Assembly: GCF_000189635.1 (NCBI RefSeq)
Contig: NW_002476414.1
Span: 143,870-207,869, forward strand
Length of the DNA stretch: 64,000 bases
Direction: 5' to 3'
DNA from: Tetrahymena thermophila SB210
Taxonomy: Eukaryota > Ciliophora > Oligohymenophorea > Hymenostomatida > Tetrahymenidae
A model generated the notes under the pieces. The model did not search any database, was not told where the DNA came from, and worked only from the letters and a program-made list of their open reading frames with translations. Every line of letters begins with the position of its first letter. The first letter of the stretch is position 1. Positions 1 to 64,000 of this stretch are shown piece after piece. A program made the translations under genes and the position numbers.

Positions 1-66
1 ACATTATTTATTTTTTTAGGAATAATTGAGTTAATTAATCTACTTATTTATCTATTTATCTACCAA

Positions 67-1383
67 TCAATCGATCATGTCTACGTTGTGTTCAATAGTA
101 TGATCTACACTTTCTCCTTCATATTCAGATGAGGAAATAGATTCTTATTGAGCAATATTTTTGCAGATTGCTATATATTCTTTGAATTCTGTGAGGAATA
201 CCATTTTAACAACATTTTCGTCAAAAGTGCTTTTGCAAGAGAACTCTCCATAGAATCTTACTTTGGTTTTTACTTATCCGATATTTAAATTCATGCTGCC
301 GAATGCAGTTTAGTTATGGTTAGGAACGTTTTAGAAAGTTGATTCATCATTTAATTGACTTTGCTTGCGAGACTGAGTGTTGTTGCTTTTGTTTTAATTT
401 TTGTGGAAAGAGCTTGTCAATCTTTCTTCAGCTGTTTCGTAGTGCTCAAAGAAGGTATGGCCAGCTTTTATGATTTATGCACGAACAATATCATCGATTT
501 CAGGCACTTTATGATGGTTAACAGATGTATAGCAGTTGTTGAGATTAGGACCTATATCAGTGTAGAAGCTAGCAAGGACTAAATCACGTTAAACCTTTTG
601 CATTTATTTAGCGAAGATAATGTGGGAGACATTAAATTCTTTGTTTTGAGAGCTTTCAATTGTGGTTTATTTCTAAATTTTATTTGTGTATTTTTTTAAA
701 TTTTACAATCCTTTGAGGAGCTTTTCAGCACTGCAGCTGACTTCAAATTCCAATTTAACAACATTAATGCACATTTGATTGCTGATACTTTTTCTGTGTC
801 CATTTACTTAGACATTTTAAGTTGGGCTGGGAGGTTGTTTGCTTCTTCTAAAATCAGGATTGCTTAACGGACCATTGTTTGAGAAAGAATTTTATGTGGA
901 ATTTCTAAAAGATTAGTACTTTTCTGTAGGTACGTTCGAGTTAGATTCAGTTTATTAGTAGCTATTGGGAACTCCTATATTTATGAGAGCCTAATTGACG
1001 AACTTTGCGGGTACTTGTTTAGATCCAAATATGATTTTTTCATCCTTTTAAGAGTAAATTACTTCTAAACCTAACTTAGAATTTGCTACATTCCAATCAG
1101 GATCAGTATTTATTTAGTTAATTTCTGTAATTAATCTTTGAGCGACTTAACACCAGCTTCCTTCTGTGTTATCGCTAAAGTTAGGGACGTAGTTGACATC
1201 ATATTTATTCATATAAGACTATAACTTGATTTTATCATTGAAAGTGAAATCTTCATCCTTAGTTGCTGGATTTGTGTAATAAATTTAAGCCTAGGACTAA
1301 TTTTGATAATGAATTCTTGATGGTTTGTCTTATTTTTAATTATATTTGACATTACTTTGCTCGCAGCACATCATGTTCCCCAT
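67..1383 (-). CDS. Unrecognised 438-aa protein with probable N-myristoylation signal
   Basis: Single open frame of 439 codons under the ciliate code, ATG at 1383 and TGA at 67-69, no intron needed. The protein starts MGNMMCC, a glycine at position 2 followed by cysteines, which is the usual layout of an N-myristoylated, possibly palmitoylated, membrane-tethered protein. The middle (about residues 140-200) is a low-complexity Ser/Asn/Gln/Pro linker. Either side are more ordered stretches, one including KVRFYGEFSCKSTFDENVV near the C terminus. The tail is acidic (SSSEYEGESVD). Codon use and GC content are clearly higher than in the flanking DNA, which supports it being a real gene. I do not recognise the family; lipid anchoring is inferred from the N terminus only. 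Confidence 0.8.
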
Positions 1384-3784
1384 TTTTATAATAAATGATA
1401 TGATTTAATATTTTATGTTTTTTGCAGCTAATCTGTATAAATATTTAGAATATTCTGTGTTGTTTGTCTATCTATGCAGACGTTATGAGTATTAACAATC
1501 TTTTTTGGCTAAGAAATAAATATTATGGTCGACTTTATGGTGACTAGTTTCCTTAAAATTGAGAGTTTGTTTGTTTATTGAAAAGCAAAGTATTTTTTAA
1601 ATCTAATTTAATTAATTTATCAAATAATATTGAATGCTTTCAGATATTTCTTTTGATTAACTTTTTTTTTAGTTCCTAACTTTTTGATTGATAATTTTTT
1701 GATATTTATTTTCAAGTTAATAATCATTTCTACAAAATTGTTGTTTTTGAACTATATCAAATAACAAAATCACTAATGTTGTTTGTTTGTTAATTTTCAT
1801 ATATAATTTTTGTTTAGATATTTCATTTTTTCTGATTGATTACTTGCTTAATCTTTTTTGTTTTTTTGTTCGCTTCTTTCTTGAACCAAGTAAAAGAAAA
1901 AATTAAGTAAAGCAAATTAATTGATCTCTATTTATTTATTATCATTCTATTTCGCTTATTTTTAAAGAATATCTAAACATTTTTTGCATTAATTTCCGTA
2001 TGCTTAATATTATAATTGTTATTATTTTTTTTATACTATTCTCATTTTGATCAGCAAGCTAAAAAAACAACCAAACAAACTATCTCAATATTTTTATGAT
2101 ACTTATTTCGTATTTTCAAGTCATATATGTTTATTTTTTAACCTCCTTATCTTGCTTTTACATCATATAATTTTTACAACAAATTAATTAATTAATTCAT
2201 CTTTTTTAACTTAAATTTGTCAAAGATATTTATTGTTGAATGAATATTTTTAACTTCATTTACTACCACTGTTTCAATTTATATTTCCTTTGCATTTATC
2301 ATTAATATTTATTTAGCAAATTTAAATCTACGAATAAAAAACCTCCTAGATTATATTTCTACTGCTTCAATAAATATGTAAGAAGGATTAAATTTATATT
2401 TTTACAGTTATTAGGAAAATGATAAAGCAACGCACCAATTAGATCTTAAAATCAAAAAAGCCTTACTGTTTCTTGATTTTTACCAAGACCTAATTGAAAG
2501 ATAATAAATGCTTCTTCCGAATTTCTGGATATTGTAAAGTATTATATTGGAATATAAAAGAATTTAGATACTATCTTGCAAACCAAATGTAAATTAGTTA
2601 ATGAAATCAAATTATCCTTAATTTTCAAATGCAGATTCAAATTTAATTTCATAAAATTTCCTTATCATACACATTGATATAGATAATTAACATAGAAAAA
2701 TGATCTAATTAAAATGGATAATAAAGAAATCTGATAAAGTTAACCCATCTTTCAGATCTTAAATTATTAAATTCAATTTTATTAAATTTGTATTTTTCCT
2801 TCAAGTATAAGCTAAAGTTTTCCAAATTTTTTACGATTTTAATGATGCATCATAATGCGCTTCTTTTCTGCTATTAATTATGTATTATGATGAGCTGAAA
2901 AATTAATTTAGATACTTATAATTTACTGCCCAAATTTGAGGTATATATTTTAGACACCCTTGACATAATTAATAATAATTCACAAATTGTCTGAAAGGAT
3001 AAATTTAATTCCATTAAAAACACTAATTTCTTATCAAATTTGATACAAAAAATAGTAATCATAAAATCCTAATAAACCAAATTTTAAGTACAAATTCTAG
3101 AAGGAATCTAAAATCATTATTTTAATGAAAATATTTACTTATTTTTTATGCAATCAAAATATTTTTGAAAAACTTCCTCTTTCAAATTTCAGAAAAATAA
3201 ATAAATAAGCAATATTGAGTATAAAATTTTAATGCAAAAATTTAAAATTAAAAATAATGAATAAATCCTAAGTAAGGAAAGAATTCCTGCATTTCATGTT
3301 AAAATTGGCTTTCCTAACTTTGTTAAAACAAATAAAAATATGCTTTCTTAATTGATATGTTAATTTTTTTAAAGAAATTTGATAAAAATATATTTTCAAA
3401 TCAATAATTGAAAAAATAAAGTCATTCATTTAACAACCAAAAGTAAATTTTATATAAATATATATTAATCTTTAAATGAATTTAGTTTAAAATAATATCA
3501 ATTATTTTTACCTAATTAGTTAGATATTTTTTAATAATTTATTAAGTTAAATATAAAAAAATGAGTATTTTATTTATTAAAATTAATTTTAACAATTTTT
3601 AATAAAAATTTTAATATTTGATAATAAAATTTTTTATTTATTTACAAGTCTTTTTTTAAATTAATTTTTATGAAATTAATAAAATAAAATAAAATGAAAA
3701 CTTAGATTTAGTGAATGAATACAAATTTAATTAGGATTTTTAGTATAATGAGTGCAATATAAATAAAATATTTTGTATTTTTAA
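1384..3784. other. Intergenic region upstream of the MGN gene
   Basis: About 2.4 kb of AT-rich DNA between the start of the gene ending at 67 and the 3' end of the B-box/WD40 gene. Homopolymer runs and TTTA/AATA simple motifs dominate. The only stretch of higher GC is around 2376-2939, listed separately as a weak ORF. No RNA gene or clear promoter motif was seen. Confidence 0.6.
2376..2939 (+). CDS. Weak hypothetical ORF, 187 aa
   Basis: Open frame of 188 codons with ATG at 2376 and TGA at 2937-2939 when TAA/TAG are read as Gln. It lies in a patch of slightly higher GC than the surrounding spacer and encodes a mixed hydrophobic/charged protein including KKALLFLDFYQDLIERQQM. No domain is recognised. 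Because only TGA stops translation in this code, frames of this length arise by chance in AT-rich DNA, so this could be spurious or a decayed gene. Confidence 0.25.
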
Positions 3785-4990
3785 TCAAGACCACATTTTA
3801 ATTCTATTGTCAGCACCGACAGTTACTATTGTATCTTAGTTTAATCTGCACACACTATATACATCACCTTAATGAGCCCTATCCAAAGAGCGAATTGCTG
3901 GAGATTCTGTTTTCCAGTTCCAGAATTTTATAGAGCTATTATTTGCAGTGCTTACTATCTCTTCACCTGATAGCTTTAATATCTTCCAAATACTGCCAGT
4001 ATGACCAGACAAAGTTCTAATACACGTTCCAGTTGCCCAATTCCAAATTTTTATAGTTTTGTCTTATCCACCACTAGCAACTTCTGTCTTAGACAACTAG
4101 CAAACAGTTTAAACACCACCTTCATGAGCTAAATATAAATAAAAAATTTAATTAAAAACCATGCAATTATCCTTCTAAAGATTTGATAAAATTCAATTTT
4201 TTTGTTGCATTTGATAAGAAAAAAATAATTCTATGTGTCTCAAAAACACAATTCATAATAAAAACCATCTTTTGGCTGATCAAAATAAATCAAATAGTTT
4301 GCTTTAAATTTCATCAAAATCCCCCTAAACTTATTTAAAATATGAGCTTATTTTTGTAGATAAAGATTAAACTATTAAATAGAATGTTCAAAGACTTTTG
4401 ATGCTTACAATACAAATAAATAAGGGGGATTATCAATTTAAAAGTTATATTTTTTCTACTGAATAATAAATAAATAATGTAAAGTAAATTATTTAAACTA
4501 AATCCTTTTTCTTAATAAATTAAGAAATAAAATAAATGAGGGGGATTTTATTTTAAAGTTAAATCCTTTGTCGTCATCGTTTTTAATTTTTGCAAAGGGG
4601 GATAGCAGATGACATAATTAATACTTTAAAGTAATTAGCTTGCTTGATAAATATTAACTGAATGTATTTATTTTTTAATATTTTATAGTTAAATCTATTT
4701 AAAATAACAATACTTTATCATTTTATCAGTATCAATACTTTCAATAAAGTTAACATGTTATTTTTAAATTTTTTTAACTTTATCTTTAATTATAACTTGT
4801 TTATCTTACTATTTTGATTAATTCAATCAATTTATTTAATTTTTTAGTTTTTATCCAAGCATTAATAGTAATAAATAAATAAATTATTTATTTATTTGCT
4901 TAAGAAAACAAGTAACCTTATTTATTTTATTTACTCTGCTTTGATTGATCAAATTCATTTTGCTTCGCTCATAAATAATAAAATTGGTTT

Positions 4991-5025
<35 letters not shown>

Positions 5026-6594
5026 TCTAGCTTAAATGATAATGTGTTTTTTGTTGGCTTAACAGGTTATTGTTTTTTACCTTTAATTTAGAGTATGCAT
5101 TATGAACTAAGGCGAGGTCCTGATATTTGTTACCACTTCCATATCATGATATAACCATCTTTACTGCCAGAAAGAATCTCTTCGTAACTTGGTCTGCAGA
5201 GACTTGTCACAGAACCACTGTGCCCTGAGAGTGTTCTTATGAGAGTCTGAGATGCCCAATCCCATATTTTAATAGTGTGATCATCTCCTGCACTGGCTAT
5301 AGTAATATCATTTAATTTTATAATACATCTAACTGCTGCTGAATGACCATTCAATATTTTCACTTCATAGCTATCGAATTTTCTTTATTAATCAAACTAC
5401 CAAATTCTAATTGATTTATCACCGCTGCCACTAGCAAGAGTGTCTTTGTTTAAAGGACAGACACACCAAACGAAGGACTAGTGCCCAGACAATGTGAAAA
5501 TCTAGTTATTAGTTTTCAAATCCCAAATCAACACATTTTTTTCATGTTCTCCAGCTACTAGCCAATCTTCATTCATCACTTCTACAGAATAGATTGGACT
5601 TTGTGCACTTGTAAATAACTAAAATCAATAAAAATAAAATCTTATTTTGTATCAAATATTTAATTTATTTATTTATCTATCTATTATGAAAAAGATAATA
5701 TTTATTTTAACGCTTTTAACTCCTATTTAATGCTATTACAATTTTTAGTTTATTTAAACATTGTTAAAAAAATTATCTTTAACTTATTTTTGATGATTTG
5801 TTATTCCAAATATATTAAATAATTAAATGTAAAATAATGTATTTTCATCAATTTTTTTGGTTTACTTTCATTTTATCTTTAAATGTTGGAAGGAAAGGCT
5901 CATCTGGGTCTTTAACTAATTTGGATAGTTTTGTTAAATTCTTTTTCAAAATAGGATTTGCTTTGAAATTGGCAAATTTAGTTAATTCATTATCAAGAGC
6001 TTCTATGTGCTATCTGATGCCATTTAATAAACTTTCTGTCCCTGTCTTTCCTTCTGAGTAGTATTATTGTATGAAATATTTAGGTGATTATTGGTAATGC
6101 AAGACTTGCAAACCTAGATGAACAACTTCAGGGTTTTAATTAGTGATGTAGTTTCCAGTTTTGACAGAATTCAAAAACTCTTGCATTAAGTTGTATTTTT
6201 CTGAATGATCAAATCCCTCCATAGTATCAATTGAATGCATGAACTACATTTCTATTTTATTTAAAGTTTCCATAATGTTATTTCTCATTTCATTAAAGAA
6301 TTATTTTATTTAGTCTTTTTCATATCCTTTTTGCTTGTAGTTAGATGAATTATTGAAATCACTATTTTCAATCTTTCTCTAAAAGTTCAATAGCCTTTGC
6401 ACAGTTTCTCCTACTGTCAAATGACTATGTGTTTCGTGAATTGTTTAAGTGAGACAATCTTTGCATAAATCTCTTGTATTTCCTTTACAGTTTAACTCAT
6501 TACAATAATACTCTACTGCTAATCCATGCAACATGCATTTTCTTTTATTATCTTCCAAAGGATTTAAACTCATTTGATAACCTAGCTTTGACAT
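3785..6594 (-). CDS. B-box zinc finger + seven WD40 repeat protein
   Basis: Three exons: 5866-6594, 5081-5618 and 3785-4128 (1611 nt, 536 aa), with GT...AG junctions and consistent phase. Exon 1 begins MSKLGYQMSLNPLEDN and carries a B-box-like zinc cluster: CMLHGL, YYCNELNC, LCKDCL, then HETHSH. A helical region of about 180 residues follows. Exons 2 and 3 encode seven WD40 repeats ending in motifs such as VLIWDL, IRIWQF, IKIWDW, IMIWKW, IKIWNW, IKFWNW and IKMWS, enough for a complete propeller. In other eukaryotes B-box plus propeller proteins are scaffolds or ubiquitin-pathway adaptors. No RING finger is visible N-terminal to the B-box, so ligase activity is not supported. The last intron (4129-5080) is unusually long for this window. 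Confidence 0.87.
4129..5080 (-). other. 952-bp intron of the B-box/WD40 gene with G-run motifs
   Basis: Intron bounded by a GTAAAAAAC donor (at 5080) and a TTTAG acceptor. It contains three GGGGGAT motifs on the + strand (4424, 4540 and 4597) and one ATCCCCC (4321-4325 and flank), each followed by similar AT-rich text, plus a TTTA tract at 4990-5026. No coding potential is seen inside. Confidence 0.65.
4990..5026. repeat. (TTTA)n simple repeat
   Basis: Uninterrupted 4-bp tandem repeat inside the long intron of the WD40 gene. Confidence 0.9.
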
Positions 6595-8066
6595 TTTATT
6601 ACCTATTTTAATGTATGTATAATAAATGACCTAAAATCTACAACTAAAGCTAAATTTTATGATTTAATCTTCTAAGTTATATTCTATGTATTGAGCAAAA
6701 TAATAATAATGAACTACCTTCTTATTTCAAAACTCTCTAAAATCAATAATTGTACTTTTTTTTGTAATTTACTTAATTGTTTGTTTAAATTTTTACAAAT
6801 TTTAACTCTTAAAGAAAATTAAAAATTTAATAAATTTGTTAATTGTTATTTTATGGATTTTAATATTTCAATTTATGAGGTGTTTAGTACGTACATACTC
6901 ACTAACTAATTAAAAAAATATTTATTAACTTTTATTAATGATATTTTTCTTTTCTGTTTATCAATACTTTACACTTATTTTTGTATGTATTTTACTTTCC
7001 AACGAATCTTTTATGCTATAAATCATACTTTCTAAAAGCCACTCACTCATCACTTATTTAAAAACAAAATAATTACCATCCATTGACTTATTATTAATTG
7101 TTCTTCATGCGTATTTCTTTCTTTTTATAAATATCATAAATCTAACAAACAAAATTAATTCATTTTTATAAATTTATTTTTTCAAAGTTTAATTTAGAAA
7201 ATAAATAAGTTTCCATTATTATTTAGCTGTAAAAACATTCCAAAATAAACTTGATAGTCTGATTATAAATAAAAAAATAATTTTTTTTATATATTATTTA
7301 TTATTTATTTTACATACAAATTTCTTAATTTATTATTCAACACAATATAATTTGAATTTATTTTACTTAATATTATTATAATATATTGAATTTAGAATTT
7401 TCAAAAAACAAATTAATTTTGACTATTTAAAAATACAGTGTTTAAATTTTCAAAATTTAATCTAATTTTTTTTATAGAAAATATTTTTTTTAATTTGTTT
7501 TAACTAAATATATTAATTAATTCAAAAATTAAAAAGATATTTACTATGCTCTAGTTCTACAATTATTTTTTTTGTTAATTTAAAAAAAAAAATTTTATAT
7601 TTTAATTAGTTTTTTAAGATTCGTTTGTAATTAACTAATTATATTAATAGAGAAGTTAATTTTGTTAGAAATGAAATTTTTAGATAATATAATGGATATG
7701 ACAGAGAAGTTATAAATTCTTTAGATAATAGATGAATATGTGTTGTTATAGTAAATTATTATATATTTTTCTATAAATAAGTATTTAGTACAAAGAAATA
7801 TTAGTAATTAATATTTAATAACTAATAACTATTGCTAAGATAAATTTGGTGGTGATGGATAAATTGTTTGTTAACACTAAAATAAATGTTTGTAAAATAT
7901 ACTGAAAATATTAAAAAATTTGTATTTAATTTATTATTTCACGATTAATATTTTTTAGTAAAGGTTTTTTATCTGTAAGATTTGCATTTAAATATTATTA
8001 GATAGATATATATATTTTTGAATAATAAGAGCGAATAACTGACTAATTCAATTATAAAGACAAGCA
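6595..8066. other. Divergent intergenic region
   Basis: About 1.5 kb separating two divergently oriented genes (B-box/WD40 on -, Gln/Asn-rich on +), so it should hold both promoters. The DNA is extremely AT-rich; no distinct element or coding segment was recognised. Confidence 0.6.
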
Positions 8067-10838
8067 ATGTCTGTTCTAAGTAATTTAGCCAAAAAATATT
8101 ATGATGAGGAAAAATCCAAGGCTATTGATAAATTTACATTCATATTTTAATCAGAGAAGGATGAAGATATGGATATAAAATAGCTTTAAACAGCTAAAGT
8201 TTATCACATAATTGATGAGCCATAATTTAATGAAAATGATCAAATGTATTCAAAAGTTAATTCAAGATTGAATTCAGGGCTCTAAAACACAATAAATAGC
8301 ATCAAAAGACAAAAGAAATTTCTGTAATTTAATCAAAACTAACAGATGAGTGAGTAGTAAATATAAAGGTAAATACTTTTTGAGAAGAAAGGGAAGGAAA
8401 TTAAAGAAAACATGATCTAATAGAAGAAAGATAAAGTTAACAAAATTAAAAATTAATCAGAGACAATATTCAAGTAATAGGAAGAAATAGCTAAAAATGT
8501 CATTGATATACATAAAAAGGGTCATTTAGTTTATGTAGATTATGGAGAATCCTAAGAGAAAGGACTCTAAGGGATAAAAGAGTTCAAGTAAAGTCCAAAA
8601 TAAAGTGATTTAGAAGCAATTGCTTATTCTGATATTATAGCTAAGACTTAAAAATTTCTAGACCAAGAAGAAGTGTATAAATAAATTAAGAGAGACTTAC
8701 AATTTAAGTTTAATATTAATGGAGATAAAAATGATTCTTTAAGTGAATATTATGATCAAGTAGATGATCAATAATTGCTAAATAAACGAAATAATTCTAA
8801 TGAGATTTAAAAGAAAAATTCTATTTCCAAAAAAATCAGAGAACTTGTTGAAGGAGACATTGATTTTCAAGTGACTAAAGAATAGAAGAAAAAATTGAAC
8901 AAAGACTTGCTCAAATACCTAAAAAGCGAGTCTGAAAATCCTAATAATGAAATTTAAAATAAAAGTGGTGTTAGTACAACTCCTGATAAAAAACTAAAGG
9001 AATCTAGTGTTGAAAAAATGATATCTAAGCCCTAAAAAATATTAAAAAACTCATTATCTGCTATCTAAGGAAAATTGAAATAAGTAGTTTTAATTGATAA
9101 AGAAAATAATGTCAAGGATTGTGCAGAAAATCAAAATAAAGAATAAAATTGTAAAATGAATGATGATCAGGATAATGTTTGCAAAACAGAAATTGACGAA
9201 AGGCAGAGGATGAAAGTTCCCCTCAGAGTCTCTCGCTCTTAAATATCAAACAGTTAAAATAGAAAGCAATTAGAAGAAGAAGAATTGATAAATAATTAGA
9301 TTCAATAAAATTAGTCTCAACCTAATTAGTTATCTAAAGAACTCTCATAAAAAAGTAAAAATCAGCAAATTTAAAGTTAAAAAAACCAGAATTTAGAAAA
9401 TGGTAGCTTGAAAAACTTAGTAAATTAAAAGTCTAAATTATAAAACAAAATAGAGTAACAAAAAATAAAGTTTGGAGAGCTTTTAAATCAAATTCAATTC
9501 ATAACAAACTAAAAGAAAAGCTCTAACAGCCCTGATTAATAACAATAATTGCATCAAACTAAAAAATAATAAATAAGTGCTACTGATATAAATCTTCTCA
9601 ACAATGTAAAAAAAGTAAATGAAAATCAAATATCTGTTAACATGGCTTATCCTAACAATATTAGCTCAAATAATTCTATGCACGGAGTTAAGCTGCCTCA
9701 GATTGGAAGTAATAGTAAATAGATCAATAACTCCTCTCAAATAATTTAACAAAGCAACAGTAGCTAGCGTAGATAGTTAAGTGGATAAAGGAATTTCTAC
9801 AGTGTACATAACAACAATAACAGCAGCTTTTTAGATTAAAACTAGTCTCAATAACAAGTTAATAATTTTTAAAATGAAATAAATAATAATGTAATTATAG
9901 GAAATCAAAAAAAAGTTGATGTTTCTGTTTCTAGTAGATTGAAAAGAAGAAATTCTGGTTTAAAGTAAAATTCGAATAAAATTAATAAAAATTTCTCTGC
10001 GTTAGACTCATCAATATAGTCTTTAGTGGATGCTTCTTTCGTAAAATTGATAGATGTTAAGTAAGTAAAATCAGAAGGCAATCCCAACAGAAAAAATCGT
10101 TCTCATAAATCATTACACACAAATACCACAGCCAATCAAACTAATTTAACAAATGAAGCAACAACTACTGAGTTATTATCAAATTTCAATTCATAAAGTT
10201 TGAATTAAAATTCAGCAGAATTGTAGTAATAAAGTAAATAGTCATAAGCAAGTAGTCATATTTTGACTGAAAATAAAAGAACCAATAAAAATAAAATCTT
10301 AAGAGACAACTTTAAGAGTCACCAAATATAAAATACTACTAAAAACACGAGAGAATAATTAAGAATGAATCACAGCATAAGTCGTATTGAGCCCTCTCCG
10401 ATTCTGTAAAACAGTACAACTCCAATAACAAACAACGATTTGGTTGGAATGAGTTTTTTAAATATTTAAGATAACACAACCAGTTTACAAGAGAATTCGT
10501 AATCGATAAAAAATTAATTGAATAATTAAAGCAGCGAAATATTAAAAACAAATCCTTCACAGTCTATTTTAAATTAAAGTCAGAATGAAAAGAAAAGAGT
10601 GAGATCAAAGACTCTTCATGATGCAGAAATACTCTTAAATAGAATTAAAAAAATGACTGCAAATAACCATGAGCTCTAAGAATAAATAGAAGACTAAATA
10701 AATAGTTTCAGTTTTAACAAAGTAAAGCAACGTCAAATCCAAATCCTCAAAACATTCAAAGACTAAAAAGTGCCTGACATTGTCAAAAAGAGGCTGCATC
10801 ACGACTTCATCAACATTCTATCAATGTGTTAGAGCTGA
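8067..10838 (+). CDS. Gln/Asn-rich 923-aa protein of unknown function
   Basis: Single frame of 924 codons, ATG at 8067 and TGA at 10836-10838, no intron needed. The N-terminal third (MSVLSNLAKKYYDEEKSKA onwards) is charged and probably helical. The central and C-terminal parts are long Gln/Asn/Ser-rich segments, many of the Gln encoded by TAA/TAG. A conserved-looking basic, helical C terminus (KKRVRSKTLHDAEILLNRI, then KVPDIVKKRLHHDFINIL) could be an interaction motif. No recognised domain, signal peptide or membrane segment. The protein is likely intracellular and largely disordered; nothing more specific can be said. Confidence 0.82.
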
Positions 10839-11810
10839 GTTGAATGATATTTTAATTTTATCTGCAATTAAAAACATTTAAAAAAGATAGATCATTTATT
10901 TTAATAAGAATTTTACAAGTAATTTTAATTCAAAATGTTTAAAGAAAAAATAAATTGACATAAATCTATTTCTTACCTGAATTAGAACTTAAATAAATTG
11001 TAATAATTGTCTTAAATTTCTTAATCTCTACATAACAAAAAACCTCTTTCAATACAACAATAACATCAAATCTATTTGTTCATAAATAAATAAATTTAGT
11101 ATTTAAAACTTTCAAAGCACAAAACTATTTTATTTTATAATCCAACTTAACGAGAAGCTTAAATTAAACTCATAGTTACATTAAATAAAATATTCAAATA
11201 AATATTTTATTTTATTGTATTTAATAAATTTCTTGTATTATAAATTGAATTTAAAAATAAATTTTTCTACTTAATTAAGGAGATTAATTGAAAATATTAA
11301 CATTTCTAATCATATTTTTATTTTAATAATTGTTTTAGGTAGAAATAATTTATGAATCATTTAAAAATATATCAATTAATTTTACAGTGAATTTGAATTA
11401 TTTTATAACCAAATGGTTTTAAATGTTGAATAATAACTAACGATTACAATAATACCATTCAAATAAACCTACTTTTAAATAATAATAAATATTAATATAT
11501 ATGTATGATTAATGTTTTTTTTTGTTTGTTTTTTGAAATGATAGTCAGCTTTTTGTTCATTCTATCAATAAATTAATATATTGATTTGACTTGTATGTTT
11601 TTTTTGTTAGTTTAGTTATTTATTTATTTATTGTTTAGCATTAAAATTAAATAACTAAGATAAAAAACAAATTGACGTTCATAATTGTTAATTAAAAATT
11701 TGATAATATTTATCTTTAAACAATAATTTTTATAAGTAACACAATAAATAGCCATTAAGCAAAATATAAAGTTTTAGTAATATTTATTAACTATTTAACA
11801 CTCTTAGTGA
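10839..11810. other. Intergenic region
   Basis: About 970 bp of AT-rich spacer between two + strand genes. It should contain the 3' UTR of the Gln/Asn-rich gene and the promoter of the STIMATE-like gene. No further structure seen. Confidence 0.6.
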
Positions 11811-13392
11811 ATGGGAGAAGGCTGTGAAATTACAGATTTACAGGGATATTTAGTCTAAGTTTCATTAGCAGTTATTTGCTTCTTGATTTTGATATGTAAT
11901 TCAATAATTGCATAAAAATGAAAAATGATGCAAAAATATTTTTTGAATATTTAATTGATAGATAAAAGACATAAAGAGAGACCTAAAAGACTATGGAAAA
12001 TTTGGACTTTGGTAATATTAATTTGTCATATAAATTAGTTTAGACATTTAAATGCTAAAAAAATGCTAGGATAACTCAAAATAGGGTGTTTCTGCATTAG
12101 TGGCGCATATGTTGAATGTATTACTTGCTGTAACATTAAGTGGAGAATCTGATTTAGATGCATGCAATTGGTATAATATCAAATTTTAAAGCATATTTAA
12201 ATTGAATACTTATTACTTTTTATGTTAATGTAGGTACTTTGTTACTGTTTTGTTTGACACAACACTTGGAGTTTTTATTTGCTTTATAATCCTATCAATA
12301 TTTGAGAAATTGTTTGATAGGTATCATTTAGTGGTAAGCAACAACTATCTATGATTTATTATTTAAAATAGAAAACTTCAGATTTATTAATATTTGTTAA
12401 ACATTTTTAAAGATAAATATTCCTAAAATTTGTTTTTGCTTTCCTTAAAGAAACATTAAAATTTTGATAATTAATTAGGTTTCTCTTTACTTTACTTGAA
12501 AGTTGTATTTAAAACTTATAAATATTATTTGAATATACCAACAGTAAATATTTTAATAGTAAAAATAACATAAATTATGTAGAAATGTCTTAAACAGCTT
12601 TATTAAAATTGATATTCTATTATTTATTTATAAGCAAAAAATGAACAATTTGGATAAAATTTTACAAATTTTGATATAAATATGATTTAATTATAGGAAT
12701 TCAAAATACACTTTAAAAATAATTATTTATAAATAAATAAATAGAAATTCAAGACAGGAAATTACTTCAAAGTGATCATACCAGATAATGGAAGTGGTTA
12801 GAAAACTAAAAAAAAGAGTAGAGAGGATGAAAGCAATATACATTTGTTAAAGCCAATAGTAAAAATATCATATTGTGTTTGGCTTTCTTAACTCATAATT
12901 TGGAATCTTATTGTTGTTATTTCTAAATTTTTTTTATATGGACTTTAATCTGGAATCTCACCATATCTTTAGCCTATTATCAGCTGGATGTTTAGTTTGT
13001 AAATAGATTTACAATTTCAATTAAAAAAACTAATTTAAATGTCTTAAAAATGATAATATAGCTTAGAATCATTTGTTAAATTGAAGCTCATTATAGTTAT
13101 GGTAATAGTTCCAGCTATTTTGAATGCAATACAAGTAAATATTTTAGTTAATTAAATAACTATTAATGTGATATTTATTTTATTAAAAAAGTTTTGGATT
13201 TAAGACAATTTTTTGAAAAAGAACGATTTCAATTCCATGGAAAAAGAATATGTGGCTTGCCAAATTTATGAAAATGAAGAGTCGTAAGATGATACAATAA
13301 GAAGAACTTAAAATGATTTGTAAATGGCCCCAACTCAAACAAAGCCATCATCAAGTTCACCTGGTTAATTTAATTATGAGCAAAAAGAGTGA
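11811..13392 (+). CDS. STIMATE/TMEM110-like multi-pass ER membrane protein
   Basis: Seven exons: 11811-11895, 11962-12011, 12070-12170, 12234-12333, 12697-12998, 13062-13134, 13192-13392 (912 nt, 303 aa); all junctions are GT...AG and in phase. The order of motifs follows animal STIMATE: a first membrane helix (about 14-29), KERPKRLWKIWTLDNSKQG (the family has a basic HExRPW-type segment then DTSKQ), a second helix, DACNWYFVTVLFDTTLGVF, further helices, and LIIVMVIVPAILNAIQFWI before DNFL. Animal STIMATE sits at ER-plasma-membrane junctions and promotes STIM1 conformational switching in store-operated calcium entry; a role in ciliate calcium handling is inference. A hydrophilic insert rich in Lys/Arg lies around residues 120-155, and the tail is acidic/polar. 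Confidence 0.85.
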
Positions 13393-14186
13393 TTGATCAT
13401 ATCCAATTAATAATAAATAAATAAATTTGAGCAATCTTTAACTAAATATTTACATCATAAAAAATAATTAAAATATTACTAATAATTAATTGAAATACTT
13501 AATATTATATTTCCATTTGTATTTATTTTTATATAATAACTGTCTTATTCCTACTATAAAAATTATTATTTAACTTCATTCAAAGATTTATTTTTTATTA
13601 AAATTAATACAAAAATAAATATCAAGATAATTATATTTCGATTAGTATAGTTAATATTGTTAACCCTGAAATTAAATTATCACCAACTAACTCAGTAGGT
13701 ATAAATTGTTATATTTCATTTCATTTTTATTATTTTTAGCTAATTTTACTCATCCTATATTTAATAGTTTTATCATTCTGTTTTATCAAATTAGCAAATT
13801 TTTTAATATATTTAATTGATTGATTGATAGATAAATAGATGCCTTTTCTTAAATTTTGAAAAAAAAATTTTTTATTAATGATGTAAAAAAATTATTTATT
13901 TTTGAAATTATAATAAATTAAAATATTAATTATAATTCTATTATAAAATATAAAAACAGATTTTTGAATAAATAATTAAAAAATCTATTTCATAATAAGT
14001 TAATTCCAAAAGACGGAATTTTTGAATGGCATCTTGCTAAATATCTATCTATATATCTATTTATTAGGTTAAATTAATTATTGTATTACAAAATATTATA
14101 AAATAAATAAACATATTATGTATATTCATTATATAATTCAAATATTTTTATATTTTATTCATCCTTTCTTCAACACTTTTTTATCT
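13393..14186. other. Convergent intergenic region
   Basis: About 800 bp between the 3' ends of the STIMATE-like gene (+) and LRR gene A (-). AT-rich, homopolymer-laden; no feature recognised. Confidence 0.6.
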
Positions 14187-17100
14187 TCATATAAAATATA
14201 TTTTAAAGACAACTAATCTTTTTAATTTAAGATATTTTATTTCTTCTTCAAGTTACTATAATTGGTTTATTTTGTTTTTACTTTTAATATAAATTTTTTT
14301 TAATTACTAAAAAATTAAAAATATTAAAATTTTTTAATTTATGTTTATATTTTAAATCAATAAATAAATAAAAACAATAGTAGAAGAATAAAAAAAGAAG
14401 TGAAATAAATATATAAATAAATTTAATAAAAAGCTGATAAATAAATTAAAATTTTATAATTTTTTAATTATTTTATATTAAAAAATATCACTAACGAAAA
14501 AATGGTTTTTTACCGAAGATAAAGTGTAAAATATGAGAGATTAGTGCACTTTCTAAAATTAGAACTTAAGCCTGATGCACCAATTACACCAATTTCATTC
14601 AAACTTTTTAAATATTGAAAAAAAAAATTTTAGCTAATTAGTGAGTTAGAAGACAATATGAAGAAAAAATATCAAGTTATAATAAATTAAATAATTTATA
14701 ATAAAAGCAAAAGTTCAAAATTAATTAAAAACTTAATTAAATAAACTAACAAAGTGAAAAAAAGCAGAATAATAAGAAAAAGAAAACTAAATCAAATAAA
14801 AAGCTCATAAATAAATAAATTAAAAGAGTTATATTTCTTTAAATTTATTTTTATATTCAAAAGTATCACTATCCATAACAAATAAAATGTTTTTACTCAA
14901 GATTAAGTATCAAATTTGAGAGATTAGTGCACTTTGCTAAAGAAGAACCAAAGCCTGATTCGCATTCATCACCAATATAATTTCCACTTTTTAAATATTT
15001 AAGAAAAAAATATATTTAATTAATTAATTAGTGAGAAGGAAAAAATGAAGAAAAAATATGAAATAATAAGAAATTAATTGAAAAATAAATAATAAAATCA
15101 AAATTTCAAAATCAAAACATTTGTTAAGTTAACAAAGGGAAAAAAATGCACACAAGCAGAATGATACAGAAATAAAAAGAAATCAAATAAAAGCTAATTA
15201 ATAAAGTTAAAAAGTAAGTTGTGCTGTTTTAAATATATTATAATATTAAAAAATATTACAATCCAAAATAAATAAATAAACTGTTTTTACCTAAGATCAA
15301 GTGTCAAATTTGAGAGATTAGTGCAATTTGCTAAACTAAAACATATGTCTGATGCACCTTAATAATGAATTTAATTTTTGCTTTTTAATTAAACATTTAA
15401 GAAAATAATATTATTACTTATTTATATTGAAGGAAAAAATGAAGAAATAATATGAAATTATAAGAACTGAATTAACAAAAAAGTTCAAGATAAAAAAATA
15501 AATTTAACTTAGAAAAAAAAAAAAAGAATAAATAATAAATAGAAAAATAAATGAAATAAAAAGTTGATAAATAAATAAATTAAAGGAGTTATATTGCTTT
15601 AAATTCGTTTTTAAAATAAATAATCACACAATCCAAAATAATACAACTGTCTTTACCAAAGATTAAGCTTTAAATTTGAGAGATTAGTGCACTTTGCTAA
15701 AGCAGAACTAAAGCCTGACGTACATTCATCACCAATATAATTTCCACTTTTTAAATATTGAAGAAAAGAATAAAATTAACTAGTAAGTTAGAAGGAAAAT
15801 GAAGAAAAAATATGAAATAATAACAAATGAATTAATTTATTAATAAAATAAAATTTGTTTAGTTAATAAAAGAAAGAAAAAAAACACAAGCAGAAGTAAC
15901 AGAGAAAGAAAAATAAATCAAATTAATAAAAAGGTGATGTTGTTTTAAAAAATTATAATATTAAAAAATATTACAATCCAAAAATAAATAAACTGTTTTT
16001 ACCCAAGATCAAGTGCCAAATTTGAGAGATTAGTGCAATTTGCTAAATTAGTAAATAGGCCTGATGCACCTAGATCGTGAATTTAATTTTTGCTTTTTAG
16101 AGAATTTACAATCGGAGCATTTTTAGATCAGTACAGGTAAAAAACCTCTCTGCCACACTATTTTTTCGCCTTCCAAGTATTTTCCTTGGAGGGCTACTTT
16201 TTTAGACTTTTTTAAAAACAATTTTTAACAAATTTTTAATAAAATCGGCTCCAGCCGAAAAAAAAAAAAAATTAAATTAGGACACTGGTTATATTGCTTT
16301 AAATTCTTTTTTATATTAAAAAATATCATAATTCAAAATAAATTAGTGTTTTTACTCAAGATTAAGTGTCAAGTTTGAGAGATTAGTGCATTTTGATAGA
16401 ACAAAAAAAAAGCTTGATGCACATTCATCACCAATATAATTTCCACTTTTTAAATATTGAAGAAAAGAGTAAAATTAATTCATTAGTAAGAAGGAAAAAT
16501 GAAGAAAAAATATGAAATAATAAGAAATGAATTTATTTATAAATAATAAAATCAAAAGTTCAAAATCAAAAAATTTGTTAAGTTAACAAAAGGGAAAAAA
16601 AATACAAGAAGAATGAAACAGATTATTAATAAATAATTAAATAGACCGTTTTTACCCAAGATCAAGTGTCAAATTTGAGAGATTAGTGCACTTTTCTAAG
16701 CTAGGACATATGCTTGATGCACCTAGATCATGAATTTCATTATTGCTTTTTAAATATTGAAGAAAAGAATTTTATTAATTATTTTTTTTGAAGGAAAAAA
16801 TAAATAAAGAAAATGGATGAAATAATAAAAACTAAATTAACTCATAATAAAAATAAATTTAAACAATAAAAGGTGTTATATTGCTTTAAATTTATTTTAT
16901 TTATTAATAATTATCACAATCCAAATCAAATAAACTGTTTTTACATAAGACGAAGGGTCAAATTTGTGAGATTAGTGCACTTTTCTAAAGCAGGACCTAA
17001 GCATAATATACCTTCATCCCCAATTTAATTTCCACTTTTTAAATATTGAAGAAAATATATAATAAATTATTTATTTTGAAGGAAAAAACAAAAAAATAAT

Positions 17101-20100
17101 ATGAAATAAGAAGAAATGAATATATTTAATAATAATAAAAGTAAAAGTTTAAAATGCAAAAATGTTTTAAATTAAAAAAAAACATACAAGTAGAATAAAA
17201 AAGGAAAAAAAATAAATCAATAAATAAAATAAAAATCAGAAAAATAAATTTTATGAGTTTTATTGTTTTTAATTTATTTATGTATTAAAAAATACCCCAA
17301 TAGAAAGCAAATTAACTGTTTTTACCTAAGATCAAGTTTCAAAATTGAGAGATTAGTACACTTTGCTATAGCAGAACTTAAGCCTGACGAACCTTCGTAG
17401 CCAATTTTAATATTCCTTTTTTAAATATTGAAGAAAATAATACTTAAAATTAGTTATTTAGAAGGAAAAACTGAATAAAATTATGAAATAATGAAAAAAA
17501 TGGTAAATTATAAAGAAAGAAAAATATCAAAAGCATAAAAAAATTAAAAAAAATCAAATAAAAAGCTGATAATTCGATTAAAAGAGTTATTTGTAATATT
17601 TAAAATTCATTTTAATATTAAAAATATCAAAATTTCCAAGACATATAAATTGTTTTACTGAAGACCAAGTGTCAAATTTGAGATGCTATTGCAATTTGCT
17701 AAACCATAACCTAAGCCTAATACACCTTCATCGCCAATTTAATTCGAGCTTTTAAATATTGAAGAAAAGAATATAATTAATTGCTTAGTTAGTTAGTTAA
17801 TTAGTAAAAAAAAATGAAGTAAAAATATGAAATAATAAGAAATTAATTATTAATAATAAAAGCAACAGTTTAAAATAATTTTATTTAACAGACAAAAAAA
17901 TAAAAGCAAAATAAAATAAAAATTAATAAATAAATAAATTAAAAGAGTAAGCTATATTGCTTTAAATTTATTTTTATATTAAAAAATATTGCAATCTAAA
18001 ATAAATATACTATTTTTACCCAAGATTAAGTGTCAAATTTGAGAGATTAGTACACTTTCCTAAATTAAAGCCTAAGCCTGAAGCACCTATTGCACAAATT
18101 TTATTGAAACTTTTTAAATATAGAAGAAAATAATAGTTATTTAGAAGGTAAAAATTTAAAGTAATAAGAAATGAGTAAATTGATGATAAAAGAATAAGTT
18201 TACCATGTACAAGTTAGATAAATTAGCATATAGATTAATAAATAAAAAAGAAAAATAAACCAAATAAAAAGCTTATAAAAAAATTAAAAGAAATAATTAC
18301 TTTCTTTTAAATTCATTTTTACATTAAAAAATATCGCAATCAAATACAAATAAAGTTTTTTTACCCAAGAATAAGTGTCAAATTTGAGAGATTAGTGCAC
18401 TTTACTAAACCAGAACCTAATCCTGTAACACTTTCATCACCAATTTAATTCTACCTTTTTAAATATTGAATAAAAAATATAATTAATTAGTTAGTTAGTT
18501 GTAAAAAAAATAAAAGAAAAATGAGAAAGAAAAAATAAATCAAATAATAAGCTGATAAATAAATTAAATAAATGAGTGATATTATTTTAAATTCACTTTT
18601 ATTTAAAAAATATCATAATTCAAAACAAACAAATAAACTGTTTTTACTCAAGAAGAAGTGTCAAATTTGAGAGATTAGTGTACTTTGCTAAAGCAGACCC
18701 TAAGCCTGATACACCTTCGTCGCCAACACCAATTTCATTGTACCTTTTTAAATATTGAAGAAAAGAGTATGATTAATTAGTTATTTATAAGAAAAAATAA
18801 GAAATAAAATTATAAATTATTAAAGTAAAAGTTTTAAATTATTAAATAGGTATAATTAACAAACAAACAAAAAATACAAGCAGAATAAAAAAGAAAAATA
18901 AATAATTTAAAAAGCTGACAAAAAAATAAAAAAAGTAAGCTATTTTGTTTTAAATTTATTTTTATTTTAAAAAATATAGCAATCCAAAACAAATAAATTG
19001 ATTTTACTGAAGATCAAGCTTTAAATTTGAGAGATTAGAGCATTTTGCTAAATCAGAAATTAAACCTGATGCACATTTATCACCAATATAATTATCACTT
19101 ATTAATAATTGAAGAAAAAAATATAATTAATTCGTTAGTAAGTTAGTTAGTTGTTTATAAGTAAAAAATAAGAAATAATAAGAAATGAATTAATTTAAAA
19201 TAAATAAAAGCAAAATTTCATGAAAGATAAATCAAATAAAAAGCTAATAAATAAATTAAAAAATTAAGTTGTTTTAAATATATTTTTATTTTATTAAATA
19301 TTATAATCCTAAATAAATAAACAGTTTTTACTTTAGACAAAGTGTCAAATTTGAGAGATTATTGTTCTTTCCTAAGCCAGAACCTAAGAATGATACACCT
19401 GCTTCTCCAATTTAATTATATCTTTTTAAATATAAAAGTAATATATATACTTATTAGTAAGTTAAAAGGAAAAATAAATAAAAAATACGAAATAAAAAGT
19501 AAAAAATTAATTAATTAATTATAAAAGGATTATTTCAAAATGAAAAAATAAGTTAAATTAACAAAGAAAATAAAAAAATACAAGCAGGATATAACAGAAA
19601 AAGAAAATAAATCAAATCAAAAGTTAATAATTAATGAAAAGAATTATAAATTTTTATATTTATTTTTATATGAAAAAATATCACAGTCCAAAATAAATAA
19701 ACATTTTTACCGAAGATCAAGTGTTAAATTTGAGAGATTAGTGCATTTTCCTAAAATGGAACCTATGGTTGATGCCCCATTGTCGGTAATTTAATTGTAC
19801 CTGTTTAAATATTGAAGAAAATAATATAATTAATTTGTTATTTAGATGGAAAAAATGAAGAAAAAAGATTAAATAATAAGAAATGAATTAATTAATGATT
19901 AGAAAATGATTGAAATGATAAAATTGGTTAAATTAACTTAGAAAAAAATATAAAATGAAATATAAATCAAATTAAAATAGAATAAATAAATAAACGAAAA
20001 GAGTTATGCATGTTGTTTTAAATTTATTATTATCTAAAAAAAATCACAATAAAAAACAAGTAAACTGTTTTTACATAAGATAAAGTGCCAAATTTGAGAG

Positions 20101-20652
20101 ATGAGTGCACTTTACTAAAGCAGAACCTAAGTCTGATGCATCTTCATCTCCAATTTAATTTCCCCTATTTAAATATTGAAGAAAAAAAATATTAGTAATT
20201 AGTTAGTTAGAACGAAAAAGTGAAGAAAAAAATGAAACAATAAGAAATTAATTAATTATAAAAGTAAAAGTTGGAAATGAAAATCAAGTTAAAATATTTA
20301 AGTAAATAAAATAAAAATGAATGAATATAGATGAGAATTTTTATTAGAAGAAAATATTATAAATAGATTGAAAATTAAATATAAAAAAAGCAGTACCGTC
20401 TAACCTGTAAGTTAAGTTAAAAAAAAATTAATTTTTTGGGAAAAACTCACACTTTTTTCACACTTAACTTCAAAAAACAAACTTAATTAAAAATTAACTT
20501 AACATAGAGGTTAGACGGTAATAATAAAAAATATTAATTAATTAATTAATTAATTAAAAATACATCAGATCAAAATGGAGAACCTAATAAGATTAAAGTG
20601 AAGAGTTTAAAAACTTTTATGTTGATTAAAATAAATTTAAAAAAAAATAATA
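14187..20652 (-). CDS. LRR gene A: 17 LRR exons, start codon lost
   Basis: Last exon 14187-14280 (ends ...RLVVFKIYFI, TGA). LRR exons start (low coordinate) at 14514, 14897, 15291, 15657, 16003, 16356, 16656, 16945, 17326, 17659, 18020, 18365, 18648, 19008, 19332, 19711 and 20075; each is 90 nt except 18648-18743, which is 96 nt (two extra residues). All are open, with phase-2 junctions and GTAAAAA-type donors. The repeat consensus is N-x-I-GDEGASGLGSALAKC-TNLSNLTLDL, a ribonuclease-inhibitor-like LRR. The first exon (from 20564 upwards) matches the sister genes through VLHFDL, but the ATG present in B, C and D is replaced and a 1-nt deletion shifts the frame upstream, so the N terminus is uncertain and the copy may be a pseudogene. 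It has four more LRRs than B and D. Cellular role unknown; LRRs normally bind protein. Confidence 0.8.
14897..16745 (-). repeat. Two-exon module present three times in gene A
   Basis: LRR exons at 14897/15291, 15657/16003 and 16356/16656 alternate between two types. One has an acceptor side matching ...CACCAATATAATTTCCAC on the + strand, the other ...GAATTTAATTTTTGC. Genes B, C and D have a single such pair at the same place (22054/22394, 27668/27953, 33228/33497). The module is about 700-760 bp. Confidence 0.8.
16100..16288. mobile_element. Hairpin-rich insert ending in A14, possible retroposed RNA
   Basis: A 189-bp segment replacing the usual intron body between two LRR exons of gene A. 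It is richer in GC than any neighbouring intron. On the + strand it contains AGGTAAAAAACCT, a stem CCTTCCAAG/CTTGGAGGG (16169-16177 with 16185-16193), a perfect TCGGCT/AGCCGA stem (16245-16258) and then 14 consecutive A (16258-16271). The flanks return to normal intron sequence on both sides. The structure suggests a reverse-transcribed small RNA (SINE-like), but no target-site duplication is obvious and I do not recognise the RNA. The total intron length is nearly unchanged, so material was replaced rather than simply added. Confidence 0.5.
20394..20520. mobile_element. 127-bp inverted-repeat element (MITE-like) in intron 1 of gene A
   Basis: The ends are perfect inverted repeats, TACCGTCTAACCT at 20394 and AGGTTAGACGGTA at 20508-20520. 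After a few mismatches there is a further matching GTTAAGTTAA on both arms. The outermost TA on each side is compatible with a TA target-site duplication, as in Tc1/mariner-type elements. The orthologous intron positions in genes B, C and D lack it and read through (AGCAATAATTATA-like text), giving an empty-site comparison. There is no coding capacity, so it is non-autonomous. Confidence 0.85.
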
Positions 20653-21393
20653 TTTAAAATAGATAATTACATCATTTATATTATTGAAATATTTTTTTTA
20701 TAACATCATTTTTTATTTATTTATTTTAATTTCAAAAATATTGATCAATAATATATGGAAGGAAATTGAATTAATTATAACTAATTATATTAAAAAATTA
20801 ATTTACTTATATTTCAAATTAATTTAGATAAAAAAGACAAGTAAATTATAATGATTATCAAAAATAAATTTATAAATTTGCTAAAAGGAAGAAATATCTG
20901 AAAAAAAGTTAATTTTGAAATTGCTAATCCTGATTAGGCTAATGCATCATATTTAGAAAGATGTTTTTTAGAAAATGACTTTAAATAGATAACAAGACAG
21001 AAAAAGCTTTAAATGAGTGAGGAAAAAACTTTTGATGAGAATGGTGTAAGTTTTAACCAGAGATGTTGTTGAATATTTAGTCATTTGAATCATGAATATC
21101 ATTGAATAATTTATAATTTGAATAGGATATTTTTATTAAATTTTTATTTATTTGTTAGAAATTGTATAATAATTTTAAATTAATTTCAAGTAATTTCTTA
21201 AATTCTTTCTTTCTTTCTTTTGGAATTCGCCTTTTGATTAAAATATAATGAATAATAAATAAATCTACCTATTTATAAGTTTAAATTATTCTATTACAAA
21301 ATATATGTTATAAAATAAAGATATATATATTTTATTATTAAAGAATTTTTATATTTATTTATCTATCTTTTTTTAACCACTTGCTTATCACAA
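20653..21393. other. Spacer between LRR genes A and B
   Basis: About 740 bp containing the 5' flank of gene A, which is similar to the flanks of B, C and D, and a short unique coding-like stretch near 20902-21088, listed separately. The rest is AT-rich with a CTTT repeat. Confidence 0.55.
20902..21088 (+). pseudogene. Coding-like fragment in the LRR A/B spacer
   Basis: An open frame on the + strand following a TGA and ending at TGA 21086-21088. It reads as protein-like sequence including NPDQANASYLERCFLENDF, KQITRQKK and MSEEKTFDENG. Composition is richer in GC than the spacer, and no counterpart exists in the spacers between B/C or C/D. A GTAAG resembling a splice donor follows the ENG codons. 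It may be the remnant of an unrelated gene or exon trapped between duplicated LRR genes; chance cannot be excluded. Confidence 0.3.
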
Positions 21394-24300
21394 TCAGAAA
21401 TTTATTTTAAAGAAAACTAATCTTTTTAATTGAAGACACTTGCTTTGAACTTTCAATTACTATGATTCATTTATTTTGTTTTTACTATTAATATAAATGA
21501 GTATAAATTACTCAAAAAAGTTAAAATAATAAAATTTTTTAATTTAAATTTATATTTTAAATCAATAAATAAATAAAAATAGCATTAAAAAAATAGAAAA
21601 AGAAAAATAAAAATAAATCAATAAAAAAAATTCTGATTAATAAATAAATGAAAAAAGTTAGTTAAATAGTATTAAATTTTTTTCTATATTAAAAAATATC
21701 ACTGTCTAAATCAAATAAATTGTTTTTACCGAAGATAAAGTGTTATATTTTGGAGTTTAGTGCACCTTCCTAAACTAGAACTTAAGCTTGATGCACCAGT
21801 TATACCAATTTCATTCCAACTTTTTAAATATTAAGGAAAAGAAATTATAATTAACTAGCTAAAAGGTAAAAATGAAGAATAAATATGAAATGATAAGAAA
21901 TTAAATAATTAATAATACAATCAAAAGTTAAAAATGAAAAAATAAATAAATGAATAATTTAAATTAACAAACAAAAAATAAAAAAACAGAATAAAAAACA
22001 AAAATAAATAAATAAAAAAATATCACAATCCAAAGCAAATAAAGTGTTTTTACTCAAGATTAAGAGTCAAATCTTAGAGATTAGTGCACTTTGATAAAGC
22101 AAAACCAATGCCTTATATACCTTCATCGCCAATATAATTTCCACTTTTTGAATATTGAAGAAAAGGAGATAATTTATTAGTTAGTTAGAAGAAAAAAATG
22201 AACAAAAAAATGAAAGAATAAATAAGTTAAAATAAAAAAGAAACAAACAAAAACATAAGCAGAATGAAACAGAAAAAGAAAAATAAACCAAATAAAAAGC
22301 AAATAAATAAATTAAAAGAGTAGAGTTATGGTGTTTTAAATATATTTTTACATTAAAAAATATTGTAATCCAAAATAAATAAACTGCTTTTACCTAAGAG
22401 AAAGTGTCAAATTTGAGAGATTAGTGCACTCTCCTAAACTGGAACATATGCCTGAAGCACCTAGATCACTAATTTAATTTCCACTTTTTAAATATTAAAT
22501 AAAAGAATATTATTAACTATTTATTTAATTTGAAGAAAAAAAAGAAGAAATAGCATGAAATAAATAGAACTAAATTAACTAATAATAAAAGCAAAAGTTC
22601 AAGATAAAAAATTAGTTAATCAAAAAAAGAAAGAAAGAAAAAAAAAAACAGAATAAAGAATAAGAAAATTAAATCAAATAAAAAGTTGATAAATAAATTA
22701 AATGAATTTTATTGTTTTAATTTCATTTTTATATTAAAAAATATCATAATCCAAAATAAATATATAAATTGCTTTTACACAAAATCAAGTGTCAAATATT
22801 AGAGATTAGTGCACTTTCCTAAATTAAAACCTAACCCTGACGCACCTTCATCACCAATTTAATTTCCCCTTTTTAAAAATTGAAGAAAATAATATAATCA
22901 ATTATTTATTTTGGAGGAAAAAACTAAGAACAGTCTGAAATAATAAGAAATGAGGTAATCAATCAATAAAAAAAGCAAAAGTTCAAAATGAAAAAATATT
23001 TTAAATTAAAAAAGAAAGAAAAATTCAAGCAGAATCAAAAATAATCAAATAAAAAGTTGATTAATAAATTTAATGAGTTTTATTTTTTTTTTTAAATTGA
23101 TTTTTATACTTAAAATATCACAATCAGAAACACATAATCTATTTTTACATAAGATAAAGTGTCAAATTTGAGAGATTAGTGCACTTTGCTACAGCAGAAC
23201 CTAAGCCAGATGAACCTTCTTAGCCAATTTTACTATACCTTTTTAAATATTGAAGAAAAAAATAAAATAATAATTTAATTAGAAGGAAAAAGTGATGAAA
23301 AATTTCAAATAATTAGAAATTAATTATTAGAGTAAATGCTTGAAATGAAAANNNNNNNNNNNNNNNNNNNNNNNNNNNNNNNNNNNNNNNNNNNNNNNNN
23401 NNNNNNNNNNNNNNNNNNNNNNNNNNNNNNNNNNNNNNNNNNNNNNNNNNNAAAAGGAATAAAGCTAAATAAGAATAAATCAAATAAAAAAATCATAAAT
23501 AAATTAAATGATGGATATTTATTATTTTTAATTCATTTTTATATTAAAAAATATCAAAATCAAAAGCAAATAAACTATTTTTACACAAGATAAAGTGTCA
23601 TATTTGAAAGATTAGAGCACTTTGTTAAACCAAAACTTAAACCTGATGTACCCTCATCACCAATTTCATTCTGACTTTTTAAATATTGAAGAACAGAATA
23701 TTATTTATCAGTTAGTTAGAAAATAAATTTATGAAAAAATATGAAATAAAAATAAATTAATTAATTAAAATAAAAAAAGTTTAAAGTTATAAAATAAATT
23801 TTATAAACAAAAGCAAAAGAAAAGAAAAAGAAATCAAATAAAAAGCTGATAAATAAATAAATGAAAAGAGTTAGTTAGTTAGTTAGTTATATTGTTTTAA
23901 ATTTATTTTTAAATTAAAATTATCACAACCCAAAATAAATAAACTGTTTTACTTTAGATAAAGTGTCAAATTTGAGAGATTAGCGCAGTTTCCTAAACCA
24001 ACACCTAAACATGATGCACCAATTGCACCAATTTAAGTTTCGCTTTAAATATTGTAGATAAGAATATAATTAGTTTGTGAGTTATTTAGATTGAAAAAAT
24101 GAAGAAAAAATATTAAAAATAACATATTGTTTAAATATATTTTTATAACAAAAAATATCAAAATAAAAAACAAATAAACTGTTTTTACCTTAGGTTAAGT
24201 GTCAAATTTGAGAGTTTAGTGCACTTTGCTATAGCATAACCTAATACTGATGCAGTTTCATCACCGATTTAATTCAGACTTTTAAATATTGAAGTAAAGA

Positions 24301-26359
24301 ATAAAATTAATTAATTAGTTAGTTAGTTAGTTAAGAAAAAAAATGAAACTAAAAAAAAAGAAAAAAAATAAGAAGCTGGTAAATAAATTAAAAGAGTTTA
24401 ATTTATTTAATAAAAAAATCACAATTTAAAGCAAATAAATTTTTTTTACCTTAGATTAAGTGTTAAAATTAAAAGATTAGTGCATTTTGATATAGCAGAA
24501 CTTAAGCCTGATGCACCTTCGTCACGAATTAAATTCTACCTTTTTAAATATTGAAGAAAAGAATTTAATTAATTTGCTAGTTAAAAAAAAATGAAGAAAA
24601 AATATGAAATAATAAGAAATCAATAAATTAATAAATAATAAAAACAAAAGTTTAAAATGATAAAATAAGTTTAATTAAAAAAGAAAAAAATACAAGAAGA
24701 ATAAAAAAAGAAGAAAAAAAATTAAAAAAAGAAAAAGTTGGTAAATAAATTTCAAGTGTTTTTTATTTTAAATTTATTATTATATTAAAAATTATCACAA
24801 TCCTAAATAAATAAATTGTTTTTACCCAAGATCAAGTGTTAAATTTGAAAGATTAGCATAATTTGCTATATCAGAAACTAAATCTGATATACATTCATCA
24901 CTAATTTAATTTTCACTTATTTATTAAGTATTGAACAAAAGAATTAATTAATTAGTTAGTTAGAAGGAAAAAATAAAGAAAAAATATGAAATAGAAATAA
25001 ATTAATTTATTAATAATAAAAGCAAATGTTCAAAATTAGAAATTTAATTAGATTAACAAAAAAAGAAAGAAAAATAACACAAGCAGAAGAAAACAAAAAA
25101 TATCTAATAAATAAATAAATTAAAAGAGTTTTGTTGTTTTAAATATAATTTTACATTAAAAAATATCACAATCTAAAACAAAAAAGCTGTTTTACCTAAG
25201 ATTAAGTGTTAAATTTTAGAGATTAGTGCATTTTGTTAATGCAGAGCCTAAGCCTAATACACCTTCATTACCAATTTCATTTTACCTTTTATATATTTAA
25301 GAAAAGAATATAATTAATTAATTAGTTAGTTAGTTAGAAGGAAAAAATTAATTAATAAAAGCAAAATTCAAAATAAAAAAATTTGTTAAATTAATAAATA
25401 AAAAAAAACACAAATGGAATTAAAAATAAAAATAACTCAAAAAAAAGTTGATAAATAAATTGAATGAGTTTAGTTGTTTTAAATTTATTTTTATATTAAA
25501 AAATATCACAATCCAAAACAAAAAAACCATTTTTTACCTAAGATCAAGTATTAAATTTAAGAGATTAGTGCACTTTCCTAAACTAGAACCTATACATAAC
25601 GTACCTTGATCACAAATTTAATTGTATCTTTTAAATATTGTAGAAACGAATTTTATTAATTAGTTAGTTAGATGGGAAAAATGAAGAAAAAAATATGAAA
25701 TAATAAGAAATAAATTAATTAATTATTAGAGCAATAGTTTAAAATGAAAATTTGTTTAATTAACAAAAAAAAAGAAAGAAATAAAGCAAAAGCAGAATGA
25801 AAAAAAAAATCAAATTAAAATCCGATAAATAAATGAAAAGAGTTATGTTATTTAAATTTATTATTTATTTTATATAAAAAAATAAAAATCCAAAACTAAT
25901 AAATTGCTTTTACCCAAGGTAAAGTGTCAAACTTGAGAGATTAGCGCACTTAGCTAAAGCATAACCTAAGCCTGATGCATCTTCATCACCAATTTAATAG
26001 TGCCTTTTTAAATATTGAAAATAAAAATATAAATAATTAATTATTTAGTTAAAAGGAAAAAATGAAGAAAAAATATGAAACAATAAAAAATTAATTAATT
26101 AATAATAAAAGTAAAGTTAAAAATGAAAATTAAGTTAAAATAATAATATAAATATTAATAAAAATGGATGAATGAATATATATTATAATTTTTATTTGAA
26201 AAAAATTTTGAAAATACTTGAAAATTATCTATAAAAAAATGTGATAATAATATTAATAAATTAAAAATACATTAGATCAATATGGAGAACCTTATGAGAT
26301 TAAAGTGAAGAGTTTAAAAACTTTTTTTATTAATAAAAATAAATTTAAGAAATATTCAT
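21394..26359 (-). CDS. LRR gene B: 13 LRR exons, contains assembly gap
   Basis: First exon 26271-26359 starts MNISQIYFYQQKKFLNSSL. LRR exons of 90 nt start at 25914, 25538, 25196, 24826, 24450, 24189, 23953, 23585, 23149, 22779, 22394, 22054 and 21730; the last exon is 21394-21484. Coding total is 1350 nt, 449 aa, all in phase, with no in-frame TGA seen in the exons checked. The conserved frame is a 29-residue N-cap, 13 ribonuclease-inhibitor-like LRRs of 30 residues and a C-cap of 29 residues rich in Lys, including LQLKRLVFFKINF. No signal peptide or membrane helix. The run of 100 N at 23352-23451 lies in the intron between the exons at 23149 and 23585; an additional exon could be hidden there if the true gap is larger than drawn. 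Confidence 0.83.
23352..23451. other. Assembly gap (100 N)
   Basis: Exactly 100 unknown bases inside an intron of LRR gene B. The round number suggests a placeholder of unknown true length, expected in a near-identical tandem array. Confidence 0.95.
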
Positions 26360-26992
26360 AATAAATAAAATAAATAATTACTTCTTCTGCATTATTGAAA
26401 TATTTTTTCGACGATATCATTTACTTATTTTTATTTCAAAAATATTTAACAGAAATTTAAGGAAATTTAATTAATTAAATTAAAAAATTAATTTACTTTT
26501 ATTTCTTATTAATTTAGATAAAAAGAACAAATAAATTTCAATAGTTAATAAATTAGTATATAAATTTTCTTTTAAGAAGAAATATCACAAAAAAGCTTGT
26601 GTAGCATTTGTTATTAAATATTAATATTTAAAAAAAGAAAAAATTATTCAAAAGTAAGATTTTTAATCAAATTTTAATAAAAATGTGATGACTGACTGAC
26701 TGACATATTTATTTATTATTTATGTCAGAATTCACCAAAATTTATCATAAACAATTTCAAATATATTTTTTATTTAATTTTAAACTCATTAATACCTAGC
26801 CAAACCACTAGATTTGAATTAGGTGCTTGGCTTTACAATTTCTTATTTAGAAGAATAAAAAAAATAAAAAATCTATCTATTTATTAAAAATGTTAAATTA
26901 TTCAATTACAAAATATTATAAAATAAATATTTTATATTCTGATATTGAAATATTTTTATTTTATTCATTATTTTTTCAACACATTTATATCA
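26360..26992. other. Spacer between LRR genes B and C
   Basis: About 630 bp holding the 5' flank of B and the 3' flank of C. The first 150 bp resemble the flanks of the other LRR genes. A GACT tandem (around 26690-26703) and a weak hairpin AGCCAA...TTGGCT (26799-26834) were noted. No gene. Confidence 0.5.
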
Positions 26993-29900
26993 TCATTTGA
27001 ATTATATTTTAAAGACAACTAATCTTTTTAATTTAAGACATTTGCTTTCTACTTGCAATTACTGTGATTCTTTTATTTTGTTTTTACTTTTAATTTAAAT
27101 TAGTGTAAATTATTAAATAATATTTAAAATAATCAAATATTTAAATTTATATTTATATTTTCAATCAATAAATAAATAAAAATAAAATTAGTGCAATAAA
27201 AAGAAAATCAAATAAATTAAATAAAAAGCCTTTAAATAAATAAAAAAAATGAGTAAGTTAGTAGTATTGTTTTTAATTTTTTTTATATTAAAAAATATTG
27301 CAATCCAAAGCAAATAAATTGTTTTTACCGAAGATCAAGTTTCAATTTTGAGAGATTAGTGCATTTTTCTAAACCAAAAACTAAACTTGATGCACCAAGT
27401 ACTCCAAATTCATTCCAACTTTTAAAAAATTGAAGAAAAAATATTTAGCTAGTTAGTTAGGAGGAATAAATGAAGAAAAAATATTAAATAGTAAAAAATT
27501 AATAAATAATAATAAAATTAAAAGTTCAAAAAGATAAAATGAAATAATTAAATTAACACAGAAAGAAAAATAAGTTAAATAAAAAGCTGATAAATAAATA
27601 AACTAAATAGCTAAATTGTTTTAAATTCAATCAAAAAATATTAAATCTAAAAATAAAGCGTTTTTACCCAAGATTAATTGTCAAATTTGAGAGATTAGTG
27701 CACTTTGCTAAAGCAGTACCAAAGCCTTATGCACATTCATCACCAATATAATTTCCACTTTTTAAATATTGAAGAAAAGCAAAATCAATAATTTATTAAA
27801 TTTACAAAAAGGAAAAAAAAAACACTAGCAGAATAAAACAAAAAGATCAAATAATCAAATAAAAGATAATAAATAAATTAAAAAAATTATATTTTTTAAA
27901 TCTATTTTATACTAAAAAATATTATAATCCAAAATAAATAAACTATTTTTACCCAAGATTAAGTTTCAAATTTGAGAGATTAATGCAATTTCCTAAACTA
28001 GAATATATATCCGATATACCAAGATCACCAATTTCAATACCACTTTTTAATAATTGAAGAAAAGAATATTATTAATTATTTATTTATTTTGAAGGAAAAA
28101 ATGAAGAAAAAATATGGAATAATAAGAACTAAAATAACCAATAATAAAAGCAAATGTTCAAGATAAGTTTATTTTTATATCAAAAATATCACAATCTAAA
28201 ATAAATAAACTATTTAACGTAAGACCAAGCGTTAAATATGAGAGATTAGTGCATTTTCCTAAAGCAAGACTTAAACATGATGCACCTTCATCACCAATTA
28301 AATTTCCACTTTTATTGAAAAAAAGAATATAATTAATTATTATTTTGAAGAAAAAAGGAAGAAATAATATAAAATAATAATAAATTAATTAATTTATAAA
28401 TAATAAAAGCAAAGTTTAAAAATAGAAACATTTTTTTAAATTAAAAAAGAGAAAAAAACTCAAGCAGAATAAAAAATAAAAAGAAAAGTAAATAATTGAT
28501 AAATAAATTAAATGAGTTTTATTGTTTTAAATTTATTTTATTTTAAAAATATCACAATCCAAAGCAAATAAATAAGCTGTTTTTACTTAAGATCAAGTTT
28601 TAAATTTGAAAGATTAGCGAGTTTTGCTATAGCAGAACCTAAGTCCGATGAACCTTCATAGCCAATTTTATTACAACTTTTTTAAATTTTAAAGAAAAAA
28701 ATATTATTACTTAGTTAGTTAGTTATTTATTTATTTAGAAGGTAAAACGAAGAAAAATATCAAATAATGAAAAAATTTGTTGAATTAATAAAGAATAAAA
28801 AAGTTAAAGAAAAATAAATAAATAAAATAAAAAGCTAATAATTAAATAAATTAAAAGAGTTAGTTAGTTATCTGATTTAAATTACTTTTGATATTAAAAA
28901 TAACACAATTTATAAGGAAAATAAACTGTTTTTACCGAAGATCAAGAGCCAAATTTGAGAGATCAGTGCAATTTGCTAATGCAGAACATAAGCCTGATAA
29001 ACCTTCATCACCAATTTAATTGTACCTTTTTAAATATTGAAGAAAAAAATATAATTCATTAGTTAGTTAGTTAGTTAGTTAGAAAAAATATGAAACAATA
29101 AGAAATAAATAAATAAATGAATTAATAATAAAAGGAAAAGTTGAAAATAATAAAATAAGTTTAAAGAAAAAAAATAGAATCAGAATAAAAAAGAAATAGA
29201 AAAATAAATCAAATAAAAACTAACAAATAAATAAATAAATTAAGAGATTAAGTTAGTTATATTGTTTTAAATTTATTTTTATATTAAAAAATAATCTAAA
29301 ACAAATTAAATATTTTTTTACCCAATCTCAAGTGTCAAATTTGAAAGATTAGTGCACTTTATTAAACCAGAACCTAAGCCTGATGCACCTAAGCTACTAA
29401 TTTAGTTTTCACTTTTTAAATATTATAAAAAAAAGTATAATTAATTAGTTATTTAGAAGGAAAAAATATTAAATAATAAGAAATTAGCTTATTAATGATT
29501 AGAAAAAAAATTTTTTAATTTTAAAATTAGATAAACTACCAAATATATAAAATAGAAGCAGAATGAATATAAAAGAAAAAGAAGTTAAATAAAAAGAGGA
29601 GAAATAAATTGAAAGAGTTAGTTATATTATATGTCTTAAATTCGTTTTTACATTAAAAGATATCTCAATTCAATACAAATAAATTTTTTTACCAAAGATT
29701 AAGTGTCAAATTTTAGAGATTAGTGCAATTTGCTAAACCAGATCCTAATCCTGTAGCACTTTTATCACCAATTTAATTTACACTTTTTAAATATTGAAAA
29801 AAAGTAAAAAATTAATTTGTTAGTTACAAAAAAATGAAATAAAAAAGAGAAAGAAAAATAAATCAAATAAAAAGCTGATAAATAAATAAATGAAAAGAGT

Positions 29901-31477
29901 TAGTTTTATTGTTTTAAATTCATTTTTATAACTAAAAATATCACAATTAATAACAAATAAACTATTTTTACCCAAGATTAAGTGTCAAATTAGAGAGGTT
30001 AGTGCATTTTGCTAAAGCAGATCCTAAGCCTGCTGCATATCCAACACCAATTTAATTGTAACTATTTAAATATTGAAGAAAAGAATATAATTTATTAATA
30101 GTTAGAAAATAAAATGAAAGAAAAAATATAAAATAATAAGAAATTAATTTATAAAAAAACAAAAGTTTAAAATGATAATAATAATTAATAAAAAGTTGAT
30201 AAATTAATTAATTAAATGAGTTTTATTGTTTTAAATTTATTTTCAAGTTAAAAAATATCATAATCCAAAACAACAAAATTATTTTTACCGAAGATCTAGT
30301 GTTAAATTTGAGAGATTAGCACACTTTGCTAAATGGGAAACTAAAACCGATGCACCTTCATCACTAATTTAATTTTACCTTTTTAAATATTGAAGAAAAT
30401 AATAAAATTAATTAGTTAGTTTGTTAGTTTAAAGGAATAAATGAAAAAATAACTAAATAATAAAAAATGAATAATAAAAGTAAAATTTCAAAGTGAAAAA
30501 ATAAGTTAAATTAATACTGAAAATAAAAAAACACAAGCAGAATAAAAAAGAAAAAGAAAAATTTTTCAAATAAAAAGCTAATAAATAAATAAATGAAAAC
30601 AGCTATTTGTTTTAAATTTATTTTTATATTGAAAAATATCACAATACAAAACAAATAAACCGTTTTTACCTAATATCAAGTGTTAAATTTTAGAGATTAC
30701 TAAACTTTCCTAAACTAGAACCTATTCCTGATGCACCTGCATCACCAATTTTATTGTATCTGTTTAAATATTGAAGAAAAGAATATAATTAATTAGTAAC
30801 TTAGAAGTAAAAAATGAAGAAAAAATATGAAATAATAAGAAATGAATTTATTAATGATTAGAAAAAAGCTTGAAATGAAAAATTGATTAAATTAACAAAG
30901 AAAAAAACAAAAATGCAAGAAGAATAATTAATTACAAAGCATAAAATTAAATATAAATCAAATAAAAAGAGTTTTGTTTTTTTTAAATTTATTATTATAT
31001 AAAAAAAAAATAACAATCCATAACAAATAAACAAACTGTTTTTACCCAAGATAAAGTGTCAAATTTGAGAGATTAGTGCATATTTCTAAACCAGAACCTA
31101 AGCATGACACATCTTCTTCTACAATTTAATTGTACCTTATTAAAAAATAAAGAAAAAATATAAATTATTAGTAAGATAATGGAAAAAATAAATGAAGAAG
31201 ATATATTCAGAAATAACTGAATTAATAATAAAATCAAAAGTTGAAAATCAATTTAAAAATAATTAAATAAATATAAATAAAAATGAATGAATGAATAAAG
31301 GCGAATTTCTACTACAAAAAATATTTTAAATAGTTTTAAAATTAAATATAAAAAATCAGCAATAATTATATTAATATATTTAAAATACATCAAATCAATA
31401 TGGAGAACCTAATAAGATTAAAGTGAAGAGTTTAAAAACTTTTTTTATTAATAAAAATAAATTTAAGAAATATTCAT
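26993..31477 (-). CDS. LRR gene C: 12 LRR exons
   Basis: First exon 31389-31477 (MNISQIYFYQQKKFLNSSL...). LRR exons of 90 nt start at 31046, 30670, 30289, 29972, 29693, 29322, 28936, 28587, 28219, 27953, 27668 and 27329; the last exon is 26993-27086. Coding total is 1263 nt, 420 aa. Exon-by-exon alignment with B and D by their acceptor-side sequences suggests one LRR exon has been lost between those at 30289 and 30670. The donor of the exon at 28219 is GTTAAATAG instead of the usual GTAAAAATAG. The C-cap reads KNKIKESQQLQVESKCLKL then KRLVVFKIQFK. Function unknown beyond LRR-mediated protein binding expected for the fold. Confidence 0.85.
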
Positions 31478-32026
31478 AATAAATAAAATAAATAATTACT
31501 TCTTCTATATTCTTGAAATATTTTTCCTATGATATCATTTATTTATTTACTTATTTTTATTTCAAAAATATTGAACAAAAATTTATGGAAATTGAATGAA
31601 TTATAATTAATTATTTAAAAACTAATTTACTTTTATTGCAAATAAATTTAGATAAAAAAGACAGATAAATATATTACAATAATTATCAAATATATATTTA
31701 TAAATTTGCTTTTAAGAAGAAATATCACAAAAACACTGGTTTAATATTTTATTAAATCTTAGTCATATGTTGAAACAATTCTAAAGGTTTATTTTTTTTA
31801 ATTGAATCCAATATGATTTTTTGAAAGAGCTGAGGTTAATTAAAATTTTTTTTTTTGATATTTATGTTAATTGATAACCAAAATATAATAAATTAATATT
31901 GGATGTGAGATCTACTTGTTTCTTTATTATAAAAATATTTTAATAAAAAATTAACATTATATTCCCATAAAAAATTTCTTCAATATAAATATTATTTTCT
32001 TTTATTATTAAGCCTGAATGAATAAT

Positions 32027-32077
<51 letters not shown>

Positions 32078-32592
32078 TTATTATTAAGCAAGAAAATACT
32101 ACAAAATTTATGTTAGATATTTTTAAGTTTATCTAAATATTTAAAGTGCTTTATAAATTTTATAAATATTGTAATTTTTATTTAATCTTTGCTAATGCCT
32201 AAAAATATTAATTCCCATTGTTAATATATCTAATTAATATCTATGATTTCAAAGCTTCTAATTTAAGAAATTTAATAAGATAAAATATTCACTATCAATA
32301 ATTAAAGATTTCATTTTTTTTTAATAAAATTGATAACTGACTTAAGAGTAAATACCTTATTTATTTATTTATTTAAGTAATTTCCATTTTTTTATTTTTT
32401 ATTTAGTAAAATAATTATGTTCAGCTTACAAAATTTATTTGATATATATAACTCTAAAAATAAAACAAATCTATCAATTATTAGTCTAAATTATTCATTA
32501 CAAAATGTTATAAAATAAACACATTATATATATTCTATTTTTCAAATATTTTTATATTTATTCATCTATTTTTCACCACTTGTTTATCACAA
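31478..32592. other. Spacer between LRR genes C and D
   Basis: About 1.1 kb. The 5' flank of C at the left is similar to the other LRR genes. It includes a long TTTA tract at 32024-32079. No gene recognised. Confidence 0.55.
32024..32079. repeat. (TTTA)n simple repeat
   Basis: About 14 uninterrupted TTTA copies in the LRR C/D spacer. Confidence 0.92.
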
Positions 32593-35500
32593 TCAGAAAT
32601 ATATTTTAAAGACGACTAATCTTTTTAATTTAAGATATTTGCTTTCAACTTTTAATTTCTATGATATATTTATTTTGCTTTTACTTTTAATAAATTTTTT
32701 ATTAATAAATAAAAATAAAATTAGCTAGCTTATTAAAAAAGCAAAAAAAATAAATTAAATAAATGACTGATAAATAAATAAATAAAAAAGTAAGTCATAT
32801 TGTTTTTAAACTTTTTATATTTTAAAAATTATAACAGTCTAAACAAATAAATTGTTTTTACAGTATAAAAAGTGTCAAATTTTAGAGGTTAGTGCACTTT
32901 CCTAAAACAGAACTTAAGCCAGATGCACCAATTTCACTAATTTCACTCCAACTTTTTAAATATTAAGGAAAAAATATAATTAATTAGTTATTTAGAAGGA
33001 AAAAATGAAGAAATAATATCAAATTTAATAACTAATAATAAAATCAAAAGGCCAAAATGAAAAAATAAACGATTTAAAATAACAAACAAAAAACTAAACG
33101 AGAATAAAAAAGAGAAAGAAAAATAAATTAAATAAAAACTGATAAATAAATTAATATGGTTAAGTTGCTTTAAATTCACTTTCATATTAAAAAATATCAC
33201 AATCCAAAACAAATAAAGTGTTTTTACTCAAGATTAAGTGTCAAATTTGAGAGATTAGTGCACTTTGCTAAAGCAGCACCAATGCCTAATACACCTTCAT
33301 CACCAATTTAATTGGAACTTTTTAAATATTGAAGAAAAGAATATAATTAATAAGTTTTTTTGAAGGAAAAATAAAAACAGAAAAAGAAAAATAAATTAAA
33401 CAAAAATATAAAAAATAAATAAATAAATTAAAAGAGTTATGCTTGAATGTATTTTTTTAAAAATATTAAAATCTAAAATAAATAAACCTTTTTTACCTAA
33501 GATAAAGTTTCAAATTTGAGAAATTAGTGCACTCTCCTAAACTTGAACATATGCCTAATGCACCAAGATCACCAATTTAATTTCCACTTTTTAAATATTC
33601 AAGAAAATAAAATTTATTAATTAATTATTTATTTATTTATTTATTTAGTTTGAAGGAAAAATTAAGAAATAATATGAAATAATAAGAATTAAATTAAGCA
33701 ATAATAAAAGCAAATGTTCAAGATAAAAATTGCTTAAGCAAACTAAGAAATAAAAAAGAAAAAGAAAATAAATCAAATAAAAAGCTAATAAATAAATTAA
33801 ATGAGTTTTATTGTTTTAAATTTATTTTTATATTAAAAATATCACAATCTAAAATAAATAAATTGCTTTTACGTAAAATCAAGTACCAAATTTTAGAGAT
33901 TAGTGAATTTTCCTAAATTAAAACCTAAGCATGACGAACCTTCATCACCAATTTAATTGGAACTTTTTAAATATTAAAGAAAATAATATAATTAATTAAC
34001 TATTTATTTTGAAGGAAAAATCAAAGAAAAATATGAAGTAAAAAGAAATGAGTTAATTAATAGAAAAAGAAAAAGTTCAAAATGAAAAAAATTTTTAAAT
34101 TAACAAGAAAAGAAAACTCAAGCAAAATAAAAAAGAAAAGAAAATAATCAAATAAAAAGTGATAAATAAATTAAAAGAATTTTATTGTTTTAAATTTGAT
34201 TTATGTTAAAAAATATCACAATCCAAAACACATAAGATATTTTTACACAAGATAAAGTGTCAAATTTGAGAGATTAGTGCGCTTTACTACAGTAGAATCT
34301 AAGTCTGATGAACCTTCTTAGCCAATTTTACTATAAATTTTAAAATATTAATGAGTTAATTTGAAGAAACAAATAAAGAAAAATATCAAATAATATGAAA
34401 TTAATTAATTAATGAAATATAGATTAAATAGTTGTAATGAAAAATTGATGAAATTAATATACAAAGAAAAAAATAAAAGCAAAATCGAAAATAAAAAGAA
34501 AAATAAATAAACTAAAAAGCTCATAAATAAATTAAATGAGTTAGTTATATTGTTTTCAATTCATTTTTATATTAAAAAATATAAAAATCCAAAACAAATA
34601 AACTATTTTTACACAAGAAAAGGTGTCATATTTGAGAGATTAACGCATTTTGTTAAACCAAAACCTAAGCCTGATACACCTACGTCACCAATTTCATTCT
34701 GACTTTTTAAATATTGAAGAAAATAATATTATTAATTAGTTATTTACAAGAAAAAAAAAGAAAAAAAATATGAAATAATAAGAAATGAATTAATTAATAA
34801 TAAGAAAAAAGCTTAAAATGATAAAATAAATAAGTTTAATTAACAAAGAAAAAAAACAAAAGCAGAATAAAAAATAAAAAGAAAAATAAATCAAATAAAT
34901 AAATAACTGATAAATAAATGAAAAGAGTTAGTTAGTTATATTGCTTTAAATTTATTTTCTTACTAAAAAATATCACAATTACAAAAACAAATAAGCTGTT
35001 TTTACCTTAGATTAAGTGTCAAATTTGAGAGATTAGTACAATTCCCTAAACCAACACCTAAACCTGATGCACCGATTGCACCAATTTAAGCTCCACTTTA
35101 AATATTGTAGAAACGAATATAATTAGTTAGCAATTAAGGAAGAAAAAATGAAGACAAAATATGAAATAATAAGAAAGAAATGAATTAATTAAATGATAAG
35201 AGAAAAAGTATGAAATGCAAAAATTGAATAAAATAGCATAGAAATAAAAAAATAAAACCATAATATAAAAGAAAAGAAAAATAAATTAAAAGAGTTATTC
35301 ATATTTTTTAAATATATTTTTATAGTAATAATTATCATAATCAAAAAAAATAAACTGTTTTTACCTTAGATTAAGTGTCAAATTTGACAGATTAGTGCAC
35401 TTTGCTATAGCATAACCTAATTCTGGCACACTTTCATCACCAATTGAATTGATACTTTTTTATTTTGAAGTAAAGAATATTTTTAGTTTGAAAAAAAATA

Positions 35501-37346
35501 AAAGAAAAAGAGAAAGAAAAACAAGATCAAATAAGAAGCTGATAAATAAATTAAAAAACTTATATTGATTTAATTACCCTTTTATAAAAAAAAAAATCAC
35601 AATCTAAAGAAATAAACTATTTTTACTCAAGATTAAGTGTTAAATTTGAGAGATTAGTGCACTTTGATATAGAAGAACTTAAGCCTGATACACCTTTGTC
35701 ACCAATTAAATTGTACCTTTTTAAATATTAAAGAAAAGAATATAATTAATTTGTTAGTTAAAAAAAATGAAGAAAAAATATAAAATAATATGAAATTAAT
35801 TAATTAATAAATAAATAATAAAAACAAATTTAATTAAAATGATAAACTGAGTTTAATTAACAACGAAAAAAAAAATGAAAAAGAATAAAAGAGAAAAAGA
35901 AATTTTTAAATTAAATAGTTTATTTTGTTTTAAATTAATTTTTATATTAAAAAATATCACAATCCAAAACAAATATTTTGTTTTTACCCAAGATCAAGTG
36001 TTAAATTTGAAAGATTAACACATTTTGCTAAATCAGAAACTAAACATGATAAACATTCATCACTAATTTTATTGTCACTTATTTATTAAGTATTCAAGAA
36101 AAAAATATAATTAATTAGTTAGAAGGAAAGAATGAAGAAAAAATATAAATTAATAAGAAATAAATTAATTTATTAATAATAAAACCAAAAGTTTAAAATA
36201 AAAAATTAGTGAGATTAACAAAGAAAGAAACATAAAATAAAACATAAATCAAACAAAAAAAGGTAATAAATAAATAAATAAATTAATTAATTAAAAGAGT
36301 TTTGTTGTTTAAATATATTTTTATATTAAAAAATATCAAAATCTAAAACAAACAAGTAAAGTGCTTTTACCTAAGATTAAGTGCCAAATATTAGAGATTA
36401 GTGTACTTTGTTAATGCAGAACTTAAGCCTAATGCACCTTCATCATTAATTTCATTTTACCTTTTAAATATTTAAAATATTTAAGAAAAGAATAGAAATA
36501 ATAAGAAGCAAATAAATAATAAAAGTAAAAGTTCAAAATAAAGGATTTGTTAAATTAACAAAAAAAAAAAAACATAAGTAGAATAAAAAAGAAAAATAAA
36601 TAAAATATAAAGATGATAAATAAATTAAATGAGTATTTTTATTTTAAAAATATTTATTTTTATATTAAAAAATGTCACAAACCAAAACAAATAAACCATT
36701 TTTACCTAAGATCAAGTGTCAAATTTAAGAGATTAGTACACTATCCTAAACTAGGACCTATGCTTATTGAACCTTCATCACAAATTTTATTGTAACTTTT
36801 AAATATTGAAGAATAGAATATAATTAATTTGTTAGTTAAAGCTTGAAATTAAAAAATTTGTAAATTTAAAAAGAAAAAAAAAAGCAAAAGTAGAATAAAA
36901 AGGAATTATAAAAATAAATCATTTAAATATATAGCTGATAAATAAATGAAAAGAGTTATTTTATTTTAAAATTATTATTAAATTATACAAAACATAATCC
37001 AAACTAATAAACTGCTATTACCCAAGTTAAAGTGTCAAATTTGAGAGATTAGCACACTTTGCTAAAGTAGAACCTAAATCTGATGCATCTTTATAACCAA
37101 TTTTATGGTACCTTTTAAATATTGAAGAAAAAAATATAAATAATTAGTTAGAAGGAAAAAATGAAGAAAAAATATGAAATATTTATCAGAAAAAAATAAT
37201 GTAAATAGTTTTTAATATAAAAAATGAGCAATAATTATAATAATAAATTAAAAATACATCAGATCGATATGGAGAACCTAATGAGATTAAAGAGAAGACT
37301 TTAAAAACTTTTTTTATTAATAAAAATAAATTTAAGAAATATTCAT
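32593..37346 (-). CDS. LRR gene D: 13 LRR exons, one with shifted acceptor
   Basis: First exon 37258-37346 (MNISQIYFYQQKKFLKSSL...). LRR exons start at 37022, 36706, 36371, 35988, 35627, 35365, 35006, 34613, 34247, 33873, 33497, 33228 and 32862; the last exon is 32593-32683. All LRR exons are 90 nt except 34247-34330 (84 nt), where the usual acceptor AG is gone and the next in-frame AG 6 nt downstream must be used. Coding total is 1344 nt, 447 aa. The protein is an N-cap, 13 LRRs and a C-cap (KSKINISQKLKVESKYLKL then KRLVVFKIYF), no signal peptide. It is the upstream-most member of the cluster and looks fully intact. Confidence 0.85.
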
Positions 37347-37824
37347 AATAGAAAAATAAATTATTACCTCTTCTGCATTATTGAAATATTTTTCCTATGA
37401 TATCATTTATGTATTTATTTATTTATATATTTTTGTTTCAAAATATTGAAAAGGAATTTATGGTAATTAAATTAATTAATTATAAGTATATATTATATTA
37501 AAACATAAGTTTAGTTTTATTTCATCTTAATAATTTGGTTGAAATGGAATTCAAAAAATTTATATTTATTTTTGCTTTTATTTTTATAAAATTTCATAAA
37601 ATAAATTTAAAAATAAAATATATGGTAGATATATAGAGTATATTTATTTATAAATAACAAGTTAATTTTTATAGCAGATACTAACTAAATTTTACAAAAA
37701 AATTACAAATTTATTAAAAATCAAATAAGTAAATGATATTTATTAATTTATATATTTTTAAATTTTCTTTATTTTTTGCATTTTTTTTTTTGTATTAAAT
37801 TTATTAGTTAATATGACTATTTTT
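37347..37824. other. Spacer between LRR gene D and the next - strand gene
   Basis: About 480 bp of AT-rich DNA: promoter side of LRR gene D and 3' flank of the 528-aa gene. The part adjacent to LRR D resembles the flanks of LRR genes B and C. No gene. Confidence 0.55.
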
Positions 37825-39619
37825 TCATTCATCTTATTCTTTAAAATAAAATTTAATAAAAGCTTCTTATATGATTTCTTTTCTTAATATGTTAAGCTAA
37901 TTTTGCCTTTTAAGACATGTTAAATATGCTAAAAGCGCGTGCTTTGGTTTATTAATTAATTTATTATTGATTATTCTCAAATTAGTTCGAATATCTAAAA
38001 CATTTGAAAAACATTTACTGTCAATCATAGAAAGTATTTATTTTTTTTCTTTTTCTTAAAGGCATATGTTGATTGGAAAAGCTCTATTTTAAGTATCAAA
38101 TAAATATCTAAAAACTTAAACATTTAAACTACATAGTATTTTTATTAATTGCTTATTTGCACTTATAGTATCACATTCGCTTGATTAACTATTGAATTAG
38201 CATAATTAGTAGATGTTTTTTGTAGGTTATCTTAATATTAAATCTTATGTGTCAATATGTAAATTATGATCAAACAAAACTTTTTATTTGTTAATTTATT
38301 CCCTTTTAATGAAAAAATCATCATATTTTGTCTTAATATCTAGCTAGCTTTATTAATGAATGTTAGCATATTTTAATATCTTTCTAACTTCTTTTAAAAA
38401 GTGCACCGATTTAACATCTAAAAAGATGAATTAAATGGCATTCTCATTAAAAACAGTAAACAAATTTTCTAAAATATAATTTTATATTTTCATTTTATCA
38501 GAATTATATTCAATTTTTATAGAATTACCCTCTTAAACAAGATTAATAAATTTCTAGGGATCTTCCTTTGAAAAAGCTTTGATTTTTAGCTAATTAATTG
38601 ATTTTGCTTTTTCCTTATTTTCTTCGTGAAATAAATGTTCTAGCAGCTCATGCATCGTTTCATCATCAACATATAAATCGATTTAATTTGCAGAAAACAT
38701 TTTGATCAGCCTAATAATGCAATAGCTAAAAGAAGAATTCTCATCTTGAATCAACGCATGAAACTTAACCTTATTATAAGAGCAGTCAATTTTGAATTAT
38801 TATTCATAGATTTTAATTTTCATTTAAGTTAATAGAATATTTTCTATACTAAGCACATTAGTTAAAGAGAAGTCAATCATATGATTTAAGTAATAACATA
38901 AATTGTCTATCACTTATTTGCTATCCTAGTTTGAACTATAGTCGTCGTTTAAGATCCTAAATGATACATTCACCTCAAATCTCTAATATACTAAATTTAA
39001 TTTTCAATGATTATTACTAAAAATTTTAATATTGATTAAAAAATTGTAAAAAATTTCATTTTATTAGACTGGATTAAGCTATTTCAAATCAAATATTTGA
39101 TAATAAATTTGAAAAAAGAGACTATTAATTATAAAATAACTTAATAATGAAGCATAAAATTAAAAAAAAAATAAAATATTTAGATTTAACATTTTTACCA
39201 ATATAGTCGATGTAAATTATCCGATTTTCCAAATTATTAATTTTATCTTCTGCATTCAAATAGTGTTGTACATTATTAATTATGTTATTATTTCTACTTA
39301 AAACTTGTTTTTGATTTAGCTTATAAGAATGCGAAATCAGAGTACCATCGTAATGCAAGCTGAGAATATTTTTAATCCTGATGTCAATTATTACATCAAA
39401 TTTATTTAATTTAAATAATAAGTCTTTTAGCATTTGATTTATGTAGGAGTTGTCATAGTTATATTAAGATATATTATCTAAATCTAGCGATATATATTAA
39501 GCCTAGGTGTATCTGCTAAAAACTTGTTTTAACTATTGCTGACTCTTATCTGTCAAGACTGCTTCGTATAAATCAGCTTTTATCTTAATTTGCTACTAAT
39601 TTTAAACATTAACAATCAT
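37825..39619 (-). CDS. Unrecognised 528-aa protein, two exons
   Basis: Exons 39199-39619 and 37825-38990 (1587 nt), joined through a 208-bp intron with donor GTAAAAATG and acceptor TTTAG. The frame is preserved across the junction (phase 1). ATG at 39619 starts MIVNVQNQQQIKIKADLYEA. The frame is also open upstream, so an earlier start or exon is possible. The protein is rich in Asn, Lys, Ile and Leu and looks globular and soluble, with segments such as NQLDLYVDD-like loops and alternating strand/helix patterns reminiscent of degenerate LRRs (for example SLTNVLSIENILLTQMKIKI), but no motif is good enough to name. Its position next to the LRR cluster may be coincidental. Confidence 0.7.
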
Positions 39620-40574
39620 CTAATAGTTCTATAAAATGTTGTATACTTTATAAATTTGCTTTTTATAAGAATTTTTTATGCTCCTTTTAATTTGATAAAT
39701 TAATAATTAACTAACTAACTAACTAATTAATAAATTAATAATTGGTTTGATTTAAATGTATAATTAAGTGATTAAACCCAAATTCAAACATCTTTAGAAA
39801 ATGTATCCAATCTGTTACTAATTTACATTTTTGAAATGACTATTTTTAAATTCATTTGAAATAAAACTATTTAGTAAAAATTAAATAAATAAATGTTGTA
39901 TTTCTAAAGATTTTGTTTTATAATCATAGGTAGAATTTGGGTAACATATATATTTAGCAGATTTTTAAATTAATAACAAAATTAAAATAATTTTTAAATT
40001 TAGAGGATAAAAAAATTGAGTTGAAATAAAAAGAAATTACAATAGAAATATTTAAATTTTAAAAAACAATTAAATTTATTTTTTCATTAAACTTAATATT
40101 AAATAATTGATTGAGTTTATTTATACCCATTTTAGATTCTAACAAAAGAGCTAAAATTTTTAAAGCTTAATTCTTAATAAAGGAATAAAAATTATTGTTA
40201 TTTCTGTAAAATAAAATATTTTGAAAGTTTTAATCAAATAAAAGTGATAAATTATTCTAAATAGTTATTGAATGAGTTGCATTTTTAAGGATACTTTTTG
40301 ATTTGGATTAGATTTTGTAGATAAGATAACTAAATACATAAATAAATAAATGAAATTATGTATAAATGAATATATGCATACATACATAGTTGTTAAATAA
40401 ATTGAATTGATAAATTTTGAAACAAACATTGATTTATAATGAATGCTTTTAATTGAATCTTGAATTACTTAAAATTAAACTGTAATAACATTAATAATAA
40501 ATCCATATAAAAAGTTATATATTAGAAGTAGCAAATTATAAATAGATATATAGATAGATAGATAGTTTAATAAA
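39620..40574. other. Divergent intergenic region
   Basis: About 950 bp between a - strand gene and CFAP206 on the + strand. AT-rich with AACT and GATA short tandems near 39713 and 40546-40563. Promoters of both genes should lie here; no motif recognised. Confidence 0.55.
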
Positions 40575-43500
40575 ATGAATTAGCTAGAAGAAATAGTTAA
40601 ATATGTTATTTATAAGTGCAGAGAAAACAATCATCCAGTAACTGAAACGCTTGCCGCTTTTGTTACCTAAACGATTTACAATCCAAGTAAAGTATTGAAT
40701 AGAATAGATAATAGATTGATTTTAGTTTCATAAATGATTATAATCATCAATCATATTTACTGAAAAAATAAAAAATATTTTTTAAATCAAGAAACTGACA
40801 GATTCTACTTGGAAGATAAATTGACTGCCTCTCAAGTTGATGAACTCAAAGCAACTGTTCTTTAAAAATTATCTCAAATAGATAAGCCAAACATGAAGAC
40901 AATATAAATGCAAATATGTAATAAATTTATCAATTAATGCTATTAGCATCAAAAATAATAGTTTTGACTACAATCATAGTAAAATGAGTGATAACAATAA
41001 AGCTATTAAATGAATGCGAATATTATTTTAATTTAGATGGATTATTAAATAGTTTTTATTTGAAATATAGCTTATGACAGTGCTTACATTGAATCAGAAA
41101 TACAAAGATAGGAGAGAATAAAGAATTAAAGTATTGAAACTGGTAAGTTAACAGATGAAGTTGTTTCTCTTGAAATTAAAAATGCTAAAGATTTTGAAGG
41201 TCTCACCGTACTATTTAAGAAAATATTTAATTTTTTGCTTTACAAGAATAAAGAACTTATGTATGATGGAACTAATAAAACTGGTAATTAGGACTCTGAA
41301 AACTAAGCAACTTAATTTAACATTGAAAAGGAAGTTGCTGCAGGTCTTGAAAGTGTCATTCCAAGAGCAGCTCTTGGACCTTTTGTTTCTCTAAATCCAT
41401 CTGAAAAAGTGACTCAGTTAGTTGAATTATCTAATTTGGTTATTGGTATTCGTCTTTTCAACAAATGGATCCAAAAAGGTAAAACTCAAATAATAAATAA
41501 ATTGAATGGAATTTATTTATTTGTTAAACAAAATAATCAAGCAAACAAACAAGCAAATAAATAAATAAATTTTTCAAAAAGATATTCAAGAGTAAAATGA
41601 AATTTAAAAAAAATAAAAATGCAAATTTAAATTTTAAAGATTTTTATTTTTGTTTGAAGCCAAACAAATATTTAAAATGAATGCAAATAAATAAAAAGGA
41701 TTAATTTATTGGGCAAAAAAGAGGGAATTTAACAAATTGAATAATATTTAGAAAATAAAAAATGAAATTGATTATTTTGTAATTAAAAAGGTGGTATTGG
41801 CTTAGTTCCTTTCTAAGATTTACTTGAATATGAAGGAAGAGACTTAATTGAAAGAATTCGTTAAGAGGCATTTGAAGTAATTGAAAATTGTGATAACTAT
41901 ACTATATTCTTTTAGAATGTTGGTCCTGGAAAAATAAAAATAAGTGATGAACAATTTAAATAATATAAAGATGAATTAACATTTTTAAGATAATATCTTT
42001 CATATATTCTTTCAATTTAAGAAGACGTAGATATATCTGAAAATAGCGTTGATTCTAATTAAACAAGATATCTAAAAGAAATTAAAGATCTTGAAACACT
42101 TTTAAAGTAAAAGTCTTCAGCTCCTAAGGAGTAGGTATCAATAATATAAACCATATATATTGATCGAGAGATGTATTTTAAATTTTAAAATATAGGTCTA
42201 TCCCAAATTTGCTACTTTGGCTCAAGCTTATATTTAATTATTAGAAGAAAAGAAGCTTTGTTTAACAAGAGTTAAGTTATTCGAGTTACTCCAAGAAATG
42301 AGAAAAGGATTTAAGTTGACCCTACCCAGAAACTTAATTCTCACTGCAAAAAATATCAGCCAAGATCCATCTAATGAGGAATAAGTAGAAATTGAATATT
42401 CAGAAGACTGTGGTATCGAGCGTCTTCTTCCTAAAAATACTCCTGATTTTATGCAAACTCCTCTTGATTATTTAGGATTTTGCTTGTGGTCAATTGTAAA
42501 AAGAGATGGTTTATTGCTACCAGGTAAACCTGCTTTAGGTGTATTTAGGTAAAAATAAATATTTCAACTCAATTAAAAAAATCAAATTATTTTAGATTGA
42601 AATTTAATTAAATTTTTTTTTTAATTTTAATTACAAATAAACATTTAAATTTATTTTAAGAATTTTTGAATTATTTAGAAATTTTTGTTTAATTTAATAA
42701 AACAATAAAATAAATAAAATTCTAAAATAAAACTCAAAAAAATTGTTACTTAATTTGCTGATAAAAAATTTTAGTAATGGCAAAATAAATAAAAAATATT
42801 CTTAAATTTATTAGATAATAATTAAAATTTGCTTTTTTTTGAATTATAATGATAATTTTTGTGCTTAAATAATATTCAATTTAAACTAGAAAATTGAATG
42901 CTAAATTAAAATAATAAAAATAATTGCTTATGTGTTTTAAGCAGAAGATAGATCTAATATGTGTTTAAAATCAAAGTTATAAATTAATTATGAGATATTT
43001 TTACATTTATTTGGAACAAAAATTTATTTTAAAAATATTTAGATATAAGGATAAGAATTGCGTTTTCTCTGATGAAAAGAGCATAAATGAATTTTTAAGT
43101 GATCCTCAACAGTTTATTTAAGGTGTAATTAACTAATGCAGAAAGAATCCAGAATTAATTCACTTACTTAGAATGGATGATTCATTTAAAAACGTTAACT
43201 TGAACATCTATGTGTCTGGTTAAGAAGGAGGACACTAACTTTCTAATAAATTGATGGTAGATAAAGGTATTGAAACTCCTCTTCACTTTGTTGAAAAGAG
43301 ACTTGACCCTAACTACTGCTGGAACGAATGGGAACTCAGAAAAAAAGCTTTACAAATGGCTAATATTAGAAAAAGATAAACCAAAGCCTGCCAAACTATA
43401 TTATCAAACTTTAAGGTAGATTCAGAAGCTCAAACCTATCTCCCCAAAGATAACGAAACAAATACTGGTAAAACAGAGTGGGACATAAGAAAATTCGCAA

Positions 43501-43608
43501 TAGAGCAAGCCAAGAAAAAGGGTATAATTGCTGGTACAGATAGAGCTCCATATCCTATTCATCCTAGAAACTACATAACTGGATTAAGAGACAAAGACAC
43601 TAATTGAA
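40575..43608 (+). CDS. CFAP206: Cilia and flagella associated protein 206 (CFAP206/FAP206), frameshifted near the C terminus
   Basis: Six exons: 40575-40686, 40792-40917, 41071-41478, 41791-42134, 42196-42548, 43043-43608. Family landmarks occur in order: TETLAAFVTQTIYNP, MKTIQMQI, RAALGPFVSLNPSEKV, LVIGIRLFNKWIQKG, YLGFCLWSIVKRDGLLLPG, GKPALGVFRYKDKNCVFSD, YCWNEWELRKKALQMANIR and, at the end, NYITGLRDKD. FAP206 is an axonemal adaptor docking radial spoke RS2 and dynein c to the doublet microtubule, work done largely in Tetrahymena. The last landmark lies one frame off: an extra C around 43560-43561 (TATTCCATCC) separates ...DRAPYPI from HPRNYITGL. Without a shift, translation would run about 75 codons further into AT-rich sequence to a TGA near 43836. 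With it, the protein ends at TGA 43606-43608, about 635 aa, close to family length. Confidence 0.93.
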
Positions 43609-44783
43609 TTAATTTTATTTATTAGTTAAATTTACTTTAATATATTCCTTTCCAACTTTATATCAGATATAATTTATTACCTTGAATTAATTTTTATTAT
43701 AGACTAATCTATCTGTAATTATTTCAATTTAATTATTTTATTTAATCTAAAATGGATTTTTTAAAAATAAAAAGCATAAACAAATAAATAAATACAATTA
43801 AATTAAATTAAAAATTTTATATTTTGTTTATTTCTGAAATAATTAAAATTTATAAAAATACTTTATTGATATTTAATAATTCAAAATAAAAAACAAAATA
43901 TTTTATTTTGAATTATTAAATTTTTATTTTAGAAGTACTAATTAATATTTATTTTGCTTAAAAGGTTTATTTTACTTTAGCTAAAACTGTTTTTCTTATA
44001 TAAATAAAAGTTAAAATCATGTGAAATATGGATAAAATAAACAATTAAAAATAAATCATTTAGTTTATGTTTTATTTAATACATATTTTTTGTATAGGTG
44101 AAATATTAATAGCTAAAAGGGTATTTTGGAAGAGTAAAAAGTTTTAAATTGAAAATAAATAGTTAATTTTATTAATGAACTCTTAAAATTACTTCAGAAT
44201 TTTATAATCAGTATTAAAATCATGCAAAAAATAAATAGCAAAACTAAGATATTCAGATTGATTTAATAAATGTTAAATTTAATATATTTTTTAATGAAAA
44301 ATAAATGGCTAAGATGGAATTATTAAAACTGTAATCATAATGTTTAGCTTTATAAAATATATATATAACAATAATATAAAATTACATACATATAAGATTT
44401 ATAAATAATTGATTAGAATTAAATACTTTATCTGTGTATTAAAATATATTATTTAAATTTAGAAATAAAATACAAATAATATTTATTTAACTATAAAAGC
44501 TATAATAAGAAACAATAAATAATCATACTATTGTGTAATTAATAGATTAATATTATATGAAGTTTTTTTTTCTTTTTTGATAATAATAGTAAAAAACCAT
44601 TCACTTCACTTATTATAATAAAGGAATTAAAGAGATAAAATTAAATTAATAAATTATTGTAATTTTGAGAGATATATAAATATTTAAGGTTGAAGTAATT
44701 TATTATAAATATACTAATTAATTTGCATAGAGCATATCTAGTACAAAAATATTAAATTTTAATTTTTTAATAACTAATTTTTC
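43609..44783. other. Convergent intergenic region
   Basis: About 1.2 kb between the 3' ends of CFAP206 (+) and the docking-complex gene (-). Very AT-rich; no coding segment or structured element recognised. Confidence 0.6.
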
Positions 44784-45136
44784 TCATCTTTTAATAATTC
44801 TTTTTTTATTTTTAAGAGTGTCTTATACTTATTTCTGAAATTCTTCTACTCTAAACATTTATTTTTCTTTTTCAGCATCCTCAGCTTTTATCTTATATGC
44901 ATCAACTAAAATTAAATAAAACAAAATAAAATTTAATTAATTACTTTTAAAAAAATTAAAAATTTCATTAAAAAAATAAATAATTTATTTATTTGTATAC
45001 GCATTCCAATTAAATCTTAATCAAGAGGCTTTCCTCCAATGTTAGAAAGAGATAAATAAGACTCTTCTGCATATTTTTGTTTTCTTTAATCTGAGTACTG
45101 TTTTGTATTAAAAATAAAGTGATATTAAGAAAATAA

Positions 45137-45171
<35 letters not shown>

Positions 45172-47087
45172 AAATTCAAACAAATTTATTTAAAAATAGA
45201 TTTGAAAGATATTTATTGATAGTTTTTGAATAAAATTACTCCTTGTTTTCCATTATTGAATGCTTGATTTTATAATTGAAGTAAATCGTTAGTTCTTTTT
45301 TCTAAAATAGCCAAATATTAAATAATATTGCTTTCATCTATATCTTTGTAGTTAAATGGACCATATTCTTCTCCTAGTTCCCTAGTATATTCTTCAGAAT
45401 CACATCCAATTTTTTCGAAGACGACAGGAATTTACATTTTTAATTAATTAATATATAGCATCAAACATTTATGTTCCATTTCTTAAGACTATCTTTTTCT
45501 CTTTATAATTTCTATTTATTTCTTTTTATTTTAAAGATAATTAGTTAGAATATATTTTTATTAATAATGATGCTAAAAATTCTTAATAAATTTAAAGATT
45601 TTTACCTAAATGTCGAAACACTTTTAAACTTTTGGATCTTATTTGATTTGCTCAGGAAGTTTTTTGTATTTTTCAATTTCATCTTCAATTTCTTTCTTTT
45701 ACTTTTCAAGCTATTCGCTTTCATCTCTAAGGGAGTTGATATATTAATAAATTGCATTCTTTTTATCTTCGTAATCTGCAAATGTATTTATGATTCTTCT
45801 TAAATATTCTTATTCTATTTGGTTTCTCTTTTTCTTATCTTCACTTTTAAAATCTACTTTTTCATTAAGACAAGATTCTACTAATAATGACAAGACTTCG
45901 TCATACTTATCTAATTCTTATTTTATTTATTCAAGATTGTGACCTCCATCTCCTCTTTTATCATTTTTTTTATTCCCTTTACCAACTCCATGTTTTTCCA
46001 TTAAAGCATCTTAAAATCCCTAAGTATGACTCTTAAAGAAATCACTTCCACTTTTCGACCACTTTTTTTTACAAATTTTTTAATAAAAAAGTTAAAAATC
46101 GCTAAAAAAGTGTCTATAAATAATTATTTAGAAATATTAATTGAATAAAGCTTATTTGAAATGATTATTTATTACTGGTGATTGAGATTTCATTACAGAG
46201 CCATCAGCTCCTTTAATTCCAAACTTTTCTCTCTTTCTTTGGTCACGGTTTTCATCACCCAAAACATGATAAACACTCTGAAATTCTTTTTCGTATCTTT
46301 TCTTTTACAATTAATACTCTGACTAATGCTTGTAGAGAGTTTTGGCTCCTTCTTCAAACATTTTATCTTGGTTTCTAGCATTTTCAGACTGATCTGTAAC
46401 GCTTTTTTTGGCATCTTAAATTCTTTTGCTAAGAATTTCTATTGAATTAGTAAATTAATAGTTTAAAACAAAATTTAAATTATAAATTCAAGTTTTATTG
46501 ATCAATTGATTTAATAAAACACATTTTTACTTTAGATTTGTTTGTAAAGGTTGATTTCTCTTCTTAATTTGTTAATATCTTCTTTCAAATCTCTATTTTA
46601 TGAATCAGCATAATTGTATTTATTTCTAATATTATCGATTTTAAGATGCATAGCTTTCATTTTTTTCTCTAAACGAATAGGGTTGTCGTCCTTTGGACTT
46701 CTCTTTTTTTCCATAATTTCTTTTCTCTTTTCCTCAAGGCGAATGCTAGCTTCCTTAATTTCTTCATTCAATTATTCCTTATAATTAAATAAGAATATAA
46801 ATTAATTGACTGATTATTTAAGTTACTAACATAGATTGTCAAAATCTAAATAACTTTAATATTTATTTTATCATAAACAAAAGAAATCAATCAATTAATC
46901 AATATATAGATAGATTCTTTCTCATTTTATGTCATTCCAATACAAAATTATTTCATTATCCCATAAAATTGCAAATTAATATTTTAATTACAAGTCTATC
47001 TCTTTCTATTTCCTTTTTTTGGCAATAAGTTTGTCCTGTTTCTTAAAGTTTTGCGATCTTTGAGTACATCATTGGATTGTTTATCAT
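44784..47087 (-). CDS. Outer dynein arm docking complex coiled-coil protein (ODA1/CCDC114/CCDC63 family)
   Basis: Seven exons: 46992-47087, 46531-46777, 46176-46438, 45606-46061, 45240-45488, 45001-45097, 44784-44905 (1530 nt, 509 aa), every junction GT...AG and in phase. The protein is mostly coiled coil. Family-like segments are NPIRLEKKMKAMHLKIDNI followed by LKEDINKLRREINLYKQI (compare the ODA1/CCDC63 'LExRLdka..kfN...LR..Id.LRrER..f.qi' block), TFADYEDKKNAIYQYINSL followed by RDESEQLEKQKKEIEDEI (the '...FxLFNYVNE.N.E.E.L...I' block), and MQIPVVFEKIGCD then ESNIIQYLAILEKRTNDLL. These proteins anchor outer dynein arms on axonemal doublets. Which paralogue (DC2-type or the CCDC63 branch) cannot be decided by eye. 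It lies convergent with CFAP206. Confidence 0.8.
45134..45171. repeat. (AATA)n simple repeat
   Basis: AAATA/AATA tandem tract in an intron of the docking-complex gene. Confidence 0.9.
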
Positions 47088-48766
47088 AGAGGATTAAAAT
47101 TTGGAATCGCCAAGCTAATTTTTAAAAAAACAGTTATTGAAATAAACAAAATGGTAAAAATTGTAATGAGTTTTATTTAAAATTGTAGATTAAGTTAAAA
47201 ATTCTTTACTGTATTTTCCCTTTTTGTGGTTTTTAGCTCAGCTAATGATCTATTAGTTATTTAAAATTTAAATCATAGTAAAAGCAACAATTTACAATAA
47301 TGAAAATAAAAAATTACCTCTACTTATCAGTTAACTTCATAATAAATCTTTATTATAATTTTATTTAGTGAGGTATCTAATTGCTTTAGATATATTTAAT
47401 TTCTATTTTAACTACCTACTATTATAATTTATTTTACAGTCTTTGTAGAGCTTATTTGTTAGCTAACAATCTTTTTTGATATCCTTAAAAAATCTAAATA
47501 TGATATTAATGCTAATTAATTACTAATATTTAATTAACAAAACCTTTGAATTTCTTTTGTAAGTTTCTTTTTTTGCAAAGATAATTTAAAGAAAAATTTA
47601 GTTTAAGATTGACTTTATAAATTACTAAATGAAAAATAGTTTATAAAGTTATAAAATTTTACTATGTTTAATAAAACATAACACACATAATATTTCAAAT
47701 TTATTCTACTTTGTTAAATATTTTAAAATAATTTTTCATCCAAATTAATAATTTAATTTCTTTTATTTATTAACTTTTTTGAACCACCATTAATTAATTA
47801 ATTTAAAGGTAATTTTTTAATTTTAAATTAGTTTAAATAATAAATTTGTTTATCAATTAATAAATCAATTTATTAATGTTCTTTTAGTTTTAAATTTAAA
47901 TGATTTCTTTAATAATAAGCTATGTAAAAACATTGTATTTATTTCTAATCATTATATTTATTTTTAGCTAAATTCTATTAAATGTGTTGATTTAAACTTA
48001 TAAAATGTGTTTAAATAATGATAAATCTAAAGTAAATTTGATAACACTAATTGAAAATCGTGTTGTTTTCTTTTGATATTTATACTGAATTAATAAATTT
48101 AGCAGCTATTTATATAAATTTAAAAGCCAACAAAATTGCATAAAACAAATATTAATTTAAAAAACCTATGAAAAAATTTGTGTTTTTTAAGTTTTGAAAC
48201 AATCAATTAATTTAGTAGTATCAATATTTATTTATTTACTTATAAGAATCAAAAATTATATATTTTAACAATGAAAAAAACAAATGCCACATAAATTAGA
48301 ATGAAACAATTGATTAATATAGCAATCATTAAATGAATGAATATACTAATAATATATGATATTATAGAGCTGAAAGTTAGTTAAATATTAATCATTAATT
48401 CATTCATTTAATTATATATGAGTGTATGTATGTATTTATTTATTAGTCATTTCAGAAGGAAAGAAACTAAGATAGTTATTTAATTAATTGATTAATAATA
48501 ATAAAGGGAGCTGATTCTTTGAATATTTATAACTTAGATTTTAATAAAAATAACTACAATAACAATAATAAAATATTGCGATTAAAGAAAGAACGGGATT
48601 GTATTTAGGATAAAGAGATTTAATTTTTATTTGAATAAAGTTATAGAAAGCGTATTTATTGCTAATAATATTACAAGCTTGGTTAGATAGATAGTGTTAT
48701 AAAATATTTTTAAACTCAAACAAATAATTTACAATTTGATAATATTTAATATATTATTAAGATAAT
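47088..48766. other. Divergent intergenic region
   Basis: About 1.7 kb between the docking-complex gene (-) and the FAM227-like gene (+). An ORF overlapping the start of the latter in another frame (about 48515-48840) is open but looks like a by-product of the TGA-only code. Nothing else recognised. Confidence 0.55.
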
Positions 48767-50344
48767 ATGGATTCGCAATTTAACAAATAAGGGAATATTG
48801 GTAGCAGCAGATAGATTATTTAATCTAATTTGAATATTGGAGGATCTGCTAATATTAATAATTTATTTAAAACACCTGGTGTTGGGGATGAAAACATGCA
48901 GGGAATGAATTTTTAGAAAGAAAACGGAGATGCTTTCATCACTGATCCAGCTATGATGGAGAAGAACTAATACAAAGATTTAGCTCGTTTAGGATTCTAA
49001 AAGAAAAAAGGACATATTTATAAAATTGAAGAGGCTGAGTTACCAACAAACTTTAACAGTATGTACACACCTCTTCCAGTTTAGGTGGAGTTTAAGCGTA
49101 TAATTTCAAATATAATGAATGCTCGACACATCAAAAAATAAGAGGAGTGGGGCAAAGACGGAATTACAGATTAAAATAATATAAACTATTAGCAAGCCCA
49201 ATAATTTAATAACAATTAAACTTATTAAATGAATTCTGATGGAACTTTTAAAAAAGTTAAAAGGAGAGAAACAGAATATGATAAGTGGTTGAGATATTTA
49301 TCTTTGGAGGAGAATGTAGCTATTGTAAGTGATTCTTTCTGGTACGCCATTAGCAAATTCTAAGAGAAAAGACTCAGTAAATTGCTAACTCCTGACGAGT
49401 TTAAAATAGAAGAAAAGAAATTCAAACAAATACAAGAAAGACTGCTAAATAGGATAGCTAGAAACTATGTCAACATTTTACTGTCTATTGAAAATAAGAA
49501 TGATAACAACACATTTTTTAAGAAATATTTTGATATTATTGCTTAAGCAGTTTTTTACTCATTTTTCTATGCATTCCCAAAAAGTAGAAGTGAATTCGGA
49601 AATGAATTGAAGAGTGATTTGATTAATGAGTTTTCCTATCTTTTTACAGGTATTTAGATCACTAATAGCTAAAAGTATTGGAGTTAGTGGAATTTGGATT
49701 TGGGAGCAGGTAATATCCTTGCAGAAGATAAAAAGGCAAAATAGAGTATCACATCTCATCACCATGGATAACACAGTCACCAAGTTACTAACACTGGAGG
49801 TACTCATGGAGTGACACAGAGTGCTATGCAAACAGGCTCAAATACTGCAGGCAAGACTAATTCGTTTAAGGAATCAAAATCTGATTCTCTAGCTCTTCCT
49901 TCTATCGGCAAAGAACTATCAAATACAAGAAATAAAAGGGTGTTAATGCCTATAAAATTCTCGCCTATCTTAGATAAGTATATCCACTCTTACAATTATC
50001 AAACAAAAAACTATGTCACAGGATTCAAAATGAAATTTACATAATATGATGCAAACAAAGAAGTAGTTGAATAAAAATTTAAATCTTATCTTGACTTAGC
50101 TGAAAAAATCAAGGAGAGGTCAGATGAAATGATCATTTAAAATAATATATCTACAAAAAAGATGAAAGATGAAATTAAGAAACTTAAGAATGAAACCATC
50201 AAGCATCACAGACGTCTAGAAAAAAGAAAACAAGAAGAACTAGAACGTGGTGCTCACGAATATGCCAACTATTTAGTATCCATGTTAGACGCCGGGCTAG
50301 CTAGAGGAAATATAGGTGTTATAAACTAAAATCCTTTATCTTGA
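48767..50344 (+). CDS. FAM227-like protein
   Basis: Single exon, 526 codons, ATG 48767 and TGA 50342-50344. After a disordered Gln/Asn-rich start (MDSQFNKQGNIGSSRQ...), residues about 185-310 carry the pattern of the FAM227 (FWWh) family: SDSFWYAISKF, LLNRIARNYVNILLSI, FFKKYFDIIAQAVFYSFFY, AFPKSRSEF and a following NEFSYLFTGIQITN...YWSQWNLD. The C-terminal part has a Ser/Thr/His-rich linker, KRVLMPIKFSPILDKYI, and a charged coiled coil (KKMKDEIKKLKNETIKHHR) ending in a short tail. FAM227 proteins are found in ciliated organisms and testis, and have been linked to sperm/axonemal structures; molecular function is not established. The position beside two axonemal genes fits a ciliary role, but that is inference. 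Confidence 0.7.
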
Positions 50345-51473
50345 TTTATTTATATCTTTCTTTCTTCTGCTTATTAAAATGTATTGACAAAATTTAAAAA
50401 CCAGTAAAATCTATGAAAGTAGGTTAATAAATTTTATAAAATTATTTTCCAAGATTAATGTTTAGAAATTAATATATCATTCATTCATTATCCTAAAAAA
50501 TACAATTTCCATTTACTTTTTATTCAAGCTGTTTATTGATAAAAAATAATAAATAAATTTTTATGATTTAAATAATTTTATTAATAATGATTATTCTAAT
50601 TTTTAATATTTTAAAAATAAATTTTAATTCACTTTAAAGAAAAATATTTTCTTTAAAACTGTTTTAATACCTAGATTTTGCATGTAAATTAATTATTTCA
50701 AAAATATTTTATAAAAATTGATAATTTGAGTTGCTGAAAAAATTTTAATTTCTTAATTTCATCATTACATAAATTAAATAATCTTATTTTATATTAAAAA
50801 TTAATTTTATTCATATTGCTAAATAAAAACTGAAAATTAGCTTTTATATATATAAATTATTTTAAAATATTTCTTAGTTTTTAGATTTATTTAGAATCAC
50901 AATTAATTTTTTAATTAAATTTTCACATAAAAATATAATTTTATCATTTAAATAATATGAAAAAATGAGTTTAAATAATAAAAATTAGTTTATTTAAAAT
51001 ATTTAAGTATTATTTATAATTATAAGATGAATTAATTGTATTTATATTTAAAAATTTTAAATTTACTTGTTGTGTGAAATAATTTATTTATAATGATGGA
51101 TGAAGCAAATATCTTGTTTTTAAAAATTAAATAATAATAATAATAATAATAATGGTGAATGTTCCTGATGATATATGTATTTGTTTATATGATGATTTGC
51201 TCATTTTTCTATTTATTAAGTATTACAAGGGCTAAAAATATTGAAAAATCTGTCAAATAAATAATATAATGAAATGAATGAATGAGTGACTAAGTGCTTG
51301 TTTTTTTTACTATTGTCTAAGCAATGTATTTTGCAAAAGCAAATGATAATTAAATTAAGATTATATCTATTTGTATATCTCCTTTAATTTTTCAAAGTAG
51401 AAAAAATAAATTAACTAAATAAACAACCAAAAAATTATATAGAGCTACTTAATAAATAAATAAAGCAACAAAA
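50345..51473. other. Intergenic region
   Basis: About 1.1 kb of AT-rich spacer between two + strand genes, with an AAT-rich trinucleotide run at about 51129-51151. No gene recognised. Confidence 0.6.
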
Positions 51474-52046
51474 ATGTCCGATAGTGATTCAGATATGGTT
51501 GAGGAAGTTTCATTTTCCACAGCCAAAAAAAACATTATTTCAGGCTAAAAGTAACTAAAGTAAGCAACCTTAGCAGTCGCTCCCAAGAAAAAGAGAGTAA
51601 GAAGAAGAAATGAGTTGAGTGATGATGACGAAAATGATAAAAAGCAATTAAAAGGTACAAATAAATAGTAACAGAGTGAGAAATAGCTTAATAATAAATC
51701 TACTAATAGCCAGCCCTAATCCTTAAATGCAAAAGTAGACCAAAACCTACTTAATTTGATTAATGAAGAACTGCCTACTAAAAAAATTAAATAAATTGAA
51801 GGCAAATTCAAAGTTGTTGAGCGCTCTGAAAATAAGATTGATAAAATTGAACCTAAGAAATTAACAATTCAATCTGAAGTATATACTGCCAAAAAGGACT
51901 TAGGCCAAGGAATTAAAGTTGTATTTTAAAAGTCAGTCAAGCAATAAACTGCTGTAAATAGTTCTGCCACTAATTTCTTATAAAACCGTCTGAATTTATC
52001 TAGTGCAAAAAGATAGCCTATATCAAGAATTATTGGAACAAAGTGA
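51474..52046 (+). CDS. Small basic, probably nuclear protein, 190 aa
   Basis: Single exon of 191 codons, ATG 51474 and TGA 52044-52046. The N terminus is acidic and serine-rich (MSDSDSDMVEEVSFSTAKK), followed by a strong basic cluster (APKKKRVRRRNELSDDDEND) that would serve as a nuclear/nucleolar localisation signal. The C terminus (SSATNFLQNRLNLSSAKRQ then PISRIIGTK) is basic and likely helical. The acidic start, basic patch and terminal FLxxRL-type helix are loosely reminiscent of small nucleolar proteins such as NOL7, but the match is too weak to name. Confidence 0.72.
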
Positions 52047-53231
52047 TTATTATCTATTAACTAGCAAGATTAATGAAAAATAAATAAATAAATCAACAAT
52101 CATAGCTTATAAATAAATAAATAAATAAACTAAAATAAAATTAATTCTATAATAAAAATCACACTTAATAAATTAAATGTAAATGAGTAAATAAGTAAGT
52201 ATCTAATTAAGTAAACAAGTAATTAATTAAATAAATAAATAAACTAGCAATTTAGTAAGTAGATCTTACTATTAATTAAACAAGTTTAATTCCATATGAA
52301 TGAGATGTGTGAGTTATTTCATTGATATGCTTTTTATTGCTCTTTTTTAATAATGATTTTATACATACTCTACTTGTCTATGTATCTATTTGTTTTTTTT
52401 ATATAATGTGCTTCAAAATACAAATAAATATACTTTTTACTTTAAAAATTCTAATAATCAATCAACCTGTTGGGAATTAATGCTGTTTGTCACATTTTAA
52501 CATTCATAAAGAAGATAAATTGATATACAATTTATTAGTAAAAGTACATTATTATTAATATTATACTTATAACACGAATTAAGTCTTTCAAGATATATTA
52601 AAATATATTTTTATATTTATTAATTTAATTATTATTTTTTTTGATATAAAAAGAGGGATTTTACATAATTCTAGTTAGTATGATTTCAGTCACCCATTTT
52701 TTATATCAGTTCCAAAACTATAGTGTCTATAAAAAATTTTGCTTGATCAAACCACCCTTTAAGGAACTAAATAAAATTTCTATTTGGAGGGATGTACCAA
52801 ATATTTGTTCTGAATAAATTCAAAAAACTAACTTGAAAATGAAAAAATGAATATTTATTCTTAAATTTTAAAGTGTTTTAATTATTTTGCAACAAAAACC
52901 ACTAATTGACTTCTTTATTTTCTTTATTATAATATTTTTAGTGTTCCTAGAAAATATCAAATGAAAATAAAAATATTTTTATCTTTTTAAAATGAATAGC
53001 GTTCAGTTTTTGGTTTACAACATATTCAACCTATCCCTAATATTTTATTGTACTATATATCTAAAATACAAAACTAAATCGAATGAATGAATTATTATTT
53101 AAACTAATTTGGATTAAAGATAAAATATACTAATATTATATATACATACATGATATTAATTTATGTATTGATACTTGTGTACATACTTAATAATAAATAA
53201 GTATTTGTTTTAAAAAGTTAATAATGTAATT
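52047..53231. other. Convergent intergenic region
   Basis: About 1.2 kb between a + strand and a - strand gene, AT-rich with AATA tandems near 52080-52250. The part from 52817 onward is the 3' flank of the membrane-protein gene and belongs to the segmental duplication. Confidence 0.55.
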
Positions 53232-56200
53232 TCAATAGTGCTTTTAAGGGTAGTTTTATGGTTGTTAGTAGTAAACGGGTTGAACTATTTACATGGGCTA
53301 CATATTTACTTACTAGTATTATGGTTACATCAAGGGTGGTTGAGCAGGCTAGTAAGGATTGACTTAATAGGGTTAATGATTGACTTGTTATTAAGGATAA
53401 GGTTATTGTTGTTGTTAAGGATACAGATTTTATTACAACTGCATAGTTACGTTTTATCCATTTTGGATTGGAGTTTCACCTACTACAGCATTTTAACTTA
53501 TAATAGTAGGTATTGTTTAATCACATTCATCTATTACTTTTACTTACTTGAGTTAATATTTCTACTTGAGCATAGCTCTTCTTTTAGAAACTTAGTTGCA
53601 GCTATAGGTGATGATACCTAAAAATGAGAGACAAACATAAACTACTAAGATTGCTAGGATAACAGCATCTAAAGGATTTACGATATTGTTTAAACTGTCG
53701 CTTGTTGATTTAACAGAACTATTGAAATCATCAGTTGAACAATTTAATTTAGCAATATCAGATAAAGAATTTTTGTAAGATTTGACATTTAAGAAATTCA
53801 TTACACTCAAACCTAGCATTGCAAAGTCAAAGCCAAACTTAACAATTATTAAAAGGATATGGATAGGATCGACTAATTTGCAATAGTCGTAGCAAGAATC
53901 TTCTAAGTCTTTTTTTGTCCACCACCTTCTAATACATTCAGGAGATCTTAAAGTGCAAATAGAAATAGTGCAACCTTCTTTTAAGCAAGGGCAACAGCAA
54001 AAGCTTGTCTTACAGCACCCTCTGCAAGCACAGCACTTACGTTTTATTTGACTAGTGAAGCAGCCCATGAAGAGGAATAGACAATAAATTCCTAAAAAGA
54101 CAACATTTCCAATACATACTTTATATAAATACTAATGGTTGTTGTAATCGCTGACATAGTTAAGAGTTACTTTAATTAAATCAGACATTTAACTTCCTGT
54201 TCTACATTATTAATTCCAAGGCAAGTACTTTCTTTACTAAAGACTAACATTGCTACCAGTTACCAAACCTGGGAAATTAGTTGGGTCTTATCCATTTGCC
54301 TTAAAGAAATTAGCTTTAGAAGTATCTTGAACTTTGGTCCAGTAAACAGTATCGACTTTGCATTTACCATAATAATAATCTATTTAATTTATTCAAAATA
54401 TTATTTAAAGTTAAAAGATTTATTTTAAAATAAAATAATCAATCAATTCTCTCTTAACATTCTTAATCAATGATTATTTAATTTTTTGACTTATTTATTC
54501 TTAATAAAAGATATTAGTGTTTGTTTTACTTTTAGCTGTTTTGTTAATTAAAGTTTGATTTTGTAGTAAACTAAAAATTAGTATAGACTTTTAATAAACT
54601 GTTGTTATTTTGTTTTTCTTTGTTACAAATACTATTGTAAATTATTACTTTACTAATTTTTTTACGATGCAAAATATCTATTTAATTGATTGATTATTTT
54701 AATGCTATTAATTTTTCGAAATATTAAAATATTACCTTTAAGAAGTTTGTAAGGTTTTTGTACTCCATCCCAATAGGCTAAAAAGGAGTCTATGCACATT
54801 CCTTATTGCTCAGAGAGGTAGAGTTCGCTCAAACCTAATTAGTTAGCATTACCTCTTTATAGCCAGAGTCCAGTGGTACCGATTTATTCATCAGTTGGAT
54901 TGACTTAAGATGTAGAAATTGATTATACAGGGCATTTTTAATTTTTTGGAACACAGAAAGCGATTAAAGGATCTGATCCACCACACATTTTTTCGTTCGC
55001 AGGATCTCTGCATTAACCATTAATAAGGAATTTTTATGAAAATTTGTAGCCAGGAAGACGTGTGAAGCAGAGACGAAGAGGATTTCCACTTGCATCTATC
55101 CAATTTTGCATAACTGTTTTAGGAATTGCTTTAACGTTGGCGCATGTTGCAGCCTATGAAGATGAACAAGAGCTTGTTGAAACAGAGCCTCCTGAGCTAG
55201 TGCAGTCACAGCCACTACTCAAACCGCCAAATTGATAAGCCAAAGCAGGTAAATTGGTTTGAGTACATTATCCTGTTTTAGCATCTACTTATGCGACGTC
55301 AATAATAACTTCATTACTCCAGTTAATAGCATATTCTACAAAAATAAATCCCTGCTTGTAGTTAATTCCTGACACAACACTAAGTACTAGTACAACTACT
55401 GATACAATAATAGCTAGAACTGTGAAAAAGCCATTACTGCATCTAAGAGATTTAGGGGATAAGTTGCAGCACATTTATTTGTATATTTGTTTATTTATCT
55501 ATTTGATTTTTTAATACTTTTTAAACTATTATGAGATTGTAAATCAGCTAATACGAATTTAATTAATTTGAAAGATCTCTAAAAAATCGATATCACATAT
55601 TACTGTTCATGATTTTCGAAATTCAATCTTTCATCTGTAATATCTCATTCGAATTCAATGCATTTAACAATAAATTGATTCATAATAAATTTACACCATT
55701 GGAAATTCAAAAAATAATAATAGCTACATTAGCGAAATACATTGATTCTGTCCAAATATGAAATAAAAAACTTGTTATTTAACAATTTATTATAAAAGAT
55801 TTTACTTTTTCCTACAATTTCAAACGGGAGTTTTAATTTTTTAGCAATAAAACCTTAAATCTGAGAAAAAAATTAACAAAAATTTTTAAATAAAATTGAT
55901 TTAAATAAGATATTTAGGAAAAACTTCAAATTTATATGTTTGTTTATTTTTTTGCTTGTTAGATTGATAAAAAAATATGCTTTAGATCATTACATCTAAA
56001 TGCATGCTTATTATCACTTTGATTTGTTCGAGCAAATTTATTAATTAATTTTATATTTAATTAGTTTTTTAAATTTTATTGGAGAAGATAATGTATTGAT
56101 TGTAAACTTAATTATTGTTAGTTGAAAAAATCTAAAGGCAAATAAATAATTTAGTAAATAAATAAAAACAGAAAAAGGTAATTAATCTTATAAACTTCAT

Positions 56201-57236
56201 GATATACATTCGATTTATAATTAAAAGATTTTCTTGTAATATTTGATTGATTTAATATTTGTTAAATCAATTATAAAACCTAAATCTAATCACATAAATT
56301 CTGAATGGAAATTAGTTCATAAATTAATTTATTTGCTAATTAGAATTTCACTAATTTTAGATTAGTTTTTTTGAATTTCTTGTCGTAACTCGAAATTCAT
56401 TAAAGGAGCAATCATAATAAATTATCAGTAGCAATTTTTATTTTTGTAGTTCATTTATTTTTTTCTAAATTTTGAATAAAGACATAAAGCTAGAACAATT
56501 AAATTGTTAATTTGTGAGTTAAAAAACACGTTTATGTAATAAACACAAATAAATAATGGTTTTTTAACAGATTAAAAGAATAAAAATAATATAATTTTCT
56601 GTATTTAAAATCTAAGAGAGATGAATTAGAGATTAGCCTAAAAAAATTTTTAATATTTTATTTATCTCTTTAATTATGAATTCTTGCGATTAATCTAATC
56701 AATGGTATTTACTAAACTTATTTATTTATTTATTAGATCTCTTTCTTATATTAAAATCTATAAATTCAAGCTAAATAACAAATTTTACTCAAACAAATTT
56801 GAATTATGTTTGGTTTTTTTCAAAAATAATCCAATTCAACTAAAATATAAAAAGTTTTCATTGCACTTTACTTGCATTACAGTGTTTGAAAAAATTATTT
56901 AGATTAAATTATTTCACTTACTTTTAAATAATCTTAACAAACCAAACATCTGATTCATTTCTATTAATACTAAAATAGCTTATTAAGATATATTTAATTA
57001 ATTTTAAAGCAAAGCAAATTTATATTTTCTTTTTGAATGTAAATCCTAAAGCAAATTTATAATAATATTTGCTTTCTCATTTTTAGAACTTAGGATTTTG
57101 CTTTTAAAATGGATTTTAAAAAAAGTAATTAGATATCAAAATTATTATTTACATAAAAAATTTGTTTGTTTTATTCTTATTTTTACACTTAATCTTTTTA
57201 TTAAATTTCTAGTAAAATCAAATAAGAAGCTCTAAA
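52817..57236. repeat. Segmental duplication, copy 1
   Basis: This 4.4-kb block aligns with 59727-64000 along its length. It includes the 3' flank, the two-exon membrane-protein gene, and about 1.7 kb of 5' non-coding DNA (matching text such as GTTCATGATTTTCGAAATTC, TTGAATTCTTGCGAT and TCTAGTAAAATCAAATAA). Both copies are in the same orientation. Confidence 0.88.
53232..55474 (-). CDS. Cys-rich four-pass membrane protein, copy 1
   Basis: Exons 54736-55474 and 53232-54379 (1887 nt, 628 aa), phase-1 intron. The N terminus MCCNLSPKSLRCSNG is cytosolic and Cys-rich; helix 1 is about residues 17-38. A large Cys-rich luminal/extracellular domain of about 295 residues follows (CDCTSSGGSVSTSSC, CRDPANEKMCGGSDP, FCVPKNQKCPV). 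Helix 2 is at about 334-358 (VVFLGIYCLFLFMGCF), followed immediately by a cysteine cluster (KRKCCACRGCCKTSFCCCPC) likely to be palmitoylated. A pair of helices (DPIHILLIIVKFGFDFAML; LDAVILAILVVYVCLSFLG) flanks a short loop with NCS/NSS glycosylation sites. The tail is Pro/Tyr/Gln-rich. No known family recognised. The paralogue lies at 60136-62353. Confidence 0.86.
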
Positions 57237-58026
57237 ACAAATTTTTATTAATAAACAAATTAATTAAAATTTTACATATTTTTTTTTATTTAGCAATTTA
57301 TTGAATAAATTTTATTTACAGCTAATTAATTTTGATTTCTATGAAAATAGGTGATTGTATTTACTCATAAAAGTTGATCCATTATAAATTGTTTAATCCT
57401 TTATTAAAATCAATAAAAAATATATTCATTAAAAATAAAGAAACAAGCATAACTTCATTCTAATTTACTCTAAAATTGAATATTTTCCATCGTTCATTAA
57501 TTTATTAAAAATCTTTTAATTCATTTTTAGTCAATTATTAACATCTTTCCTTATTTACCTCTCCTCCAAATTAATTAATATTAAAAATCAAAGAAAATAA
57601 ACAGATATAACTCAAAAATAATTTCATTTATCTTTAATAATTATTTATTTATTTGATTTTATGGTTATTAATTTATTTATTTATTTGATAAAATGATTAT
57701 AAATTTATTTATTTTAATTTTGTTTATTTATTTATTTGTAGATTTATTCATTCATTCATTCATTCATTCATTCATTCATTCATTCATTCATTGTGCCTCC
57801 AAAACCTATTTTGTGTGAAAATATATCAAAATTTGGTGGTATTATTTTTGCTGTACTTTTAAATCATATTTTAATTAAAGCCTGTAGATATGATTAGCCA
57901 AAGACTTTTTAAACTAATATACAAATAATAAATATAATTTATTTTTATCTTAAGCAAACTTCAAATATTTTAATTAGCAAAAAAAATATCTTTTGTCTAA
58001 AAATTTTTTTCAAAATTTCTAAAATT
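55475..58026. other. Divergent intergenic region
   Basis: About 2.55 kb between the membrane-protein gene (-) and the esterase gene (+). The first 1.76 kb is the duplicated 5' flank, conserved with 62354-64000. The remainder is AT-rich spacer with TTTA tracts and an ATTC repeat. No gene recognised. Confidence 0.6.
57745..57792. repeat. (ATTC)n simple repeat
   Basis: About 12 uninterrupted ATTC copies in the spacer upstream of the esterase gene. Confidence 0.93.
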
Positions 58027-59324
58027 ATGAAAAATATACTTTTATTAACATTTTTATTGACTCTCAGTTTTTCTTAGAAAACTCCAATTCCCTTTACTAT
58101 TATTGACACACCTGAAAATGCTAGGTGCTTAGATGGTAGCAAACCAGGAATTTACTATCGTCCAGGAGAGCACAAAAGAAATACTCTCATATATTTAGAA
58201 GGTGTTGGCAATTGTGCAGGTCCTACTGTAGATGACATTCTTGAAAATTGTTATTAAAGATCTTTTACTTTAATTGGTTCGTCTAAATATAGACCTTCGT
58301 TCTTCAATGAATCTGAAATTGAAGGAATTTTCAGAGAAGATGATAAAACTTTTGGAAGATGGAATCTTCTGATTATTCCTACTTGCGAAGGTAATTTGAT
58401 TCAGTTGATATTAAATATTCTAATTTTAGAAAAGTAGTTTATATTAAATGTAATTCTAAGGAAAAAATAAAATATATTAGCTTTAATTATGAGTTAATAA
58501 AGATATATTACTTTAAAAAATCATTTATAATAAAATAGGTGCTACTTATGCAGGAGATGCTTCAGTTTAATATAAAAATACTACTTTGCATTTCAGGGCA
58601 CAAAGAATGCTTGTGTTTATATTTAATTATATGATTAAAAATTATTAGCTAAATTTGAATCATAATGTTATACTATCTGGAAGTTCAGCTGGTGCTTTGG
58701 GTGCCTATTAATATGCAAATTATCTTTAAAAAATATTACCATCAACTGATGTAAGAATAGTTCCTGATTCTGGTTTCTTTTTAGACAGTCCTGAACCCTT
58801 TTAATAAATTGTTTAGGTATTTGGCAACTTTATTAAGAATGATCATTACAAAACTATATTCCCTGAATGCAAGTATTAAACTATTGGCTCTGATTTCTAC
58901 AAATGCATTCTTCCAAAGTATTCTTGGGAATTCATTTAAACAGATGCATTTATTATTGGTTCTTTATATGACAATTGGGCTTTATAGTATATTTATTAAA
59001 TTCCTTGCTACAATCATTTCGATTAGTGTGATCCTGAAACTCTTTAATTTATTTTATCTTATGGAGAAACATATAAGATGCTTCTATCTAATATTTTATC
59101 TAAGAAACCCAATTGGGGTAGTTGGTTGATTAGTTGTGGTTTCCATGATTTGGTCCAAACCAATTGGTATTCAAATAGAAACTTCACAATTCCCAGCTCT
59201 TTTAAATATACAGGTCAAGAATCTTTAGATCAATGGATTAACTATAGGTTTTTAAAATCTAAATAGCGTATTGATTAAGTTCCTTATCCTAATAATAAAA
59301 ACTGCGCTTATTAATACAAATGAT
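58027..59324 (+). CDS. Secreted pectin-acetylesterase/NOTUM-family hydrolase, apparent 3' frameshift
   Basis: Exons 58027-58390 and 58539-59324. MKNILLLTFLLTLSFSQ is a signal peptide. Family motifs: GSKPGIYYRPG, TLIYLEGVGNC, NVILSGSSAGALGAY with nucleophile Ser at about 171, YDNWAL with Asp about 266, and WLISCGFHDLVQTNWY with His about 324, so the Ser-Asp-His triad is present. The family (CE13, plant PAE and animal NOTUM) removes acetyl or acyl groups from polysaccharides or lipidated Wnt; in a ciliate a digestive, secreted or phagosomal role is likely. The oxyanion-hole region reads EGVGN where relatives usually have EGGG/EGGW. After ...KSKQRIDQV the natural ending PYPNNKNCAYQYK-TGA is in the next frame because of one extra T at about 59280-59282; unshifted, the frame runs more than 100 codons into non-coding DNA. 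About 383 aa if shifted. Confidence 0.88.
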
Positions 59325-60135
59325 TACATCTTGTAATTAAATATTTTTTTTACCAAATTATTATTCAATCTTTCATCAGAAAACTAATAAATGTTATTCT
59401 TAATTTCAGGTTGAATTTATTTTGTTTACAATAAAAAAATTAATTTTGTTTAATTCTGAACATAGAAAGTATAAATAAATATTATTTTAGATTAAAAAAG
59501 AAATGTTTATATTTACTTTTAATAAATAAAAAGTAAAATTATTTTTTTTAATTTTTCTTTTAAAATTGAGGAATTTAAGTTAAAAAGCAATAGACAAGCC
59601 AGCAATTTAAATATTTTAGGTCAACTTTATCTTTTGAGTTTTAAAAAAATAAATAAAAACTTTAGTTTAGGTCAATATTAATAAAAAAGATATTTTAAAA
59701 TTAATGAAAATTTTAAAGAAATCACAAATTCAAAAAAATAACTTGAAAATAAAAAAAATGAAAGATTATTATTAAATTTTGAAGTGTTTTAATTATTTTA
59801 CAACATAAATCATTCATTAATTTGTTCATTTTCATATTCTTACTTCTGCTGATAGAAAGTATCAGATAAAAATAAAAAAATTTTATCATTTTAAAATAAT
59901 TAGCATTCAGTATTCGGTTGGCATAATATCTATCCCTAATATTTAGTTGTTTTTAATCGCGAAAATACAAAACTAAATTGAATGAATGAATGAATGAATT
60001 ATTATTTAAATAAATTTAGATTAATGAGAAAATATACTAATATTTTTTAAAATTTGAGATTAGTTTATGCATTGATACATGTATACATGTTGAATAATAG
60101 GTAAGTATTAATTTTTAAAAATGAAAAATGTAATT
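59325..60135. other. Convergent intergenic region
   Basis: About 810 bp between the esterase gene (+) and membrane-protein copy 2 (-). From 59727 it is the left part of segmental duplication copy 2. No gene. Confidence 0.6.
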
Positions 60136-62353
60136 TCAATATTGCTATTAAGGGTAGTTTTGTGGTTGTTAGTAGTAAACGGGTTGAGCTATTTGCATGG
60201 GCTACATATTCATTTATTAGTTTTATTGTTGCATCAAGGGTGGTTGAGCAGGCTAGTAAGGATTGACTTGTTATTAAGGATAAGGATAAGCTTGTTGTTA
60301 AGGATAAAGATTTTATTACAATTGCATAGATACATTTTATCCATTTTAAATTGGAGTTTCACCTACTACAGTAATTTAACTTAGAATAGTAGGTATTGTT
60401 TAATCACATTCATCAATTACTTTTACTTATTTGAGTTGACATTTCTATTTGAGCATAGCTCTTCTTTTAGAAACTTAGTTGCAGATGTAGGTGATGATGC
60501 CTAAAACTGAGAGACAAACATAAACTACTAAGATTGCTAGGACAACAGCATCTAAAGGATGTACTATATTGTTTAGACTGTCACTTGTTGATTAAATAGA
60601 ACTATTGAAATCATCAGTTGAACAATTTAATTTAGCAATATTTGATAAAGAATTTTTGTAAGATTTGACATTTACGAAATTCATTGCACTTAAACCTAGC
60701 ATTGCTAAGTCAAAGCCAAACTTAACAATAACCAAAAGGATATGTATAGGATCGACTAATCTGCAATAATCAAAGCAAGAATCTTCTAAGTCTTTTTTGG
60801 TCCAGCACTTTCTAATGCATTCAGGAGATCTTAAAGTGCAAATAGTAAGAGTGCAACCTTCTCTTAAGCAAGGACAGCAGCATAAGCTTGTCTTACAGCA
60901 ACCTCTACAAGCACAGCATTTACGTTTTATTTGACTAGTGAAGCAGCCCATAAACAGGAATAGACAATAAATTCCTAAAAATACTACATTTCCAATACAG
61001 ACTTTATATAAATACTTGTGGTTATTGTAATCGCTGACATAGTTAAGAGTTACATTAATTAAATCAGACATCTAACTACCTGTTCTACATTGTTAATTCC
61101 AAGGCAAGTATTTTCTTTATTGAAGACTAACATTGCTTCCAGTTACCAAACCAGGGAAATTAGTTGGATCCATTCCATTTGCTTTAAAAAAATTGGCTTT
61201 AGAAGTATCTTGAACCTTATTCCAGTAAACAGTATCGATTTTGCATTTTCCATAATAATAATCTATTTTATTTATTCAAAATATTATTTAAAGTTAAAAT
61301 AAAACATATTTATTTTAAAATAAAAAAATCAATCAATCAATTCTCTCTTCTCATTCTTAATTAATCAAAATTTTATTTTTTTTTGACTTTTTTATTCTTA
61401 ATAAAAACTATTTTATTTTTTAGAAAATTAAAATTTTATTTTGTAGTAAACCAAAAAAAATAATAATAAAAAACTGTTATTCGTGTTTTTATTTATTTTT
61501 CTTTATTATCAACACTATTTATTGGATTTAAATAATTCTTTTATGATATAAAATTTAGAGTTAATTGATTTGATTATTTTAATGCTATTAATTTTGGAAA
61601 TATTAAAATTTTACCTTTAAGAAGTTTGTAAGGTGTTTATACTCCATCCCAATAGGCTTCAAGGGAGTCTATGCACATTCCTTATTGCTCAGAAAGGTAG
61701 AGTTCGCTCAAGCCTAACTAGTTAGCATTACCTCTTTATAACCAAAGTCCAGTGGTGCCGATTTATTCGTCAGTAGGATTGACTTAAGATGTAGAAATTG
61801 ATTATACAGGGCATTTTTAATTATTGGGAACACAGAAAGCGATTAAAGGATTTGATCCACCACACATTTTTTCGTTAGCAGGATCTCTACATTAGCTGTT
61901 AATAAGGAATTTTTCTGAAAATTTGTAGCCAGGAAGACGTGTGAAGCAGAGACGAAGAGGATTTCCGCTAGCATCTATCCAATTTTGCATGGTTGTTTAA
62001 GGAATTGCTTTTACTTTTGAACATGTCGCAGCCTATGAAGAAGAACAAGAGCTTGTTGAAACAGAGCCTCCTGAGCTAGTGCAGTCACAACCACTACTTA
62101 AACCACCAAATTGATAAGCCAAAGCAGGTAAATTTGTTTGGGTACATTATCCTGTTTAAGCATCTACATATGCGACATCAATAATAACTTCATTATTCCA
62201 GTTAACAGCATATTCCACAAAAATAAATCCCTGTTTGTAGTTAACTCCTGAAACAACACTGAGCACTAGTACAACTACTGATACAATTATAGCTAGAACT
62301 GTCAAAAAACCATTACTGCATCTAAGTGATTTAGGTGATAAGTTGCAGCACAT
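60136..62353 (-). CDS. Cys-rich four-pass membrane protein, copy 2
   Basis: Exons 61615-62353 (739 nt, same length as copy 1) and 60136-61262 (1866 nt in total, 621 aa), same phase-1 intron. Topology and cysteine pattern are identical to copy 1: MCCNLSPKSLRCSNGFLTVL, helix 1, Cys-rich ectodomain, helix 2, cluster KRKCCACRGCCKTSLCCCPC, two more helices, Pro/Tyr/Gln tail. The tail is shorter than in copy 1 by a few residues, in a repeat-like stretch. Most differences are conservative substitutions and synonymous changes (including TAA/TAG/CAA swaps for Gln), so both copies are probably functional. Confidence 0.86.
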
Positions 62354-64000
62354 TTATTTGTGTATTTATTTATTTACTTACTTACTTATTTGAGTTATTT
62401 GATTTTTTAATTTAATACTTTTTTAAAATATTATGAGATAGTAAATCAGGTAAATGAATTTAATTAATTTTACAGATCTCTAAAAATTGGATAAAAAATA
62501 TTACTGTTCATTATTTTTTGAAATTCAATCTTTCATCTGTAATTTCTCATTCGAATTCAATACATTTAACACAAAATTGATTGATAATAAATTCTAACCA
62601 TTGGAAATTCAAAAAATAATAACAATGATTAATTTAAAAGTCTCTGCTTGTAATAGCTCAATTATCAATTAGCTAAGCACATTAATTATGTAGTCCAAAT
62701 ATGAAATTCTCTTAAATTTAAAGAAACTTGTTACTTAATATTATATAAAATATTCTACTTTTTCCTTCAATTTCAAAAGGGAATTTAAATACTACAATAT
62801 TAACACCTTAAACCTGAAAAAAAATCAACAAAATTTAAAAAATAAAATTGATTTTAAACAAGATATTTTTGGAAAAACTTCAAATTCGTTTTTTTTGTTA
62901 GTTTGCTTGCTTAATTGCTTGTTTATATGTTTTAATAAAGGAAATATGCTTAAGTTATTACATCTAAATGCATGAATCTAATCAATTTATTTGATTTTTT
63001 CGAACAAATTTATTAATTAAATTTATAATTTAGTTTTTTAAATTTTATTGGTAACGAAAATTTATTGATTGTAAACTTAATTTTATTAGATGAAAAATTT
63101 CATGATATGCATTTAATTTATAGTCAATAGAATATCTTGCAGTATTTGATTGATTTAATTTGTTAGACATTCAATTTTAAAACAAAAATCTAATCACATA
63201 AATTCTGGGTGGAAATAAATTCATCAATCAATTTATTTTTTTATTTATTTCCTTATAGAATTTCATTAATTTTAGATTAGTTTTTTGAATATCTTATCAT
63301 AACTCGAAATTCATAAAGAAAGCAATCGATCATAATAAATTATCAGTAACAATTTTTATTTTTTTGTTCATTTCTTTTTTTACTAAATTTTGAAAAAAAA
63401 CAAGAAAAATTTGAACATAATACTAAATTGTTAATTTATGAATTAATAAAACAGGTTGATTTGACAAATAAAAATAATGGTTTTGAACAGATTACATTAT
63501 ATATTTAAAAATCATATATCTTTCTTTATAAATCTAAAATTTATCAAAGATAAAAAAAGAAATTGATGTAAAAAAATTTTTAATATTTTATTTGTCTCTT
63601 TAATTTTGAATTCTTGCAATAAAGCCATTTATTTATTAGATTTTTTTCTTATATTTTAATCTAGCAATTCAAACTAAATTATAAATTTTACTCAAGCAAA
63701 TTTCTAATTTTATTACTATTGCAAGTAAAATTATAACATTAGAATTATGTTTGATTTATTTAAAAAATAATCTAATTTAAATAAGATATAAACAGTTTAT
63801 AATGCACCTTACTTGCATTACATTTGGTATAATCATTTAGATTAAATTTTTTCAAAATTTTTTGGGAGTTTCTAAACAAATTAAAAGTAATTAGTTAGAT
63901 ATCAATGCTTTTATTTACAGAAAATATAGTTGGTTTTTCTCTTATTTATACACAAATTTTTTACCCAATTTCTAGTAAAATCAAATAACAAACTCTTAAA
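62354..64000. other. Upstream region of membrane-protein copy 2
   Basis: About 1.65 kb to the window edge, the duplicated 5' flank. It contains no convincing ORF but stays recognisably similar to 55475-57236, so it probably holds the 5' UTR and promoter. Confidence 0.6.

Follow-up and report, generated by a model that had tools for sequence, protein, structure and literature searches.

Modular repeat proteins in which variable residues sit on a constant scaffold include the lamprey variable lymphocyte receptors (VLRs), which are assembled somatically, and the TAL effector repeats, which bind DNA. The leucine-rich repeat (LRR) exons of Tetrahymena, a freshwater ciliate, share with them the modular repeats and the variable residues on a constant scaffold. 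The closest described genes are the group III LRR genes of Tetrahymena, which have exons of exactly 90 bp, phase-2 introns, and a variable number of exons (Xiong et al. 2019, PMC6564038). As described there, the conserved leucine codons are centered at nucleotides 36, 48, 66, 75, 81, and 87, the introns of T. thermophila group III genes are near 257 bp, and exons are shuffled via unequal crossing over. A figure legend in the same source mentions a tandem cluster of five LRR genes in T. malaccensis, and whole-gene tandem duplication is given as the origin of about 1.6% of the LRR genes in T. thermophila. Selection was reported as purifying overall, with Ka/Ks raised to about 0.4 in young LRR genes; the amino acid logos of that paper omit the junction residue, and the terms "hypervar" and "positive selection" have no occurrence in its main text.

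Two fungal systems are also close. The WD repeats of HET-D and HET-E in Podospora anserina are tandem, near-identical, variable in number, and subject to concerted evolution, and a few surface codons per repeat are under diversifying selection beside conserved codons (PMC1805685). Fungal NLRs carry highly conserved internal ANK, TPR, or WD repeats with positively selected positions, and the study describing them reports no LRR motifs (PMC4986451).

The window analyzed here is a 64-kb stretch of T. thermophila DNA for which our gene models, with splicing inferred from sequence, predict four complete LRR genes, G1 to G4, all on the minus strand (Table 1). The species assignment agrees with telomerase stretches of this genome, which are identical to PDB 6d6v_A, and with a median intron length of 257 bp. 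An earlier sequence-only reading had described four tandem LRR genes with one repeat per exon, hidden by the standard code and probably of a class already reported for Tetrahymena. Each of these points holds: exons, frames, and LRR profile all agree, the frames are open only under the ciliate code, and the class has been published as the 90-bp-exon LRR genes (PMC6564038). The cluster had been placed at 14187..37346, which is right at its start, but 37346 is an internal ATG of the first exon of G4, which begins at 37406. The LRR exons number 55 (17, 13, 12, and 13 in G1 to G4), 53 of them exactly 90 nt and the others 84 and 96 nt, just as had been counted, and the exons are phase 2-2 as claimed, with 59/59 introns in phase 2. 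Donors begin with GTAAAA in 52 of the 59 introns; the longer GTAAAAA, found in 43, is common rather than near-invariant as first thought. The first introns of all four genes have a GTATTTT donor, and three further introns deviate.

Table 1. Features of the four-gene LRR cluster (positions in the 64-kb window)
Feature	Coordinates	Strand	Remarks
G1, CDS	20709-14187	-	17 LRR exons, 591 aa; no internal TGA; Pfam LRR_6
G1 first exon	20709-20564	-	
G1 last exon	14280-14187	-	
G2	26392-21394	-	13 LRR exons, 460 aa counted from longest open start; Pfam LRR_6
G3	31477-26993	-	12 LRR exons, 420 aa; Pfam LRR_6
G4	37406-32593	-	13 LRR exons, 467 aa; Pfam LRR_6
G1 exon 5	18648-18743	-	Sole 96-nt LRR exon
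G4 exon 9	34247-34330	-	84 nt in model
G3 exon 9	28219-28308	-	GTTAAAT donor (one of the three deviating)
Two-exon unit three times in G1 (exons 11-12, 13-14, 15-16)	14897..16745	-	Counterpart of exons 11-12 in G2 and G4
Assembly gap of 100 N	23352-23451	.	Inside G2 intron 8
First exon and upstream region common to all four genes, example G1	20564..20894	-	
Dispersed element of ~145 bp	16098..16243	+	In G1 intron 12, antisense to the gene; an A-run follows
Insertion in intron 1, G1 only	20380..20525	.	Terminal inverted repeat (by eye); MITE-like

Each frame ends in TGA, and the lack of internal TGA is weak evidence by itself (2.3 expected; P of none = 0.08); in-frame TAA (14 to 19 per gene) and TAG (1 to 4 per gene) are read as sense. 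The 13 LRR exons of G2 are a minimum because the assembly gap lies in one of its introns, and an internal ATG common to G2, G3, and G4 would shorten the G2 N terminus. The 84-nt exon of G4 looks, by eye against G2, as if its usual acceptor has been altered, with the splice site shifted to an AG 6 nt farther downstream. A check proposed with the sequence-only reading, an LRR profile search of the spliced translations, put all four proteins above the Pfam LRR_6 cut-off. At E values up to 0.001, Pfam returned only LRR families for the window proteins, with neither a NACHT/NOD domain nor an effector found, and their Kyte-Doolittle mean over 19 residues shows no segment above 1.43.

Group III is delimited by uninterrupted runs of three or more exons, each exactly 90 bp long, with flanking phase-2 introns, which agrees with the exon and intron counts of G1 to G4 (PMC6564038). 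The cluster also has the six leucine codons (leucine at codons 12, 16, 22, 25, 27, and 29 in 40, 45, 53, 51, 53, and 50 of the 55 exons, respectively) and the long introns of that group (median of 264 bp for 59 introns, one containing the N gap, versus the published peak at 257 bp). With HET-D/HET-E, the Tetrahymena arrays share near-identical tandem repeats, a variable repeat number, likely concerted evolution, and a few changing codons on a constant scaffold, a likeness in working and not in membership. The HET-D/HET-E repeats are of the WD type and sit on NACHT proteins that act in allorecognition (PMC1805685), whereas the Tetrahymena proteins are LRR-only, each repeat has its own exon, and the exons run to thousands. 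The fungal NLRs described without LRR motifs differ likewise from the window proteins, which have nothing but LRR families in Pfam (PMC4986451). The LRR gene class in T. thermophila is already known, and what the present analysis adds is the exon history, the junction variability, and the excess of codon change over introns.

In the gene models, G2 and G4 are collinear in 13/13 exons, G3 has one exon fewer, and G1 carries an exon pair three times. The 17/13/12/13 series of the sequence-only reading is therefore right as a set of counts and not as a simple copy-number series, the plan being one of 13 exons with one missing in G3 and a pair present three times in G1. Exons are 79 to 87% alike among the four genes; within the G1 repeated unit, likeness is 86 to 87% among exons 11, 13, and 15 and 82 to 88% among exons 12, 14, and 16, and G1 exons 14 and 16 resemble G3 exon 11 at 89% and 91%. 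Perhaps a two-gene unit was also doubled in the cluster, a signal weaker than the quartet counts suggest. With introns in phase 2, the loss, gain, or exchange of an exon keeps the reading frame. The cluster looks like a case of whole-gene tandem duplication, traced here exon by exon, and would be a readable record of gene growth and shrinkage.

A scoring matrix built on 272 exons from outside the window recovered 53/53 of the 90-nt window exons, all on the minus strand, with no other match on either strand of the 64 kb and none in 10 shuffled windows; this test is not wholly independent because the 272 exons were found with a matrix from the window exons. The exon-end pattern has 4,916 matches in the genome. 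Twenty stretches outside the window, one of which (L041) yielded no exon, were sampled from the first 100 listed matches to this pattern plus one further search, a choice that favors consensus-like arrays. The introns among their exon chains have a median of 257 bp.

Both in the window and among the 272 outside exons, the most variable of the 30 repeat positions is position 1, followed by position 30, the residues at the exon junction. A peak of variation at the exon joins fits a fast-changing recognition surface. Constraint on the core is clear between G2 and G4, with 5 core amino acid changes in 12 exons against a mean of 18.9 in 1,000 neutral simulations that used the intron substitution spectrum, none of which was as low; for all amino acid changes, the figures are 88 and 103.6 (P = 0.001). 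Within the window, pN/pS was 0.34 for the core and 1.10 for positions 26, 28, 30, 1, and 3 (Fisher p = 0.0008). Positions 20, 21, 23, and 24 reached 1.90, which exceeds the value for the presumed concave set and stems from a pS of just 0.062; at positions 9 and 11, pN was 0.35 and 0.33. Excess change over introns inside the window is marginal: pN was 1.76 times intron mismatch for G2 and G4 (p = 0.024), and p was 0.55 for four exon pairs chosen by their introns.

The excess is plain in other arrays. Pair analyses covered 322 of the 325 90-nt exons (53 window, 272 outside), leaving out duplicates and exons whose nearest neighbor lay more than 700 bases away; the 84- and 96-nt exons were likewise set aside. 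Pairing on mid-exon similarity had given a huge excess at the exon edges, but this selection is biased and was replaced by pairing on introns. In 15/15 outside loci with at least two pairs, codons 1 and 28 showed 1.4 to 14 times the change of linked introns while core leucines were kept; L032, L033, L038, L039, and L041, as well as G1 to G4 taken singly, had fewer than two pairs and stand outside this count. For 19 intron-chosen pairs, pN at codons 1 and 28 was 0.374 and intron mismatch was 0.031, a value that such pairing biases downward. Measured against scaffold synonymous sites, which were unused in pairing, the excess was about 4- to 17-fold. It was present in both halves of the sampled loci; under stricter settings, half B retained only 5 and 8 pairs, with the last two bases differing in 1/10 and 2/16. 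In these outside arrays, codons 1, 3, 6, 7, and 28 and the junction change well above both linked introns and scaffold synonymous sites. Codons 2 and 4, lying between variable codons, are near constant (pN of 0.063 and 0.008), and where a pair has the same residue at codon 1, the codon differs in 0/9, 1/14, and 1/15 pairs at three nested thresholds, both of which argue against plain regional hypermutation. The fit to the concave face of the repeat is partial because, outside the window, position 26 is low (0.10) and positions 6 and 7, off the strand, are high.

We consider it probable, at roughly 0.65, that G1 to G4 are intact tandem members of the T. thermophila group III family and belong to a germline LRR repertoire in which, much as in HET-D/HET-E, a presumed binding face is under diversifying selection. 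Each exon encodes one 30-residue repeat, and part of the variable residues would lie on the concave side of the LRR solenoid. The excess would then reflect diversifying selection on a scaffold held uniform by recombination, and the proteins may be intracellular recognition molecules, with the window genes as older members whose signal has largely decayed. Because change concentrates in each repeat on a small set of codons, located at the junction and in part on the presumed binding face, recognition becomes a testable claim, which bears on the role of the very many Tetrahymena LRR genes.

If the cluster were satellite-like repeat DNA in decay, or a group of pseudogenes whose open frames survive by chance, this would account for pairwise whole-exon dN/dS values among G1 to G4 of 0.75 to 1.0 (every interval spans 1), for changes almost even across the three codon positions, for a longer N-terminal frame that is open in G1 and G4 and closed in G2 and G3, and for a non-consensus donor at one exon. 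This is improbable given core amino acid changes far under the neutral simulation, four frames open over 14 to 19 exons, and an exon GC content (0.33) more than twice that of introns (0.14). Misassembly is a very improbable source of the tandem arrangement: repeats of this kind are prone to it and there is a gap within G2, but the likeness among exons is far from that of collapsed or falsely duplicated copies, and the insertion in intron 1 is confined to G1.

In another reading, which we hold to be rather unlikely, the variable codons are simply unconstrained and gene conversion homogenizes the rest, with no positive selection. Concerted evolution itself is likely because arrays vary greatly in homogeneity (mean intron mismatch per array of 0.049 to 0.24), and the excess over introns shrinks as intron divergence grows. 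At codons 1 and 28, moreover, pS (0.396; 7/18 sites, 19 pairs) is as high as pN, giving ratios of 0.94, 0.88, and 0.81 at three thresholds. Many of these counts fall inside multi-base codon replacements, but within-codon ratios alone do not, given such values, show selection. Yet a single base separates codon 1 from the acceptor, and the junction bases adjoin the donor; a conversion tract would therefore usually include these sites. The scaffold, too, is not specially homogenized, since its synonymous change resembles intron change. Multi-base differences also make up 8/10 at codon 1 versus 5/59 at the 24 codons that remain when 1, 3, 6, 7, and 28 are set aside. We give little credence to the idea that thousands of one-exon LRR cassettes have their binding-face codons replaced whole by a dedicated process, be it targeted mutation or the templated exchange of short stretches. 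In this view the intron would sit within the hypervariable patch, and exchanging exons would also create new junction residues. Whole-codon differences at 3 to 5% intron mismatch, the equality of pS and pN, and array L023, whose 15 near-identical repeats differ mainly at codons 1, 3, 6, 7, and 28 and the junction, would suit such a process, but selection on the residue is in line with the constant codon in same-residue pairs and with the near constancy of codons 2 and 4.

Rfam gave no match in the window at gathering thresholds and, below them, just four in the surroundings of the G1 insertion, no tRNA was found in the window, and two flanking gene pieces had no PDB match at E 1e-10. The G3 version of the first exon and upstream region has at least 37 matches on other contigs (among the best 40 of 631 candidates scored). 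Among the matches listed, a telomere pattern appeared on contig C4 only (contig start; ~465.6-465.9 kb), in a weak test whose control reads the same repeat. Repeats at the nucleotide level are visible inside the genes.

Under the ciliate code, the minus strand at 14187-37406 gives four complete tandem genes, G1 to G4, in which one LRR exon encodes one 30-residue repeat. The models agree with the sequence-only reading, which had described genes of 17, 13, 12, and 13 repeats and 55 LRR exons, 53 of them exactly 90 nt long and the others 84 and 96 nt, and its phase 2-2 exons are borne out by 59 of 59 modeled introns in phase 2. The GTAAAAA donor that it called near-invariant does start most introns (43 of 59) but is not near-invariant: 52 of 59 begin with GTAAAA, the first intron of all four genes begins with GTATTTT, and the remaining three donors deviate, one being GTTAAAT 3' of a G3 exon. 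The four frames contain no internal TGA, and their sense codons include TAA and TAG. The 13 exons of G2 are a minimum because a 100-N gap lies within its intron 8. The LRR profile search on the spliced translations gave Pfam LRR_6 matches above the cut-off for all four proteins, in which neither a second Pfam domain nor a strongly hydrophobic segment was found. A matrix from 272 exons outside the window recovered 53 of 53 of its 90-nt exons, with no further match on either strand and none in 10 shuffles, a test that is not wholly independent since the 272 exons came from a search with a window-exon matrix. G1 and G4 have an open N-terminus of 48 to 49 aa, while the upstream frame of G2 and G3 is closed, leaving an internal ATG. 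In the stretch encoding TNLSNLTL, several third codon bases are kept along with the residues across the 55 exons, and the third base of codon 20 is invariant; recent origin or a constraint from splicing may lie behind this conservation.

Coordinates of the LRR genes, inserted elements, neighboring gene pieces, and one outside array
Feature	Position	Strand	Description
G1	lowest coordinates of the four; first exon at 20709	-	17 LRR exons, 591 aa
G2	next above G1; first exon at 26392	-	13 LRR exons, 460 aa
G3	next above G2; first exon at 31477	-	12 LRR exons, 420 aa
G4	highest coordinates of the four; first exon at 37406	-	13 LRR exons, 467 aa
Dispersed ~145-bp element	16098-16243	+	G1 intron 12
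Insertion	20380-20525		intron 1, G1 only; terminal inverted repeat (by eye)
Gene piece	4830-5624	-	WD40
Gene piece	41506-42597	+	FAP206
Gene piece	45024-46487	-	ODAD1 coiled coil
Gene piece	48743-50344	+	FWWh
Gene piece	57700-58749	+	pectinacetylesterase
L023 (outside array)	G000 C38:42000-48000		15 near-identical LRR exons, differing mainly at codons 1, 3, 6, 7, and 28 and the junction

The suggestion that the class might already have been reported was right: Xiong et al. 2019 (PMC6564038) describe 90-bp-exon LRR genes in T. thermophila, with about 72,000 such exons across ten species and an intron length peak of 257 bp in T. thermophila versus 232 bp in T. malaccensis. Exon chains in our sampled outside stretches have a median intron of 257 bp, the T. 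thermophila value and not that of T. malaccensis. G1 to G4 were not found by name in the sections covered, and the main text has no occurrence of "hypervar" or "positive selection." Among the open-licence matches listed for hypervariability or positive selection in Tetrahymena LRRs, this paper alone bears on these genes; because the literature covered was open-licence papers only, the pattern is not thereby proven unpublished. The exon-end pattern has 4,916 genomic matches with at most three mismatches, and the reversed pattern has none. Across most of two aligned blocks, telomerase exon stretches agree letter for letter with PDB 6d6v_A, a T. thermophila entry, and CCCCAA telomere repeats are present, on one contig among the matches listed.

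In the window, variability among the 30 repeat positions peaks at residue 1, with 15 amino acids, and residue 30, with 13; the intron splits the residue 30 codon at the junction. Residues 1 and 30 also top the ranking, with 20 and 18 amino acids, in 272 exons and 227 junctions from 19 of 20 other stretches. Exons in these arrays were paired by intron similarity alone. In 19 pairs from 10 loci (intron mismatch, 3.1%), 36 of 96 nonsynonymous sites differed at codons 1 and 28 (pN, 0.374), the core leucine/isoleucine positions had a pN of 0.010, and 21 of the 38 last-two bases differed; a looser, overlapping set of 54 pairs (mismatch, 5.4%) gave 0.399, 0.026, and 52 of 108. The ratio to introns exceeded 1 in 15 of 15 loci with at least two pairs (range, 1.4 to 14.3). 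Since intron-based pairing pushes intron mismatch low, synonymous sites of the scaffold offer a fairer comparison, and against them the excess at codons 1 and 28 is present in both halves of the loci (half A, 0.434 to 0.456 versus 0.038 to 0.095; half B, 0.158 to 0.404 versus 0.011 to 0.112). Stricter settings leave few pairs in half B: 5 pairs gave pN of 0.158 and last-two-base differences of 1/10, and 8 pairs gave 0.226 and 2/16. Codons 3, 6, and 7 of the outside arrays resemble 1 and 28, codons 2 and 4 hardly change (0.063 and 0.008), codon 5 is intermediate (0.123), and position 26 is low (0.10). The 15 exons of L023 carry 14 distinct residue combinations at codons 1, 3, 6, 7, and 28.

At codons 1 and 28, pS is no lower than pN (0.396, 0.435, and 0.490 at three thresholds), which counts against a simple selection reading. 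The synonymous counts at codon 1 come almost entirely from residue-changing codons, since pairs with the same residue there differ in codon in only 0/9, 1/14, and 1/15 cases. Such a source of the counts fits selection and also fits replacement of whole codons. Multi-base differences account for 8 of 10 at codon 1, compared with 5 of 59 for the 24 codons outside the set 1, 3, 6, 7, and 28.

Pairwise dN/dS among G1 to G4 was 0.75 to 1.0, with every interval crossing 1. With G2/G4 and G1/G3 pooled by position, pN/pS was 0.34 at core sites versus 1.10 at positions 26, 28, 30, 1, and 3 (Fisher P = 0.0008). The latter set is not alone in its variability: positions 20, 21, 23, and 24 reach 1.90, owing to a pS of just 0.062, and the rate at positions 9 and 11 equals that at position 30. 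G2 and G4 differ by 5 core changes against a mean of 18.9 in simulations over 12 exons with the intron substitution spectrum (as few in 0 of 1,000 runs). The core is therefore under constraint, and mere decay does not describe the genes. The G2/G4 excess over introns at codons 1 and 28 was marginal (ratio, 1.76; P = 0.024), and the four window pairs chosen by introns gave P = 0.55.

In standard LRR geometry, residues between the strand leucines point to the concave side, where positions 26, 28, 30, 1, and 3 would lie; the agreement is partial, with positions 26, 6, and 7 as awkward cases. This distribution of change is like that of Podospora HET-D/HET-E, whose WD repeats have four surface codons per repeat under diversifying selection and evolve in concert (PMC1805685). 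We put the odds that the G1 to G4 proteins are recognition molecules at about even.

Within a window gene, exon identity is 73 to 74% and intron mismatch 19 to 24%; 19 outside arrays with at least six exons span 73 to 89% and 5 to 22%, and the outside arrays L022 to L025 have 82 to 88% and 5 to 10%. Because of this low identity and high mismatch, the cluster seems to be older than any other array compared, with repeats apparently no longer homogenizing. Exons and flanking introns were compared for their history. G2 and G4 exons pair one to one (13/13), G3 keeps most exons in that order without exon 3, and G1 follows it with exons 11-12 in three copies (exons 11/13/15, 86 to 87% identity; 12/14/16, 82 to 88%), so that the counts of 13, 13, 12, and 17 reflect one 13-exon plan. 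The plan holds less well at G1 exon 3, for which no partner stands out, and at G1 exons 7-8, which are nearer G3 than G2. G3 exon 11 is 89% and 91% identical to G1 exons 14 and 16, equal to or above their mutual likeness; either the extra pairs were therefore in place before G1 and G3 separated, or there has been conversion.

Informative sites, counted without exon 3 and four introns and using G1 copies 11 and 16, favor a split of G1,G3 from G2,G4 in exons (43 versus 9 and 8) and introns (53 versus 31 and 14). This split rests mainly on the likeness of G2 and G4 (exon identity, 0.867), with G1/G3 (0.804) barely above other pairs (0.791 to 0.802), so that derivation of the cluster from a doubled two-gene unit is no more than possible. 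It is disfavored by the upstream region, where overall identity is highest for G2/G3 (0.893), and by the closed longer N-terminal frame that both share.

Families were matched by five neighboring gene pieces (see the table) and by none of the 13 others scanned. The ~145-bp element has at least 44 matches, itself included, with 40 of 79 candidates scored; the other copies scored are 72 to 99% identical, most with the same two end points. It matched no Rfam family at gathering score. Four close inverted pairs occur (C71, C232, C24, and C262), and the window copy has an A-run behind it, as after retroposition. The insertion in G1 intron 1 has partial matches of 27 to 104 bases on six other contigs (C61, C125, C154, C382, C161, and C167) and, from its sequence, resembles a MITE.
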